From the NCBI RefSeq assembly GCF_003627755.1, contig NZ_CP032694.1, positions 108,501 to 172,500 of the forward strand: 64,000 nt of DNA. The letters run 5' to 3'. The position numbers and the translations under genes are program-made. Positions 1-64,000 of this stretch are shown piece after piece. The number at the start of each line of letters is the position of its first letter. The stretch's first letter is position 1. The notes under the pieces were generated by a model that saw only the letters and a program-made list of their open reading frames with translations, ran no database searches and was not told where the DNA came from. This DNA is from Rhizobium jaguaris. GTDB lineage: Bacteria; Pseudomonadota; Alphaproteobacteria; Rhizobiales; Rhizobiaceae.

Positions 1-2
1 TT

Positions 3-491
3 GATTCGGCCGGTGACCGTCTCATCGAGACGTTGCGGCTGGCGCAGAAGTTTCCGCAGGCACGCGTCGTCGTCTCCGGAGGCGACGGTTCGATCAGCGG
101 CAAGTACGAGGGCGATGCGGTCATTTCGGAGCGCTTCTTTGTTGCGCTCGGCCTGCCTAAGGACCGACTTGTCGAGGACACGACGTCGCGCACCACCTTC
201 GAAAATGCAGTCAATACGAAGGAGCTGCTGGCCAAGAACGGACTGTCCGGCTGCCTGCTGATCACGTCCGGCTTCCATATGCCACGCTCCGTGGGTATCT
301 TCCGCAAGCAAGGCATCGATATCGTCCCCTGGCCGGTCGATTACCGCAGCACGGGCAAGGAGACGCTTGGGCTCGATTTCACCCAGCCGTCGCTGAATGC
401 GCAGTTGCTGGCGACCGGCGTCCGCGAATGGATCGGCCTCGTCGGCTATTACGCCGTCGGCCGCACCTCGACGCTTTATCCCGGCCCCTAA
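3..491 (+). CDS. DUF218/YdcF-family protein, 5' end outside window
   Basis: The frame is already open at the window edge (first full codon at base 3) and reads 162 residues to the stop, so the N-terminus is missing. The visible part has the DUF218 (YdcF/ElyC-like) pattern: a VVVSGGDG strand-loop, an EDTTSRTTFENAVNTKELL segment resembling the family's conserved acidic/Thr-Asn stretch, and a LLITSGFHMPRS strand with the His-Met-Pro-Arg motif. Family members are membrane-associated proteins of uncertain biochemistry, linked to envelope carrier-lipid or peptidoglycan metabolism. The usual N-terminal membrane segments would lie upstream of the window. Family call fairly sure; function unknown. Confidence 0.8.
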   Translation, partial: DSAGDRLIETLRLAQKFPQARVVVSGGDGSISGKYEGDAVISERFFVALGLPKDRLVEDTTSRTTFENAVNTKELLAKNGLSGCLLITSGFHMPRSVGIFRKQGIDIVPWPVDYRSTGKETLGLDFTQPSLNAQLLATGVREWIGLVGYYAVGRTSTLYPGP

Positions 492-549
492 GAAGGTGGT
501 CGGCCCGTAACTACGTGGCCGAACCCCTGCCGGATGCGCGGTGTAGCGC

Positions 550-1026
550 CTACTTTTTCGAGATGGTGACGAATTTCACGCCGCGGACGCGGACAGTGAT
601 CTCGCAGGGGTCGCCGTCGGTGCGGTCGCAGTAATGCGGGTGCATCTTCATGACCAGCACCATGTTGCCGAAGCGCTGGATGAAATCGTAGCCGTAGATT
701 TGTGCGGTGGCGACGAGAATATAGCCGCCCTCGGCGACATGGATGTAGAAGTTGTAGGGGCAGCCCTCGTCGGTGCAATCGGGCCCCTTTTCCCCCTTGC
801 AGGTGATTTCGCCCTCGTTGATCACCAGGTCGGTCAGCGTATCGTTGTTGATGTCCCGTTCGGTGGCGAAGCCGTCGCCGAAGCTCGCCTGGCCCTCGCA
901 GCGTTTGGTGAAGTGTTCCTTCTCGAAGGCGACCGGATCTTGCACGAGCGATTGCTGCGCCTGCACCACTGCGGGCATGATCACGAGCGCGATGAGATTC
1001 AGGATCACGATCAGCAGGGACTTCAC
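550..1026 (-). CDS. Secreted hypothetical protein with six cysteines
   Basis: 158 residues. Residues 1-23 form a typical Sec signal peptide (hydrophobic core LLIVILNLIALVIM, cleavage after VQA). The mature part has six cysteines (about residues 43, 76, 84, 89, 133, 141), suggesting disulphides in the periplasm. Residues 57-70 (RDINNDTLTDLVIN) look like the Asp/Asn-rich loop of FG-GAP/VCBS calcium-binding repeats. I do not recognise a named family. It converges on the DUF218 gene with a 58-base gap and is divergent from the TRIC-type gene, so it is probably monocistronic. Confidence 0.7.
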   Translation of the reverse strand: MKSLLIVILNLIALVIMPAVVQAQQSLVQDPVAFEKEHFTKRCEGQASFGDGFATERDINNDTLTDLVINEGEITCKGEKGPDCTDEGCPYNFYIHVAEGGYILVATAQIYGYDFIQRFGNMVLVMKMHPHYCDRTDGDPCEITVRVRGVKFVTISKK

Positions 1027-1167
1027 GGGGGGATTTCCTCTTGAAAGCGCGGGGACGGCCGCCGGGGTTGCCGACCGCTACGACATCTTTACACCTGCCT
1101 GCTTGCGCGGCCCTTGCCGCCGTGATTCACTCCGCCGAAAATCGTGCCGGCACTCCTGGAGCCTCGA

Positions 1168-1803
1168 ATGTCGCTTCTTTCGTTTCTCGATTATGCCGGC
1201 GTCGCTCTCTTCGCCGCAACCGGCGCGCTGTCAGCCTCACGCAAGCAGCTCGATCTGATTGGTTTCCTGTTTCTCGCGGCGGTCACCGGTATCGGCGGCG
1301 GCACGCTCAGGGATATCGTCCTCGGCCGCGTGCCTGTCTTCTGGGTACAGAACCCCACCTATATCATCATCTGTGCGGTCGCCGGTGTGCTGGTCTTCTT
1401 CACCGCGCATCTGTTCGAATCACGCTATCGGCTATTGATCTGGCTCGATGCGGTCGGTCTGTCGGCCTATTGCGTCATGGGTGCGGCCAAGGGCATGGCG
1501 GCGACGGGCTCGCCGACGGTTGCCATCGTTACCGGTGCGCTGACGGCCACCTTCGGCGGCATCCTGCGCGATCTTCTGGCAAACGAACCCTCGGTGCTGC
1601 TGCGGCCGGAAATCTACGTGACGGCGGCGCTAGTCGGGGCTGGCGTCTTTACCGCTGCAAACGCGACGATGATGCCGCTCTATGCCTCGGCTGCACTCGG
1701 AGTTGCCGCAGCCTTCATGGTGCGTGGCGGCGCGCTCTGGTTCGGCTGGACCTTCCCGACGTACCATCATAAGCCCGGCCGGCATCCCGACGATGTGATG
1801 TAA
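1168..1803 (+). CDS. TRIC-family (UPF0126/YicG-like) membrane channel protein
   Basis: 211 residues with about seven hydrophobic segments and an internal duplication: GIGGGTLRD in the first half and TFGGILRD in the second, the glycine-rich G-G-x-x-R-D kink motifs of prokaryotic TRIC monovalent-cation channels. The start at 1168 is preferred over the in-frame GTG at 1144 because GGAG lies 7 bases upstream and the protein then begins MSLLSFLDYAG, as in the family. It probably sits in the inner membrane; the substrate in this organism is not shown by sequence. The gene ends 48 bases before the convergent irr. Confidence 0.85.
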   Translation: MSLLSFLDYAGVALFAATGALSASRKQLDLIGFLFLAAVTGIGGGTLRDIVLGRVPVFWVQNPTYIIICAVAGVLVFFTAHLFESRYRLLIWLDAVGLSAYCVMGAAKGMAATGSPTVAIVTGALTATFGGILRDLLANEPSVLLRPEIYVTAALVGAGVFTAANATMMPLYASAALGVAAAFMVRGGALWFGWTFPTYHHKPGRHPDDVM

Positions 1804-1851
1804 GTGGAGGCAATAGGTCTCAGGCGGTGGGCAATGGCAAAAGGCTACTGC

Positions 1852-2265
1852 CTACTTGCGGCGCAGGCGGATGACGACGTCGACATGGGCGATTTCCATT
1901 CCCTTCGGCGGCTCCGGCAGATTGTCGATCGTCAGGTTGCTGACCGGAATGTCCAGCACCTGGTTGTGGCCTTCGATGAAGAAGTGGTGATGGTCGGAAA
2001 CATTGGTGTCGAAATAGGTCTTGGTGCTTTCGACGGCGAGCACGCGGATCAGGCCAGCCTCGGTGAACTGGTGCAACGTGTTGTAGACGGTGGCGAGCGA
2101 AACCGGCACGCCGGCCGCAACTGCCTCTTCATGCAGTTCTTCGACGGTTAGGTGGCGGTCGCCCTTGGCGAAGAGGAGATCGCCGAGCGCGACGCGCTGG
2201 CGGGTCGGCCTCAGGCCCGCGCTGCGGAGCCTGGTTTCGATCGCAATTTCGGCCTCTTCCGCCAT
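1852..2265 (-). CDS. irr: Irr, Fur-family iron response regulator
   Basis: 137 residues. An N-terminal winged helix (about 10-80, with LTVEELHEEA and SLATVYNTLHQFTEAGL) is followed by a Fur-type dimerisation domain with the HHH heme-sensing motif in SDHHHFF (His 92-94). There are no cysteines, so the structural zinc CxxC motifs of Fur and PerR are absent, as expected for rhizobial Irr. In rhizobia Irr represses or activates iron and heme genes when iron is scarce. The gene is divergent from fabA with a 298-base intergenic region, an arrangement I know from other rhizobia. It lacks the N-terminal heme regulatory motif of the Bradyrhizobium form. Confidence 0.9.
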   Translation of the reverse strand: MAEEAEIAIETRLRSAGLRPTRQRVALGDLLFAKGDRHLTVEELHEEAVAAGVPVSLATVYNTLHQFTEAGLIRVLAVESTKTYFDTNVSDHHHFFIEGHNQVLDIPVSNLTIDNLPEPPKGMEIAHVDVVIRLRRK

Positions 2266-2563
2266 TCAGAGAACTCCGGATTCCTGATCTTAGTAAATCT
2301 TAACTACGCCATATAACTTTTGCAGGGATTGCTTTCAATAGTTTCAATGGGGTGGGAAGGTAGCCCAAAGCCGTAAAAATAGGGTTCTTGGCGCATTTGC
2401 CTCTGGCAGCAGCCCTAGCCTTCCTGTATGCGACCACCACATAACAGTGAAGTGTGTGATATCGGATGGTGGAATTGGGCGTCATGCTTGCGCTTCATTT
2501 TCTGTCGATCTTGCACTAAAGCTTCACATTCATCGGCATCCTTGTGGGGGAAATGGAATTTTT
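2266..2563. promoter_or_regulatory. Divergent irr/fabA intergenic region
   Basis: 298 bases between two divergent starts, AT-rich next to irr (GATCTTAGTAAATCTTAAC at 2286-2304), and holding promoters for both directions. A short in-frame extension of fabA to 2447 is possible, but the good ribosome-binding site GTGGGGGA just before 2564 argues against it. I see no convincing symmetrical ICE or Fur box. Confidence 0.5.
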
Positions 2564-3079
2564 ATGACGACGAGACAATCCAGCTTCAACTATGAGGAAA
2601 TCCTGGCCTGCGGCCGCGGCGAACTGTTCGGCCCGGGCAACGCGCAGCTTCCCCTGCCACCGATGCTGATGGTCCATCGCATTACAGATATTTCCGAAAC
2701 CGGTGGCGCCTTCGACAAGGGCTACATTCGCGCCGAATACGACGTGCGTCCCGATGACTGGTACTTCCCCTGTCATTTTGCCGGCAACCCGATCATGCCG
2801 GGTTGCCTTGGTCTCGATGGCATGTGGCAGCTGACCGGCTTCTTCCTCGGCTGGCTCGGCGAGCCCGGTCGCGGCATGGCGCTTTCGACCGGCGAAGTGA
2901 AGTTCAAGGGCATGGTTCGTCCGGACACAAAGCTCCTCGAATACGGCATCGATTTCAAACGCGTGATGCGCGGCCGCCTCGTCCTCGGCACTGCCGACGG
3001 CTGGCTGAAGGCCGACGGCGAGGTCATTTATCAGGCGACAGACCTACGCGTAGGCCTGTCGAAGGACAAGGCTGCCTGA
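2564..3079 (+). CDS. fabA: 3-hydroxydecanoyl-ACP dehydratase/isomerase FabA
   Basis: 171 residues, the standard FabA length. The catalytic His is in [12 protein letters not shown] (His71) and the Asp in CLGLD (Asp85), one residue offset from E. coli His70/Asp84. The enzyme dehydrates 3-hydroxydecanoyl-ACP and isomerises trans-2- to cis-3-decenoyl-ACP, the branch point of anaerobic unsaturated fatty acid synthesis in the cytoplasm. The start at 2564 follows a G-rich ribosome site at 2544-2551. fabB follows 54 bases downstream, then fabI: a compact operon for making and elongating unsaturated acyl chains. Confidence 0.95.
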
Positions 3080-3133
3080 GCCGCGGCGCCGCCGCCTCCA
3101 CACAAGAGAGACGTTTTAGAAAAGGTCATCGAC

Positions 3134-4357
3134 ATGAGACGGGTAGTTGTTACGGGTCTGGGTATTGTCTCTTCGATTGGAAACGATGCTCAAGAAGTGA
3201 CTGCCTCGCTGCGCGAAGCCAAGTCCGGCATTTCTTTTTCCTCCGATTTCGCCGAACACGGCTTCAAATGCCAGGTGTGGGGCGCGCCAAAGATCGACAC
3301 GACGGATCTGGTGGATCGTCGCGCCATGCGCTTCCTGTCGCAGGGCGGCGCCTGGAACCATGTCGCCATGAAGCAGGCGATCGCCGACAGCGGTCTCGAA
3401 GAGAGCGACATCACCAATGAGCGCACCGGCATCATCATGGGCTCGGGCGGCCCGTCCACCCGCACCCTGATCGAAGCCGCCGATATCACCCGCAAGAACA
3501 ACAGCCCGAAGCGCATCGGCCCCTTCGCCGTGCCGAAGTCGATGTCGTCGACGGCGTCGGCAACGCTTGCCACTTGGTTCAAGATCCACGGCGTCAACTA
3601 TTCCATTTCGTCTGCCTGCTCGACCTCGGCGCACTGCATCGGCAACGCCGCCGAGATGATCCAGTGGGGCAAGCAGGACGTCATGTTCGCCGGCGGCCAC
3701 GAGGATCTCGACTGGACCATGTCGAACCTCTTCGACGCCATGGGCGCCATGTCTTCCGACTTCAACCAGAATCATCCGGAAACCGCCTCGCGCGCATATG
3801 ACGCCAAGCGCGATGGCTTCGTCATTGCCGGCGGCGCCGGCGTGCTGGTGCTGGAAGAGCTGGAGCATGCCAAGGCGCGCGGCGCCAAGATCTATGCCGA
3901 GATCGTCGGCTACGGCGCCACCTCGGACGGCTACGACATGGTCGCGCCTTCGGGCGAGGGGGCTGTGCGCTGCATGCGCCAGGCGCTCGCGACGGTGAAG
4001 GGCGATATTGACTACATCAACACCCACGGCACCTCGACGCCGGTGGGCGACAGCAAGGAAATCGGCGCGATTCGCGAAGTCTTTGGCAACAAGATTCCGC
4101 CGATCCAGTCGACCAAGTCGCTGACGGGCCATTCGCTCGGCGCAGCCGGCGTGCAGGAATCGATCTACTCGATCCTGATGATGCAAGAGCGCTTCATCGG
4201 CGAAAGCGCTCATATCACCGAACTCGACCCGGAATTCGAAGGTGTGCCGATCGTGCGCAAGCGCATCGATAATGCCAAGATCGACGTGGCTCTTTCCAAT
4301 TCCTTCGGCTTCGGCGGCACCAACGCCACGCTCGTATTCCAGCGCTATAACGGATAA
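3134..4357 (+). CDS. fabB: Beta-ketoacyl-ACP synthase I (FabB)
   Basis: 407 residues, thiolase fold. The catalytic triad is visible: Cys162 in [10 protein letters not shown], His298 in [11 protein letters not shown] and His333 in GHSLGAAG, at the positions known for E. coli FabB. It condenses malonyl-ACP with acyl-ACP and is the elongase needed after FabA for cis-unsaturated acids; pairing with fabA identifies it as FabB rather than FabF. AAAGGT lies about 9 bases before the ATG. Four bases separate its stop from the fabI start, so translation is probably coupled. Confidence 0.95.
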
Positions 4358-4361
4358 GGCA

Positions 4362-5168
4362 ATGACGGGAATCATGCAGGGTAAGCGCGGCCTCATCATG
4401 GGTGTCGCAAACAATCATTCGATTGCCTGGGGTATTTCAAAGGCGCTGGCAGCCGAAGGCGCGGAACTGGCTTTCACTTATCAGGGCGAAGCGCTCGGCA
4501 AGCGTGTCAAGCCGCTCGCAGCCGAAGTCGGCTCGGATTTCCTCCTGCCTTGTGATGTCGAAGATATCGCTTCCGTCGATTCCATCTTCGAGGAGATCAG
4601 GGCACGCTGGGGCAGGCTGGATTTCATCGTCCACGCCATCGGCTTTTCCGACAAGAACGAACTAAAGGGCCTCTACGCCAATACCACGCGCGATAATTTC
4701 ACCCGCACCATGGTGATTTCCTGCTTCTCCTTCACCGAGATCGCCAAGCGTGCGGCCGAGCTGATGGTCGAAGGCGGCAGCATGCTGACATTGACCTATA
4801 ATGGCTCGACGCGCGTCATCCCGAACTACAACGTCATGGGCGTCGCCAAGGCGGCTCTGGAAGCATCCGTGCGCTATCTCGCCGCCGACTACGGCCCGCG
4901 CGGCATTCGCGTCAACGCCGTGTCCGCCGGCCCGATCCGCACGCTCGCCGGCGCCGGCATTTCCGATGCCCGCGCCATCCTCTCCTGGAACCAGCGCAAC
5001 GCACCGCTGCGCAAGTCGGTTACCATCGACCAGGTGGGCTCGTCGTCGCTCTATCTCCTGTCCGATTTGTCAGCTGGCGTTACCGGCGAAATCCACTTTG
5101 TCGATGCTGGCTATAACATCACCTCGATGCCGACGTTGGAAACGCTGACCAAGGCCGACGCGGAGTAA
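4362..5168 (+). CDS. fabI: NADH-dependent enoyl-ACP reductase FabI
   Basis: 268 residues, an SDR-superfamily enoyl reductase. The FabI-type cofactor loop GVANNHSIAWGI is at 14-25; the catalytic pair is Tyr156 and Lys163 in YNVMGVAK (Tyr-x6-Lys) with Tyr146 in TLTYNGS. It carries out the last reduction of each fatty acid elongation round and is the triclosan/diazaborine target in sensitive bacteria. The start was chosen at 4362, four bases after fabB; a second in-frame ATG lies at 4374. A GC-rich hairpin (about 5184-5211) follows the stop. Confidence 0.95.
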   Translation: MTGIMQGKRGLIMGVANNHSIAWGISKALAAEGAELAFTYQGEALGKRVKPLAAEVGSDFLLPCDVEDIASVDSIFEEIRARWGRLDFIVHAIGFSDKNELKGLYANTTRDNFTRTMVISCFSFTEIAKRAAELMVEGGSMLTLTYNGSTRVIPNYNVMGVAKAALEASVRYLAADYGPRGIRVNAVSAGPIRTLAGAGISDARAILSWNQRNAPLRKSVTIDQVGSSSLYLLSDLSAGVTGEIHFVDAGYNITSMPTLETLTKADAE

Positions 5169-5244
5169 GCGTGCTGATCTGAAACGTCCTCTCGGCCTTT
5201 GCCGGGAGGACCAAATTTGCGGATATCCTTTCGGGGGATTCCCG

Positions 5245-5823
5245 ATGACGTCCACCGCCGCCAAACCCTTTGCATCCACCGAACGTCTGACCCTCAGAGG
5301 ATTCGTCCCGGAGGATTTCGAAGCCTATAGCGCTTATCGCTCCTTGCCGGGCATCTATCGCTACCTTTACAGCGACCCTCCATCTCCAGACGAAATGCGG
5401 GAGCGTTTCGATGCCGGTTTGAACACGCGTTTGTCGGAAGACGGCGATATCCTCCGCTGTGCCGTTGTTCGACGTGAGGATGACACGCTGTTGGGGCAGG
5501 TTAGTCTGAAGGTCGCCAACAAGGCGGCGCTGCAGGCCGAGGTCGGCTATATCTTCAATCCGGCCTATGCCGGGAAGGGATACGCGACAGAGGCGGCCGA
5601 AGCCATCATCACCCTCGGCTTCGAAAAATTCGGCTTTCACCGGATCTTCGCGCGGCTGGATGCGAAGAACGCCGGGTCCGTCGGCGTCGTCGAACGGCTA
5701 GGCCTGCGCCGTGAAGCGCTGTTGATCGAAAGCGACCGCTTCAATGGCGTCTGGGGCGATGAATGCGTCTATGCCGTCCTGAGTCGCGAATGGGTGGCAA
5801 GGGCACCGAATCGGGCGCGTTAA
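5245..5823 (+). CDS. GNAT-family N-acetyltransferase (RimJ/RimL-like)
   Basis: 192 residues. It opens STERLTLRGFVPEDFEAY, the usual start of the RimJ/RimL-type GNAT group, and carries the acetyl-CoA loop in YAGKGYATEAAEAII followed by RIFARLDAKNAGSVGVVERLGL. The substrate cannot be read from sequence; relatives acetylate ribosomal protein N-termini, antibiotics or small amines. It lies 76 bases after fabI behind a hairpin, so it may be a separate transcription unit. Confidence 0.85.
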   Translation: MTSTAAKPFASTERLTLRGFVPEDFEAYSAYRSLPGIYRYLYSDPPSPDEMRERFDAGLNTRLSEDGDILRCAVVRREDDTLLGQVSLKVANKAALQAEVGYIFNPAYAGKGYATEAAEAIITLGFEKFGFHRIFARLDAKNAGSVGVVERLGLRREALLIESDRFNGVWGDECVYAVLSREWVARAPNRAR

Positions 5824-5877
5824 TCTCCATTCGGTAAGATTTTACGAAAATTTTAGGTTAATTCTATCTTGCCGGGG

Positions 5878-7200
5878 ATGGCCCGTTACGACCGGCCGGA
5901 ATTCCGATACAAGGCACGCATTCATCAGTATTTCCTGCATGTCCATCGGCATTCATTGACCATTTACGGGAACCCCTCCGTGAACTCCATAACTGTTGCC
6001 AATTCCAAGCCGCTCGATCCACTGGACGAGACGGCATCGCTCGAAGCCGCTGCCACCGCAAGGGCATTGGGGCCGGATATATTGCGGGCGCTTGCCATCC
6101 TGCTTGTCATGCTGGTGCATCTGCCGTGGGGAGCGACCCCGCTGCCGTTGGCCGGAATTAGACCCTATGGCTGGATCGGCGTCGACATCTTCTTCGTGCT
6201 CAGCGGCTATCTCATCGGAACCCAGCTAATGGCGGAGGCCGCGCGCCGCCATGCCGTCGACTTCAAGGCTTTCTATCTGCGCAGGGCATTCCGCATATTG
6301 CCGGCCTTTCTGCTCGTACTTGCCTTCTACGCGTTCATCCCCGCCTTGCGCGACGCGCCGACTATGCAATCCGCCTGGCGGTTCCTGACTTTCACGGTCA
6401 ATTTCGGGCTCGATCCGCGCTTGGGCGGCACGTTCACCGAAGCTTGGTCGCTGAGCGTGGAGGAGCATTTCTATCTTGTCCTGCCGGTTCTCGTCGTCCT
6501 GCTGAAGCGGCGTGCCTCAGTGGTCTTCGTCGCATTTCTGGTTACGACAATCATGATTGCCGGCATGGGTCTGAGATTCGCGCTGTGGCAGAGCCAGGTC
6601 GGCCCGGCTGCCGAAATGCAGGCCTACAGAGCAGCCCTCGCCGTCTATCTGAGGGACGTCTATTATCCGACTTATAATCGACTGGACGGGCTGACTTTCG
6701 GCGTCGTTCTCGCAGCGATCCGGTTGTTCAAGCCGTTGCTATGGGAAAGGTACATGCCGCCATACATCGCGCTCGGCATCGGCAGCATGTTCGTGGTAGT
6801 GGCGCTCGTGATCTTTTCAAACCGCGGGTCATTTGCCGAAACCAATTTGCCGCTTGTGTTTCAGCCTCTTCCAGGTGCGGTCATCGGCTTTCCGCTTTTC
6901 TCGGCGGGAGTGACATTCGTTCTCGGCGCACTGCTGGACCTACAGCCCAGGATCGGGCGTTGGCATCTTCCGGCGATATCGGGCATCGCAACGCTCTCCT
7001 ACAGCCTCTACCTGACCCACAAGGCCGTCTACCACCTCGATCAGATGGTGTTCGGCAAGGTCAATCTTCAGGGGCTCTCAGGCTTCGTCATCTATTTCTC
7101 CACCTGCTTCATCGTGGCGGCGACCCTCTGGTTTCTCGTCGAAAGAAACTTTCTGGCCCTGCGTGATCACCTGTTGCCCCGCTCGCACCGAGCGGGCTAG
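5878..7200 (+). CDS. Acyltransferase-3 (OafA/ExoZ-like) membrane protein
   Basis: About 440 residues with roughly ten transmembrane segments. Typical acyltransferase-3 motifs are present: RALAILLVMLVH (the conserved Arg and His), GVDIFFVLSGYLIG, RRAFRILPAFLL and EAWSLSVEEHFYLVLP. Such enzymes O-acetylate or O-acylate surface sugars, lipopolysaccharide, exopolysaccharide or Nod factor. No sugar-synthesis genes are adjacent, so the acceptor is unknown. The start is uncertain: ATG 5878 gives an odd leader of about 60 residues, while a GTG near 5980 would also fit; neither has a strong ribosome site. Confidence 0.8.
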   Translation: MARYDRPEFRYKARIHQYFLHVHRHSLTIYGNPSVNSITVANSKPLDPLDETASLEAAATARALGPDILRALAILLVMLVHLPWGATPLPLAGIRPYGWIGVDIFFVLSGYLIGTQLMAEAARRHAVDFKAFYLRRAFRILPAFLLVLAFYAFIPALRDAPTMQSAWRFLTFTVNFGLDPRLGGTFTEAWSLSVEEHFYLVLPVLVVLLKRRASVVFVAFLVTTIMIAGMGLRFALWQSQVGPAAEMQAYRAALAVYLRDVYYPTYNRLDGLTFGVVLAAIRLFKPLLWERYMPPYIALGIGSMFVVVALVIFSNRGSFAETNLPLVFQPLPGAVIGFPLFSAGVTFVLGALLDLQPRIGRWHLPAISGIATLSYSLYLTHKAVYHLDQMVFGKVNLQGLSGFVIYFSTCFIVAATLWFLVERNFLALRDHLLPRSHRAG

Positions 7201-7202
7201 AT

Positions 7203-7262
7203 CCAGAGCAATTCCAGGAAAAGTGTTTAGCGGCTTTCCGTCCGGAATTGCGTAAAAACAAT
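7203..7262. repeat. Rhizobial intergenic palindrome, AAAAGTGT/AGCGG type
   Basis: Outer arms GCAATTCC (7208-7215) and GGAATTGC (7244-7251) enclose an inner stem GGAAA/TTTCC around the core AAAAGTGTTTAGCGG. A second copy with different arms but the same core lies at 40503-40547. I recognise this as a type common in Rhizobiaceae intergenic DNA. Confidence 0.7.
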
Positions 7263-7279
7263 GATCTAGCGCATGAAAA

Positions 7280-7301
7280 AAGGCGGCCGATTGGCCGCCT
7301 T
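7280..7301 (-). terminator. Rho-independent terminator of the methyltransferase gene
   Basis: A 9-bp perfect stem AAGGCGGCC/GGCCGCCTT with a 4-base loop. On the minus strand it is followed by a run of six T, seven bases past the stop codon at 7308. It may also serve the acyltransferase on the plus strand. Confidence 0.75.
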
Positions 7302-7307
7302 CGTTGT

Positions 7308-8323
7308 TTATTTTTTCGCCCACAGCACCTTGAAACGCGCATTTCGGCAGGTCTCGCCATGCTCGCGGAAATTCTCCGCCAGTACTGGCTCATAGGGCAG
7401 GCCGCGATTCGCGACCAGCATCAGGCGACCGCCGCTGCGTAATGCCGAGGATGCCGCCTTGATCATCGCCTGGCCGAGCGAAGGTTCGGCGGCATGGCCC
7501 TCATGAAAGGGCGGGTTCATGATCACCAGATCGTATTTGTCCTTGACCGGCTCGCTCGCCAGATCTTGCCAGAAGAAGCGCTGAGCGACCTTCGGGCAGT
7601 TTTCGAGGAGATTGGCGCGGGCCGCCTCCAACGCCTCGTAGTGGGCCTCGTAGAGGTCTAGACGCGCGATCCGCGGTGATCTGGTCGCCAGTTCCACAGA
7701 AAGATAGCCCCAGCCGGCGCCGAAATCGGCGGCATCGCCGGAAAATCGGTCGGAAGGCGCGATGCCAGCAGTTCGGAGCCGGCGTCGATGCGATCATGCG
7801 AGAACATGCCGGCAGCGGTGGTGAAGCGGCCGTCGATGCGCGTCGCGGGCTTTGCCAGTTGCGCTGCGGGAGCGCTTGTGTCGGCCGGGCGCGTAAACCA
7901 GAAAGCCACGCCGTGGTATTTCGGCATGTGCTCGACATCCAGGCCAAAACCTTCGATACGCTTGCGCAGCGGCTGAATGCCGTCTTCCTTGCCGCCGGCG
8001 ACGACGATCAGCCCGCCCGCCTTCACGCGCGTCAGCGCCTCGGCAATATGGGCTTCATTTTCGCCCTTGTGTTTGGTGCAGAGTACCAGGGCGCCGTCAT
8101 AATCCTCGCCTTCGATCTCCGGCGTCACATCGATACGCTGCGCCTGAAGCTGGCGATAGAAGGGCCTGAACCCCTGGACGGCGGAAAGCGACGCCGCAAA
8201 ACCGTCGGGCAGGAAAAAGCCCGCTTCCGCACCGAGAAACAGAATGCGCTCGCCTTCGCCAGGTGTACCGACGGTGCCGGAGGCAAAGGGGTGGAACAGG
8301 GTTTTCAAGGCGTCGCGGCTCAT
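7308..8323 (-). pseudogene. RsmC/RlmG-like 16S/23S rRNA methyltransferase, frameshifted
   Basis: Two overlapping frames together make one class I SAM methyltransferase of 338 residues. The N-terminal part (8323 down to about 7746) has the RsmC-type non-catalytic domain; the C-terminal part (7741 down to 7308) resumes in another frame with GDAADFGAGWGYLSVELA (SAM-binding motif I) and NPPFHEG, the N-P-P-F motif of guanine-N2 methyltransferases. Adding one T to the minus-strand T4 run (A4 at 7742-7745) restores a continuous protein. Sequencing error or a recent mutation are both possible. rsmC is the likeliest identity, from motifs only. Confidence 0.8.
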
Positions 8324-8386
8324 GGGCCTGGTCTCGTCATGGAAATGGGTTTCGTCTGTCGGATATGCGCCACTTCTACCTCATGC

Positions 8387-8535
8387 TGCCCCTCACCCTA
8401 ACCCTCTCCCCGTTGTAACGGGGAGAGGGGATGACAGCGCAAGACTTAGATGCCTCGGTTTGGTGGAGGGTAATCGTCGAGCACAGTCGTTATCCCTTCT
8501 CCCCGCATGCGGGGAGAGGGCTAGGGTGAGGGGCC
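8387..8535. repeat. Large inverted-repeat intergenic element (RIME-like)
   Basis: Outer arms of about 24 bases, starting GCCCCTCACCCTAACCCTCT on the left with a right arm that is its reverse complement except for one base, enclose two smaller hairpins, CTCCCCgttgtaaCGGGGAG and TCTCCCCgcatgcGGGGAGA. Total about 150 bases between pnp and the methyltransferase gene. It matches the style of the repeated mosaic elements of Rhizobium and is non-coding. Confidence 0.75.
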
Positions 8536-8576
8536 GGGCACTCAGTTTCCACAAAAATGGCCGGCACCGATAATAT

Positions 8577-8606
8577 AAAAAGGGCGCGGAAAAGATCCCG
8601 CGCCCC
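8577..8606 (-). terminator. Terminator of the rimP-pnp block
   Basis: Stem GGGCGCGG/CCGCGCCC on the minus strand followed by five T, 22 bases after the pnp stop. It closes the long minus-strand block that begins at rimP. Confidence 0.8.
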
Positions 8607-8628
8607 GAAACGTGCGTGAAGGCGCGCC

Positions 8629-10767
8629 TTATTCGGCTGCGTCGTCCTTCTTCTTATCGGCAGCGATTTCCTGGCCGGTCGTCTGGTCGACGACCTTCAT
8701 GGACAGGCGAACCTTACCGCGCTCGTCGAAGCCGAGCAGCTTCACCCAGACCTTGTCGCCTTCCTTGACGACGTCGGTCGTCTTGGCAACGCGCTCGGAG
8801 GCGAGCTGCGAGATATGGACGAGGCCGTCGCGGGCGCCGAAAAAGTTGACGAAGGCGCCGAAATCAGCGGTCTTGACAACCGTGCCTTCGTAGATCTGGC
8901 CAACTTCCGGCTCGGCAACGATCGAGTGGATCCACTTGCGGGCCGCTTCGATTTCCTTGCCGGAAGACGAAGCGATCTTGACCGTACCGTCGTCTTCGAT
9001 GTTGATCTTGGCGCCGGTCTTTTCGACGATTTCGCGGATGACCTTGCCGCCGGAGCCGATGACTTCGCGGATCTTGTCGACCGGGATGTTCATGACTTCG
9101 ATGCGCGGGGCGAATTCGCCGAGCTGGCCGCGGCTTTCGGAAATGGCCTTGGCCATTTCGCCGAGGATGTGCAGACGGCCGCCCTTCGCCTGGTTGAGGG
9201 CCACCTTCATGATCTCTTCGGTGATACCGTCGATCTTGATGTCCATCTGCAGCGAGGTGATGCCGGCTTCCGTGCCGGCGACCTTGAAGTCCATGTCGCC
9301 GAGGTGGTCTTCGTCACCCAGGATGTCGGAGAGAACGGCGAAGCGCTCTTCTTCCTTGATCAGGCCCATGGCGATACCGGCAACCGGCTTTGCCAGCGGT
9401 ACGCCCGCGTCCATCAGCGCCAGCGAGGTGCCGCAAACGGTGGCCATCGAGGAGGAGCCGTTGGACTCGGTGATTTCGGAAACAACGCGCAGCGTGTAGG
9501 GGAACTGCTCTGCCGACGGCAGCATCGGGTGGATGGCGCGCCATGCGAGCTTGCCATGGCCGATTTCGCGGCGGCCCGGAGAACCCATGCGGCCGGTTTC
9601 GCCGACCGAATAGGGCGGGAAGTTGTAGTGCAGCATGAAGTTTTCTTTGTACATGCCGGTCAGGCTGTCAACATACTGCTCGTCTTCGCCGGTGCCGAGC
9701 GTGGCAACGACGACAGCCTGCGTTTCACCGCGGGTGAAGAGGGCGGAGCCGTGTGTACGCGGCAGAAGGCCGACTTCGGCAAGGATCGGACGAACCGTCT
9801 GCAGGTCGCGGCCGTCGATGCGGCTGGAGGTGTCGAGGATGTTCCAGCGGACGATCTTCGCCTGCAGGTGCTTGAAGATAGCGCCGACTTCTTCGGCCGT
9901 GTACTTGGCTTCGCCTTCTTCCGGCAGGAAGTGTGCCTTGACCTTTGCCTTGACGGCGTCGACGGCAGCGTAGCGATCAGCCTTCTGGGTGATCTTGTAG
10001 GCTTCGCGCAATTCGGCTTCGGCAAGGCCCAGCATTTCGGTTTCGAGTGCCGAGAAATCGTCCGGCGTGAAATCGCGCGGTTCCTTGGCGGCGACTTCGG
10101 CGAGCTTGATGATCGCGTCGATGACCGGCTGGAAGCCGCGATGGCCGAACATGACGGCGCCGAGCATGACGTCTTCCGGCAGTTCCTTGGCTTCGGACTC
10201 GACCATCAGAACGGCTTCCTGCGTACCGGCAACGACGAGGTCGAGGGTCGACTCGTCCATCTCGTCGAGATGCGGGTTGAGCACATATTCGCCGTTGATG
10301 TAGCCGACGCGAGCGCCGCCGATCGGGCCCATGAACGGAATGCCGGAGAGCGTCAGGGCAGCCGAAGTGGCGACCATGGACAGCACGTCCGGATCGTTTT
10401 CGAGGTCATGCTGGATGACGGTGACGACAACCTGCGTGTCGTTCTTGTAGCCTTCCGGGAAAAGCGGACGGATCGGGCGGTCGATCAGGCGGGAAACGAG
10501 GGTTTCGTTTTCGCTCGGACGTCCTTCGCGCTTGAAATAGCCGCCGGGGATCTTGCCGGCAGCATAGGTCTTTTCCTGGTAGTTGACGGTGAGCGGGAAG
10601 AAATCCTGGCCCGGCTTCGGCGACTTGGCGGAAACGACGGTGGCAAGAACCACGGTCTCGCCGTAGGTTGCGATGACGGCGCCATCAGCCTGGCGGGCGA
10701 TCTTGCCGGTCTCGAGCTTCAGCGGGCGGCCGGCCCACTCGATTTCGACGGTATGGATATCGAACAT
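8629..10767 (-). CDS. pnp: Polyribonucleotide nucleotidyltransferase (PNPase)
   Basis: 712 residues: two RNase PH-like domains joined by an all-alpha linker, then a KH domain ([15 protein letters not shown]) and a C-terminal S1 domain ([16 protein letters not shown]). It degrades RNA 3' to 5' by phosphorolysis and is a degradosome component. The start at [11 protein letters not shown] (10767) was chosen over an extension of 13 codons because AAGGAC precedes it and family members start there. It lies downstream of rpsO, the conserved order. A perfect hairpin at 10884-10904 in the rpsO-pnp gap resembles the leader structures used for PNPase autocontrol. Confidence 0.97.
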
Positions 10768-10883
10768 ATCTTGTCCTTGCGTGGTGCGGGAAAAGGCGCG
10801 GCCCATGGATCGGCAAGGCGCATCTTCAACCGCACGAAGTGTGACGCATCACGGGCAAGACAACGAGAGGCTTTCAAGGATCG

Positions 10884-10904
10884 GCCGAAGCTTGAAGCTT
10901 CGGC
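10884..10904 (-). promoter_or_regulatory. Perfect hairpin in the rpsO-pnp intergenic region
   Basis: GCCGAAGCTT and AAGCTTCGGC pair perfectly around one base. It lies 117 bases before the pnp start within a 322-base gap. In enterobacteria the equivalent place holds an RNase III-cut stem through which PNPase controls its own mRNA; the same role here is inferred. The rest of the gap has a second GC-rich stem right after rpsO (about 11052-11080). Confidence 0.5.
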
Positions 10905-11089
10905 TGAAAGCATCCGGCAATCCTGCCCCATGACAGGTCAACGGTTGTAATTGGCAGAACCGGCCCATCCGGCCTGCCGGGTGTCTCACATCGCGCAAAC
11001 GGAAAGCGCGACGGAAACAAGTTTGACGGGTTTCAAACCCCTCATAGGCATCCGGCGGACGTTCATGCGAACGCCCGCCGGAAATTCCA

Positions 11090-11359
11090 TTAGCGGCGGA
11101 TACCGAGGCTGGAGATCAGCTTGGTATAACGGCCTTCGTCCTTCTTCTTGAGATAGTCAAGAAGCGAGCGCCGGCTGGAAACCATCGTCAGGAGGCCACG
11201 GCGGGAGTGATTGTCCTTCTTGTGGTCCTTGAAGTGGTTTGTGAGGTTGTTGATGCGCTCGGTCAGGATCGCAACCTGGACTTCCGGAGAACCGGTGTCG
11301 CCTTCGACGGTGGCGTATTCCTTGATCAGCGCAGCCTTGCGCTCAGCAGTAATCGACAT
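11090..11359 (-). CDS. rpsO: 30S ribosomal protein S15
   Basis: 89 residues, exact family length, with the S15 signature across [20 protein letters not shown] and ending LISSLGIRR. It binds 16S rRNA and nucleates assembly of the small-subunit platform. The start at 11359 has AGGACC 6 bases upstream; a long in-frame upstream extension is rejected because it runs through the intergenic repeat. It sits between truB and pnp as in most proteobacteria. Confidence 0.97.
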
Positions 11360-11504
11360 CGGATGGTCCTTTCTATGAGAGGAAATAATGTCGCCAAACG
11401 CCGGGATGTCGTCCAGCATTGGCCGCGAATGCAATCGGGCAGGCCCGATGCTGGCGCTGCCTATAGACCATTTGCGCCGCAAAGGGAAGAGCATCGTGTC
11501 TTTG

Positions 11505-11688
11505 CCTTCTCCCCTCGGGGAGAAGGTGGCCCGAAGGGCCGGATGAGGGGGCGCGGCATCGGGAAATTGCCTTTCGCTTACGCTCAAGGCCCTCGCAGCT
11601 CCGCTCCTCGGCCCCCTCATCCGGCCTCTCGCAATCTCGCTCAGCGAGTTTGCTCGCGTCCACCTTCTCTCCGCTGGAGAGAAGGTGC
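11505..11688. repeat. Inverted-repeat element between rpsO and truB
   Basis: The left half (11505-11550) has a CTCCCCTCGGGGAG hairpin then GGCCGGATGAGGGG. The right half (11614-11687) has CCCCTCATCCGGCC and ends in a TTCTCTCC/GGAGAGAA hairpin, so the halves are inverted relative to each other. It reaches almost to the truB stop and may act as terminator or processing site inside the operon. It is a Rhizobium-type mosaic element distinct from the one at 8387. Confidence 0.7.
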
Positions 11689-11690
11689 TT

Positions 11691-12623
11691 TTATACAAAA
11701 ACCCGCTTCGGGCGGAATTCACCCTGACCGATCTCGCCGATGGCGATCAGCTTGCCGCGTGCCGTGGCATAGGCCTCCGTTTCTGCAACCGGCGCATCAC
11801 GTCCGCGCACGAGAATGGGATTGCCCATCTTAAGGCGATGTGCCTGATCATCGTTGATGACGAGGTGGGGCAGGGCCGACAGCGCTTCCGCGGTGTCGAT
11901 CAGCAGCGCATCGAGAGCGGCCAGCCGCTCGTCCGCATCCTCGATTGCCTCAAGTGCGACGAGATCAGCTAAAGGCACCATCGTCTCCTCAGCAAAGGGA
12001 GCGACGAAACTGCGGCGCAGTCCGGAAATATGGCCGTAGCAACCGAGATCGCGACCGAGATCGCGGGCGAGCGCACGAACATAGGTACCCTTGCCGCATT
12101 CCACCTCGAAATACGCCGTATTGGCATCCGGGCAAGCAAGCAGCGTCAGGCGGAAAACCTCCACTTCGCGCGACGGGATTTCGACGGTTTCGCCATCACG
12201 GGCAAGATCATAGGCGCGTTCGCCGGCGATCTTGATGGCGGAAAACTGCGGCGGGATCTGCTGGATGACGCCGGTATATTTCGGCAGCAGCGCGCGAATA
12301 TCCTCTTCGCTCGGGCGCTTGTCCGAAGTCTGGGTCACCTCGCCTTCGAGGTCGTCCGTGGCGCGTTCCTCGCCCCAGGTGACGGTAAATTCATAGATCT
12401 TCCGGCCGTCCATGACATAGGGAACGGTCTTGGTGGCGTCGCCAAGCGCGATCGGCAGCATGCCGGAGGCAAGCGGATCGAGCGTGCCGGCATGGCCCGC
12501 CTTCTGCGCCTTGAACAGCCACTTGATTTTGGAAACGGCCTCCGTCGAGCCGAAGTCCACCGGTTTGTCGAGGATCAGCCAGCCGGAAATCGGGCGGCCT
12601 TTGGGCTTGCGTGGTTTGGACAT
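11691..12623 (-). CDS. truB: tRNA pseudouridine-55 synthase TruB
   Basis: 310 residues. The catalytic Asp49 lies in [11 protein letters not shown], the TruB motif II, with [11 protein letters not shown] before it and a PUA-like C-terminal region. It makes pseudouridine-55 in the T-loop of tRNAs in the cytoplasm. It starts 12 bases after the rbfA stop, so the two are cotranscribed. Confidence 0.95.
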
Positions 12624-12635
12624 TCTCTGTCTCTG

Positions 12636-13055
12636 TTATCGGTCTTTGTCGGTGTCGGTATCGCCGTCTTCGAGATCGCGCTGGACCTCCGGCGAGCGCA
12701 GCAGCGCATCGATCTTCTGGTAGTTGTCGAAGCTTGTATCGTCACGGAAACGGATCTCCGGCATGTATTTCATCTGCCGAAGCTGCGGTCCGAGACGGCC
12801 GCGGATGAATTTCGCATGCCGATTGAGCGTCTCGATGACGGTCTCATGGTCAACGACGCCGAGCGGCGTCACATAGGCGGTGGCGATCTTCAAATCCGGC
12901 GACATGCGCACCTCGGAAATGGAAATCACGGTGCGCTCGATCAGGTCGTCGCGCACTTCGCCGCGCTGCAGAACCTGCGTGATCGCGGCGCGCACTTGCT
13001 CGCCGACGCGAAGCATGCGCTGCGAGGGCGCGGAAGAAGTTGGTCTTGTAGCCAT
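12636..13055 (-). CDS. rbfA: Ribosome-binding factor A
   Basis: 139 residues with the type II KH-like fold of Rbf[37 protein letters not shown] and [15 protein letters not shown]. It helps mature the 16S rRNA 5' end and is needed in the cold. The start [10 protein letters not shown] (13055) is preferred over a 19-codon extension that runs through the hairpin at 13078-13105. The tail is acidic ([13 protein letters not shown]). Confidence 0.95.
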
Positions 13056-13077
13056 TTGTCTTGATCCCAAAAGGTTC

Positions 13078-13105
13078 GGGCGCCGGACTGGATGTTCCGG
13101 CGCCC
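13078..13105 (-). promoter_or_regulatory. Strong hairpin between infB and rbfA
   Basis: 10-bp perfect stem GGGCGCCGGA/TCCGGCGCCC with an 8-base loop and no U run, in the 76-base infB-rbfA gap. It is more likely a processing site or mRNA stabiliser than a full terminator. Confidence 0.5.
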
Positions 13106-13131
13106 GTCCCAATGTTTCAATCTATCCTGCC

Positions 13132-15873
13132 TTACAGCGTGCGGGTGATATGCTCGACGCGGAAGCACTCGATCGTATCGCCGGCGCGAATGTCCTCGTA
13201 GTTCTCGAAGGCCATACCGCATTCCTGACCGACATTGACCTCGGAGACTTCATCCTTGAAGCGCTTGAGCGTCTTGAGTTTGCCTTCGTGGATGACGACG
13301 TTGTCGCGCACCAGACGGACGCCGACGCCGCGCTCGACCTTGCCTTCGGTGACGCGGCAGCCCGCGACCTTGCCGACCTTCGTGATGTTGAACACCTCGA
13401 GGATTTCGGCGTTGCCGAGGAAGGTTTCGCGCCGTTCCGGAGACAGCAGGCCCGACATCGCCGCCTTCACGTCATCCACCAGATCGTAGATGATGTTGTA
13501 GTAGCGGATTTCGATACCCTGGCGTTCGGCGAACTGACGTGCCTGGGCGTTGGCGCGGACGTTGAAGCCGATGATGGCCGCATTGGAGGCTTCGGCCAGC
13601 GACACATCCGACTCGGTGATCCCGCCTGCGCCCGAATGGACGATGCGGGCCCGAACTTCGTCGGTGCCGAGCTTGTCGAGAGCACCGGCAATGGCTTCGA
13701 TCGAGCCCTGCACGTCGCCCTTGATCACCAGCGGGAATTCCTTCACGCCGACAGCCTGGAGCTGGGTCATCATCTGTTCCAGCGAGCCACGCTGGCCGGA
13801 CAGGCGAGCAGCCGCCTTGTCGCGGGTGAGGCGCTGGCGATATTCCGAGATCTCGCGGGCGCGGCTTTCGCTTTCGACGACCGCGAACTTGTCGCCCGCC
13901 TGCGGCGCACCGGAAAGGCCGAGCACCTCGACCGGCGTGGCCGGGCCTGCTTCCTTCACATGCTCGCCCTTGTCGTTGACCAGCGCGCGCACACGGCCCC
14001 ACTGATCGCCGGCAACGACGATCTGGCCGGGACGCAGCGTGCCCTTCTGCACAAGTACCGTGGCAACGGAGCCTCGGCCGCGATCGAGCTGAGCTTCGAT
14101 GACGGTCCCTTCCGCCGTGCGGTTCGGATTGGCTTTGAGGTCAAGGATTTCCGCCTGCAGCAGAATGGCTTCGAGCAGCTTGTCGAGGTTGGTGCCGTTC
14201 TTCGCGGAAACTTCCACGTCGAGCACTTCACCGCCCATGGATTCGACGAAGACTTCGTGCTGCAGCAGTTCCGTACGGACCTTCTGCGGATTGGCTTCGT
14301 GCTTGTCGATCTTGTTGATGGCCACGATGATCGGAACACCCGCAGCCTTGGCGTGGTTGATCGATTCGATCGTCTGCGGCATCACGCTGTCGTCGGCAGC
14401 AACGACGAGGATGGCAATGTCGGTCGCCTGGGCGCCGCGGGCACGCATCGCCGTGAAGGCGGCGTGGCCGGGTGTGTCGATGAAGGTGATCTTCTGACCG
14501 TTCTGCTCGACCTGATAGGCGCCGATATGCTGGGTGATGCCGCCGGCTTCGCCGGCGACCACGTTGGCATGGCGGATGGCGTCGAGCAGCGAGGTCTTGC
14601 CGTGGTCGACGTGACCCATGATGGTGACGACAGGCGGACGGGAAACCAGTTCGCCGGCTTCGTCGGCAACATTGAAAATGCCCTGTTCAACGTCGGATTC
14701 CGAAACGCGCTTGACCGTGTGGCCGAATTCGCCGGCGATGAGCTCGGCCAGGTCGGCGTCGATGATGTCGCCCGGCTTCATCATCTGACCTTCCTTCATC
14801 AGGAACTTGATGACGTCGACGGCGCGTTCGGACATGCGCTGCGACAGCTCCTGGATGGTGATGGTCTCAGGCAGCACCACTTCACGTGAGATCTTCTCGC
14901 GCGTTTCCTGCATCTGGCTGCGGCGGAACTTTTCTTGACGGCGGCGCATGGCCGAAAGCGAGCGACCACGGGCACTGCCGTCTTCGTCGACATCGGCTGT
15001 CGTTACCGTCAGCTTGCCGCGGCGGCGGTCGTCTTCCGTCTTCGGGCGCGTTGTGACCGGCTTTGCCGGCTCGGGGCGCACCACCTTGCCGCGCGCGGGG
15101 CCGCCACGCGACGGACCACGATCCTCTTCTTCTACATTGAGCGGCCGACGCCGGTTGAGCGGCGTTTCCGCGGCAGGAGCGCCGGGGCGCGCAGGCTGGG
15201 GAGCCGCATCCGGGCGTCGGGCAACAACAGGTGCCGCGGCCGGCTGCACTGCCGGCTTCGGTGCTTCCACCTTGGCTTCGACTGGTGCGGGCGCCTCGAC
15301 CTTGGCCTCGGCGGCGCGGGCAGCCTCTTCGGCGGCGAGCCGGGCAGCTTCAGCCTGCTCGGCGATACGGCGCGCTTCCTCTTCCTGCTGGCGACGGGCC
15401 TCTTCTTCAGCTCGGCGGGCCGCATCGGCGGCGTCACGGGCCTGGGCTTCGGCAAGCGCACGGCGGCGCGCATCCATTTCGCCAGCCGACAGATGGTTCA
15501 AAACCACCGGTCGCGACGAACGGTCCTGCTGCGGGCGCTGCTGGTTGTTCTGGTTGGATTGCTGCGGCCGCTGCTGCTGGCCGCCCGGCTGATGAATGCG
15601 CGGAGCCGGCTGCGGCGGGCGCGGTGGCTGCGGTGTCGGTTCCGCGACGCGCGTCACGGATGCCGTCGCGGCAGCCGCCGTCGTCGGGGTGATCATCGGC
15701 TTTTCGTCTTCAGGGCGTAGCGGGCGGCGCTTGCGAGTTTCGACCACGACCGCCTTGGTGCGACCGCGGCCCATGTCCTGGCGCACGGTGCCCTGGTTCA
15801 CGCCTGAGGGCTTCAGGGTGAGGGTCTTCTTACCCGAAACACTCAGCGTCTTGTCGTCTTTACTATCGGTCAT
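13132..15873 (-). CDS. infB: Translation initiation factor IF-2
   Basis: 913 residues. The N-terminal half is low-complexity: Pro/Gln-rich (about 78-118), then an Ala/Glu/Arg-rich coiled coil (135-195), as in alphaproteobacterial IF-2. The IF2_N domain is near 332-385. The GTPase follows: G1 GHVDHGKT (420-427), DTPGH (466-470), NKID (520-523), then the EF-Tu-like and C-terminal fMet-tRNA domains. It brings initiator tRNA to the 30S subunit. Its gene follows ylxR in the nusA operon; the 102-base gap is the largest between nusA and infB. Confidence 0.97.
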
Positions 15874-15974
15874 TCCGTTCCCGTTCCTTCGGACAGGGTA
15901 CGGAATCGTCCGTCAGCCCCTGTCGTTCAATGCATGTACCTTAATGAGGCGTCCGGTATCGACCGGTGACCGCG

Positions 15975-16667
15975 TCATTGTTTTCGCCGGCCAGCGCCGC
16001 CCGTTGCCCGGGACTGACCGCCGTTGCGGTACCGTTCGAGCAGGTTTGCGCGCTTCACTACACCCTCACCTGCCTGCCCTGCAAGCGCTGCGGCATGGAT
16101 AAAAGCGTTCTGGCCCATCAGTTCTTCCATTTCCGCCTCCGTGAAGACACGGAATGACGGTATTTCCTTTTCAGTCTCCATGCCAAGATGCCAGGCCTTG
16201 CGTGCCTGATCGATCTTGCGAACGCCGTCGGCGGCAGCATCCATCGCATGGAACACGGCAAGTGCCGAGCCGTTGCGAACGGCGCCATCCACCTTCGACG
16301 AGCCGCTGACGAACTGGCCCGCCTTGCGCGCCATGTTCATCATCCCGGCGAGTTGTGCCGCAAGAAGGCGGTCGACGGTGGCGCCGAGATCGCTCGGTGC
16401 CGTCACCTCCGCCTTCAGGGCGCGAGAAAACAGTTTCTTCGCCACTGCCTTGTCCACCAGAGCCCGGTCGAGCTTGACCCAGCAGCCGCGTCCCGGCAGT
16501 TGCCGCTTCAGATCGGGAACCACGGTTCCGTCTGGAGCGGCGACGAAGCGGATCAGCTCGTCCGGCGATCCGCTTTCGCGTGTTACGATGCACATGCGGC
16601 CGTTCACGTCGTCACCCCCGAGATCATCGTCTTCAGGCGGTGCGTCCGGCCCCTCGGTGCTCATCAT
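15975..16667 (-). CDS. YlxR (DUF448) and L7Ae-like fusion RNA-binding protein
   Basis: 230 residues. The N-terminal domain (about 20-95) has the YlxR pattern: CIVTRESGSPDELIRFV and QLPGRGCWV. The second domain (about 100-200: AGMMNMARKAGQFVSGSSKV, ALAVFHAMDAAADGVRKI) resembles the L7Ae/L30e-like YlxQ fold. In many firmicutes these are two separate genes between nusA and infB; here they are one. It overlaps the nusA stop by 4 bases, so translation is coupled. RNA binding is expected from the family; the exact target is unknown. Confidence 0.85.
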   Translation of the reverse strand: MMSTEGPDAPPEDDDLGGDDVNGRMCIVTRESGSPDELIRFVAAPDGTVVPDLKRQLPGRGCWVKLDRALVDKAVAKKLFSRALKAEVTAPSDLGATVDRLLAAQLAGMMNMARKAGQFVSGSSKVDGAVRNGSALAVFHAMDAAADGVRKIDQARKAWHLGMETEKEIPSFRVFTEAEMEELMGQNAFIHAAALAGQAGEGVVKRANLLERYRNGGQSRATGGAGRRKQ

Positions 16668-18268
16668 GCTTCTTGCTCGGCCTCATCCTCCGTGGCCTCT
16701 TCGGCCTCGGCGGCGAGATCGGCTTCGGTGATCCAGCCGGCGAGCAGGCGGGCCTGCACGACCATCTGCTCGGCTTCGACGCGCGATACTTCGAGCTTGG
16801 AGAACAGCCCCTCGAACTTCTTCGTTTCGCCGTTCTTGCGTTCGGTCCAGCCGACGAGATCGTCGGCGGCGCAGCCCGCGAAGTCCTCGATCGTCTTGAT
16901 GCCGTCCTCGCCCAGCGCCACCATCATCTTTGCGGTCATGCCGTTGATCTGGCGCAGCTCGTCGGACACGCCGAGCGTCTTGCGCTTCTCGTCCATTTCG
17001 GCCTCCAGGCGCTCCAGATATTCGCGAGCGCGATCCTGGATTTCCTGGGCGGTCTCTTCATCGAAACCATCGATGGACGAAATTTCGTCGAGGTCGACGT
17101 AAGCCAGTTCCTCGACTGCGGCAAAGCCTTCGGAGGCCAGAACCTGGCCGACCATTTCGTCGACGTCGAGCGCATCCATGAATAGATTGGTGCGCTCGTT
17201 GAATTCCTTCTGGCGGCGCTCGGATTCTTCCGCTTCCGTCATGATGTCGATATCCCAGCCGGTCAGCTGCGAGGCGAGGCGGACGTTCTGGCCGCGGCGG
17301 CCGATGGCAAGCGACAGCTGTTCGTCCGGAACCACGACTTCGATGCGCTCGGCGTCCTCATCGAGAACGACCTTAGCGACCTCAGCCGGCTGCAGCGCGT
17401 TGACGACGAAGTTCGCCGGCTCGCTGGACCACGGAATGATGTCGATCTTTTCGCCCTGCAGTTCGCCGACGACGGCCTGGACGCGCGAACCGCGCATACC
17501 GACGCAGGCACCGACCGGATCGATCGACGAGTCGTTCGAAATGACGGCGATCTTGGCGCGGGAGCCGGGATCGCGGGCGACCGACTTCACCTGGATGATG
17601 CCGTCGTAGATTTCCGGAACTTCCATGGTGAAGAGCTTGACCATGAACTGCGGATGCGTGCGCGACAGGAAAATCTGCGGACCGCGCTGTTCGCGGCGCA
17701 CGTCATAGACATAGGCGCGGACGCGGTCGCCATAGCGGAAGTTTTCGCGCGGGATCATCTCGTCGCGGCGGATGATGCCTTCGCCACGGCCGAGGTCGAC
17801 GATGACGTTGCCGTATTCGACGCGCTTGACGGTGCCGTTGACGATCTCGCCGACGCGATCCTTGAATTCGTCGAACTGGCGGTCACGTTCGGCCTCGCGC
17901 ACCTTCTGCACGATGACCTGCTTGGCCGACTGGGCGGCGATGCGGCCGAAATCCATCGGCGGCAGCGGATCGGCGATGAAGTCGCCGAGAGCAGCATCCG
18001 GGTTGCGGTCGCGAGCAAGTTCCAGCGGGATCTGCGTGGAATAGTCTTCGGCCTTTTCGACGACTTCGAGCAGGCGCTGCAGGCGGATTTCGCCGGTCTT
18101 CGGGTTGATGTCGGCGCGGATGTTCGACTCCGTGCCATAACGCGAACGCGCGGCCTTCTGGATCGCGTCTGCCATTGCGGCAAGCACGATCTCGCGGTCG
18201 ATGACCTTTTCGCGCGCCACTGCATCTGCGATCTGCAGAAGTTCTAGCCGGTTCGCACTGACTGCCAT
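16664..18268 (-). CDS. nusA: Transcription termination/antitermination factor NusA
   Basis: 534 residues: an N-terminal RNA-polymerase-binding domain (1-130), S1 (about 135-200, [22 protein letters not shown]), two KH domains ([15 protein letters not shown] and [14 protein letters not shown]), then C-terminal helix-hairpin-helix/acidic repeats and an acidic tail ([11 protein letters not shown]). It modulates pausing, termination and rRNA antitermination. It begins 62 bases after rimP, in the conserved operon order. Confidence 0.97.
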
Positions 18269-18330
18269 TGTCTTAAGTCTCCGTCTGCCTGCCCAGGGGT
18301 TCCCGTCCCGTTGAGCGGTTCGTTGATCGG

Positions 18331-18939
18331 TTATTCTTCTTCGTCGTCCGCTTCGTTCTGGTTCGCAGCCTGAGCTTTAGCCAGCTTGTCGGCGCGCAGC
18401 GCATCGCGGATAAGATCGTCCGTCAGGATCAGCTTGGCCTCTGCCAGCGTACTGAACGGAATGGTTACCTTCGGTTCTTCGCCGTAAGCCACCTGGTCGC
18501 GCTCGATCGTAAAACCATCGGCGCTGACATCGGCGATCTTGCCGCGAAACCGCTTGCGGTTGTCCACCAGGATCGAGGTCTCGCACTTGATAAGATGACC
18601 GATCCAGCGGCTGAAATCCGACTTGCGCACCATCGGGCGGTCGATTCCGGGCGAAGACACTTCGAGATGATACGCTTTATCGATCGGATCTTCCACATCC
18701 AGCACCGGCGAAATCGCCGTCGAGACTTCTTCGCAATCTTCGACGGTCATGGTGCCGTCGTTGCGCTCGGTCATGATCTGCAATGTCAGGCCGTTCTGAT
18801 TGAGGAGGCGAACGCGCACCAGCCGGAAGCCCATGCCGATGAGCACGGGCTCGATGATGGCGGCGAGGCGCTGGTCAAGGCCGGTTTCGACGATCAACCG
18901 CGGTTCGTTGGTGTTGTCTGCGTTTGTCTCTTCCGACAA
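18331..18939 (-). CDS. rimP: Ribosome maturation factor RimP, TTG start
   Basis: 202 residues if started at TTG 18939, which has AGGAG seven bases upstream; the upstream ATG at 18966 has no ribosome site. RimP features include [42 protein letters not shown] and [14 protein letters not shown]. It binds the 30S subunit and helps 16S assembly. It is the first gene of the rimP-nusA-infB block, and a terminator directly upstream (18984-19014) separates it from the LysR transcript. The C-terminus is extended and acidic. Confidence 0.92.
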
Positions 18940-18983
18940 GCGTTCACTCCTGCATTGTCCATGCATTTGGAGATCGAGCTAAT

Positions 18984-19014
18984 AAAAAAGAGCGGGTCCT
19001 TGCGGCCCACTCTT
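18984..19014 (-). terminator. Terminator upstream of rimP
   Basis: On the minus strand AAGAGTGGGCCGCAAGGACC folds back on CGCTCTT and is followed by six T. It ends minus-strand transcription arriving from the LysR gene, 45 bases before rimP, so the rimP-pnp block must have its own promoter in or just after this short gap. Confidence 0.65.
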
Positions 19015-19192
19015 CATCACACGATCAAGAATTTGATGCGGATATAAGCCCCTTCCATCAAATTGCAAGGTCTTCGCATGCAAACCCGGCTCTGCCGCTT
19101 ATTTCCGGAATTCTTTAGTGCGTGCCACCAGGTCTTGCGAAGCATCATCGACGGCAATTTTGCGCCAGAGGCGGATATCTCGTCTCGGGCGG

Positions 19193-20133
19193 TCAGGCGG
19201 ACCGAAGCGCCTCGTCCTCCTCGCGACTCCGTCTTCCTTCTTCGATAAGCCAGTCGCGTACACGCTGCGCAGGTGCGTTAAGTTCCCTTGATCGCGGCCA
19301 GACGACATAGAAGGCCATATTGGTATTCAGGACATGCCTGCCGACGGCGACCAGCGCGCCAGATCGAAGCTGTTCTTCGATAAGATGTTGCCAACCGAGC
19401 GCGACACCTTCGCCCGCCAAAACAGCCTGGATGACCAGGACATAGTCATTGATCGTCAGTCGCCGGGGCTGCGGGGCATAGCGTACCCCGGCGCTCGCAA
19501 ACCATTCGGACCAGTCGCACGCAGCCCGAACGGGCTCTTCGAGATGGATCAATGGCAGCGCCAGCAGGTCTTCAGGGCGCTCCGGGCGCCGCCGCTTTTC
19601 TATGAAGCGCGGGCTTGCTACCGGAAACACAATCTCCGGTGCCAGCATCGCGGAATGATAACGCGGCCAATTTGCGGGATCGCCGCCTCGAACTGCAAGT
19701 GGAATTGGCTCCTCGTCCAGGTCGAGATCACGCACGCTTGTCTGGATGCGCAGATCGATATCCGGAAGGTCTGCCCGCAGACGCGCCAGACGCGGCAGCA
19801 TCCACATGGAACCGAAGGCAGTCGAAGCTGCCAGTGTAACATTGGATTCCCGACCTTTTGTTCGAATGTCCTCCGCCGACTTCTGGATGCGTGACAAGCC
19901 TACGGTGACGTCCGCGTGGAAGCGCTCCCCGATGTCGGTCAGTTCGACATTCCGATGTTCGCGGTGGAAGAGCGGCACGCCAAGCTGATCTTCAAGCTTC
20001 CGAACGGCCAATGAGACAGCAGCCTGGCTCATGCCCAGCTCCTCGGCCGCGCGGCTAAAATTCTGATGCCGCCCGGCAGCCTCGAAGATGATGAGTGCCG
20101 AGGCAGACGGCAGTAGTCTTCGAATGTTTCCAT
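19193..20133 (-). pseudogene. LysR-family (GcvA-like) regulator, apparent 5' frameshift
   Basis: The open frame from ATG 20032 lacks half of the DNA-binding helix-turn-helix. The same frame stays open upstream and encodes RLLPSASALIIFEAAGRHQN and FSRAAEELG, the classic GcvA-type N-terminus, but has no ATG, GTG or TTG before a stop. An ATG at 20133 lies in another frame; adding one base in the AA pair near 20121 (minus GAAGAC to GAAAGAC) joins it as METFERLLPSAS and gives 313 residues, normal for LysR. It is divergent from the mttB-like gene, its probable target. A non-canonical start (CTG or ATT) is the alternative. Confidence 0.75.
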
Positions 20134-20217
20134 AAGCTCAGCTTATACAGACCAAGTTTTTTCCAGCATTACAGGAGCGCAAAGTCGTCCTAGCCTTCAT
20201 TAGTTATGGAGGCGAAT

Positions 20218-21767
20218 ATGACCGAGGCGATAGTCGACGAAAGGGCCGGCAAACGAGGACGCAGCGTCGTGCTGCACGTCGGGAAGGCACCACGAAGCTG
20301 CCCGGCGTTCCCTACATTATCCGCAACATTCCGACATACGACATCCTTTCCGAGGAAAACCTTCAGAAGATCGAGCGGACGGCCGAACGTATCCTCGCCG
20401 AGATCGGCATCGAGTTTCGCGATGACCCCGTGTCCGTCGACCACTGGAAGCGGGCCGGAGCCCGCGTCGAAGGCGTTCGCGTTCGGTTCGAACCCGGCAT
20501 GCTGCAGGAGATCGTCGCTTCCGCGCCGAGCGAATTCACTCAGCATGCCCGCAATCCTGCCAACAATGTCCAGATCGGCGGTAAAAAGGTCGTCTTCTCG
20601 CCCGCCTACGGCTCGCCCTTCGTCATGGACCTCGACAAGGGTCGCCGCTACGGAACGATCGAAGACTTTCAGAACTTCATCAAGCTCGCCCAGGCAAGCC
20701 CTTGGCTGCATCATTCCGGCGGCACGATCTGCGAGCCGGTCGACGTGCCCGTCAACAAGCGCCATCTCGACATGGTCTACAGCCACATCAAGTATTCCGA
20801 CCGCGCATTCATGGGCTCGGTGACGGCGGAGGAGCGCGCCGAAGATTCGATCGAGATGACGCGTATTCTCTTCGGTGCCGACTTCGTCGATCGAAACTGC
20901 GTTATCCTCGGCAACGTCAACGTCAATTCTCCGCTCGTGTGGGATGGGACGATGACGAAGTCGTTGCGAGCCTATGCTCGCGCCAATCAGGCTGCCGTCA
21001 TCGTGCCCTTCATCCTCGGCGGCGCGATGGGCCCCGTTACCAATGCGGGAGCCATTGCCCAATCCTATGCCGAAACGCTGGCCGGCTGCGCCCTCACGCA
21101 GCTCGAACGCAAGGGCGCTCCGGTTATCTTCGGAAATTTCCTATCTTCCATGTCGCTGCGCTCGGGATCGCCCACCTTCGGTACCCCCGAACCCGCCATC
21201 GGTTCCATGGTCATTGGTCAGCTTGCCCGGCGGCTGAAACTTCCGCTGAGATGTGCGGGCAATTTCTCCAATTCGAAACTGCCTGATGGCCAAGCCATGC
21301 AGGAGGGCCTGATGTCCATGCTGTCGGCCATCCATTGCGGGGCGAACTTCATCCTGCATTCGGCCGGTTTCCTGGATGGTCTGCTCGTAATGTCCTACGA
21401 GAAGTTTGTGATGGACGCCGACCTGTGCGGGGCACTGCACTCCTACCTCGCCGGCGTTACGGTCGACGACAATACGCTCGCTTTCGACGCCTTCGAAGAG
21501 GTCGGACCCGGCAGCCATTTCCTTGGCTCGGCCCATACTATGCGGAACTACCAGACCGCATTCTGGGATTCGACGCTTTCGGACAACGAGCCCTTCGAGA
21601 AATGGAGCGAGGAAGGCGGTTCCACTGACATTGCAACCCGCGCCAACAGACAGTGGAAGACAACACTCGCCAATTATGAAGCACCGCCGTTGGACAACGC
21701 TGCCGATGAAGCCCTGTGCGATTTCATGGCAAGACGCAAAGCGTCGATGGCGGACGGCTGGTATTGA
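20218..21767 (+). pseudogene. MttB-family (trimethylamine/betaine) methyltransferase, 5' frameshift
   Basis: The main frame from about 20265 encodes an MttB-superfamily TIM barrel: PTYDILSEENLQKIERTAER, SSMSLRSGSPTFGTPEPAIG and a conserved C-terminus. The natural start MTEAIVDERAGKRGR (ATG 20218, TTATGGAGGCGAAT ribosome site) lies in another frame; one extra base at 20262-20268 joins it to RRAARREGTTKLPG and gives 516 residues, full length. There is no in-frame amber codon, so it is a non-pyrrolysine member, a group that includes glycine betaine methyltransferases. No corrinoid protein gene is adjacent. It is probably controlled by the divergent LysR protein. Confidence 0.8.
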
Positions 21768-21897
21768 ATTACGTGATCATATCGCCCGACGTCGGGGGTT
21801 ACGGCTTTTGGATAAGATCCGAGCCCTTTACGCATACCTTTGACGGCGAGTAGCCGTATGTCCGCTTCGGCCCGAAGCTACCACTACTGAATTCCGC

Positions 21898-23158
21898 CTA
21901 TTTCAGCAGGCCGAGCATCGAGCTATCGGGATAGCAGGTGGGCTTGCGGCCGCTCTTTTCCTGCCATTGGCCGATGGATCGCCGGGTCTTGTAGCCCGGC
22001 AATCCGTCGGTGCCGCCGACGTCGTATCCCTTGCGCTCCAAGGTCACCTGCATGCCGGCGACGTCGGAGCGCAGCATCTTGCCGACATCGCCCCATTGGC
22101 CCTGGAAGGCGCCGGAACCATAGGCGATGCGGTCGGCGAGATTGCCGATAAAGAGGCCGTAGAGGTCGGAATTATTGTATTCCTTGATGACGTAGAAATT
22201 CGGCGTGACGATAAATTCCGGCCCGTCGCGGCCGGCCGGCACCACATCATACCGCCGGCCTTGAGTTCGTCGGACGGAAAAGCCTTGCCGGAAATCCTGA
22301 CGATCCCAGCGAGTTCCATTGCGAAATCGGCTTGACGAGATCCGGTCCTTCCTGCGCGCAGGAAACGTTTTCCGGGATCGTGACTTCGTAGCCCCAGCCG
22401 CGGCCGCGCTGCCAGCCCTTCTGCGTCAGAAAATTGGCTATGGAGGCAAGGGTATCGGGCACCGAGGTCCAGATGTTGCGATGGCCGTCGCCGTCGAAAT
22501 CGACCGCATATTTCAGATAGCTGGTCGGCATGAACTGTGGTTGGCCGAGCGCGCCCGCCACGGATCCCATGAACTGGCCGGGCGTGACATCGCCATGTTC
22601 GAGAATGCCGAGTGCGGCGATAAGTTCGGTGCGAAACATATCCTTGCGGGTCGACATGAAGGCTTTGGTCGCCAGCACCTGGACCGCCGAATTCGGCAGC
22701 TTCGCCGCTCCGTAGCCGGTCTCGCGACCCCAGATGGCAAGCAGGATCGGGCCGGGCACGCCGTAAACTTTTTCGATCTTTCTCAGCGTCGGCCCGTATT
22801 GCGACGCGAAACTGCGTCCGGTCGCTGCCAGCTTCTGCAGTCGTGCCTCGTTGAAATAGGGAGCGGGAGAAGAGAATTCCGCCTGCGTCTGCGGCTGCTC
22901 TTTGGGCTTCGGAAAACCCGGCGGCGCCAGATCCGGCAGATCCCAATTCAGTGTCACGCCCGCAAAGGCGGCCTGGAAAGTCTTGTCTGAAACGCCGTCC
23001 TTCTTCGCTTCCGGCCAAAGGTCCTGTTGCACCCAGGCCTGGAACTGCGCTTCGACATCGGCCTTTGAGGCAGCAAGGGCGGGAAGGGGAAGGAGGGCGA
23101 GGAGGAGGATAAGCAAGCGCAGAATGTTCCGCGCCACCGATATGTGCACTCTCCTCAT
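21898..23158 (-). pseudogene. MltB/SLT-2-type lytic murein transglycosylase, two frameshifts
   Basis: A Sec signal peptide (LRLLILLLALLPLPALAAS) leads into a catalytic domain with IWGRETGYG (catalytic Glu) and GALGQPQFMPTSYLKYAVDFDGDG, then a C-terminal peptidoglycan-binding repeat (LERKGYDVGGTDGLPGYKTR). Three frames are used in turn: breaks lie near 22304-22307 and 22251-22256, and one added base at each restores a 420-residue protein. The enzyme cleaves the MurNAc-GlcNAc bond in the periplasm. The start is uncertain: ATG 23158 is very close to its AAGGAG, and a nearby GTG is possible. It directly follows recR. Confidence 0.8.
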
Positions 23159-23172
23159 ACTCCTTCTCTCCC

Positions 23173-23778
23173 TCAAATCGCCGTCCGTGCCCGCAACGCC
23201 GCCGTTAGCGTGCCCTCGTCCAGATAGTCGAGTTCGCCGCCGACCGGTACTCCATGGGCGAGGCGGGTGATTTTCACCTCAAGGCCGGCAAGCTGGTCGG
23301 TTATATAGTGTGCTGTGGTTTGCCCCTCGACCGTCGCATTCACGGCGATGATGATTTCGCTGACGCCGCCTTCGCTGACGCGTTCGATCAGCCCGCGGAT
23401 GTTGAGATCGTCAGGTCCGACACCGTCGAGCGGTGACAGTACGCCGCCAAGCACGTGATAGGCCGCGTTCATCGCGCCGGCGCGCTCCAGCGCCCAGAGA
23501 TCGGCGACATCCTCGACAACGATGATGACAGATTGATCGCGGCGGTCGTCGGTGCAAACGGTGCAAGGGTCGACGGTATCGACATTGCCGCAGCGCGAGC
23601 AGATCTTCACCTTGTCATAGGCCTCGCCCATGGCATGGGACAGAGGGCCGAGCAACTGATCCTTCTTCTTGATCAGGTGCAATGCGGCGCGCCGCGCCGA
23701 GCGTGGGCCGAGGCCCGGCACCTTCGCCAGAAGCTGGATGAGTTTTTCAATTTCGGGACCGGTAACTCGCTTTGCCAT
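23173..23778 (-). CDS. recR: Recombination protein RecR
   Basis: 201 residues. The N-terminal helix-hairpin-helix has the [21 protein letters not shown] motif ([15 protein letters not shown]), then the C4 zinc finger [16 protein letters not shown], and a Toprim domain ([30 protein letters not shown]). With RecF and RecO it loads RecA at gaps. In many bacteria it is cotranscribed with dnaX-ybaB; here dnaX-ybaB lie 3 kb away. The stop lies 15 bases before the transglycosylase start. Confidence 0.96.
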
Positions 23779-23835
23779 GGGAGGCTTTTAGCTCATATGC
23801 TTGAGGAACGAAATCGCGGAAGGGATGATCGCCCC

Positions 23836-24462
23836 ATGAAAATTCTGGCCGTCTGCATCGGCGACGCCGAAATATTGCCCGGCAAGAGCTACAGGACCGG
23901 CATCAACAAGCACGCGGTCGGCGGTACGGTCATGATCGACACCGAGGGCATCATCGGCGACGCCGTCTGCAATGGCGAACATCACGGTGGACGCGACCAA
24001 GCCGTTTATGTGGAAGGTTCGCTGACGCTGGATTGGTGGTCTAATGAACTGGGCCGCAGGCTGGAGCCCGGCACATTCGGCGAAAATATCGTTATCGAAG
24101 GGCTCGACAACCGTGAGGTCGCCGTCGGCGACAGATTCATAGCAGACGATTTAGTCCTCGAAGTGACCTCGGCCCGCATCCCCTGCTCGACGTTTTCCGC
24201 GAAGATGGGCGATCCGAAATTCGTCAAGCGTTATACGCAAGCAGGCCGGCCGGGCATCTATTGCCGTGTCATCCAAAACGGAACCGCCACCGCCGGAACG
24301 CCGGTGACCTACCTTCCCTATGCCGGCGCCAGGGTCACCATGCCGGAATTGATGGCGACTTTCGGCAGACGTTTGTCGCCTGAGGACCGGGCGCGCTATC
24401 TCTCCGCGCCTATTCACTACAAACTCAGAGCGCTTCTCGACGAGGAGTTCGTCGACCCTTGA
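23836..24462 (+). CDS. MOSC domain protein (YiiM-like)
   Basis: 208 residues. The MOSC pattern is clear: GIIGDAVCNGEHHGGRDQAV, LEPGTFGENIVIEGLDNREV, VGDRF and the conserved cysteine region SARIPCSTFSAKM, followed by the YiiM-type C-terminal helical tail. MOSC domains handle molybdenum cofactor-bound sulphur, and YiiM-like proteins work in reduction of N-hydroxylated compounds. The start at 23836 opens MKILAVCIGDAE; a much longer frame upstream only shadows recR. It is divergent from recR and convergent with the LysE-type gene. Confidence 0.85.
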   Translation: MKILAVCIGDAEILPGKSYRTGINKHAVGGTVMIDTEGIIGDAVCNGEHHGGRDQAVYVEGSLTLDWWSNELGRRLEPGTFGENIVIEGLDNREVAVGDRFIADDLVLEVTSARIPCSTFSAKMGDPKFVKRYTQAGRPGIYCRVIQNGTATAGTPVTYLPYAGARVTMPELMATFGRRLSPEDRARYLSAPIHYKLRALLDEEFVDP

Positions 24463-24464
24463 GT

Positions 24465-25076
24465 TTATCGCATGGCGATGGCGACGGCCGCGCCTGCCAT
24501 GGTACCGGCGCTGGCGCGGTTGGCCATCCGCACGGCGCGGCGGCTTTTCAAGAAACCGCGCGCCTTGGCGGCGAAAAAGGCCCAGCTCAGATCGATCACC
24601 GCCAGCACGACGAACATCGTCGCCACCAGCTCGACCCAGCCGACCAGTGTGACGGCATGGATATCGATGATTGACGGCAGCAGCGCCACATAGAACATCA
24701 TGATCTTCGGATTGCCCATCGTGACGGTCAGGCCCGCGAAGAAGAGGCGGAGCGGCGATTGCGCATCCGGCAACTTTTCCTCCGTCGTATCGGCCGCGGC
24801 GAACCACATTTTCCAGGCGAGATAAAGCAGATAGGCGACACCCAGCCATTTGATGGCGACGAACGCCCAATGGAAGGTTTCGGCAATGGCCGCCAGTCCC
24901 GCGACCGCGCAGGTCAGCCAGATCGCTTCGCCGATCCACATGGCGGCCAGGAACGGCAACACGTCGTGCGCGCCCTTGGTCAGTACGCGCGCGACCAGCG
25001 CAGCAACGCTCGGCCCGGGCGAACCGGCAGCCACGAACAGCGCACCGGCAAAAACAAGCAATGTCGTTAGGCTCAT
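24465..25076 (-). CDS. LysE/RhtB-family amino-acid exporter
   Basis: 203 residues with about six transmembrane segments. It has the LysE/RhtB N-terminal signature AAGSPGPSVAALVARVLTKG and the internal TVTMGNPKIMMFYVALLP. Such proteins export amino acids or their analogues across the inner membrane; the substrate is not readable. The gene ends two bases after the MOSC gene stop on the opposite strand. Confidence 0.85.
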   Translation of the reverse strand: MSLTTLLVFAGALFVAAGSPGPSVAALVARVLTKGAHDVLPFLAAMWIGEAIWLTCAVAGLAAIAETFHWAFVAIKWLGVAYLLYLAWKMWFAAADTTEEKLPDAQSPLRLFFAGLTVTMGNPKIMMFYVALLPSIIDIHAVTLVGWVELVATMFVVLAVIDLSWAFFAAKARGFLKSRRAVRMANRASAGTMAGAAVAIAMR

Positions 25077-25175
25077 GACGTTCTCTTAGATGTCAGGATG
25101 GTCTGGGCGAAAACGTTGCCCAATGTGTTTCCACATAGCATCCCATGGCACATTTTCCAATCAGGCCGCATTCCA

Positions 25176-25712
25176 TCAGGCAAGAGTAGCGTGGAAGGAT
25201 TCGAATAACGCGCGTCCTTCCGGCCAATCGCCGATTCCGGAATTCGCATTGATATGGCCAAATGGGCCGACATCAATCAACTTGCTGCCCCAGACCGCGG
25301 CGCTTTCCTTCGCATAGTCGAGCGAGCCGAAGGGATCATCGGTGCTGGCAACGAGGAGCGACGGAAACGGCAGTCGCCGGCGCGGCGGATTGGCGAAGCT
25401 CGGGGCCTCGGCCAAATAGATATCGCCTGTGGGATCGGGCGCCGAGACGAGGAAGCCACCGCGGATTCTTGTCGGCGTCAACGCCGCCCAATGCGCGACC
25501 AACTGGCAGGCGAGGCTATGGACGACGAGGACCGGCGGCGTCTTGGAGCGGCCGATCTCCCGGCTGAGCGCGGCGATCCAATCCGCTAATTCCGGCCTGT
25601 CCCAGCTCGCCGGCTGAAAGCGGCGCATCTCGGGATTCTGCCGTTCCCACAGGGTTTGCCAATGACCTTCCCCCGAGCCGCCAAGGCCGGGCAGGACGAT
25701 GATATCGCGCAT
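25176..25712 (-). CDS. RBBP9/YdeN-family alpha/beta hydrolase
   Basis: 178 residues from MRDIIVLPGLGG, with GAAGGG as ribosome site. The order typical of the RBBP9/YdeN serine hydrolases is present: LPGLGGSGEGHWQTLWE near the N-terminus, nucleophile Ser in VVHSLACQLVAHWA, Asp in ASTDDPFGSLDYA and catalytic His in GPFGHINANSGIGDWPEG. The substrate is unknown. It is divergent from the Lrp-type regulator (112-base gap), which may control it. Confidence 0.85.
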   Translation of the reverse strand: MRDIIVLPGLGGSGEGHWQTLWERQNPEMRRFQPASWDRPELADWIAALSREIGRSKTPPVLVVHSLACQLVAHWAALTPTRIRGGFLVSAPDPTGDIYLAEAPSFANPPRRRLPFPSLLVASTDDPFGSLDYAKESAAVWGSKLIDVGPFGHINANSGIGDWPEGRALFESFHATLA

Positions 25713-25824
25713 GTCTTTCCCTTCGTGCTGTGTTGACGGAGGGAGATTGGCACGCTGCATCGCAGGTTGACATCGCAATCCATCGGATAAAACTTGCGTC
25801 GGCCGATGAATTCAAGGTGCGAGA

Positions 25825-26301
25825 ATGGAAAGCTTTGAGAAGGACCTGGACCCGACGGATCTGTCGATGATCGAGATCCTGCAGGAGAATGGGCGGATCT
25901 CCGTCTCTGAACTTGGTCGCCGGGTAGGGCTTTCGCAGCCTGCCGCGTCCGAACGTCTCAAGCGGCTTGAGGAGCGCGGCATCATCGCCGGCTACCGAGC
26001 CGTCATTGATCCCACCGCGGTCGGCCTGGGCATGATGGCCATCGTCCGGCTGCGGACGACCCATGAGCATATACGCCCCTGCCTTAAACAATTTTCGGAA
26101 ATGCCGCAGATCATCGAGGTCCTGCGGTTGACCGGCGAGGATTGCTTCCTGCTCAAGGTCCTGGTGCCGACACCATCAGACCTTGAAACCATCGTCGATT
26201 CCATCGCCCGCCATGGCGCGGTGACCACATCGCTGGTGTTGCGGAACCAGCCGGCGAAACCGATCGGCCGCGAGCTCATCCGCAAGACGATGGTGCGTTG
26301 A
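25825..26301 (+). CDS. Lrp/AsnC-family transcriptional regulator
   Basis: 158 residues. The N-terminal helix-turn-helix (NGRISVSELGRRVGLSQPAASERLKRLEERG) is followed by the RAM ligand-binding domain (MMAIVRLRTTHEHI, VLRLTGEDCFLLKVLV). Members sense amino acids or related metabolites and often control an adjacent divergent gene or exporter; both a hydrolase and a LysE exporter lie next door. It converges on ybaB. Confidence 0.9.
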   Translation: MESFEKDLDPTDLSMIEILQENGRISVSELGRRVGLSQPAASERLKRLEERGIIAGYRAVIDPTAVGLGMMAIVRLRTTHEHIRPCLKQFSEMPQIIEVLRLTGEDCFLLKVLVPTPSDLETIVDSIARHGAVTTSLVLRNQPAKPIGRELIRKTMVR

Positions 26302-26324
26302 CCGCCCGCTTGTGGAAGCGCTTC

Positions 26325-26648
26325 TCAAAAAGGCAGCTTGAAGCCCGGCGGGATCGGCAGGCCGGCGGTCAGTTCCCGGGTCTTTTCGGCGGCCAATGCC
26401 TCGGCCTTTTCCTGCGCGTCCTTGTTTGCAGCGACGATCAGGTCCTCGAGAATTTCGACGTCATCTTCCTTGAAGAGCGACGGATCGATCTTGATGGCTA
26501 GCATCTGGCTCTTGCCGTTCACAGTGACGGAGACGAGGCCGCCGCCGGCTTTGCCTTCGGCCCGGATGTCGGCGATTTCCGCCTGCATCTTTTCCATCTT
26601 GGCCTGCATTTCTTTCACTTTGCCCATCATGCCCATGATGTCGCGCAT
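26325..26648 (-). CDS. YbaB/EbfC nucleoid-associated protein
   Basis: 107 residues: an N-terminal amphipathic helix ([19 protein letters not shown]), then [25 protein letters not shown] and a second helix [19 protein letters not shown], the full YbaB pattern. It binds DNA as a dimer. It follows dnaX with a 103-base gap, the order found in most bacteria. Confidence 0.93.
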
Positions 26649-26751
26649 CGTCGTTCGTCCTTCTTCTCGTCTCTTTGTCTTGCTGGATATAATCTACTTC
26701 GAAAACCGCTTGCGTCTTTTACCATGCGGCCTGTCGATCGGTATCATATCC

Positions 26752-28635
26752 CTAGAATTCGATATCATCGCCCGGCAGGATGTCGCCATCATCGGATTCG
26801 GCGGTGGCCGGGGCGGCAGTTTGTTCCTCTTCTTCCGCATCCGGCGCTCGCACGCGAACGTCGATGATCTTGGCGCCCGGAAATTGCGATAGGATTGCCG
26901 CCACATCCGGGTCTTGGCGGGCATCGGCGACCCGCTGCTGCTGCGCGTTTGCTTCCGCCTCCACGAGCGTCGGCTCGCCTTCGTCGCGGCTGAGGCTGAC
27001 GATCCAATGGATACCGGTCCATTCCTTCAGTTTGACGGCGAGTTCGTTCAACAGCGTTCCCGGCGCACCTGGCGTCAGGTTGACGTCGAGCCGGCCGGGC
27101 TCCAGCCGCACCGGGCGAACGAAACTGCGCACCAGCGCCTTCAGTTTCGGATCGCGCTTCTGGCCGGCGAGTTCCGCGATATCCGCCATCGAATTGACGG
27201 GAACCAGCGGCTTCGGCGCTTCGGCGGGTTTTGGTTCGATGCGGCCGACCGCGGGGGTGGTTTGCGGCTGCGTATTCGGAACCGACCGCAGCATGGCGAC
27301 CGGCGCCGGCGGCGTGGGTGCGGGCCGCGATGGTGCCGTTTCGACTGCGCGGGCCATCACGCTGCCCTGATAGGAGACCGGCGTTCCGACGCCGTTGCCG
27401 GCTGACGGGGCGAGCGACGGACGCATGCCGCCATTTCCGTCTGAAAACTCGGCAAGCCGCCGCGCCGCATCCTCCGGCGCCGGCAGATGGGCGGCGTGGG
27501 CCAGACGGATCAGTACCATCTCGGCGGCGCCGGCCGTGCGGGCAGCGCTTTCAGTCTCCGGAATGCCCTTCAGGAGCATCTGCCAGAAGCGCGACAGCGT
27601 GGTAACCGCCACGCCCTGCGCGAATTCGGCCGCCTTGGTGCGCTCGACCTCGCTCAGCGACGGATCGTTGGCGGCATCCGGCACATATTTCAGGCGGGTG
27701 ACGAGATGGGTGAAATCGGCGAGGTCGGTCAGCACGACGACGGGGTTGGCGCCGGCTTCGTACTGGCTGTTGAATTCCGCCAGCGCGGCGGCGACGTCGC
27801 CCTTGATGATATGGTGAAAGAGATCGACGATACGGGCGCGGTCGGCGAGCCCCAGCATCGAGCGGACGGCTTCCGCCGCAACCACACCGCTGCCGTGGGC
27901 GATGGCCTGGTCGAGCAGCGACAGCCCATCGCGAGCCGAACCTTCGGCGGCACGGGCGATCATGGCAAGCGCTTCCGGCTCCGCCTCGATGCCTTCCTTG
28001 GCGGCGATGGTGGTGAACAGGCCGACGAGATCGGAGGCGCTGATGCGACGCAGGTCGAAGCGCTGGCAGCGCGACAGTACCGTGATCGGCACCTTCCGGA
28101 TTTCAGTGGTGGCGAAGATGAACTTCACATGCTCCGGTGGCTCTTCCAGCGTCTTCAGCAGCCCGTTGAAAGCGGCCGTCGACAGCATGTGCACTTCGTC
28201 GATGATGTAGACCTTGTAGCGCGCCGAAACCGGGCGATAGCGCACCTGCTCGATGATCTCGCGGATATCGTCGATGCCGGTATGTGAGGCGGCGTCCATC
28301 TCGATGACGTCGACATGCCGGCCTTCCATGATCGCCTGGCAATGTTCGCCGGGTTCACGCAGGTCGATGGTCGCGCGGTCGACCTCGGCGGTCTTGTAGT
28401 TGAGTGCGCGCGCCAGGATACGGGCCGTCGTCGTCTTACCGACGCCGCGCACGCCGGTCAGCATGTAGGCCTGGGCAATGCGGCCGGTCTCGAACGCATT
28501 GGTCAGCGTCCGGACCATCGGCTCCTGGCCGACCATCAGGTCGGTGAAATCCTTAGGCCGGTATTTGCGGGCCAGCACCCGGTAACCGGTGCCGGTCGAA
28601 GCGGCATCTTTTGCTTGTCGCTCGGTGTCGCTCAT
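26752..28635 (-). CDS. dnaX: DNA polymerase III tau/gamma subunit
   Basis: 627 residues from MSDTERQAKD. Walker A is at 61-68 (GVRGVGKT), Walker B at 143-150 (YIIDEVHM), followed by the clamp-loader collar and a Pro/Ala-rich linker to the tau C-terminal domain. The usual zinc-binding cysteine cluster after Walker A is not intact: only one Cys remains in PGEHCQAI. It loads the beta clamp at the replisome. A 50-codon upstream extension is rejected because it reads through the SRP RNA gene. Confidence 0.95.
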   Translation of the reverse strand: MSDTERQAKDAASTGTGYRVLARKYRPKDFTDLMVGQEPMVRTLTNAFETGRIAQAYMLTGVRGVGKTTTARILARALNYKTAEVDRATIDLREPGEHCQAIMEGRHVDVIEMDAASHTGIDDIREIIEQVRYRPVSARYKVYIIDEVHMLSTAAFNGLLKTLEEPPEHVKFIFATTEIRKVPITVLSRCQRFDLRRISASDLVGLFTTIAAKEGIEAEPEALAMIARAAEGSARDGLSLLDQAIAHGSGVVAAEAVRSMLGLADRARIVDLFHHIIKGDVAAALAEFNSQYEAGANPVVVLTDLADFTHLVTRLKYVPDAANDPSLSEVERTKAAEFAQGVAVTTLSRFWQMLLKGIPETESAARTAGAAEMVLIRLAHAAHLPAPEDAARRLAEFSDGNGGMRPSLAPSAGNGVGTPVSYQGSVMARAVETAPSRPAPTPPAPVAMLRSVPNTQPQTTPAVGRIEPKPAEAPKPLVPVNSMADIAELAGQKRDPKLKALVRSFVRPVRLEPGRLDVNLTPGAPGTLLNELAVKLKEWTGIHWIVSLSRDEGEPTLVEAEANAQQQRVADARQDPDVAAILSQFPGAKIIDVRVRAPDAEEEEQTAAPATAESDDGDILPGDDIEF

Positions 28636-28683
28636 CGCCCTGCTTATTGCCCGCAGAAAGCCGGGCCTTGCTTTCGGAAAGGG

Positions 28684-28781
28684 TGGGAGGCTGGCACGAT
28701 GACCCGTGCCGGGCTCGTTAGGGCTGCTTCCTTCCGGACCTGACCCGGTTGGCGAGTGGCTCGTCCACCACCAACCTCCCG
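28684..28781 (-). ncRNA. ffs: Bacterial small SRP RNA (4.5S RNA)
   Basis: The minus strand contains GGGTCAGGTCCGGAAGGAAG, the universally conserved tetraloop/symmetric-loop core of the SRP RNA M-domain site. The ends GGGAGGTTGG and CCAGCCTCCC pair to close a hairpin of about 97 nt. It binds Ffh for co-translational targeting of membrane proteins. A possible promoter upstream is TTGACC (28827-28822, minus) with 17-bp spacing to CCGATA. It lies just before dnaX, a common alphaproteobacterial position. Confidence 0.93.
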
Positions 28782-28870
28782 GATGCACATATCGGCAATA
28801 TCGGCATCAAAAGCAAGCCAAGGTCAAAAAAAACTGCTAAACATTTGATAAAACACTGGAGGACACCTCA

Positions 28871-29281
28871 TTGCAGGATTTTGCGCTCGACGATCGTCTG
28901 GCGAATGACAGCGTTTCCGTCACGATTATCGGCCTTTGCGACGTGCGACTGATGAAGGATCGCCGCTGGCCGTGGCTGTTGCTGGTGCCCCGTCGGCCCG
29001 GCATATCGGAAATATTCGAGCTGACGCCGCTCGACCAGGTTCTGCTGAACTTCGAGACCATCAAGGTCGGCGCCGCCTTGAAGACGGTGACGGGAGCGAC
29101 AAAAATCAACATTGGGGCTCTTGGAAATATCGTCCGTCAGCTTCATGTTCATGTCATTGCGCGGTTCGAAGGGGACACGAACTGGCCCGGCCCGATCTGG
29201 GGCTACGGCAAGGCGGAACCCTATGCGGACGAAGACATGAACAGCTTCATAGCCAAGTTGCGGGATACGCTTTCACAATGA
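28871..29281 (+). CDS. HIT-domain protein, TTG start
   Basis: 136 residues. The histidine triad is in QLHVHVIARF, with the upstream KINIGALGN segment of the family; the usual third His position of the triad is Ile here (H-V-H-V-I). HIT proteins hydrolyse or transfer nucleoside phosphates. The TTG at 28871 has GGAGG eight bases upstream and no ATG fits better. Its stop overlaps the nudC start (ATGA), so the two are translationally coupled. Confidence 0.88.
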   Translation: MQDFALDDRLANDSVSVTIIGLCDVRLMKDRRWPWLLLVPRRPGISEIFELTPLDQVLLNFETIKVGAALKTVTGATKINIGALGNIVRQLHVHVIARFEGDTNWPGPIWGYGKAEPYADEDMNSFIAKLRDTLSQ

Positions 29282-30237
29282 ACCATTCCATCTTCTCTTC
29301 GGATGCTCCTCACCCGGAAGCCAGCAGCCTCACCGCCTTTGCCGAAAACCAGCTTGATCGGGATGCAGAGCACCGCGACGAGGAATCGATCAAGCATGCG
29401 CTCGCCAAGGAAGGCACGCATATCCTGGCTTTTGCCAAGGACAAGCTGGTCTTGAAACATGACGGCCAGGTGCTCGACCCACTGTTTGCGCGCTACGAGT
29501 TGCAGGAGCTCGATCCGGACTGGGAGGCGGCGGTGCTGCTCGGCTATCGCAGGACCGGCGAGCCGCGGCTGGCTGTTCCGGTGCGCATCAATGCCGACGA
29601 TCTCGCCAGCCACTATAAGCCTTCCGACATGCGCTCGCTCTGGCGCGATCTCCTGCTCGAAGGCGAAATCCTCGGCGAAGCGGCGCAAGGCATGAGCCTT
29701 ATCCGCTGGAACAACGACAACCGCTTCTGCGGCCGGTGCGGCTCGGTCATGGAACTCCGCATCGGCGGCTATAAGCGGGTCTGCACCGCCTGCGAACACG
29801 TGATTTTCCCGCGCACCGATCCGGTCGTCATTATGCTGACGATCGACGAGGAGAAAAATCTCTGCCTGCTCGGCCGCAGCCATCATTTCGCACCGGGCAT
29901 GTATTCCTGCCTTGCCGGCTTCGTCGAACCTGGCGAAACCATCGAGAATGCCGTGCGCCGCGAAACGCATGAGGAGTCCGGCATCCACATCGGCCGCGTG
30001 CGCTATCATGCTTCGCAGCCCTGGCCGATGCCGCATTCCCTGATGATCGGCTGCTATGCCGAGGCGAAGTCGAGGGAGATCCATATGGATACTGCCGAAC
30101 TCGATGATTGCCGCTGGTTTACCCCGGAAGAGACGCTCGCCATGCTCGATCATGTCTCGGCTTCCGGCAACACTTCTCCACCCAAGGGCGCCATCGCCCA
30201 TCGCCTGATGCGCGACTGGGTGGAATGGGAGCGATAG
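29278..30237 (+). CDS. nudC: NADH pyrophosphatase / NAD-decapping Nudix hydrolase
   Basis: 319 residues. The zinc ribbon CGRC...CTAC is followed by a Nudix box GFVEPGETIENAVRRETHEE, matching G-x5-E-x7-R-E-U-x-E-E, and then the NudC-specific SQPWPMPHSLM motif. It hydrolyses NADH to NMNH and AMP and can decap NAD-capped RNA. It forms an overlapping pair with the HIT gene, both nucleotide hydrolase families. Confidence 0.95.
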   Translation: MNHSIFSSDAPHPEASSLTAFAENQLDRDAEHRDEESIKHALAKEGTHILAFAKDKLVLKHDGQVLDPLFARYELQELDPDWEAAVLLGYRRTGEPRLAVPVRINADDLASHYKPSDMRSLWRDLLLEGEILGEAAQGMSLIRWNNDNRFCGRCGSVMELRIGGYKRVCTACEHVIFPRTDPVVIMLTIDEEKNLCLLGRSHHFAPGMYSCLAGFVEPGETIENAVRRETHEESGIHIGRVRYHASQPWPMPHSLMIGCYAEAKSREIHMDTAELDDCRWFTPEETLAMLDHVSASGNTSPPKGAIAHRLMRDWVEWER

Positions 30238-30246
30238 GCGCTTGTC

Positions 30247-30933
30247 ATGGCGCGCTCGGAACGGCTGCTGACCCTGCTGCAGACGCTGAGGCGCTACCGT
30301 CGCCCAGTCAGTGGCGCGACCCTCGCTGAAGAGACTGGCGTCAGTCTGCGCACTCTCTACCGCGATATTGCCAGCCTACAGACGCAGGGCGCCATGATCG
30401 AAGGCGAGCCCGGCATCGGCTATGTTCTGAAGCCCGGCTTCATGCTGCCGCCGATGATGTTTTCGCAGGACGAGATCGAGGCGCTGGTGCTGGGGTCGAG
30501 ATGGGTCGCCCGCGCAACCGATTCGCGACTGGCAGCAGCCGGAGCCGACGCTCTTGCCAAGATCGCTGCCGTGCTGCCGGCCGAAATGCGCGAGGCGGTC
30601 GATCAAGCGGCGGTGGTCGTCGCCACGCGCCGCATAATGGAGGATAAGGCCGATCTTTCCCTCATGCGCAAGGCGATCCGTGCGGAGCGCATGGTGCAAT
30701 TGACCTATGGCGACGTCAACGGCGCCATTTCGACCAGGCGTATCTGGCCTTTCGCGCTCGGTTATTTCGACAATGCACGCATCATCATGGCCTGGTGCGA
30801 GCTGCGCCAGGATTTTCGCCATTTCCGCGCCGACCGAATCATCGATTTCGCGGTGCTGGAGGCACGCTACCCACGCCGCCGTATCGCGCTCGCAAGGGAA
30901 TGGCACGCCCAGCAGGGCATGGCCAACGATTGA
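30247..30933 (+). CDS. YafY-type HTH/WYL-domain regulator
   Basis: 228 residues. An N-terminal HTH_11 domain (RPVSGATLAEETGVSLRTLYRDIASLQTQGA) precedes a WYL domain (about 140-215: IRAERMVQLTYGD, RRIWPFALGYFDNARIIMAWC, FRHFRADRI). WYL proteins sense ligands, sometimes nucleic acids. It begins 9 bases after nudC, so it may be cotranscribed, and precedes a small protein and a VOC protein that are plausible targets. Confidence 0.88.
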   Translation: MARSERLLTLLQTLRRYRRPVSGATLAEETGVSLRTLYRDIASLQTQGAMIEGEPGIGYVLKPGFMLPPMMFSQDEIEALVLGSRWVARATDSRLAAAGADALAKIAAVLPAEMREAVDQAAVVVATRRIMEDKADLSLMRKAIRAERMVQLTYGDVNGAISTRRIWPFALGYFDNARIIMAWCELRQDFRHFRADRIIDFAVLEARYPRRRIALAREWHAQQGMAND

Positions 30934-31017
30934 TCTCCAGATACAAGGCTACTGCCAGAAACTGTCAGTAGGTAAGACTATGATGGCCACCATCCCAAGC
31001 AGGAAGGAGGACCGATC

Positions 31018-31254
31018 ATGGCAAGCCACGCTTTCATCGTCACGGAACAAACGCCTCGCGGCGTCGAAGAGGCGCGTAAAGGCAAGGATCTTTCCATGCC
31101 GATATGGCCAGTCCGCTTCATGTGGGCTGCGCTTGGCTATTTCGCCCGTAGCCGGAATCGCCTCGATATCGAGGGTGCACCGGATTCCATGAAGCGCGAT
31201 CTGGGCTTTCTCGATGGCTGTGCCCCGTATCGTGAGGAAGAGCGGATGCGCTAA
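31018..31254 (+). CDS. Small hypothetical protein (78 aa)
   Basis: A strong ribosome site AGGAAGGAGG ends 6 bases before the ATG. The protein MASHAFIVTEQTPRGVEEAR... contains a short hydrophobic stretch (PVRFMWAALGYFA) and is otherwise basic/charged. I recognise no family. It lies between a WYL regulator and a VOC protein on the same strand. Confidence 0.6.
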   Translation: MASHAFIVTEQTPRGVEEARKGKDLSMPIWPVRFMWAALGYFARSRNRLDIEGAPDSMKRDLGFLDGCAPYREEERMR

Positions 31255-31374
31255 AGACGCGTCTCCGTAAACATCCGACCATCCGCTGACAAATTCACCA
31301 CCGGCAGGCTTTGCCTCGCCTGCCGGACCGCATCCTCATGCCCTCATATCCCCCGAAACAAAAGGAATATGCAA

Positions 31375-31743
31375 ATGACAAGTCCGAACCTCATCATCTT
31401 CTACGTCAAGGATCCGGCCGAAAGTGTGCCTTTCTATCGCGACCTGCTCGGCCGTGAACCAGCTGTCGCTGCGCCGAATTTCGTTGCCTTCCCGCTCGAC
31501 AATGGTTTCACTCTTGGCCTGTGGCGCCGCAGCAGCGTCGAGCCGCAACCTTCCGCCATCGGCAGCCGTGGTGAACTCGCCTTCATGGTCGATGGCGAAG
31601 GCGCGGTCGCGGAGCATTACAAGGACTGGAAAGCCCGCGGCCTGCCGATCGCGCAGGAATTGACGACGATGGATTTCGGTCCGACCTTCGTCGTGCTCGA
31701 TCCGGACGGTCATCGGCTCAGAGTTTGTGAGCCGGATAAATAA
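31375..31743 (+). CDS. VOC-superfamily (glyoxalase/bleomycin-resistance) protein
   Basis: 122 residues. It has the beta-alpha-beta-beta-beta pattern of the VOC fold: NLIIFYVKDPAESVPFYRDLLG at the start and TFVVLDPDGHRLRVCEP at the end, the metal-site Glu being near the C-terminus. Start at the second ATG (31375) because AAAAGGAA is then correctly spaced; the ATG at 31369 is too close. The substrate is unknown; relatives include dioxygenases, isomerases and drug-binding proteins. Confidence 0.85.
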   Translation: MTSPNLIIFYVKDPAESVPFYRDLLGREPAVAAPNFVAFPLDNGFTLGLWRRSSVEPQPSAIGSRGELAFMVDGEGAVAEHYKDWKARGLPIAQELTTMDFGPTFVVLDPDGHRLRVCEPDK

Positions 31744-31759
31744 TCTGCGGCCTAGCCAA

Positions 31760-31906
31760 CCGCCCTCGTGGTTCGAGGCTGCAGCCCGATGGGCTTTCGC
31801 ACCTCACCATGAGGGCTAATCTTTTGTGCCGAACCGCATAGCTTACTCCGCCTCATCCTGAGGTGCGGAGCTCGAAAAGCGAAGCCTCGAAGGACGAGGT
31901 GGCCTC
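31760..31906. repeat. Pair of palindromic CCTCATCCTGAGG-type repeats
   Basis: Two degenerate copies in opposite orientation fill the gap before pheA. One is at 31763-31815 (CCTCGTGGTTCGAGGCT ... CACCTCACCATGAGG) and one at 31851-31902 (CCTCATCCTGAGGTGCGGAG ... GCCTCGAAGGACGAGG). This style is widespread in alphaproteobacterial intergenic DNA and is probably a bidirectional terminator-like or mobile palindrome. Confidence 0.65.
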
Positions 31907-31920
31907 CGAGACGGCCAGAC

Positions 31921-32775
31921 TCAGAGCTGCCCGCGCATCGGATGCCCTTTGTAGACACCCAGAATGCGGACCTTCTCGGAAAAGAACCGCAATTCCTCAA
32001 GAGCCCGGCGCACATGCGGATCGGAGGGGTGGCCCTCGATATCTGCATAGAACTGCGTCGCTACAAAACGGCCGCCGAGCTGATAGCTTTCGAGCTTCGT
32101 CATGTTGATGCCGTTGGTCGCGAAACCGCCAAGCGCCTTGTAGAGCGAGGCCGGAATGTTGCGGACGTTGAAGACGAAGGTGGTGACGATTTTTTCCTCT
32201 GGCGAGCCGCGCTGCGCCCAGTCTTCGTCGCGCGATAGCACGACGAAGCGCGTCATGTTGTTTTCGGTGTCCTCGACGTTCTCGGCGATGATTTCCAGCC
32301 CGTAGAGGTCGGCTGCCAGCCGCGGCGCCAGCGCCGCCATGCTGCGGTCGCCGGTTTCCTTGACCAGCTTGGCAGCGCCTGCCGTATCGCCGGCGATGAT
32401 CGGCTTCCAGCCGTGGGCGCGCACGATGTTGCGGCATTGCCCCAGCGCATGGATGTGGCTGTGCACCGTGTGAATCTCTTCCTTCTCCACACCGGGCAGC
32501 ACCATTAACTGGAAGCGGATCGGCATGAAATACTCGCCGACGATATGCAGGCGCGATTCCGGCAGCAGGTGATGGATGTCGGCGACACGCCCCGCGATCG
32601 TGTTTTCGATCGGGATCATGCCGAGATCGGCCTCGCCATTGTCGATCGCGGAAAAGGCATCCTCAAAGGTCTGGCAAGGCAGCGGCTCCATCGTCGGGAA
32701 CATATCGCGGCAGGCCATATCGGAATTGGCGCCATAGTCGCCCTGAAAAGAGATTTTGTTGGTCTTGGTGATCAT
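31921..32775 (-). CDS. pheA: Prephenate dehydratase
   Basis: 284 residues, a monofunctional enzyme without a chorismate mutase domain. The catalytic domain has GDYGANSD, PIENTIAGRV and the conserved Thr-Arg-Phe in NMTRFVVLS; the C-terminal ACT domain (FATNGINMTKLESYQL) provides phenylalanine feedback. It converts prephenate to phenylpyruvate in the cytoplasm. It starts 27 bases after kdsB and is probably cotranscribed with it. Confidence 0.95.
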   Translation of the reverse strand: MITKTNKISFQGDYGANSDMACRDMFPTMEPLPCQTFEDAFSAIDNGEADLGMIPIENTIAGRVADIHHLLPESRLHIVGEYFMPIRFQLMVLPGVEKEEIHTVHSHIHALGQCRNIVRAHGWKPIIAGDTAGAAKLVKETGDRSMAALAPRLAADLYGLEIIAENVEDTENNMTRFVVLSRDEDWAQRGSPEEKIVTTFVFNVRNIPASLYKALGGFATNGINMTKLESYQLGGRFVATQFYADIEGHPSDPHVRRALEELRFFSEKVRILGVYKGHPMRGQL

Positions 32776-32802
32776 TGGGACTGGCCTTTGGGGGAAATTC
32801 CG

Positions 32803-33558
32803 TCAGAGAGAGGCGCCGGAAAGGATGCGGCGGGCCTTTTCGAGGTCGGCGGGAGTATCGACACCGAGCGGTATCGTGTCAACGATCTCCACATCGATGC
32901 GCATGCACGCTTCGAGCGCCCGCAACTGCTCAAGTGATTCGCGCTTTTCCAGCGGCGAAGGACCGAGACTGACGAATTTTTCCAGCGCCGCGCGGCGATA
33001 GGTGTAAAGGCCGATGTGATGATAAAGCGGCCCCGCGCCGTAAGGCGCCGTAGCGCGGGTGAAATAAAGCGCGCGCAGGCGGCTGTCCGAAAGAGCGGAG
33101 CCAACCACCTTGACGACGCTTGGCTTGGTCTTCTCTTCCTCATCGGTGATTTCGACGGCAAGTGTCGCAATGTCGACGGCAGGGTTTTCGAGCGGGCGCA
33201 ACGACGCGCGAATGGTCTCGGGATCGATGGTCGGCAGATCGCCCTGGACATTGATGACGATCTCGGCGTGACCGTCGGGATCGACGGCTTTCAGCGCCTC
33301 GTAGATGCGGTCGGAGCCGGATTGATGGTCCTGGCTGGTCATGACGACTTCGAACCCGGCTTTGGCGACGGCAGTAAAAGTATCATCGTGGTCGACGGCA
33401 ACAACGATGCGACCGATCGCCGCCTCGCGTGCGCGTTTGGCAACCTGTACGATCATCGGCAGACCGCAGATATCGGCGAGCGGTTTGCCTGGAAGGCGGG
33501 TGGAGGCCATCCGGGCAGGAATGAGCACCAGCGCCTTGTCTAAGTTTGGATCAGTCAT
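32803..33558 (-). CDS. kdsB: 3-deoxy-manno-octulosonate cytidylyltransferase
   Basis: 251 residues from [11 protein letters not shown]. The nucleotidyltransferase start [20 protein letters not shown], then [25 protein letters not shown] and the conserved [16 protein letters not shown] are all KdsB hallmarks. It activates Kdo as CMP-Kdo for the lipid A-core linkage. A 15-codon upstream extension lacks support. It is divergent from the cytochrome c gene across 151 bases. Confidence 0.95.
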
Positions 33559-33709
33559 TGTTGGGCCTTCTATTCCCGCCGGATAAGTGTCAAAAAGTCT
33601 CACGGTGGAGACTGTTTACAGAGTTGCAAGAAACAGCCAAAAGACATAGGTTTCGCGCGAATTCAAGATGGGCCGGCAGCCGCTGCCGGAGGCGAGGGGA
33701 GCATAGCAG

Positions 33710-34291
33710 ATGAATTCATCCTACGTGAACATGGGTGTCGGGGCACTTCTGGCCACACTTTTTGTGCTGAAGTCCGTGTCGCTCGCGTCGGGATTTATTT
33801 TCCATTCAGAGGCGCCGGAAAAGCCGGGCTTCGCAATTGTCGCCGCTGAAGATACCTCTGCCGGAGCCGGCGGTAAGGCAGCCGCCGCCAAACAGGAAAC
33901 GCCGATCGCGCAATTGCTGCAAAAGGCCGACGCCAAGGCCGGCGAATCGATCTTCAAGAAGTGTCAGGCCTGTCATGACGGCACCAAGGGCGGGCCGAAC
34001 AAGGTTGGTCCGAACCTCTTTGGTGTTGTCGATCGTCCGATCGCCTCGCATGAAGGTTTTGGCTATTCGTCCGCCATGAAGGATTTTTCCAAGGGCAGCA
34101 GCGAGAAGTGGACCTACGATCATCTCTACCATTTCCTCGAAGCTCCGAAGAAATTCATTGCTGGGACGGCGATGGGCTTTGCCGGCCTGCCGAAAGAAGA
34201 AGATCGTGCCAATGTCATCGCCTATCTGCGCACGCTGGCCGACACGCCTGAGCCGCTGCCCGACGTGAACGCTCCGGCAGCAACGAACTAA
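33710..34291 (+). CDS. cycM: Membrane-anchored c-type cytochrome (CycM-like)
   Basis: 193 residues. An uncleaved N-terminal hydrophobic segment (about 8-30) acts as membrane anchor and is followed by a Pro/Ala-rich linker. The heme site is CQACH (85-89) and the axial Met is probably Met155 in AGTAMGFAG. It is close in architecture to rhizobial CycM cytochrome c552, which carries electrons from the bc1 complex to the aa3 oxidase at the periplasmic face. A clear terminator follows at 34314. Confidence 0.88.
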
Positions 34292-34313
34292 GCAGCTTCA
34301 AGCGTATAAATGC

Positions 34314-34346
34314 AAAAGCCCGGTCGCCTCGGCCGGGCTTTTTCGT
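34314..34346. terminator. Bidirectional terminator between cycM and patatin gene
   Basis: Stem AAGCCCGG(T/C)C with CGGCCGGGCTT followed by five T on the plus strand and preceded by an A run, so it can stop both the cytochrome gene and the convergent patatin gene. Confidence 0.8.
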
Positions 34347-34359
34347 GCCGGTAAGCCAC

Positions 34360-35523
34360 TCAAACAACGTGCTTGCGCGTCCGCATCTTCTGATCGAGGT
34401 CGAAGACTTTGAGCCCATCCTCAACGCTCGGCGGCATGCGCCAATCTTCTGAGATCAGCGCTTTGCGGCAGTCACGCAGGCCCGCCTGCCAATGCTCGTG
34501 CATCGATAATGCTGAAAATTCGTAGTCCTTCGAATGGGAGCGGAACTGCTTGTTGCGGTAGATCAGGTGAATGATCGTGACGCCGTAGTCGGAGCAGTTT
34601 TCCTTCAGCTTCTGGATTGCCGGGTCGGCCTTTGCCTCCTCGGGCAGGCGCGCGTAGAGTTCCGAGATGGTGCGGCGAAGCTGGTGCCGTTCGAGAAAAA
34701 GATCGGTATTGAGTCGGGTGCGGCTGGAATAGGTAATGTCCTTGCGCCGCTCCTCCACCTCTTCGAGGTCCTGCGGCAGCGGGCCGGTAGCGCTGAAGAG
34801 GTCGACCTGGAAGACGACGGTGTCGATACCGGCGCCGTTCCTCAGCACATAAGTCAGTGGTGTGTTCGAGACCAGGCCGCCGTCCCAGTAGTATTCGTTG
34901 CCGATCTTGATCGCCGGAAAGCCGGGCGGCAGCGCACCGCTTGCCATGACGTGCTCCGGCTTGATCTTGATATCCTTGTTGTCGAAGAAGGCGAAATTGC
35001 CGGTTCGGACATTGACGGCGCCGAGGCTCAGCCGCACCGGGCCGTGGTTGATGCGGTCGAAATCGACATGATCGAGCAGGGTCTGGCGCAGTTGCTCTGT
35101 GTCGTAGATGCTGGTCGCGCCCGCCGAACCCCGCGCCTGAAACCAGGAAGGGATCTGCCACGGAGAAAAGAAGCCGGGCACGCCGAAGGTCGACACCCAC
35201 CAACTGCTGACCGTGCGATAGAAATGGCTGGTCTGGCGCTGCCGCTCCAACAGGAGGTCGACCGGCAACTGCACGCTGACCTTGTTCCAGAAGGAACGCA
35301 GTTTCTCCAGCCGCTGGCCCGGCACGTTGCCCGCCATGATCGAGGCATTGATCGCGCCGATCGAAATGCCGGCGATCCAATCCGGCTCGATGTTGACTTC
35401 CCTCAGCGCTTCGAAAGCGCCCGCCTGATAGGAGCCGAGAGCGCCGCCGCCCTGCAGGACGAAGACCTTTTGCGCATAGGCCGAAGCGGGATTGGTGGTG
35501 ACTGCTGGAGCTGCAATATTCAT
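34360..35523 (-). CDS. Patatin-like phospholipase
   Basis: 387 residues. The oxyanion-hole loop GGGALG (25-30), the nucleophile elbow GISIG (Ser54) and the catalytic Asp in YYWDGGLVSN (Asp214) are all intact, giving the Ser-Asp dyad of patatins. A C-terminal region with FRSHSKDYEFS resembles the DUF3734 domain found in rhizobial members. It is predicted to hydrolyse acyl esters of phospholipids or polymers; there is no signal peptide, so it is cytoplasmic or membrane-peripheral. Confidence 0.92.
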   Translation of the reverse strand: MNIAAPAVTTNPASAYAQKVFVLQGGGALGSYQAGAFEALREVNIEPDWIAGISIGAINASIMAGNVPGQRLEKLRSFWNKVSVQLPVDLLLERQRQTSHFYRTVSSWWVSTFGVPGFFSPWQIPSWFQARGSAGATSIYDTEQLRQTLLDHVDFDRINHGPVRLSLGAVNVRTGNFAFFDNKDIKIKPEHVMASGALPPGFPAIKIGNEYYWDGGLVSNTPLTYVLRNGAGIDTVVFQVDLFSATGPLPQDLEEVEERRKDITYSSRTRLNTDLFLERHQLRRTISELYARLPEEAKADPAIQKLKENCSDYGVTIIHLIYRNKQFRSHSKDYEFSALSMHEHWQAGLRDCRKALISEDWRMPPSVEDGLKVFDLDQKMRTRKHVV

Positions 35524-35652
35524 GGTTCCATCCTTTGCTGCGCTCCACCCTTAAGGGCGGGACTGCGCGAATATATGACCATTTTCCTGCCTGCTTCTCC
35601 GAAAGCGGAGATATATCGTCGCGGTGCCCGGGCAAAACTGCTTGAGCCTGCT

Positions 35653-36597
35653 TCAGCCGAGCATATAGGCCCAAAGTGACACTGTGAGTGCACCGAGCGC
35701 TGTCGTCAGCGTAATCGTCGATGCCGCGAGACTGTGACCGACGCCGAAGCGATTGGCAATGAGCCAGGCGTTCACACCAGTTGGAACCGAAGAGGTGAGC
35801 ACGAGCGCCTTTCGCCATTCCGGGCTGAGGCCCAAAAGATAGCCGGCCACAAGCACGCAGGCCGGCAGCAACAGAAGCTTGAAGGCCGACGTCACGCTGG
35901 CGATGCCGAGATTGCCGGAAAGTCCATATTGCCGCAGCGCCATGCCGAGTGAAATCAACGCAGCCGGACCTGCGATATTGGCGATGTCGTCAACCACCGT
36001 GCTGAGGGTCGTCGGCAAGGAAATGCCGGTGATGTGCGCGACAAGGCCGGCGAAAAGCCCGACGACCAGTGGATTGCGGACCAGGTTTCTGCCGACCTGC
36101 TGCAAGACTTCCCCTATGCTGCGCCCGGAACCGCCGTTCTGCTTGCGCTCGGCCCGCTCCATCAGCATCGTGCCGGCGATCATCATGACCGGCAGATGCA
36201 CGGCAAGCAGGATCGACATCGCCACGATGCCGTCGGGACCGACAGCGCGGCCCACCAGCGGCAGGCCGATGAAAATATTGTTGGCGAAGGCAGACGAGAC
36301 ACCGGCGAGTACACCGATTCGCGCGTCTCGCCCGAACAGCCGTGTCGCCGCCAGATGGCCGGCTGTCCAGGCGACGGTGACGCCGGCAAAATAGGCGATC
36401 CACAGCCGGAACGGCGAGGCTCCATGAAAATCCGCTTCAGCAATGGTTTGGAACAACAGGAGCGGCACCGCGATCTTGAAGACGAACTCGCTCATCGCCT
36501 CGCCGACGCTGGCTGACAATATGCCGGCGCGCACGATCGCCCAGCCGATGAGGATCAGCACGAAAATTGGCAGGACATCGGAAAGGATTTCGGACAT
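35653..36597 (-). CDS. AEC-family (auxin efflux carrier-like) transporter
   Basis: 314 residues from MSEILSDVLPIFVLI, about ten transmembrane segments in two five-helix halves. It has the AEC features FANNIFIGLPLVGRAVG and ALISLGMALRQYG with a central hydrophilic loop (MERAERKQNGGSG). AEC proteins transport organic acids such as malate or malonate in bacteria; the plant-auxin name is historical. The start was set at 36597 because the longer frame runs through the terminator at 36696. The ribosome site is weak. Confidence 0.85.
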   Translation of the reverse strand: MSEILSDVLPIFVLILIGWAIVRAGILSASVGEAMSEFVFKIAVPLLLFQTIAEADFHGASPFRLWIAYFAGVTVAWTAGHLAATRLFGRDARIGVLAGVSSAFANNIFIGLPLVGRAVGPDGIVAMSILLAVHLPVMMIAGTMLMERAERKQNGGSGRSIGEVLQQVGRNLVRNPLVVGLFAGLVAHITGISLPTTLSTVVDDIANIAGPAALISLGMALRQYGLSGNLGIASVTSAFKLLLLPACVLVAGYLLGLSPEWRKALVLTSSVPTGVNAWLIANRFGVGHSLAASTITLTTALGALTVSLWAYMLG

Positions 36598-36695
36598 GCC
36601 GGGTGAGGGAGCTGCAAAATGGCGGGATATTGAGACGTGATCCCAAACTTGTAGCAGCTTGCCGCAACGTGAGAAGCCGAAAAGCAGTCGGAAAC

Positions 36696-36722
36696 AAAAA
36701 AAGCGGGCCACGCCCGCTTTTC
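36696..36722 (-). terminator. Strong rho-independent terminator of candidate RNA
   Basis: On the minus strand AAGCGGGC/GCCCGCTT forms an 8-bp stem with a 3-base loop, followed by a run of seven T. It is 99 bases upstream of the transporter start, so it does not end a protein gene; see the candidate RNA directly upstream. Confidence 0.75.
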
Positions 36723-36860
36723 CGCACCCGGCGCCGCCAGGATCCTCCCGGTCCACAAGCCGCCAGTTCATCCGTGGTCGGCGCGCGTACCGGTGAGGCG
36801 GAAGGTATCATACCTTCCCAGAGCTGGCGGTGAATGCCTTGTCCGCATCCCATGCCAGTT
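36696..36860 (-). ncRNA. Candidate structured small RNA upstream of terminator
   Basis: About 165 bases without a plausible gene on the minus strand, ending in the terminator above. It contains a perfect hairpin GGAAGGTAT-G-ATACCTTCC (36809-36827), flanked by complementary CCGCCAG and CTGGCGG, giving a long rod-like fold. It could be a regulatory small RNA, possibly the 6S RNA, which has such a rod shape, but I cannot confirm a family. The remaining 36861-37009 stretch is the kinase promoter region. Confidence 0.4.
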
Positions 36861-37009
36861 CACTTGATAAGTGTTTACAGATGGGAAGTGACAGCCAAAT
36901 GACTGGTTGAGATTTAGTTACCTTATGAGACACCGATTTTCCTTCCAAACTTCGGAAAAACCGCTAATACCGGATACCGGCTATCACCAATACCGGGACC
37001 CCCTTTTTG

Positions 37010-38002
37010 ATGACTCGTTTCGATGTACTGACCGTTGGCAATGCTATCGTCGACATTATCTCCCGCTGCAATGATCAATTCCTGATCGATAACAAGATCA
37101 CCAAGGCCGCGATGAATCTCATCGACGCCGAGCGGGCCGAGTTGCTCTATTCGCGCATGGGTCCGGCGCTCGAAGCCTCCGGCGGCAGTGCCGGCAATAC
37201 CGCGGCAGGTGTTGCGAATTTCGGCGGCAGGTCGGCCTATTTCGGCAAGGTCGCGGAAGACCAGTTGGGGGAAATCTTCGCTCACGACATCCGCGCCCAG
37301 GGCGTCCACTATGAAACCAAGCCGAAGGGCACATTCCCGCCGACCGCCCGTTCCATGATCTTCGTTACCGAGGACGGCGAGCGTTCGATGAACACCTATC
37401 TCGGTGCCTGCGTTGAGCTTGGTCCGGAAGACGTCGAAGCCGATATCGTTGCCGACGCCAAGGTCACCTATTTCGAAGGTTATCTCTGGGACCCGCCGCG
37501 TGCCAAGGAAGCGATTCGCGAATGCGCCCGCATTTCCCACGCCAATGGCCGGGAAATGTCGATGACGCTGTCCGACAGCTTTTGCGTCGGCCGTTATCGC
37601 GACGAATTCCTCGATCTCATGCGCTCTGGCACCGTCGATATCGTCTTTGCCAATCGCGACGAGGCATTGTCCCTCTATGAGACCGATGATTTCGAGAAGG
37701 CGTTGAAGCTGATTGCAGCCGATTGCAAGATCGCCGCCGTGACCACTGGCAAGGATGGCGCCGTGATCGTGCGCGGCAACGAACGCTATGTCGTCGACGC
37801 CCATCCGATCGAGGAGCGCGTCGATACCACCGGTGCCGGCGATCTTTTTGCCGCCGGCTTCCTGTTCGGCTATACGCAGGGTCGCACCCTTGAAGACTGC
37901 GGCAAGCTCGGCAATCTCGCTGCGGCTATTGTCATCGAGCAGATCGGACCGCGGCCGATGCGGTCGCTGTCGGAAGCCGCGAAGGAATTTGGGCTTCTTT
38001 AA
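37010..38002 (+). CDS. PfkB-family carbohydrate/adenosine kinase
   Basis: 330 residues. It begins FDVLTVGNAIVDII and carries the GGSAGNTAAGVANFGG substrate loop and the anion-hole DTTGAGDLFAAGFL with catalytic Asp, the PfkB signature 2. The alphaproteobacterial group with this N-terminus is usually annotated as adenosine kinase or sugar kinase; the substrate is not settled by sequence. Start at ATG 37010 (an adjacent TTG at 37007 is in frame). It converges on the CadD-like gene, with a hairpin at 38031-38064 between them. Confidence 0.88.
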   Translation: MTRFDVLTVGNAIVDIISRCNDQFLIDNKITKAAMNLIDAERAELLYSRMGPALEASGGSAGNTAAGVANFGGRSAYFGKVAEDQLGEIFAHDIRAQGVHYETKPKGTFPPTARSMIFVTEDGERSMNTYLGACVELGPEDVEADIVADAKVTYFEGYLWDPPRAKEAIRECARISHANGREMSMTLSDSFCVGRYRDEFLDLMRSGTVDIVFANRDEALSLYETDDFEKALKLIAADCKIAAVTTGKDGAVIVRGNERYVVDAHPIEERVDTTGAGDLFAAGFLFGYTQGRTLEDCGKLGNLAAAIVIEQIGPRPMRSLSEAAKEFGLL

Positions 38003-38030
38003 GCCCACCTGCTGGCTGATACTGGTGTAG

Positions 38031-38064
38031 AAAGCCGTTCGCAGCAGACCGTTGCGAGCGGCTT
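38031..38064. terminator. Hairpin between convergent genes
   Basis: AAGCCGTTCGCA pairs with TGCGAGCGGCTT (one G-T wobble) around a 10-base loop in the 63-base gap between the kinase and the CadD-like gene. It has no strong U run, so it is a probable weak bidirectional terminator. Confidence 0.5.
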
Positions 38065-38065
38065 A

Positions 38066-38728
38066 TCAAAGGCGGCTAAGGAGATCTATGGTTCCGGCCC
38101 CATGGAGAATGAGTATTCCAAGGCCCACGAGGACGAACGGCACCACCAGATGTCCGAAACGTCTGATCGGTGCGCCTATCGTACGGTGATTGACCAGGAA
38201 GTGTGCTGCACCGAGCGATAAAGCTGTCAACAGGGCGAACACGACGCCGAAGATGGCAATCTGATCGATCGTTCGCGTGGCGAATAATGGCGTGTAGATG
38301 CTGATGTTATCGCCGCCATTCGCAATCGTCACCGCAGCGACGGCTGCGATATTGCCGTGCCCGGCTGACGCCTTTTCATGATCTTCAAGATCATCATCGG
38401 CTTCACAGCCCTTCAGCAATGTCCATAGCTTCTTCAGGCCGAGAAAGATCGGCGCCAGGCCAAGAAGACCCATGTAGGCAGCGGGAATGATGAGAGAGAT
38501 CAAAGAGGCCAGGACGCTCGCGCCGTAAAGAGCCGTAACGCCCAGATACTGGCCGATGACAACCTCTCCGGCGCGGAATTTGGGATCCGCGAAAAATCCG
38601 AGCAGGACAAAGAGGTCATCCACGTTCGTCGATACGAACAGGACGATGGCGACGCCGAGGATTCCGAAGAAATATTCCAAGATCACCGCTTCCCGCTTTT
38701 GATGCTCGGATGCATCGTCGCGTCGCAA
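38066..38728 (-). CDS. CadD-family cadmium-resistance-type transporter
   Basis: Up to 220 residues with about six transmembrane segments. The family pattern is FVSTNVDDLFVLLGFFADP near the N-terminus and VTIANGGDNISIYTPLFAT in the middle, each with conserved acidic and Asn residues. The family is named for cadmium resistance in staphylococci; its role in rhizobia is unproven. The start is uncertain: GTG at 38686 (VILEYFFGILG) fits the family better than the more upstream ATG. Confidence 0.8.
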   Translation of the reverse strand: MRRDDASEHQKREAVILEYFFGILGVAIVLFVSTNVDDLFVLLGFFADPKFRAGEVVIGQYLGVTALYGASVLASLISLIIPAAYMGLLGLAPIFLGLKKLWTLLKGCEADDDLEDHEKASAGHGNIAAVAAVTIANGGDNISIYTPLFATRTIDQIAIFGVVFALLTALSLGAAHFLVNHRTIGAPIRRFGHLVVPFVLVGLGILILHGAGTIDLLSRL

Positions 38729-38773
38729 AAGTCACGCGGTCGCGGCTACCATAGAATTTTGAGACTGTCTTTT

Positions 38774-39313
38774 TTATTTGAAAGCTTCACCGGGGTAAGC
38801 GCCCCAGATTTCGGATTGCGCCACCCAGCCCTCTGTACCGTCGGCGGTCGCCAGGCACCAGTCGCCGGTGCATTCGCGGATGTTCATCATCACGCCTGGC
38901 TGGAGCTTGGCGATGACGGTGCTCGACGGCTGCGCGTCGCGGCGCATGTTGACGAAGACCGCTTTGCCTTTGCCCTTCATCCACGGCGCGGCGATGGCCG
39001 AGCGCTGGCCGGAGAGCAACGACTGGTTGACCCAGCCCTCTGTGCCGTCGGCATCACGTACGCGGCGCCAATTGTCGTATTCCTGGATGATCTCGACCGG
39101 CAATCCCTGCTTGAGATAGAGCCATGACACCGCGTAGTCGGCGCTCGGGCCGACGCGCAGGTTGACGCGCTTCGACTTCAGGGTCACGAATCGCGGCAGC
39201 GGCAACCCGCTCGGGCCCTTGGCGGCCTGGGCCGCGGCAAGATTGGCGGTGGCGCCGGCCATCATCAGGCCGATCGCCAAAACAGCGCAGGACTTCAGTA
39301 CTTTGCCACGCAT
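38774..39313 (-). CDS. Secreted protein with two bacterial SH3 domains
   Basis: 179 residues: a signal peptide (AVLAIGLMMAGATANLAAAQA), then two SH3-like units, the first at about 45-100 (KRVNLRVGPSADYAVSWLYL ... GTEGWVNQSLL) and the second at about 115-175 (KAVFVNMRRDAQPSSTVIAK ... GTEGWVAQSEIWG). SH3b domains bind peptidoglycan or peptides in the periplasm. It is common in Rhizobiales with no settled role and stands alone, upstream of the dehydrogenase on the opposite strand. Confidence 0.88.
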   Translation of the reverse strand: MRGKVLKSCAVLAIGLMMAGATANLAAAQAAKGPSGLPLPRFVTLKSKRVNLRVGPSADYAVSWLYLKQGLPVEIIQEYDNWRRVRDADGTEGWVNQSLLSGQRSAIAAPWMKGKGKAVFVNMRRDAQPSSTVIAKLQPGVMMNIRECTGDWCLATADGTEGWVAQSEIWGAYPGEAFK

Positions 39314-39494
39314 AGGGATTTCCGTTCGCTCATCATGACCAAGGCGGCCTAACGTTCCGGTTTATCGGCAAATCCCTGCGCCGCGCCCACGAGTTTTATT
39401 TGTCTTCGCCTGCGGGTCTGGTAGAAATGCTCGGAACGGGAAAATTATCCTGCTTCTTGGTTAAGAACATCTGAACAAGGCATCGCCGGTCGCC

Positions 39495-40496
39495 ATGACG
39501 ACGAAGAAAAAACCGAAGGTCTATATCACGCGTAAACTGCCGGATGCAGTGGAGACGCGGATGCGCGAACTCTTCGATGCCGAACTCAACATTGACGATA
39601 CGCCGCGCACGCATGCCGAGCTTGTCGAAGCCATCCGGTCCGCCGACGTGCTGGTGCCGACCGTCACTGATCGCATCGATGCGGCGTTGATCGAGGAAGC
39701 CGGGCCGCAGATGAAGCTGATTGCCAGCTTTTCGAACGGGACGGACCATATCGACGTCGAAGCCGCCGCCCGCCGGGGCATTACCGTCACCAACACGCCG
39801 AACGTTCTGACCGAGGACACGGCCGACATGACCATGGCGCTGATTCTCGCGGTGCCTCGCCGTCTCGCCGAAGGTGCGCGGGTGCTGACGGACAAGCCCG
39901 GCGAATGGGCCGGCTGGTCGCCCACCTGGATGCTCGGCCGCCGCATTCACGGCAAGCGTATCGGCATCGTCGGGATGGGTCGCATCGGCACCGCCGTCGC
40001 CCGCCGCGCCAAGGCTTTTGGCCTGTCCATCCACTATCACAATCGCAAGCGCGTCAGCATGACGACTGAAGACGAGCTGGAGGCGACCTATTGGGACAGC
40101 CTCGATCAGATGCTTGCCCGGGTCGACATCGTCTCGGTCAACTGCCCGTCAACGCCGGCGACCTTTCATCTGATCTCGGCGCGCCGGCTCGCTCTGCTGC
40201 AGCCGACCAGCTACATCGTCAACACGGCGCGTGGTGACGTCATCGACGAGACGGCGCTGATCAAGATTTTGCGCGAAGGCAAGATCGCCGGCGCCGGCCT
40301 AGACGTCTTCGAGAACGAACCGGCCGTCAACCCGAAGCTGGTGAAACTTGCCAACGAGGGCAAGGTTGTGCTGCTGCCGCATATGAGCTCGGCTACCCTC
40401 GAAAGCCGCATCGATATGGGTGACAAGGTCATCATCAATATCCGCGCATTCATCGACGGCCACAGGCCGCCGAACCGGGTTCTGCCGTTTCGCTGA
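39495..40496 (+). CDS. D-2-hydroxyacid dehydrogenase (glyoxylate/hydroxypyruvate reductase)
   Basis: 333 residues. The NAD(P)-binding motif GIVGMGRIG spans 157-165. The catalytic Arg246 is in NTARGDVID, Glu275 in DVFENEP and His296 in LPHMSS. It is close to the GyaR/D-glycerate dehydrogenase group, which reduces glyoxylate or hydroxypyruvate. The ATG follows CATCGCCGGTCGCC with no strong ribosome site. It is followed by an intergenic palindrome. Confidence 0.92.
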   Translation: MTTKKKPKVYITRKLPDAVETRMRELFDAELNIDDTPRTHAELVEAIRSADVLVPTVTDRIDAALIEEAGPQMKLIASFSNGTDHIDVEAAARRGITVTNTPNVLTEDTADMTMALILAVPRRLAEGARVLTDKPGEWAGWSPTWMLGRRIHGKRIGIVGMGRIGTAVARRAKAFGLSIHYHNRKRVSMTTEDELEATYWDSLDQMLARVDIVSVNCPSTPATFHLISARRLALLQPTSYIVNTARGDVIDETALIKILREGKIAGAGLDVFENEPAVNPKLVKLANEGKVVLLPHMSSATLESRIDMGDKVIINIRAFIDGHRPPNRVLPFR

Positions 40497-40498
40497 GC

Positions 40499-40561
40499 CA
40501 AAGCATGTCGCGCAAAAGTGTACAGCGGTTTTGCGATAACGACATGCGCAAACGAAGAGCC
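40499..40561. repeat. Rhizobial intergenic palindrome, second AAAAGTGT/AGCGG copy
   Basis: Outer arms GCATGTCG (40503-40510) and CGACATGC (40540-40547), inner stem GCAAAA/TTTTGC, core AAAAGTGTACAGCGG. The core matches the copy at 7203 while both stems differ in a compensating way. Confidence 0.7.
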
Positions 40562-40598
40562 TAAAGCGCGGAGCGAATCCCAGAGATCGCGATGCGCT

Positions 40599-41078
40599 TT
40601 ACGTCAGTAACTTGCGCATTTCGATCGACGTCGTGCGATCGAAGCCGGCATGGCTGTTCTCGGCGGTTTTCAGGAAACCCCAGCTTGCGAAGGTCGCGTG
40701 ATTGCCGGTGAGCTCGATGCGTGTTTCCAGCCGCAGCACATTAAGTCCGTGCTCCCGCGCTGTCGCTTCCGCCAGCGCCAGCAGGCGCCGGCCAATCCCT
40801 TTGCCCTGTTCGGACGGCAGGATGGCAAGTTTGCCGATATAAAGGCTTGCGGTCTCCGGGCGGCAGAATATGCAGCCGGCTAATCGGTCGCCATCAAGTG
40901 CGATATAGGCGATTTCGTTCTTCGCCTTTTCCTTGAGCGATTGAGGCGTCAGCGACAGCGCCGAGGAGGGCGGATCGATCCCCCCGTTCATATAGGCGAA
41001 GGAGGCGAGAATGAGCTCCAGCAGTTCGTCCCAGCGGTCGAAGCTGTCGTCGAGACGCTGAAAGATGATATTGCTCAT
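40599..41078 (-). CDS. GNAT-family N-acetyltransferase
   Basis: 159 residues. The acetyl-CoA loop is in EQGKGIGRRLLALAEATARE (Q-G-K-G-I-G), after IAYIALDGDRLAGCIFC. It is a typical small GNAT of unknown substrate. Its ATG overlaps the stop of the moeB-like gene (ATGA), so the pair is cotranscribed. Confidence 0.88.
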   Translation of the reverse strand: MSNIIFQRLDDSFDRWDELLELILASFAYMNGGIDPPSSALSLTPQSLKEKAKNEIAYIALDGDRLAGCIFCRPETASLYIGKLAILPSEQGKGIGRRLLALAEATAREHGLNVLRLETRIELTGNHATFASWGFLKTAENSHAGFDRTTSIEMRKLLT

Positions 41079-41850
41079 TCGGCCGCCGCTCTCGCGCGCT
41101 TGCGGCGGTAGCGGATGGTCTCGAAGCGGGCGGCAAGCCCGTCATAGAGCAGCAGGCGGCCGATCAGCGGTTCGCCGATGCCGGTGATGAGCTTGATCGC
41201 CTCCATCGTCATCAGCGTGCCGATGACGCCGGTCAGTGCGCCGATGATACCGGCCTCGGAGCACGCGGGAATAAGGCCTTTGGGCGGGGCGTCGGGAAGA
41301 GATCGCGATAGCCAGGGTTCGGCGTACCGTCGGCGTTGGTCTCGAAAGGCTTCAGCGTCGTCAGCGAGCCGTCGAACCGGCCGACCGCACCAGTTACCAA
41401 CGGCAGCTGTGCCAGTTCGGCTGCGTCCGCTGCAGCGTAGCGCGTGTCGAAATTGTCGGAGCCGTCGACAATGAGATCGAACCCAGCGAGGTGGCGCGCG
41501 GCCGTCTCGACGGAAAAACGTTCCTCGAAGCGGATGGTCCGAACATGCGGATTCAGCCGCGCAATGGCGTCGGCCGCACTCTGGGTCTTCAGCTCGCCGA
41601 TCGTGCCGGTATCGTGGATCACCTGCCGTTGCAGGTTGGAGAGCGAGACGCGGTCGTCATCGGCTATCCCGAGCGTACCGACGCCGGCGGCGGCGAGATA
41701 TTGCAGCACCGGCGCACCAAGCCCGCCCGCGCCGATCACCAAAACCCGTGCCGCCTTCAATTTCTGCTGACCGGCGCCGCCCACTTCAGGCAGCAGGATG
41801 TGGCGCTTGTAACGGGCGATTTCGTCTGAAGTCAAAGGATCCATGGCCAT
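41075..41850 (-). pseudogene. moeB: MoeB/ThiF-family adenylyltransferase, frameshifted
   Basis: The N-terminal part has the E1-like fold: RYKRHILLPEVGGAGQQKL, nucleotide loop VLVIGAGGLGAPVLQYLAAA, NLQRQVIHDTG and DGSDNFDTRY. In the given frame it ends in unrelated sequence after NPGYRDLFPTP. The other frame continues PPKGLIPACSEAGIIGAL, the expected family ending, so one base is missing in the G4 run at 41286-41289; repair gives 258 residues. MoeB/ThiF proteins adenylate the C-terminus of MoaD or ThiS. There is no rhodanese domain. The start at MAMDPLTSDE is a choice among nearby ATGs. Confidence 0.82.
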
Positions 41851-41881
41851 GATATTATCACGCTCCGCTGAAAATTCTCCG

Positions 41882-43009
41882 CTATGATTTTGAAATGCCG
41901 CCATGGGCGACGGTAAAGAATTGGGCCCGTTCGCCGAGCGCGGAAAACATCGCTCTATCGGTGCCGGTCATGAAGGCCTGGCCACCGAGCCCGTCGATCA
42001 GGTCGAAGAGGGCTGCGCGCCGGCCTTCGTCCAGATGCGCGGCAATTTCGTCCAGCAGCAGGATCGGCGCGTGGCCGGTCAAGTTGCCCACCAGCCGGGC
42101 ATGGGCGAGGATGAGGCCGACGAGCAGGGCCTTCTGTTCGCCCGTTGAGCAACGCTCCGCCTCCATATTTTTCTCACGATGACGCACCAGCAGATCGGCC
42201 CGGTGCGGGCCGTCAAGCGTGCGCCCGGCAGCCGCATCGCGATAGCGTCCCTCGCGTAGCATCTCGGCATAGCTGTCCTCGAGATCGACGGCCGGGCGGT
42301 CGAATTGCTCGTCGAGGAAGCCGGACAGCTCGAGCGCCGCAGATGGAAAGGGGGTTGCTTCACGCGATTCGGCGATCAGTCGGGTAAGAAGACCGAGCAT
42401 CTCCTGCCGGGCGAGTGCCATGGCGATGCCGAGGCTCGCCATCTGCTCCTCGATGCCGGTAAGCCAGGACGGATCGAATCGGCCTTCGGCGAGCAGTTTG
42501 TTGCGGCTGCGCATGGCGCGCTCGAAATCGCTGGCGCGGCGGCCGTGTGCAGGATCCAGTGACAATACCAGTCTGTCGAGGAAGCGCCGCCGCTCGGAGG
42601 AGCCGCCGGTGAACAACCCGTCCATGGCCGGGGTCAGCCAAAGCACGCGCAAATGGTCGGTCAACTCGTCCACGGTCTTGGCCGGCGTGCCATTGATCCT
42701 GAGCTTGCGAGCCGTCGTCTCGTCACTCGCGTCGACGCCGGTTCCGATCTCGACCTCGCCATCCATGCCATCGAGCTCGGCGAAGATCGAAAAGCCGCCC
42801 GATGCATCGACGAGCGTGACATCCGCATAAGCCGCGCGCCGCAGACCGCGCCCGGGTGAAAGGAAGGAGACTGCCTCCATCAGATTGGTCTTACCGGCAC
42901 CGTTGTCGCCGGTCAGCACCACATGCCGCTCGTCAAACGCAAGCGCCGCCGCCGCATAATTGCGGAAGTCGGTCAGCTTCAGGCGCGAGATGAAAACCTT
43001 GTGCGGCAT
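41882..43009 (-). CDS. recF: DNA replication and repair protein RecF
   Basis: 375 residues. Walker A TGDNGAGKTNLMEAVSFLSP, the LDRLVLSLDPAHGRR region, the signature CSTGEQKALLVGL and Walker B APILLLDEIAAHLD identify RecF. It works with RecO and RecR to load RecA on gapped DNA. It lies far from dnaA/dnaN, as is usual in Rhizobiales. Confidence 0.95.
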   Translation of the reverse strand: MPHKVFISRLKLTDFRNYAAAALAFDERHVVLTGDNGAGKTNLMEAVSFLSPGRGLRRAAYADVTLVDASGGFSIFAELDGMDGEVEIGTGVDASDETTARKLRINGTPAKTVDELTDHLRVLWLTPAMDGLFTGGSSERRRFLDRLVLSLDPAHGRRASDFERAMRSRNKLLAEGRFDPSWLTGIEEQMASLGIAMALARQEMLGLLTRLIAESREATPFPSAALELSGFLDEQFDRPAVDLEDSYAEMLREGRYRDAAAGRTLDGPHRADLLVRHREKNMEAERCSTGEQKALLVGLILAHARLVGNLTGHAPILLLDEIAAHLDEGRRAALFDLIDGLGGQAFMTGTDRAMFSALGERAQFFTVAHGGISKS

Positions 43010-43137
43010 CGGGCATCCGGATTCGTTCTGGCCAGAGAGCTATGCCGAACGATGCATAAGCGCAAGAGCCGCACGCCATGGCCATCCCGCCCTCCGACAG
43101 AGCGCGCCTATCGATCGTACGCATAGGTCGGCCGATT

Positions 43138-43614
43138 TTATCGTGAAGCATCGGGAATTCGCGACAACGCAGCCAGCAATTCAGTCAGTTGGCCGGCTCG
43201 GGCATCATCCAGCTTGTCGCCTAGATGGCGCTGGAGCGCCGAGGCATAGACGGTCCACATGCGGGCCTGCATGGCACGACCGGCGTCGGTAATAATGACC
43301 CACCGGCCCCGACCATCGTCAATAAATACCTTGCGCTGAACAAGGTTGGCCTTCTCCATTCTGTCGAGAAGTCGGGAAAGGTTGTGTTGCGCCAGGAGTG
43401 CGCGCTGCTCGATCTCATAAGGGCGCAACCGGCCATCTTCGGCTCGCGTCAGCTCGAGCAGAACGTCATACCAGCCGAGCGGCGGCAAGTCGGCAGTCTT
43501 CAAGTCCCGTTCGATTGCTGCAAGAACAAGCTGTTGCGTACGCATGAGGCGTACCCATGCCCGCGTGATCGCGGTTGATGGCCGTGAGGCTGTGGTATCT
43601 GAACAATCGGACAT
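43138..43614 (-). CDS. MarR-family transcriptional regulator
   Basis: 158 residues. The winged helix is visible at about 50-110 (LPPLGWYDVLLELTRAEDGRLRPYEI, LAQHNLSRLLDRMEKANLVQR, DDGRGRWVIITDAGR). MarR proteins are dimeric repressors released by aromatic or oxidised ligands. Two identical 18-bp palindromes lie at and before its start, one overlapping the ATG, so autorepression and control of the divergent glutathione transferase gene are very likely. Confidence 0.93.
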   Translation of the reverse strand: MSDCSDTTASRPSTAITRAWVRLMRTQQLVLAAIERDLKTADLPPLGWYDVLLELTRAEDGRLRPYEIEQRALLAQHNLSRLLDRMEKANLVQRKVFIDDGRGRWVIITDAGRAMQARMWTVYASALQRHLGDKLDDARAGQLTELLAALSRIPDASR

Positions 43615-43631
43615 AGATGCAATTACATCTA
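43614..43631. promoter_or_regulatory. MarR operator 1
   Basis: TAGATGCAATTACATCTA, 6-bp arms TAGATG/CATCTA. It overlaps the first base of the MarR start codon, so binding would block its own transcription or initiation. Confidence 0.8.
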
Positions 43632-43658
43632 CATTGACCGATAAGGCAAGCTCTTATA

Positions 43659-43676
43659 TAGATGCAATTACATCTA
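43659..43676. promoter_or_regulatory. MarR operator 2
   Basis: A second identical TAGATGCAATTACATCTA, 45 bp from the first, placed just before the short plus-strand ORF and the glutathione transferase gene. Identity over all 18 positions within one intergenic region makes chance unlikely. Confidence 0.8.
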
Positions 43677-43696
43677 TCTCGAGCGGAGACCTTTTC

Positions 43697-43804
43697 ATGA
43701 ACCAGCATCGCCTGACCGACTCCGGTGTCGTGCTGCTGTCCATTGCGCAATTCCTGTTCGGCGACGGGCCTTGCGCGCTCCGATCCTCACTTCCAATTCA
43801 CTGA
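43697..43804 (+). CDS. Short ORF (35 aa) before the GST gene
   Basis: ATG at 43697 with GGAGA ten bases upstream, encoding MNQHRLTDSGVVLLSIAQFL and a short tail. The hydrophobic start looks like the first helix of a membrane protein that stops early, so it may be a remnant or a leader peptide. It ends 20 bases before the GST start. I do not recognise it. Confidence 0.35.
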   Translation: MNQHRLTDSGVVLLSIAQFLFGDGPCALRSSLPIH

Positions 43805-43824
43805 TTCACAGAAGGAGCTATACG

Positions 43825-44508
43825 ATGTCCGACGCCAAGCTGACCCTCATCAGCCATCACCTTTGCCCCTACGTCCAACGCGCCGCCATCGCGCTTGCCG
43901 AAAAAGGCGTACCGTTCGAGCGCCGCTATATCGATCTGGCGGCAAAACCCGACTGGTTTCTTGCAATTTCCCCTCTTGGCAAGCTGCCCCTGCTGATCAT
44001 ACGTCAGGACGATGGTACTGACGCGGTCCTCTTCGAGAGTGCCGTCATCTGCGAATACCTGGAGGAGACCCAACCTTGCAGTCCGCTACATCCCGCCGAT
44101 CCGCTCACGCGTGCCCGGCATCGCGGGTGGATCGAATTTGGTTCCTCTATCCTCTCGGACTTATGGGGATTCGAGACCGCGAAGGATGCCCAAACCTATG
44201 AGGTCAAGCGTAAGGCGCTGGTCGACAAATTCGTGCGCGTGGAAGCACAATTGGGTGAGGGGCCGTTCTTCGCCGGCACTGCATTCAGCCTCGTCGATGC
44301 TGTGTTTGCACCGATTTTCCGCTATTTCGATGTGTTCGATATCATCGCTGCGACTGGCATATTCGATGAGCTGCCGCGCGTGAGGTTCTGGCGTGCGTCT
44401 CTCGCCGCCCGGCAAAGCGTCAAGAACGCTGTAATGGACGACTACGGAGATCGGCTCAAGATGTTCCTTCAGAACCGCGATGCGTGGCTGCTGAAACTCG
44501 CAAACTGA
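43825..44508 (+). CDS. Glutathione S-transferase family protein
   Basis: 227 residues with GAAGGAG seven bases before the ATG. The N-terminal thioredoxin-like domain has ISHHLCPYVQRAAIAL (Cys-Pro-Tyr, as in omega/lambda-type GSTs and dehydroascorbate reductases), KLPLLI and FESAVICEYLEET; the C-terminal helical domain has the GTAFSLVDAVFAPIFRY capping motif. It is probably repressed by the divergent MarR protein and induced by an electrophilic or aromatic compound. Confidence 0.9.
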   Translation: MSDAKLTLISHHLCPYVQRAAIALAEKGVPFERRYIDLAAKPDWFLAISPLGKLPLLIIRQDDGTDAVLFESAVICEYLEETQPCSPLHPADPLTRARHRGWIEFGSSILSDLWGFETAKDAQTYEVKRKALVDKFVRVEAQLGEGPFFAGTAFSLVDAVFAPIFRYFDVFDIIAATGIFDELPRVRFWRASLAARQSVKNAVMDDYGDRLKMFLQNRDAWLLKLAN

Positions 44509-44621
44509 AAGATCGAGCGCGTCATCATCTGACGCGCGGCGATGCAACCTGCATAGAATGTGTGAGTTAGTGGCCGGCCGAATCATCGGCCGGATTCATG
44601 TGAAACATATTGATTCGCCGC

Positions 44622-45770
44622 TCAGTCGCTGAACGTGTCGAAGAAATCCTTCATGCGGGCGAAGAAGCCCGTTGATTCGGGATTGTTGTCCTTCGAGGAG
44701 ATCTGTTCGAATTCCTGCAGCAGCTCGCGTTGGCGCTTTGTGAGCTTCTGCGGCGTTTCGATCTGGATCTGGATGTAGAGGTCCCCGACCTGGCTGGAGC
44801 GCAACACCGGCATACCCTTCGCCTTCAGGCGGAATTGCTTGCCGACCTGCGTGCCTTCGGGAACGGTGACGCGCGATTTCGTGCCATCGAGCGTCGCGAC
44901 GTCGAAGGTACCCCCAAGGGCCGCCGTCGTCATCGAGATCGGTACCGCGCAATAGAGATCGGCCCCGTCGCGCTGGAAGAATTCATGCGGCTTGACGGAG
45001 AGGAAGATATAGAGATCGCCCGAGGGCCCGCCGCGCAAACCAGCTTCGCCTTCGCCCTGCAAGCGAATGCGCGTGCCGTCCTCGATGCCGGCGGGGATGC
45101 TGACCGAAAGCGAGCGCTCTTCGGTCACGCGGCCCTGGCCATGGCATTTGGTGCAGGGATCGGGAATGATCTGGCCGCGGCCATGGCAGGTCGGACAGGT
45201 GCGTTCGACCGAGAAAAAGCCCTGCGCGGCGCGCACCCGGCCCGAACCCTGGCAAGTGCCGCAGGTCTTCGGTTGCGTGCCCGGCTTCGCGCCGGAGCCG
45301 GAACAGGCGTCGCAGGTGATCGAGGTCGGCACGCGAATCTGCGCCGTCTTGCCGGTAAAGGCCTCTTCGAGCGAGATTTCCATGTTGTAGCGAAGATCGG
45401 CGCCGCGTTCGCGACCGCCGGAGGAGCGACCGCGCGAACGTCCGCCACCCATCATCTCGCCGAAAATATCCTCGAAGATATCGGAGAAGCCACCGCCGCC
45501 GAAGCCGCCGCCACCAAAACCGCCGCCACCGCCCATGCCGCCATGCTCGAAAGCAGCATGGCCATAGCGGTCATAGGCGGCGCGCTTCTGCGGATCCTTG
45601 AGCGTTTCGTAGGCTTCGTTGATTTCCTTGAACTTCCGCTCGGCGCTGCTGTCGTCCGGATTCTTGTCCGGATGATATTGCATCGCCAGCTTGCGAAAGG
45701 CGCTCTTCAGCTCTTTCTCGTCCGCCGTCTTGGAGACGCCCAACGTCTCGTAAAAATCCGCTTTTGCCAT
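44622..45770 (-). CDS. dnaJ: Chaperone protein DnaJ
   Basis: 382 residues: a J domain with HPD at 33-35 ([10 protein letters not shown]), a Gly/Phe-rich linker with [14 protein letters not shown], four zinc motifs ([32 protein letters not shown]) and C-terminal substrate-binding domains. It stimulates DnaK ATPase and delivers unfolded clients. It lies 84 bases after dnaK with a hairpin between, which may lower its expression relative to dnaK. Confidence 0.97.
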
Positions 45771-45796
45771 TAAGCATTAGACCCCGGAAATGGATT

Positions 45797-45820
45797 TCCG
45801 GCTGCCCGAAGGCAGCCGGA
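45797..45820 (-). promoter_or_regulatory. Intercistronic hairpin between dnaK and dnaJ
   Basis: 10-bp perfect stem TCCGGCTGCC/GGCAGCCGGA with a 4-base loop and no long U run. It is a probable partial terminator or mRNA stabiliser giving more DnaK than DnaJ. Confidence 0.6.
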
Positions 45821-45854
45821 TCTAAGTTTCCGCAAAACCAGTTAAGGCTTGCGA

Positions 45855-47771
45855 TTATGCAGACCGCTTGCGGTCGTCCTCGTCCTTGATTTCCTCGTAG
45901 TCGGCATCGACAACATCGTCCTTGCCGCCCGCCGAGGCATCAGCGGCAGATGCTTCCGCCTGCTGGGACTCATAGATCGCCTGGCCGAGCTTCATGGATA
46001 CTTCCATGAGCGTCTGGGTCTTGGCCTTGATGTCTTCGGCGTTCGGATCGGAAGCTTCGGTTGCAGTCTTCAGGGCTGCGATCGCTTCGGAGATCGCATT
46101 GCGGTCGGCTTCGGTTACCTTGTCGCCGTAATCCTTCAGCGACTTCTCGCTGGAGTGGATAAGGCTTTCGGCCTGGTTCTTGGCTTCCACGCCTTCGCGG
46201 CGCTTCTTATCCTCGGCAGCATGGGCCTCGGCATCCTTGACCATCTTTTCGATATCGGCGTCAGAGAGGCCGCCCGAAGCCTGGATACGGATCTGCTGTT
46301 CCTTGCCCGTGCCCTTGTCCTTGGCCGAAACCTGGACGATGCCGTTGGCGTCGATATCGAAGGTGACTTCGATCTGCGGTACGCCACGCGGAGCCGGCGG
46401 CAGGCCGACGAGGTCGAACTGGCCGAGCAGCTTGTTGTCGGCAGCCATTTCACGCTCGCCCTGCGAAACGCGGATGGTCACGGCCGACTGGTTGTCGTCG
46501 GCGGTCGAGAAGGTCTGCGACTTCTTCGTCGGGATCGTCGTGTTACGCTCGATCAGACGGGTGAAGACGCCGCCCAGCGTTTCGATGCCGAGAGACAGCG
46601 GGGTAACGTCGAGCAGCAGGACGTCCTTGACGTCGCCCTGCAGAACGCCGGCCTGGATGGCGGCGCCGAGAGCGACGACTTCATCCGGGTTGACGCCCTT
46701 GTGCGGCTCCTTGCCGAACAGTTGCTTGACGACTTCCTGAACCTTCGGCATGCGGCTCATGCCGCCGACGAGAACGACTTCATCGATCTCGGCAGCCGTG
46801 ACGCCGGCATCCTTGAGCGCTGCCTTGCAGGGCGCGATGGTGCGCTGGACGAGGTCGTCGACCAGGCTTTCGAGTTTGGCGCGGGTCAGCTTCAGCGTCA
46901 GGTGCTTCGGACCGGTGGCGTCTGCCGTAATGAAGGGCAGGTTGATTTCGGTCTGCTGCGAAGAGGACAGTTCGATCTTGGCCTTTTCAGCGGCTTCCTT
47001 GAGACGCTGCAGAGCGAGCTTGTCGCCCTTGAGGTCGATGCCGTTGTCCTTCTTGAATTCGGCAACGAGATATTCGACGAGACGCATGTCGAAGTCTTCA
47101 CCGCCAAGGAAGGTATCGCCGTTGGTCGACTTCACTTCGAAGACGCCGTCGCCGATTTCCAGGATCGAAATATCGAAAGTGCCGCCGCCAAGGTCATAGA
47201 CGGCGATCGTCTTGCCGTCCTTCTTGTCGAGGCCATAGGCGAGCGCAGCAGCGGTCGGTTCGTTGATGATGCGCAGAACTTCAAGACCTGCGATCTTGCC
47301 GGCATCCTTGGTTGCCTGGCGCTGCGCGTCGTTGAAGTAGGCGGGAACGGTGATGACGGCCTTTTCGACCTTTTCGCCGAGATAGGATTCGGCAGTTTCC
47401 TTCATCTTCTGAAGGATCATTGCGGAAACTTGTGCGGGCGAATAGCCCTTGCCCTGTGCTTCCACCCAGGCGTCGCCATTGTCGCCGCGGACGATCTTGA
47501 AGGGAACGAGGTGCTTGTCCTTCTCGACGGTCGGATCTTCGTAGCGGCGGCCGATCAGGCGCTTGACAGCGAAGAGGGTATTGGTGGGGTTGGTGACCGC
47601 CTGGCGCTTGGCCGGCTGGCCGACGAGGCGTTCGCTGTCGTCAGTGAAGGCTACCATGGAAGGGGTGGTGCGGGCGCCTTCGGCATTCTCGATCACTTTC
47701 GCGTCCTTGCCGTCCATGACGGCGACGCAGGAATTCGTGGTTCCAAGGTCGATACCAATTACTTTTGCCAT
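45855..47771 (-). CDS. dnaK: Chaperone protein DnaK (Hsp70)
   Basis: 638 residues from [18 protein letters not shown], with the actin-like ATPase ([27 protein letters not shown]), the substrate-binding domain and the EEIKDEDD C-terminal motif. It folds and refolds proteins with DnaJ and GrpE. A near-perfect RpoH-type promoter lies 109-140 bases upstream. A 15-codon upstream extension is not supported; AAGGAG lies 9 bases before this ATG. Confidence 0.98.
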
Positions 47772-47879
47772 GTTATTCTCTCCTTGAAGCAAGCTATCGG
47801 AACCCCTGTCAGGCATTCCATTGACAGCCCCTTACGGGATGGTCTTGAGGATTGCGCAGCCATGACTGCGGTGATGCCG

Positions 47880-47911
47880 CGTATATAAGTAGCGGTTTTA
47901 CTGACTGCAAG
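47880..47911 (-). promoter_or_regulatory. RpoH (sigma-32) heat-shock promoter of dnaK
   Basis: On the minus strand CTTG (47911-47908), 18 bases, then CTTATATACG (47889-47880). This fits the alphaproteobacterial heat-shock consensus CTTG-N17/18-CYTATNTNNG at every fixed position, and is correctly oriented towards dnaK. Confidence 0.85.
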
Positions 47912-48063
47912 GCAGGAAATCACCCGGAATCCAGCAAAACGAATGGTTTGTCGCGCAAATTCCACAGTGTCACAATGAGGTTGTGAGCCTTTGGAATTTG
48001 CGCGACCATCTATCAGATCAGCCTTGCCTCGACCATGCAAGCGGCAATGCTAAGAATCGCTTC

Positions 48064-50436
48064 TTATTGCCCGAGAATGACGTCGAGAAGCGAGGAGCGG
48101 TGCCGCCGTACGGTCGCCGTCGTCGGACCGGGATCGCCGATGTCGGCAGGCGGAATATCGCCGGTATCGTAAGAGTTCGCGCTGTAGGGATTGCTGTTGT
48201 CGGCGAGGCCCGCGGGCGGCAGATCTTCAGGATCGTCGTTCGCCGCGGCCTGATTGACCGGTTGTTGCTGCTGGATCGGTTGCTGCGCCGGCCGTTGCTG
48301 GATTATCGGCTGGCCCTGCTGCTGCACCGCCTGCCCGTTGTTGCCGCCGCCGATCGCACCGGAGATGATGGCGCCGATCGTTGTCGGCTGTTCTGCATTC
48401 GGCGCGGATGCTGCCACCGGCACGCCATTGTCGATGATCTGGCCGCCGCCGAAGATCGGGGTCGGCGTCAGGCCCTTATGGGCGGCGACCATGAATTCCT
48501 TCCAAGCCTTGGCCGGCAGCCCGCCGCCGGTCACCTTCTTCATCGATTTGCCGTCGTCATTGCCGAACCAGACGCCGGTGGTCAGATGGCTGGTGAACCC
48601 AACGAACAGCGCATCACGGAAGGATTGCGTCGTACCGGTCTTGCCGGCGGCCTGCCAGCCGGGAATGCGCGCAGCCTTGCCGGTGCCGAAGTTGAGGGTT
48701 CCGGTCATCATTGCATTCATGTTGGTGACGACATCAGGGTTCAGTACCCGCGGCGGATTGTCGAAATTCGCCTGGTAGAGCACCTTGCCGGACGCGGTCG
48801 TCACTTTGGTGATGACGTGCGGCGTCGCCTTGTAGCCGCCGTTCATGAAGGAGGCATAGGCCGAGGTCAGCTCCAGCAGCGAGACCTCCGATGTGCCGAG
48901 CGCGATCGAGGCGTTGGCCTGCAGGTCGGATTCGATGCCGAGGCGATGCGCGACCTTGACTACCTGTTCCGGTCCGACTTCGGCCGCGAGCTGGGCGGCG
49001 ATCGTGTTCAGCGAATGGGCCAAGGCTGTGGCGAGCGTCACCGGTCCGCTATATTTCTGCTCGTAGTTCTCCGGTGCCCAATTGCCGATCTTCACCGGCG
49101 CATCGTTGCGAATCGAGTTCGGCGTCAGGCCCGTCTCCAGAGCGGCGGTATAGACGAAAGGCTTGAAGGCAGAGCCCGGCTGGCGCTTGGCCGTGACGGC
49201 GCGGTTGAACTGGCTCTGCGCATAATCTCGGCCGCCGACCAGCGCGCGGATGGCGCCTGTCGCGTCTACGGAGACGAGCGAAGCCTGCGAAGCATTGAGT
49301 TTCTTGCCGTCCTTGGCGAGCACGTCATTCAGCGCCTGTTCGGCTTTCTGTTCCAGCGGCATGTCGATCGTGGTGTCGACGGTCAGATCTTCTTTGACGT
49401 CGCCGCCAATCAGGCCGGGAAGCTGGTCCATGACCATGTCCGCGACATAGTTCTGCGCGCCGCTCCAATAGCTCTTCGACCGCGTCGGCGGCTGCGACAT
49501 CGCGGTCTTGATGTCGGCCTCGCTGATGAAGCCCTGGTCACGCATCGCCTGCAGCACGAGCTGGGCGCGAGCCTCGGCAGCGGCCGGATCGCGGGCCGGC
49601 GACAGCTTCGACGGCGCTTTGACGAGGCCGGCGAGCATCGCCGCTTCGCCAAGATTCACATCACGGGCCGATTTGTTGAAATAGCGCTGCGCCGCCGCCT
49701 CGACGCCGTAGGCGTTCGCGCCGAAGTAGACGCGGTTCAGGTACATCGCCAGGATCTGGTCCTTGGTGTACTTATGCTCCAGCCATATGGCGAGCAGCAC
49801 TTCCTGCACCTTGCGCTCCAGCGTGCGCTCCGGCGACAGGAAGAGGTTCTTGGCGAGCTGCTGTGTCAGCGTCGAGCCGCCCTGAACGGCATGGCCAGTC
49901 AGCACGTTCGTCACGACCGCACGGCCGAGGCCGATCGGATCGAAGCCGAAATGGGAATAGAAGCGACGGTCCTCGATGGCGATGATCGCCTCGGGAATAT
50001 AGGGAGACATGTCGTTCAACGTCAAAGCCTCGCCGCCGGTCGCGCCGCGATTGGCGATGACGCTGCCGTCGAGATCGGCGATCTTGACGTTCGGCGGCCG
50101 AGCGGGAATGGCCCAGGTGCTGGCATTCGGCATGCGCGATCCGTAATAGACCACGAGGCCTGCAGCGCCGATGCCAGCCCAGATGCAGAGCACGATGCTC
50201 CAATAGATCACCGAACGGACGAATCCGAAGAAGCCGCCGCCGCGCGCGCGCCGTGGCTGCTTGCGCCGGCTTTTGGAGCGGCGTGGTCTGTCCTGCTGGG
50301 GATCCTCGCCGCCGCGCCCGGAAGAGCGCCCGCCGCCGGCAATCCGTTCGCTGGCGCTGAATCCATCATCGCTGCGTTCCTTACCGCTTGAAAAGGAGGG
50401 CTCTATCCTCTGGGGAGATCTGCTTTTGCCTGCCAT
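48064..50436 (-). CDS. Class A penicillin-binding protein (PBP1a-type)
   Basis: 790 residues. A basic cytoplasmic N-terminus (about 1-70) and one transmembrane segment (FVRSVIYWSIVLCIWAGIGA) precede the GT51 glycosyltransferase (EDRRFYSHFGFD, GGSTLTQQLAKNLFL) and a transpeptidase with SxxK in QPGSAFKPF, the SLN motif in HSLNT and KTGTT. The C-terminus is a Gln/Pro-rich tail (QPIIQQRPAQQPIQQQQPV). It polymerises and cross-links peptidoglycan in the periplasm. It stands alone; the 441-base region upstream holds its promoter. Confidence 0.93.
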   Translation of the reverse strand: MAGKSRSPQRIEPSFSSGKERSDDGFSASERIAGGGRSSGRGGEDPQQDRPRRSKSRRKQPRRARGGGFFGFVRSVIYWSIVLCIWAGIGAAGLVVYYGSRMPNASTWAIPARPPNVKIADLDGSVIANRGATGGEALTLNDMSPYIPEAIIAIEDRRFYSHFGFDPIGLGRAVVTNVLTGHAVQGGSTLTQQLAKNLFLSPERTLERKVQEVLLAIWLEHKYTKDQILAMYLNRVYFGANAYGVEAAAQRYFNKSARDVNLGEAAMLAGLVKAPSKLSPARDPAAAEARAQLVLQAMRDQGFISEADIKTAMSQPPTRSKSYWSGAQNYVADMVMDQLPGLIGGDVKEDLTVDTTIDMPLEQKAEQALNDVLAKDGKKLNASQASLVSVDATGAIRALVGGRDYAQSQFNRAVTAKRQPGSAFKPFVYTAALETGLTPNSIRNDAPVKIGNWAPENYEQKYSGPVTLATALAHSLNTIAAQLAAEVGPEQVVKVAHRLGIESDLQANASIALGTSEVSLLELTSAYASFMNGGYKATPHVITKVTTASGKVLYQANFDNPPRVLNPDVVTNMNAMMTGTLNFGTGKAARIPGWQAAGKTGTTQSFRDALFVGFTSHLTTGVWFGNDDGKSMKKVTGGGLPAKAWKEFMVAAHKGLTPTPIFGGGQIIDNGVPVAASAPNAEQPTTIGAIISGAIGGGNNGQAVQQQGQPIIQQRPAQQPIQQQQPVNQAAANDDPEDLPPAGLADNSNPYSANSYDTGDIPPADIGDPGPTTATVRRHRSSLLDVILGQ

Positions 50437-50786
50437 TGCGGACCGGTCGTACCCCCGATGGTTCCGTATTCCAATATCTGATGCCGGCCACCGCGCGCCC
50501 GCGCGCGTCGCCTGGGCGTCAAAGCCCCGGTGAACTGTAAATGCGGCGATTTAAGGAGGGATTAAATTTTAGTTTGCCCCCCGCTTGAAGGCGCTTTGAA
50601 GTCGTCTTGCGATGAACAAAAGAAGGAGAACTGATCTCCAGGGTGGAACGCCACGGGCGCGATGCTTAAACGGGAACCTAAAGGCGTATTTGGTGTTGTT
50701 CCTATCAAGTACGCTAAGCCACTGTCTTGGACGGATCGTCGCCCCATATAGGCTTAGTTCGCGGAGCGGCATTGTGGATCAAGTTT

Positions 50787-50817
50787 CCCGCCATCCAATC
50801 AGATGGCGGGCCTTTTT
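50787..50817 (+). terminator. Terminator in the PBP-DUF982 intergenic region
   Basis: CCCGCCATC/GATGGCGGG, a 9-bp perfect stem with a 6-base loop, then five T. No protein gene ends before it on the plus strand; the 50560-50786 stretch upstream could encode a small RNA, but I see no clear promoter. Nothing else is recognisable between 50437 and 50877. Confidence 0.65.
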
Positions 50818-50877
50818 CACCTTCTCCGAAACCTGACCGGCCGCCCTTATTTTCGTTGCGTGACGGGAGGATTTAGC

Positions 50878-51138
50878 ATGGCGCAGCAATGGTGGAGCGA
50901 GGATGTCACGATAGAGAGCCGGATTGTCGGCAGATACGTCACGATCAACAGCACCGAAAGAGCGGCCGAATACATGCTCGACGAGTGGCCGGCAGAGCAA
51001 CGCGGCGAAGCTTTCGACGCTGCTAAACAAGCATTGATCGACGCTCACGAAGGAACGGTTTCAGTCGACTATGCGCTTCGCGCTTTTGTGGCCGCCGCCG
51101 AAGGGGCAGAGATATTTTTCTATAAAAGCCCGCGATAA
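50878..51138 (+). CDS. DUF982 protein
   Basis: 86 residues with GGGAGG 7 bases before the ATG. The DUF982 pattern is visible: R-x-V-T-I-N near residue 22, A-x-x-M-L-x-x-W-P (AAEYMLDEWP), then a central A-x-x-A-L and a C-terminal ALRAFVAAAEGAEIFF. The family is almost confined to Rhizobiales, usually plasmid or accessory, and has no known function. It overlaps the next convergent gene by 19 bases. Confidence 0.8.
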   Translation: MAQQWWSEDVTIESRIVGRYVTINSTERAAEYMLDEWPAEQRGEAFDAAKQALIDAHEGTVSVDYALRAFVAAAEGAEIFFYKSPR

Positions 51139-51356
51139 AGACGGCCGCGTGCAGCGCTGACAAGGCCGGCTAGTTGGCGCTCATTGCGTATTCCCTGCTG
51201 AAACAGTCTAATGATGACTGCGGCCAATTGCTCGGCCTCTGCGCTATCTTTGTCGATATTCAACTGGAACAAACTGGTATCAAATGCGCGCTGACAGATA
51301 TCCAGGTCCAATGAATCCAACGGCTGATTGTGCGTACTCACATATTTTCGGAGCAT
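51120..51356 (-). CDS. Small hypothetical protein (78 aa)
   Basis: ATG 51356 is preceded by GGAGGAAAA at proper spacing. The protein MLRKYVSTHNQPLDSLDLDI... is predicted helical and mildly acidic, with a conserved-looking core ICQRAFDTSLFQLNIDKDSA and EQLAAVIIRLFQQG. I do not recognise a domain. A longer upstream frame lacks a ribosome site. Confidence 0.6.
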   Translation of the reverse strand: MLRKYVSTHNQPLDSLDLDICQRAFDTSLFQLNIDKDSAEAEQLAAVIIRLFQQGIRNERQLAGLVSAARGRLYRGLL

Positions 51357-51464
51357 CGGCTTTTCCTCCTCCCAGGCAGCAACGACGGTGCAGGTCTGCG
51401 CCGTAACTTTGCGCGCGCTCGCAAGCCTGCAAATCACAGGCTGCGAGCGACAACCGGTGCATGC

Positions 51465-51668
51465 TTACGGATAAATGTCCGCCAGGACGTAGAAGGCTTG
51501 GCGATCGCGAAGGCCGCTGGCATAACCATCCAGCATCGGCTTCGCTAGTTCGTCGGCTGTGGAGCTGGTTTGTACGATTCCGCGACGTTCGCACGCCTCT
51601 TCAAAGATAATGCGTATCTCGGAAAGGGCCGACGGTATCGTTGTGGGGTGTCGGGGGGGCCTGATCAT
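51465..51668 (-). CDS. Small hypothetical protein (67 aa)
   Basis: The ATG at 51668 has AAAGGGG 8 bases upstream. The sequence begins MIRPPRHPTTIPSALSEI and includes RIIFEEACERRGI and KPMLDGYASGLRDRQAFYVL; it is soluble and of unknown family. It is 108 bases upstream of the 78-aa gene on the same strand, so the two may be cotranscribed. Confidence 0.55.
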   Translation of the reverse strand: MIRPPRHPTTIPSALSEIRIIFEEACERRGIVQTSSTADELAKPMLDGYASGLRDRQAFYVLADIYP

Positions 51669-52062
51669 GACATGCCCCTTTCAGATTTGGGGCGAGAACA
51701 GATCATCGTCTCTCAGCCGTTGCCGCCCGTATAGAATGGGCAACGATCAGAAATGATACGCTTGCGGTAGGGCCTTAGCAAACCGATTCGCGGGTCGTTG
51801 CAACGACTGGATTTTTGAGTTGGATACTCTCGGTCGGCCATATCCAAAACCATCCGTTCACACCGATGCTCGAAATATCCGGCGGGCCTCTCATTTGCGT
51901 CAGCGACGGCTGGGCAAAAAATCAATCTTTTGGCGACAAGGATGGGCTTAAAACGCCGTTAACCGACCGCAGTGGCAACATTCGTCCATCCATGGTAGAG
52001 TTGTTGAAGGAACTTTTCTCCCTTTCGTGCATTGTCTCATCACAAAAATAAGGGGCGAGCAG
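51669..52062. other. Gene-poor stretch in the accessory region
   Basis: 394 bases between short genes. Frames on both strands exist (for example 51713-51925 minus and 51815-52051 plus), but they overlap each other and lack convincing ribosome sites or family features. I assign nothing here. Confidence 0.4.
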
Positions 52063-52251
52063 ATGAGTTCACATATTAACATCGAGAAAGTCGGTGAGAA
52101 TAAGCTGCGGGAAGTCTGGAGTGTCGAGGATTTCGTGCGGCGCCATCGGATTTGCAAGGAGGAGGAAGCCCGGCTGAAAAAGCTGTTCGGCGACTTCGCC
52201 ACCAAGCAGGAATTGTTATCGAACGCGCAGAGGCCGTCGCAGTTTCGCTAA
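52063..52251 (+). CDS. Small hypothetical protein (62 aa)
   Basis: ATG 52063 follows AAGGGGCGAGCAG, a reasonable ribosome site. The protein MSSHINIEKVGENKLREVWS... is highly charged and helical (EDFVRRHRICKEEEARLKKL), which could suit nucleic-acid binding, but there is no recognised motif. A second small ORF follows 78 bases later. Confidence 0.55.
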   Translation: MSSHINIEKVGENKLREVWSVEDFVRRHRICKEEEARLKKLFGDFATKQELLSNAQRPSQFR

Positions 52252-52329
52252 GGCGAGGTGGCCAGGCCGGACGTGACGTTCATCGTAGGACCGCGGCGAC
52301 CAGTTGGTGCGCCGCCGGGAGGCCTCGCC

Positions 52330-52452
52330 ATGTGGAAGCGCTTTGAATTATGGCTGATCAATCAGCTTGATCGGATTTTCGGACTGGAAAGGCTCGCTCG
52401 CCGCGCCGGCTTCTCAGCCGATGATGCGAAGCGGATCGCGCGGGAGAAATAA
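52330..52452 (+). CDS. Very small protein (40 aa)
   Basis: The ATG at 52330 has GGGAGG 7 bases upstream. MWKRFELWLINQLDRIFGLE then RLARRAGFSADDAKRIAREK gives one amphipathic N-terminal helix with a basic C-terminus. It has no known family; acceptance rests on the ribosome site and same-strand position after the 62-aa gene. Confidence 0.4.
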   Translation: MWKRFELWLINQLDRIFGLERLARRAGFSADDAKRIAREK

Positions 52453-52734
52453 GAGCTCTCGGTGACCTGCATAAGGAGTCTTCGAACGGCTCAAAAGATC
52501 TGTTGGCCATATTACCGCACATCTTTCTGAAACGCCGCGCGATCTCCATCGCAGAAGGCGTGCCGACCGGCCGCGGATCTGTCTTCCAGCTTCCGGTTAT
52601 TAAGATCGCAGTCGGCGGACTGCTTCCTGGGCCATTTTTCCCAAGGTCAAATGTCCATATCCGCGAGAAAATGACATTTGCTGCAGCCCTGTCGGAACCT
52701 TACGACCACTGGAAACTTACTCCTTATGTGACTT
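52453..52734. other. Intergenic, no gene assigned
   Basis: 282 bases between the 40-aa ORF and the recombinase remnant. An open plus-strand frame (52503-52862) crosses it but has no ribosome site or family likeness and overlaps the remnant. I see nothing else. Confidence 0.4.
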
Positions 52735-52899
52735 TCAAACGCGCCGGCTGCCTCGTTCGGCCGGCGGTTTACCCTCTTTGGGTTGTTTCGGTTCTATGGG
52801 CGGTCTCTGCAATGTTGCATATTTTCGAATGCTCTGATCGAGGTTATAGTGACGTTGTGTGATCGTCTTGGCGGACGGTCCCAAGCGGGTGGTAGCGCG
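52735..52899 (-). pseudogene. C-terminal remnant of a tyrosine recombinase/integrase
   Basis: The minus-strand frame reads ATTRLGPSAKTITQRHYNLD and QSIRKYATLQ before a stop. This matches the last conserved block of phage-type integrases: L-G-H-x-S-x-x-T-T-x-x-H-Y, with the nucleophile Tyr in HYN. Here the usual His after Gly is Pro and the second Thr of the pair is displaced. All upstream catalytic boxes are missing, and the frame runs into the antisense of the DUF982 gene, so it is a decayed fragment. Confidence 0.6.
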
Positions 52900-52914
52900 T
52901 GAGGAGGAGTATTC

Positions 52915-53157
52915 ATGCGACATATCAAATGGAGCAATCCGATCGAGATCGGTTTCGCTCATGGCAGTTCTCAGACGGTGACCGGCCCTTCCGAGGCGCT
53001 GAATTGCATGGCCAATCTCTGGCCCGATCGGCGCGGTCCACTTTACGTGGCTGCGAGAAGCGTTTGCCGAGCTGCGATCGACGGACGGAAATCCGCTGAA
53101 GAAGCCCGTGAAATGTTCATTTCGGCGACGCGCGAGGCGCATTTGAAAACCCATTGA
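52915..53157 (+). CDS. DUF982 protein, second copy
   Basis: 80 residues with GGAGGAG 6 bases before the ATG. The DUF982 pattern is present: VTGPSEALNCMANLWPDRRG, then AARSVCRAAIDGRKSAEEAR and an alpha-helical end (EMFISATREAHLKTH). It is clearly diverged from the copy at 50878, so it is not a recent duplication. Its start lies right beside the recombinase remnant. Confidence 0.8.
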   Translation: MRHIKWSNPIEIGFAHGSSQTVTGPSEALNCMANLWPDRRGPLYVAARSVCRAAIDGRKSAEEAREMFISATREAHLKTH

Positions 53158-53324
53158 GGCAGCGCGGCGCTTTGACGCCGCCTGATCGCCCAAGCCTGCC
53201 GAACCGGCGGATGCGGGGCGCCTTCGCGCAACCCCAAAAGGCGCGTTCCTCCCTATACTATTGATCCCGGTTTCGCGGCGGTATTCCTAATCGACAGCGG
53301 TTTCCAAGCATAAGTGCACAATGC

Positions 53325-53352
53325 AGAAGGCCAGCGACTTGGGTCGCTGGCC
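53325..53352. terminator. Hairpin between DUF982 and the SH3/Arg-Tyr-rich gene
   Basis: AGGCCAGCGAC and GTCGCTGGCCT form an 11-bp perfect stem around TTGG in the 221-base gap between convergent genes. The flanking U run is poor; it is probably a shared terminator. Confidence 0.6.
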
Positions 53353-53378
53353 TAATCATTTGACTGCCGTGCAGTCGA

Positions 53379-54233
53379 CTACCGGTTGAAGCCTCTAGGC
53401 GTCATACGGCAATCAGGTTGGGAATCCGGGCAGGGGTCGACATGGTCAGGGCTGTATGGCCCTGGCGAACCGGCATTCGGCCGTGGATTATTCTGCCCCT
53501 GTTGTAGTTGCGGCTGTGGTTGCCGCGGCTGTTGTTGTTGCTGCTGTGGCTGTTGTTGCTGGGGCGGCGGACGGCGTTGCTGATCACCCTGGCGGTTGTT
53601 GTCGCGCCGACGATCCTGACCGTTGCCCCAGTCCTGGTTATTGTCCTGTTGCCCGCCCCAGTCGCGATTGCGATCCCGTTGCCGGCGCCAGTCTTCGTTA
53701 TTCTGCTGGTCGCCCCAGTCGCGGTTGCGGTACGGGCGGCGATCCCAGTTGCCATCCGGTTCGTTGTTCCAATAGGGGTCGCGATAGGGGCGTCGGTCCC
53801 AATTCGCATCCGGACGGTTGTAACCCCAGCCCGGCCCACGCCGCCAACGGTCGCGGTCGCGGTAAAAGTCACGGCCGCGATAATAACGATCCCAGTAGTC
53901 GTCGAGGTTGAAGGTGACGGTCGGAATGCCGAGCGGCCGGTAATATTGCGGGCCAACGTAGATGCGGCGCGATTGATAGGTTGCCTGGATGTACTGACCG
54001 GCAACCCAGCCGCGGCCACCAAAGAAGGAGACGTCGCACCAGGGCGTCTCGTTCAGGCAGCCATTGATCTGCAGCGGCGTGCCGATCGGGATCATGGTCA
54101 CCGCCGGATATTGCGTGCTCGGGCCAGACCGCATGTTGACGTTGGCGGTGGCAAAACCCTCTGCGGCTTCCGCAATCGCCGGGATCGCAACGAATGCGGT
54201 CAGTATGATGGCGGCAAGAAGCTTACGTTTCAT
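53379..54233 (-). CDS. Secreted SH3-domain protein with Trp/Arg/Asp repeats and Gln-rich tail
   Basis: 284 residues from MKRKLLAAII (AAAGGGAG before the ATG). Signal peptide 1-24, SH3-like domain about 27-85 (ATANVNMRSGPSTQYPAVTM, GWVAGQYI), a Tyr/Arg/Asp-rich region (88-135), repeats with NWDRRPYR at 144-151 and 162-169 and RDWG-QQ units at 171-205, then a Gln/Pro tract (222-247) and a C-terminal pair of Cys. It is likely periplasmic or surface-exposed and peptidoglycan-linked; function unknown. Confidence 0.82.
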   Translation of the reverse strand: MKRKLLAAIILTAFVAIPAIAEAAEGFATANVNMRSGPSTQYPAVTMIPIGTPLQINGCLNETPWCDVSFFGGRGWVAGQYIQATYQSRRIYVGPQYYRPLGIPTVTFNLDDYWDRYYRGRDFYRDRDRWRRGPGWGYNRPDANWDRRPYRDPYWNNEPDGNWDRRPYRNRDWGDQQNNEDWRRQRDRNRDWGGQQDNNQDWGNGQDRRRDNNRQGDQQRRPPPQQQQPQQQQQQPRQPQPQLQQGQNNPRPNAGSPGPYSPDHVDPCPDSQPDCRMTPRGFNR

Positions 54234-54805
54234 AAATGCTCTCCCTTTGCGCGCCGCCGGCATGACATGACGCCCGGCGGCTGCGCTGATTGCTGTCGCC
54301 CACTTACCTGACATATCCGGCAAGGGACGGGCGGTGCGGTTACAGGACCCGGCATACCGTTTCCAGTTTCGATAAGATGAAAAATAGCGCATCCGCGGGA
54401 TTTGGTAGGATCCAGCGCCCATTCTTGCAATCTTTTCAGCAGTTTTACGAGAATTTGCATGAATGCAGGTTGAACGGATACCGGCAAAACCCTCAAAACT
54501 AGCCGAAATTTTTAGGAAGACTTGCTTATTATATTGGGGTTACTGCGGTTTTAGTGGGCGCACCCGCTATGAACTGGTTGAGGAAAAAACTGTGGCGGCC
54601 TTGAATTCGCCGTACTGCCTCCCGATATACACCGCAGTCATGCAGTCGGAGAATGATTGGCGCGCTTTATAGCGAGCCCTTTTTATTCCCAGGAGATTGC
54701 GGAAGTGGCGTTGACCAAGTGTTAACCTTTCGCGACCAATCTGGCTGCAGTATCCGCCTTGCCTTTGACCACGGATGTACTGGCACTGATGCGAGACGGA
54801 TGACG
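54234..54805. other. Long intergenic stretch, possible small-RNA locus
   Basis: Between the SH3 gene promoter and a plus-strand terminator at 54806. Short frames here have no ribosome sites. The presence of a terminator with no gene before it suggests a transcript, but I find no clear promoter or conserved fold. Confidence 0.35.
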
Positions 54806-54831
54806 AAAGGCCGGTTTACTCCGGCCTTTTT
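54806..54831 (+). terminator. Orphan rho-independent terminator
   Basis: AAAGGCCGG/CCGGCCTTT with a short ATTT-containing loop (TTTACT) and a run of five T. No coding gene on the plus strand ends nearby, so it marks the 3' end of an unannotated transcript. Confidence 0.65.
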
Positions 54832-54908
54832 GTTTATCGACTGTCAGGTGGCGTGCTTTGCGGAAGCGGAGCGCGCCATTTTTAGTTTGACCCCGTTTTG
54901 TCCTGGCC

Positions 54909-54942
54909 AAAGAAAAACCGCCGCAGGTGACTGCGGCGGTTT
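54909..54942 (-). terminator. Terminator of the NodT-like gene
   Basis: On the minus strand AAACCGCCGCAG/CTGCGGCGGTTT (12-bp stem, 4-base loop) is followed by a U-rich run. It begins about 40 bases after the stop at 54981. A second GC-rich stem CGCCCGG/CCGGGCG lies between. Confidence 0.8.
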
Positions 54943-54980
54943 CACAGGAAGAAGCGCCCGGCAGAGCCGGGCGGTGTCCT

Positions 54981-56435
54981 TTAGTTGGCGGCCTTCTTGG
55001 CGGCGACCTTGACGACCTTGGCCGGCTTTTCGGCGACTTTCGCCTTTTCGGCCGGAACGTAACCGGCGCCAATGTTGACGTTCAGAGAGATATAGTCGAT
55101 AGCGCTCTGCGAGACGGCCTGGGCAAGGCTGTTCTGCGCATCCGAAACGTTGCGCTGTGCGTCGAGAACGTCGAGCAGCGAGGAGGCGCCGTCCTTGTAG
55201 CTTGCCGTCGAGAGTTCGAGGGCTTCCTGATAGGACTTTACCTGCGCGCGCAGTGCGGCAACCGTCTGAGCATCGCGGCTGACGGCCGACAGGGCGTTTT
55301 CGACCTGCTCGACACCGGACAGCACGGTCTGCTTCCAGGCGATATACTCTTCGCGGCTCGTGGATTCGGCGATCTTCACATTAGCCCGCAGCGTGCCACC
55401 GTCGAAGATCGGCAGTGACAAGGCCGGACCGAACGACCAGGTCGTCAGGCTGCCGCTAATGGAGTTCGTGTGTATGTAGGACGGCGAGATCGCACCGCTG
55501 AGCGTGATCGTCGGGAAGAGCTTCGCTTCTGCTACACCGATCTGAGCAGTCGCAGCAGCGAGGTTACGTTCCGCGACACGAATGTCGGGTCGGTTGCGGA
55601 TGAGGTCGGCCGGGACGCCCGTGTCGACACGGCCCCGGAATACCGGCTGGGGACCGCCGCCCTGCAACTGAGCGATAATGGTCTGCGACGGCACGGCGAG
55701 CAGCGTTGCAATATGATGCACCGCCTGACGGTAGGCGATTTCGAGGCTCGGAATTGTCGAAAGCGTCTGGTTGACGAGACCTTCGGCCTGGACGACGTCG
55801 AGGCGGGAAGCAGCACCGGCATCGAGCTGGAACTTGGTCAACGCAAGCGTCTCGCGGCGAGACTTCAGGTTGTCCTGCGCGATAGAAATGCGGGCCTGAT
55901 AGAGGCGGACATTGACATAGCTGGTGGCCAGATCCTGCAGGAAGGCCAGGCGCTGGACGTCGACGGTGGAGTAGGCCGCGTCAAGCGATGCATTGGCGCT
56001 TTCCGTTGCACGGCGGTATTGGCCCCAGAGGTCGAGCAGCCATGACGCCGTGAGATCGCCGCTGGTGGTGTTTCGCGTTTCGGTTTCCGTGCGTAGCTTA
56101 CCCTTCTCGCCGCTGGTCGTATTAGCGCCTGAGGCAAGGAGGCTCGGCAATCCGCCGGCGCCAGCCGTGACGACTTGGGCCTGCGCCTGATTGATGCGCT
56201 CCAGCGACTGCTGGATAGTAAGGTTTTCAGCAAGTCCTTGCACAGCCAACGCGTTCAGCTTTTTGTCGCCGAAAGCGGTCCACCATTGCGAACCGGAGAC
56301 GTCGCCGTTGACCTTCGTACCGCCCTCCGAGAACTTGGCCGCGAGCGGCATTTCCGGTGGCTTATGATCGGGGCCGCTGACGCAACCTGCCAAAAGAAGC
56401 AGCAGGGCGGGGGCGGCAGTACGAATGGATACCAT
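54981..56435 (-). CDS. NodT/OprM-type outer-membrane efflux lipoprotein
   Basis: 484 residues. The lipoprotein signal LLLLLAGC (lipobox) makes Cys near residue 17 the lipidated N-terminus. Two tandem OEP repeats follow (for example NLTIQQSLERINQAQAQVV and LSTASYKDGASSLLDVLDAQ), forming the trimeric barrel-tunnel. Unusually, the last 24 residues are Lys/Ala/Val-rich (EKAKVAEKPAKVVKVAAKKA). No pump or periplasmic adaptor is adjacent, so the partner must be encoded elsewhere. A 23-bp perfect palindrome lies 38 bases upstream of the start. The start MVSIRT was preferred over ATG 56450. Confidence 0.9.
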   Translation of the reverse strand: MVSIRTAAPALLLLLAGCVSGPDHKPPEMPLAAKFSEGGTKVNGDVSGSQWWTAFGDKKLNALAVQGLAENLTIQQSLERINQAQAQVVTAGAGGLPSLLASGANTTSGEKGKLRTETETRNTTSGDLTASWLLDLWGQYRRATESANASLDAAYSTVDVQRLAFLQDLATSYVNVRLYQARISIAQDNLKSRRETLALTKFQLDAGAASRLDVVQAEGLVNQTLSTIPSLEIAYRQAVHHIATLLAVPSQTIIAQLQGGGPQPVFRGRVDTGVPADLIRNRPDIRVAERNLAAATAQIGVAEAKLFPTITLSGAISPSYIHTNSISGSLTTWSFGPALSLPIFDGGTLRANVKIAESTSREEYIAWKQTVLSGVEQVENALSAVSRDAQTVAALRAQVKSYQEALELSTASYKDGASSLLDVLDAQRNVSDAQNSLAQAVSQSAIDYISLNVNIGAGYVPAEKAKVAEKPAKVVKVAAKKAAN

Positions 56436-56473
56436 CACATTATCCCACAATTCAATTTACATGATCACTATCT

Positions 56474-56496
56474 TATGGGGTCAACGTGACCCCATA
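56474..56496. promoter_or_regulatory. Perfect palindrome before the NodT-like gene
   Basis: Arms TATGGGGTCA and TGACCCCATA around ACG: 10 bp, no mismatch, 39 bases from the start codon. It is ideally placed as an operator of a dimeric regulator (TetR-like sites have this form). No regulator is encoded next to it. Nothing else is visible in the 355-base gap up to purC. Confidence 0.7.
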
Positions 56497-56790
56497 TGTG
56501 TCGGTGCTCCTGTCTACGCATTACCAACTAACGACCCGAAGCAGTCGGCGCCAATCTAGCAACGAGTTTTGCAATAGCACAGTGCCTTTTGCGATTTCTC
56601 GCGGCAGAACACGTGTGGGATCATGACAAATAGAGGGGTTTCAGTAAAAAAATTATAAAGTGTTGCAAAAAACATACCCTCCCTCATGCTACTTAAAGCA
56701 GTAGGTGCCCAACGATTCGAAATCCGGCGCAACTTGAGAGCGGTCATCCAGCACAGTAGCATGAGCTGAATGAACCAATCGGACGGTTTC

Positions 56791-57738
56791 CTATGGGAAA
56801 TAGTGGGAGAGGCTTGCGCGAACCCGGTCGCGCGGTGTTGCACCGCGGTCGTCGGGAACGAAAGGCGTAGCGGTGATCGCTTCGTAAGCGCGGATGTACA
56901 CCTTCGAGGTCTGTTCGATCAGATCGAGCGGAATTTCGGGTATCTCGTCCTTATAAGGATCGCACCGCTCGGTCACCCAGGCGCGGACGAAATCCTTGTC
57001 GAAACTTGCGGGGCGCGCGCCCTTTTCGAAGCTGTCTTGGTAACTGTCAGCCAACCAGTAGCGGCTGCTGTCCGGGGTGTGAATTTCGTCGGCGAGGATG
57101 ATAGCGCCGTTTTCATCGGTGCCGAACTCATATTTGGTGTCGACGAGGATCAATCCCCGTGTGCGGGCAATCTCCTGGCCACGCGCGAACAAAGCCAGCG
57201 CATAATCCGACAATGTCTGCCATTGCTCCTTCGTCAACAGCCGGCGCTCGATGATCTCAGCCGGCGTCAGCGGTTCGTCGTGGCCGCCATCGAATTCCTT
57301 GCTGGTCGGGGTGATGATCGGCGTCGGTAGGATCTGGTTGTCGCGCATGCCGTCCGGCAGCGTGATGCCGTACATCTCGCGTTGACCCTTCTTATAAAGT
57401 GTCAGGATCGATGTGCCCGTCGTGCCGGCGAGATAGCCGCGCACCACAATTTCGACCGGCAGGATGTTCAGCCGCTTGCCGACGACGACATTTGGATCGG
57501 GATAGGCGATGACGTGATTTGGGCAGATGTCCTTCGTCGCCTCGAACCAGTAACGCGCCGTCTGCGTCAGTACCTGGCCCTTGTAGGGAATGCAGGTGAG
57601 AATGCGATCGAAGGCGCTCAGCCGATCGGTGCTGATGATGATGCGGCTGCCATCCGGCAGGTCATAATTCTCGCGCACCTTGCCGCGGTAATAATTGGGC
57701 AGTTCCGGGAAATAGGCTTCGGAGAGAATTCGCAACAT
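56791..57738 (-). CDS. purC: SAICAR synthetase (long form)
   Basis: 315 residues, longer than the 237 of E. coli and of the type also found in yeast. Features: [43 protein letters not shown] and [12 protein letters not shown]. It joins aspartate to CAIR in purine synthesis. It stands apart from other pur genes; rhizobia often have a second, short purC with purS/purQ. The start [20 protein letters not shown] was chosen over a 14-codon extension; the ribosome site is weak. Confidence 0.94.
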
Positions 57739-57792
57739 AGTCACCAGCAGGCTCGTGCACCCGCCCGACGGATGCTTCATGTTTGGACCCTT

Positions 57793-57842
57793 AGCGCATA
57801 ACGCCGAAAATCGGAATCGATTTTCGGGCGGGCTTATGCGTC
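57793..57842. repeat. Rhizobial palindrome, GCATAACG/CCGAAAATC type
   Basis: Inner arms CCGAAAATC (57804-57812) and GATTTTCGG (57819-57827) with GGAATC between, flanked by GCATAA and TTATGC. I recognise this unit as common in Rhizobiaceae intergenic DNA. A further hairpin AAGAGCG/CGCTCTT (57849-57868) overlaps the end of the next gene. Confidence 0.65.
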
Positions 57843-57865
57843 GTGCATTAAGAGCGGCTGCGCTC

Positions 57866-59611
57866 TTAAATCCAGAACCAGCCGATCAAGGCCAGCGCTA
57901 CACCGTAGCTGACGGTGGTCAACAGCCAGCCGGCGCGCAGGAAATCGATGAAACGATAGCTGCCGATGCTCATGGTCAGCGTATTGTTGTGATGACCGAA
58001 CGGGGTGATGAAGTCGAGCGACGCGCCGGCCGCCACGGCAATCAAATAGGCATTGGCGGAATGCCCGGCCTTGGCGGCCAGTTCGAAGGCGATCGGCGTC
58101 AGCACGATGGCGACAGTGGCGTTGTTGACGAAGGGAGTGATCGCCATCGCCAGGAACAGAATGAGCGCGACGCCGAAACCTGGTCGTTCGATCGGCACGA
58201 TAGTGCCGAGCCCGCCCGCCAGCATCTCCGCCGTCCCGGATGTCGCCACTGCCGTGCCGAGCGGGATCATCGCCGCCAGCATGATGATGATCGGCCAGTT
58301 GAGATCGGCGATCGCGGCGCGGAGGTTGATGAAATTCAATAGCGCCATTGCCAGAATGACGCCGGCAAAAGCGATCTCGGGGCGAAGTAGGCCGGTGGCG
58401 GCGGCGAGCACGCCGCAGGCAAAAAGCAGCAGCGGCCAGAGAGAGCGCAATGGCGGCGTATGATCGTGACTTGCGGCCAGCGGCAGGCATTCGCATTCCT
58501 CCAGCGCCTCGGCGATCGCGTGCCTCGGCCCCTCCAGCTTGAGGATATCGCCGATCGAAAGAGCAAGATCGTCGAATCGGCCTTCGATGCGCGGCGAGCG
58601 CATGGAAAGCCCGATAATGGCGATCCCGCGTGAGCGAAAAACGTCGAGCGATTCGATGTGCGAACCGATCAGCGTGCTTTGCGGCATGACGACCGCTTCG
58701 CTGCGGATGAGATCGGATCCATAGGGGTCGGAATCGGATTCGAGTGTCAGCACGCCTTTTGCCGATAGCCTGTCGAACATCACGTCCGAACCTTCGGCTA
58801 GCAGAATATCGCCAGCCTCTATCACGACGCCTTTGGCGGCGGAGACGAAACGGCTACCGCGGATCAGGGCGTGCGGCTGGATGCCGAAAGCCCGGCGGCA
58901 ATCCGCCAGTCCTTGACCGATCAATGGCGAGCCATGTGGTACCCGGCGTTCCGCAATCATCTGCCGGTCCATGACCAGTCCCGGTGCCGCATCCTCCTCC
59001 CCTGATCTGGGAAACAGCCGCCGGACGGTTGCGGCGATCAGAATCACGCCGACCACGGCGACCGGCAAGCCGACATAGGCGAAATCGAAGAAATGGAAGC
59101 CGCGTCCGGTAGCTCTGAGCAGGGCGTCGCTGACCAGAAGGTTGGCCGGCGTGCCGATCAGCGATACCAATCCGCCGAGAAGAGCCGAAAAGGAAATCGG
59201 GATCAGCAGCTGACGCCGCGGAATGGCGGTGACATCGGCGATGCGCAGCGCCACCGGCAGCGCAATGGCATAGGCGCCAATATTGTTCATGAAGATAGAG
59301 ATGAAGGCCGTCAGCCCGGAAAGCGCTCCGATGATGACAAAGGACGGCGGGTCTGCGGCAAGCAGGCGGTCCACCAGCGCGCCGAAAAGCTGCGCCCGCG
59401 CCAGGACCTGCACGATCAGCAGGATTTCGATGACGGTGATCACCACCGGGCTCGCGAGGCCGGAAAAGACTCCCTCCGCCGGATAAAGACCAAGCACGTA
59501 TCCGGCGAGCACTCCGGCGATCGAAACGACCTCGATCCGGAAGCGGCCAAGACAAAACAGCGCCAGCATCAGGCCCAGAAGGATCAGCAGGGATGCTTGT
59601 TCGAACGTCAT
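57866..59611 (-). CDS. SLC13/ArsB-type transporter with TrkA-C domains
   Basis: 581 residues. Transmembrane halves (1-190 and 385-581, including [17 protein letters not shown] and [20 protein letters not shown], the conserved helical hairpin motifs of the ion-transporter superfamily) flank a cytoplasmic part with two TrkA-C (RCK_C) domains (about 220-370). Relatives carry sulphate, dicarboxylates or arsenite; with RCK_C domains they are often sulphate or Na+-coupled anion carriers. The substrate here is unknown. The start is at 59611 without a strong ribosome site. Confidence 0.85.
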
Positions 59612-59689
59612 GGGCGGGTCCCGGAGATTCGCCAGGACCTAGAATGAACCAGCCTGCCGGTCCTGTACAGCCCCGGCGCCGAACTGCCG

Positions 59690-60373
59690 TCAGCCAGGCC
59701 TGTGCCAGCGGCCGTTTTCGCCTCTTTCGAGAATCGGCGTCGAAAACACGCCGACGATCCGCTCGCTCCATGGCTTGCCGGTGGCATCGACCCGCTGCCG
59801 CCATCGTTCGGATTGCAGCATCGCCGCCCCGATCACCACAGGTTCGATGCCGCATGCGGTCAAAAGCTCCAGGCCGGAGACGATCGAGGCGCCGCTCGAG
59901 ATCACGTCGTCGATCAGCGCCACCCGTTTTCCTTGCAGGAGCGGCAGCATGCGCGGATCGACATAGAGCCTTTTTTCCTGGTTCGGCGTGGTGATGGAGG
60001 AAAGCGAAACCGACAGATCCTCGCGATACCAGAATTTGCGCGAGGTGCCGAGCGGAACATAACGCTGGTGGCCCAGCACTCGGGCGACCACACTTGCCAG
60101 CGTCAATCCAAGCGTCGGCAATCCGGCGACGACATCGACGTCATACGCGGCGATGCGCGCGGCCAGCGCTTCGGCCAATGCCTCCTGCACGGAAAAACTT
60201 GCCTGATTGATGATCAGTGACGCTAGCGCTTGGTCGCCATCGGCCAGCACGCGGATCGGCAGGCGCAATTGCCGCCCGTCTGGCAGTTCCGCTACATAGA
60301 AATCGCCGAACTCGCCTGTTGTGCAGAAGCTTTGCGGCGGATGAACCTCCTGCCAGAAATCATGAGGCTGCAT
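59690..60373 (-). CDS. Type I phosphoribosyltransferase (orotate PRT-like)
   Basis: 227 residues. The PRPP-binding loop is RVALIDDVISSGASIV (two Asp then S-S-G-A-S), with VDVVAGLPTLGLTLASVVAR as the pyrophosphate loop region. The N-terminal hood FWQEVHPPQSFCTTGEFGDF differs from PyrE. Paralogues in rhizobia are annotated as orotate or generic phosphoribosyltransferases; the base is not settled. It overlaps the end of the pseudouridine synthase gene by 14 bases on the same strand. Confidence 0.85.
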   Translation of the reverse strand: MQPHDFWQEVHPPQSFCTTGEFGDFYVAELPDGRQLRLPIRVLADGDQALASLIINQASFSVQEALAEALAARIAAYDVDVVAGLPTLGLTLASVVARVLGHQRYVPLGTSRKFWYREDLSVSLSSITTPNQEKRLYVDPRMLPLLQGKRVALIDDVISSGASIVSGLELLTACGIEPVVIGAAMLQSERWRQRVDATGKPWSERIVGVFSTPILERGENGRWHRPG

Positions 60374-61208
60374 TGCGTCCCGCCTTTAGTCCATTTCGTC
60401 CATTCTTTTCCATTCCCGCGCGGCGGTTAAGCCCGAGGATCTCAGCCTCCGTCAGCGCCCGGACCGCACCTTTCGGAAGATCGCCGAGTGTGATGCTGCC
60501 GAAGGCGATGCGCACCAGCCGCAGGCATTCGATGTCGAGCACCTCCAGCATCCGCCGGATTTGCCGGTTGCGCCCTTCCTTGAGCTCGACTTCGATCCAG
60601 CCGTTGCGGTCGCCGCTGCGCAGCAGGCGGGCGGAGGTCGCTGTCAGAAGCTCGCCGTCGTCGACGATCCCGCGTTCCATGCGATGCAGGAGTTCCTGGT
60701 CCATGATACGGTTGACCTGGACGTGATAGATCTTGCCGACATGTGTAACCGGATCGAGCAGCGCCTGCGCCATTACCGTGTCATTGGTGAAGAGAAGCAG
60801 CCCTTCGCTTGCCTTGTCCAGCCGCCCGACCGGCGCCAGATGCCGGGCGTCGATATCCCTCAGACAATCGTAGACCGTCGGCCGGCCCTCGGGATCGTCG
60901 CGCGTCGTCACCAGCCCACGCGGCTTGTTCAGCATGAACCATAGCTTCTTTTCCGCTGATATCTCGGTGCCATCGACGGCAATCTGCGCCCGGTCGAGAT
61001 CGATCCAGGCGGCCGGATCGGTGATCTTGCGGCCATCGACCGCAACACGGCCGCTAGCAATCAGCGCTTCGGCCTGGGTGCGCGAGCAATATCCGAGCTT
61101 CGACAGCGCCCGCGGCAGCGTCACACGTTTGCCCTCCGTCTCCTGCCGGCCTTTTGTGCCCTTGCTCGATCTCTGCGGTGGATGCCTTTGGCTCACCTGC
61201 TGCCTCAT
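60360..61208 (-). CDS. RsuA/RluB/RluE-family pseudouridine synthase
   Basis: 282 residues: an S4 RNA-binding domain (about 28-85: LPRALSKLGYCSRTQAEALI) then the synthase domain with catalytic Asp in GRLDKASEGLLLFTND, KIYHVQVNR and GRNRQIRRMLEVL. It makes pseudouridine in rRNA; RluB, RluE and RsuA cannot be told apart here. The start at MRQQVSQR (61208) has AAGG close by; the longer frame is out of character. A 324-base upstream gap separates it from the response regulator. Confidence 0.88.
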   Translation of the reverse strand: MRQQVSQRHPPQRSSKGTKGRQETEGKRVTLPRALSKLGYCSRTQAEALIASGRVAVDGRKITDPAAWIDLDRAQIAVDGTEISAEKKLWFMLNKPRGLVTTRDDPEGRPTVYDCLRDIDARHLAPVGRLDKASEGLLLFTNDTVMAQALLDPVTHVGKIYHVQVNRIMDQELLHRMERGIVDDGELLTATSARLLRSGDRNGWIEVELKEGRNRQIRRMLEVLDIECLRLVRIAFGSITLGDLPKGAVRALTEAEILGLNRRAGMEKNGRNGLKAGRNAAS

Positions 61209-61460
61209 CCTTATTCTGACGATGCCAATCCTTTCGCATGAGGAAGGTTGCGAGGCAAATCGCGGCAAAGGGAAACACACAGGACAGACAGGGCCCGCGC
61301 TTGTTGACGCGAGCCCTGCCGGCAGTCCGGAGCAGCGATGGGGGTCGGGTGCGGCGACGACGCGGTGGTTGCGGCCGCTCGCTCCGGAGCGGCACCGTAG
61401 GGGGCGCCGTCGCGGCAAACCTGCATCGCTTCTGTTGCGGGGATTTTTCAGAACTGCGGA

Positions 61461-61480
61461 AATTTGTTACAATTTGTAAC
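61461..61480 (+). promoter_or_regulatory. Tandem OmpR-type boxes before the response regulator
   Basis: AATTTGTTAC directly followed by AATTTGTAAC, a 10-bp direct repeat with one change, which also contains the palindrome GTTACA-ATT-TGTAAC. OmpR/PhoB-type regulators bind such tandem 10-11 bp half-sites. It lies 53 bases upstream of the regulator's ATG, fitting autoregulation. The rest of 61209-61460 shows no gene. Confidence 0.6.
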
Positions 61481-61532
61481 GCCAGCCGTTTCCCTGTTGT
61501 CAAAATTGCCCTTCGCCTCGCATGGATGAGCC

Positions 61533-62251
61533 ATGGTTTCTGCATCGCTTCTTCTGGTCGAGGACGACCGCGAAATTAGAGCGCTCCTGGAGGAGTTTCT
61601 GAGCCGCGAGGGTTTTGCCGTCGAGGCCGTCGAAAGTGCGGCCGCCATGGATCGTGCGCTCGCCAGGGTTTTCCTGATCTCATCATTCTCGATCTGATGC
61701 TGCCGGGTGAGGATGGTCTTTCGGCCTGCCGCCGTATCCGGGCGCGCAACCAGGTTCCAATATTAATGCTGACGGCGAAGTCGGATGATATCGACCGCAT
61801 CCTCGGCCTGGAGATGGGCGCTGACGATTATCTCGGCAAACCCTTCAATCCGCGCGAGCTCTTGGCGCGCATCCGCGCCATCCTACGCCGTTCCGGTCCC
61901 GAACGCTCCGAGGAGGGCGGCGGTCCGCGGCGGCGCAAGAGTTTTGCGGGCCTGATCGTCGATCTTGACGGACGGGCGATCGAGATCGAAGGCGAGGGCT
62001 CGGTGCGCCTGACGACGGCGGAGTTCGATCTGCTCGTCTGCTTTCTCGAGCGGCCGCGCCGTGTGCTGTCGCGCGACCAATTGCTCGACTGGACGCGCGG
62101 GCGCGGTGCAGACCCCTTCGATCGCACCATCGATGTCACCGTCTCGCGCCTGCGCACCAAGCTTGCGCATTATTTGCCGGATGGCGCTCAGGTCATCACC
62201 ACCGTGCGCAATGCCGGCTATCTCCTGACCGTTGACGTAAGGGATGTCTGA
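61533..62251 (+). pseudogene. OmpR-family response regulator, frameshifted
   Basis: The start MVSASLLLVEDDREIRALLE (ATG 61533) reads to a stop near 61695. The other frame continues with LIILDLMLPGEDGLSACRR and a full winged-helix effector domain. Adding one T to the T4 run at 61669-61672 joins them as ARVFPDLIILD and gives 239 residues, with phospho-acceptor Asp54 and an acidic pocket at 11-12. The C-terminal DNA-binding domain has RLTTAEFDLLVCFLERPRRV. It is followed 3 bases later by its histidine kinase. A shortened gene starting at 61697 would lack the acidic pocket, so it is unlikely. Confidence 0.85.
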
Positions 62252-62254
62252 GCC

Positions 62255-63607
62255 ATGCTGAAACTCGGTCTCGTTTCCCGCATCATCATGATCGTCGCCG
62301 TTGCGCTGTTCATCATCCAGCTTGCCGCCTTTGTTGCTGCCAGCCTGAAACCGGATTTGCCGCTCGGCCATCAGCTGTCGCCGACGATGCAGGTCAAGTC
62401 GGCTGTGCGCCTCCTCGATGCCATCCCGTCAGAAGCGCAGGAGAAGGCCGTGCGTGCCTTGAATGCGACCGGTCTGGATCTGCGCCTGGTCGATGCAACG
62501 CTGCCGGCGCAAAACGACGATGCGGCCGACCCGGATCTTGGTCGCAGGCTTGCCCATGAGTTTGCCAGCATCGCGCTCGGTGACCGCTATTTCAGCCTGC
62601 GCTCGCTCCCCGAACGTCCGCAGGGCTGGTTTTCGGTCGGCGCTCCCGACCGGACGATCGAAGTGTCGATCGGCCTTGCCGGCGGCAAGGTTGCCGTCTT
62701 TAGCCTGGCCGATACACCGACGGTGCGGCTGCGTGGTGTCCCCGTCGGCTTCATGGCCGGGCTTCTCGGCGTGCTGGTAGCGGTGATCGCGGTCTGCGCG
62801 GTGGCGCGAGAGACCAGGCCGTTGACGCGGTTGTCCCGCACGGTCAATTCTATCGGCAAGGGTCTGCAGCCGATCGAAATTCCGGAACGGGGCGCTTGCG
62901 AACTGCGCATGCTGATCCGCGCCATCAACGGCATGCAGTTGCGTATCGCCGCCTTGATCAACAACCGCACCCTGATACTCGGGGCGATCTCCCATGATCT
63001 CAGGACCTATCTCACCCGTTTCCGCCTGCGCATGGAGATGATGCCGGATACACCGCATCGCGAGCGGGCGATCGCCGATATCGAGGCGATGCAGCACCTC
63101 GTCGAGGAGGCGCTGGGCTTTGCACGCAGCACTGTCGTTTCCGGAGGACGGGATATCGCCGATCTCAATGCCGCTGTTTGCGCGCTTGTCGCCGAGCGCC
63201 ATGATGGACCGGACGTCATCACGCTTTCGCCGCTGGGAAGAGAATTGGCGGTGACGATTCCGCAGACGGCGCTGGCTCGGGTGCTTGACAATCTGATCGA
63301 CAATGCACTGCGCTATGGCGGCCGGGCCGATATTTGCATCGAGCGCCGCGGCGATCATGCCGCCGTCATCATCGGTGATCGCGGCCCGGGCATTCCGATG
63401 GAGCGGCGCAAGGATGTGCTCGAACCTTTCGTCCGTCTGGAGGAATCGCGCAATCGCGATCTTGGGGGGAGTGGATTAGGATTGACGATCGTCCGGCAGA
63501 TCCTCGACGCGCATAACGGCGCGCTTTGCCTGGAGGATCGAGACGGTGGTGGGCTCAACGCGATCGTGCTTTTGCCGCTCGCGACGAGCAGTCGGGCTGC
63601 CGCCTGA
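62255..63607 (+). CDS. Sensor histidine kinase, EnvZ-type
   Basis: 450 residues. Two transmembrane segments (about 10-30 and 161-183) flank a periplasmic sensor of 130 residues, then HAMP (about 185-235), the H box with His247 (ISHDLRTYLTRFRLRMEMM), N box (LDNLIDNALRYGG), and G boxes (GDRGPGIP, GGSGLGLTIV). It is predicted to phosphorylate the regulator 3 bases upstream. The signal is unknown; organisation resembles EnvZ/OmpR and RstB/RstA. Start codon ATG 62255 follows GATGTCTGAGCC. Confidence 0.92.
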   Translation: MLKLGLVSRIIMIVAVALFIIQLAAFVAASLKPDLPLGHQLSPTMQVKSAVRLLDAIPSEAQEKAVRALNATGLDLRLVDATLPAQNDDAADPDLGRRLAHEFASIALGDRYFSLRSLPERPQGWFSVGAPDRTIEVSIGLAGGKVAVFSLADTPTVRLRGVPVGFMAGLLGVLVAVIAVCAVARETRPLTRLSRTVNSIGKGLQPIEIPERGACELRMLIRAINGMQLRIAALINNRTLILGAISHDLRTYLTRFRLRMEMMPDTPHRERAIADIEAMQHLVEEALGFARSTVVSGGRDIADLNAAVCALVAERHDGPDVITLSPLGRELAVTIPQTALARVLDNLIDNALRYGGRADICIERRGDHAAVIIGDRGPGIPMERRKDVLEPFVRLEESRNRDLGGSGLGLTIVRQILDAHNGALCLEDRDGGGLNAIVLLPLATSSRAAA

Positions 63608-63669
63608 CATAGGGCACACCAAAGGGTTCGCGCTGAATGCGCGCCCAGTGCCATCTGTCGCGTTGCCGC

Positions 63670-63876
63670 TCAATGACGGGTCAGGAAGCGCTTTAATTCC
63701 TCCCGGCTCACGACGATGCCCGCGGCGGCCTTTTGCGGGTCCGGATGCGTATAGGTGAAGCTCGGCAGGTCAGGCAGATCCAATGCCTGGCGCATGTTCA
63801 TGATGCCGAGTGCCCTCCGTCCGGTGGCGCTGTCGACGCTGACTTCGATGATGCTCTCTGGTCTTGTTGTATTCAT
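63670..63876 (-). CDS. Small hypothetical protein (68 aa)
   Basis: A ribosome site GGGAGGACAGC precedes the ATG at 63876. The protein MNTTRPESIIEVSVDSATGR... has a compact core (ALGIMNMRQALDLPDLPSFT) and a C-terminal helix SREELKRFLTRH; no family recognised. It converges on the kinase gene. The 94 bases after its start hold only AT-rich promoter-like sequence. Confidence 0.6.
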   Translation of the reverse strand: MNTTRPESIIEVSVDSATGRRALGIMNMRQALDLPDLPSFTYTHPDPQKAAAGIVVSREELKRFLTRH

Positions 63877-63970
63877 GCTGTCCTCCCAGCCTTTTTATAT
63901 AACAGAAATCTAATATAAAGTATTGGCTTTTATGAGATCTCGCCTAGATAAAAAGGTTAGGGACGAGTGC

Positions 63971-64000
63971 ATGCCGAAGCGATTTATTAACCATGAATTG
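63971..64000 (+). CDS. Possible 5' end of a gene cut by the window
   Basis: ATG 63971 preceded by AGGGACGAG; reads MPKRFINHEL to the window edge. It is too short to assign; it may be chance. Confidence 0.25.
   Translation, partial: MPKRFINHEL

Follow-up and report, generated by a model that had tools for sequence, protein, structure and literature searches.

Seven single-base breaks in six genes of Rhizobium jaguaris CCGE525T are very probably an assembly artefact, that is, residual consensus errors and not real mutations, as judged from sequence comparisons, and the organism itself most likely carries all six genes unbroken. We favour this reading because each break is a one-base shortfall private to this assembly, because 19 such events share the same sign and size, because they recur over 712.5 kb of the chromosome, and because the broken genes have kept their codon constraint. 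The six genes lie in a window of 64,000 nucleotides (C1:108501-172500, where C1 is the chromosome), together with two further gaps:

7308..8323, minus strand: RsmC-like 16S rRNA methyltransferase gene, split over two frames, with the frame change at 7741/7742.
19193..20133, minus strand: LysR-type regulator gene, with the frame change at about 20122, in the first codons; the start near 20133 is inferred from alignment.
20148..20202, no strand: two gaps of 2 bases each, private to the window, in the LysR-mttB interval, one after 20148 and one after 20201 (8/8 loci).
20206..21767, plus strand: mttB (trimethylamine methyltransferase family), with the frame change at 20265/20266.
21898..23176, minus strand: lytic murein transglycosylase gene (MltB_2 subfamily), with two frame changes, at 22244/22245 and 22307/22308.
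41129..41904, minus strand: moeB (molybdopterin-synthase adenylyltransferase), with the frame change at 41287/41288; the low end is taken from the length in relatives.
61533..62251, plus strand: OmpR-type response regulator gene, with the frame change at 61666/61667; the start is taken from the length of the G096 copy.

The window was aligned with the syntenic DNA of five congeners (G069, G106, G096, G060 and G119), to which its identity is mostly 84-94% in the longer blocks, and two more genomes (G062 and G031) joined later to give seven relatives in the final count; overall, the relatives are about 79-94% identical and are different species of the genus. The LysR-mttB region is absent at the syntenic place in the five congeners, and it was therefore compared with eight loci from elsewhere, the best one in each of eight genomes, identified by searching 148 genomes of the genus. 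At every break point, the window is shorter than each aligned relative by exactly one base: 7/7 relatives at the points in the RsmC-like, moeB and response regulator genes and at both points in the transglycosylase gene, and 8/8 at the LysR and mttB points. These longer relatives have an open frame at all seven points and a long open reading frame (ORF) in each case. None of them shares a break (0/7 at five points, 0/8 at the LysR and mttB points), so the breaks are private to the assembly. A sequence-only reading of the window had reported seven breaks in six genes, always with one missing base, and had proposed an alignment of the six loci with related Rhizobium genomes; the alignments confirm the breaks, all within a few bases of where that reading had placed them, and show the relatives to be intact.

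That reading had also described family-consistent protein on both sides of the frame changes, and profile matches of the pieces agree with it. The RsmC-like gene matches MTS in one piece (7308-7697) and, in the other (7658-8323), MTS_N just under the cut-off plus the start of MTS; ORFs in the relatives encode 338-364 aa (one base longer in 7/7), and the intact G096 copy has the RsmC model NF007023 as its best match, under the cut-off. In the LysR piece (19193-20032), LysR_substrate is accompanied by HTH_1 profile positions 25-60 only, and the mttB piece (20430-21767) covers positions 62-499 of MTTB; the true start of mttB may be an in-frame ATG at 20218. The larger transglycosylase piece (22247-23176) matches SLT_2, and the G096 copy exceeds the cut-off for TIGR02283; the low end given for this gene comes from the ORF 21898-22245 and the high end from the ORF 22247-23176, with an uncertain start codon. 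The moeB piece 41233-41904 matches ThiF, and the G096 copy is over the cut-off for NF004281; a protein search of the CCGE525T genome found moeB as two pieces at a single locus (E<=0.001). The response regulator piece (61697-62251) matches Response_reg from position 52 onward, and also Trans_reg_C.

The window was scanned for private length differences at all positions where at least three of the five congeners were aligned (55,004 of 64,000). The scan returned 20 rows, seven of them full and isolated and 13 short and noisy. The full and isolated rows in coding sequence were 7742, 22245, 22308, 41288 and 61668, and the remaining two of the seven were those near 1152 and 5977. Two noisy rows (19060 and 57830) were inspected as alignments, and the other 11 were covered by the stricter coding count described below, which kept five breaks in the window. 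Other differences private to the window, absent from the list of the sequence-only reading, are a 2-base gap near 1152 (5/5 congeners), a 1-base gap near 5977 (3/3 congeners aligned), a 1-base gap near 19061 and one extra base near 57830, all four of which we judged to be non-coding or upstream of a likely gene start.

The genome comprises 8,025,568 bases in four contigs, and the chromosome 4,575,315 bases. For the coding count, which was confined to this replicon, C1:1-712,500 was compared with the corresponding stretches of G096, G119 and G060, and for each genome in turn we counted the isolated frame changes inside genes that were private to it and on which the other three genomes agreed; the gene calls came from another genome and relied on third-position substitution bias. 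An event was considered persistent unless the net difference over 200 bases was a multiple of three, a rule that removed one event from CCGE525T (C1:569129) and two of 18 from G060. CCGE525T showed 20 isolated and 19 persistent private frame changes in 366,036 positions, and all 19 persistent events were losses of one base; five lie in the window and 14 outside it. LysR and mttB do not contribute to the 19 because they lack synteny in G096. The two controls, G096 and G119, had two events each (in 360,116 and 359,895 positions, respectively), all four of them losses; for the excess of CCGE525T over G096, the one-sided P is about 1e-4. G060, which is more distant, had 18 isolated and 16 persistent events in 369,275 positions (eight of -1, six of +1, one of -2 and one of -4), and the CCGE525T count is therefore not unusual by itself; phylogenetic distance can raise the event count, in G060 with both signs.

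In a smaller run over C1:1-452,500 with G119 as the reference, 17 events were found in CCGE525T: 15 of -1, one of -2 (near window position 1152) and one of +1. When coding and non-coding sequence were taken together over the same stretch, there were 36 isolated private indels (18 of -1, three of -2, three of +1, one of +2, one of -4 and ten multiples of three), so that a few private insertions (three of +1 and one of +2) do occur outside genes. The rate amounts to approximately one event in every 19 kb of coding sequence that could be compared, or about 5 per 100,000 coding bases, corresponding to an accuracy of about 99.995%. The events are unevenly spread: two pairs lie less than 120 bases apart, a degree of clustering reached in 88 of 20,000 random draws, and C1:1-100,000 holds no event where about 3.4 are expected. 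Uneven consensus quality might account for this density.

The 19 breaks sit in 17 genes, 13 of which lie outside the window. The intact G096 copies were assigned to their best families, in several cases under the model cut-offs: an ABC permease, PhnI, DapB (two breaks), a long aminotransferase, an exopolysaccharide transport protein, a PseB-like protein, a D-serine-dehydratase-type enzyme, an aldo/keto reductase, LptB, LptC, a methyltransferase-like protein and an OlsB-like acyltransferase. One further gene completes the set:

C1:389443: gene of 174 codons, counted among the 17 broken genes; its G096 copy spans two of the compared stretches.

The product of DapB is a precursor of both diaminopimelate and lysine, and dapB is essential. 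No more than about the first 204 of its 274 residues remain in frame after the two breaks, a change that would be expected to abolish DapB function; in a protein search the gene appears as three differently framed pieces of a single locus (residues 1-204, 202-239 and 239-274), and no second dapB copy was detected in the genome at E<=0.001. Since DapB is needed for diaminopimelate, a lineage without it should lack its own synthesis of this cell wall precursor. We also considered lptB and lptC as evidence from essential genes and set them aside, as the match to the LptB model begins only downstream of the lptB break and the lptC break lies near the C-terminus.

Substitutions on the CCGE525T branch were then sorted by codon position. 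The broken genes carry 127, 94 and 521 changes at first, second and third positions, respectively, compared to 2172, 1366 and 9143 in intact genes, and the third-position fractions are similar (0.702 in the 17 broken genes vs 0.721 in intact genes; Fisher P 0.27). Thus, the own-branch codon positions give no sign of relaxed selection in the broken genes as a group, a result that is also compatible with very recent loss. This compatibility matters for one alternative, in which the frameshifts are real and arose recently in the sequenced culture, for example in a strain losing single bases at a high rate; the privacy of the breaks to this genome agrees with it as well. We nevertheless consider recent mutation very unlikely: the 19 persistent events agree in size and sign without exception (with one +1 when the other reference is used), dapB has two breaks and no second copy was detected, and slippage would act in runs, where the events do not concentrate. 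A more elaborate form, in which a deletion-biased mutator state in the CCGE525T culture broke many genes at once, some of them tolerated through frameshift suppression, seems to us more improbable still.

A second alternative is that some of the genes are true pseudogenes amid assembly errors, above all the transglycosylase gene or the LysR-mttB locus. The two transglycosylase breaks are only 63 bases apart, and the own-branch changes in this gene (7, 11 and 37 by codon position) show the mildest third-position bias of the four window genes tested, a set that does not include LysR and mttB; around these latter two there are extra gaps, and the location of their locus is scattered among relatives. 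The breaks in these genes are, however, of the same -1 type as those elsewhere, and the broken genes as a group lack relaxed constraint, which leaves true pseudogenes a small chance at best. Frameshift pseudogenes likewise owe their shifted frame to a single indel; they differ from the present case, in which constraint is not relaxed, the persistent events have one sign and size, and dapB is affected. Pseudogene formation would be expected to touch only dispensable genes, and here a gene as central as dapB is broken twice.

The sequence-only reading had taken homopolymers as part of the signature of the deletions, and this was not borne out. Measured on the consensus of the relatives, the run length at the missing position is one for 14 of the 19, two for two of them, and three, four and five for one apiece. 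Homopolymers are thus not over-represented among the missing positions (3/19 in runs of at least three, vs a background of about 10%, P 0.31; 2/19 in runs of at least four, P 0.07), and homopolymers are therefore not the signature. That reading had placed three breaks in four-base runs. The A run in the RsmC-like gene stands, but the moeB G4 and the response regulator T4 had been misassigned: the moeB G4 is not a contracted run, because 0/5 relatives have G at that column, and the response regulator gap precedes the T4 run and lies in a G/A stretch where 3/5 relatives have a run of four G. When the assembly itself is viewed by eye, many of the gaps adjoin short runs, which is probably the source of the earlier impression.

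Among 105 words examined around the 19 points, no shared motif stood out, and there was only a weak excess of short runs; the words most in excess were CCC and AAA, of 30 with three letters, and AAAG and CCCC, of 75 with four letters (uncorrected P about 0.001-0.007). This result bears on a further alternative, that the frames are truly shifted and that ribosomes read across the breaks by programmed frameshifting or slippage. Such decoding would account for family-consistent protein on both sides of the breaks, wherever the pieces are long enough to test, but the relatives carry the same genes in one open frame and the 19 points share no motif beyond that weak excess of short runs; we regard its probability as negligible.

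The published description of the CCGE525T assembly points to a plausible origin for consensus errors. The genome was sequenced by PacBio RS II with P6-C4 chemistry and assembled with Canu v1.5 under default parameters at about 278-fold coverage; no polishing step or short reads are named, and the printed sizes (genome 8,025,568, chromosome 4,575,315) equal those of the deposit (PMC6395872). The Canu authors state that best accuracy requires polishing. In a bacterial benchmark, PacBio/Canu assemblies at 200x reached 99.99% consensus before Illumina polishing, and more coverage mainly removed indels (PMC6848147); the rate estimated here is of the same order and fits such assemblies before short-read polishing. 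Resequencing of CCGE525T is not reported in PMC6395872 or in the parts of PMC10508132 that we consulted. We propose that single bases were dropped at consensus calling in a PacBio RS II/Canu assembly without reported polishing; the missing bases would then be present in the raw reads, and a polishing step would never have been carried out.

The sequence-only reading had favoured sequencing deletions over selection against unrelated genes, and this view gains support from the uniform -1 sign (19/19), the normal constraint, the double break in dapB, of which no second copy was detected, and the PacBio/Canu method without named polishing. Several observations sit less easily with assembly errors: the 16 events in G060, the exclusively negative sign in the G096 and G119 controls, the single +1 with the G119 reference, the lack of run enrichment, the uneven density, and the published coverage of about 278-fold, which is high for errors of this kind.

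The case has parallels in other data sets. False deletions made up most of the indel errors in a MinION assembly and, as here, short indels split genes (Kastor, PMC12007338); in that study deletion errors are strongly tied to runs, whereas the missing positions here lack a clear homopolymer bias. The phrase 'many frameshifted proteins', used at NCBI for an assembly problem, serves in PMC10228379 to illustrate sequencing or assembly that has gone wrong, and CCGE525T resembles such cases in that many genes of this type-strain assembly are frame-shifted. The contamination figure of 4.48 was considered as a sign of split genes and is not decisive, with ten listed congeners at 4-10. The marks expected of an artefact were found together in CCGE525T: private breaks, their recurrence beyond the window, one dominant error type and an error-prone method; concentration in homopolymers, which such errors often show but need not, is not seen. 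The finding is a matter of data quality, and this assembly is no basis for concluding that RsmC, MoeB or DapB is missing. If the sampled rate, extrapolated from C1:1-712,500 alone, held over all 8.03 Mb, the genome would contain about 400 such breaks.

In the R. jaguaris genome, the site of the LysR-mttB pair, a regulator gene and a trimethylamine methyltransferase family gene that each carry a one-base frame break, is window 19200-21860. In two congeners (G062 and G031), the pair was found at 90% identity on the same contig as the moeB neighbourhood, while the corresponding place in the five congeners compared (G069, G106, G096, G060 and G119) is without it; for G096, G119 and G106, the best match to the pair is on a different contig. 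An additional, more distant mttB-like match is present at position 2486598 of the R. jaguaris chromosome.

Alignment with the relatives' loci showed that a span of about 145 bases (window 20122-20265) contains four gaps private to this genome, two of them one-base gaps in the genes and two of them two-base gaps between LysR and mttB. This local cluster may indicate a stretch of poor consensus. Positions 1-100000 of the R. jaguaris chromosome contain no member of the set of 20 isolated one-base losses in coding sequence, compared to approximately 3.4 expected, and the density of these losses along the chromosome therefore looks uneven.

In the more distant congener G060, 16 persistent private coding frame changes were counted in 369,275 positions (contig C5, 2492001-3107000), with +1 and -1 types predominating; part of these may be errors in that genome's own assembly.
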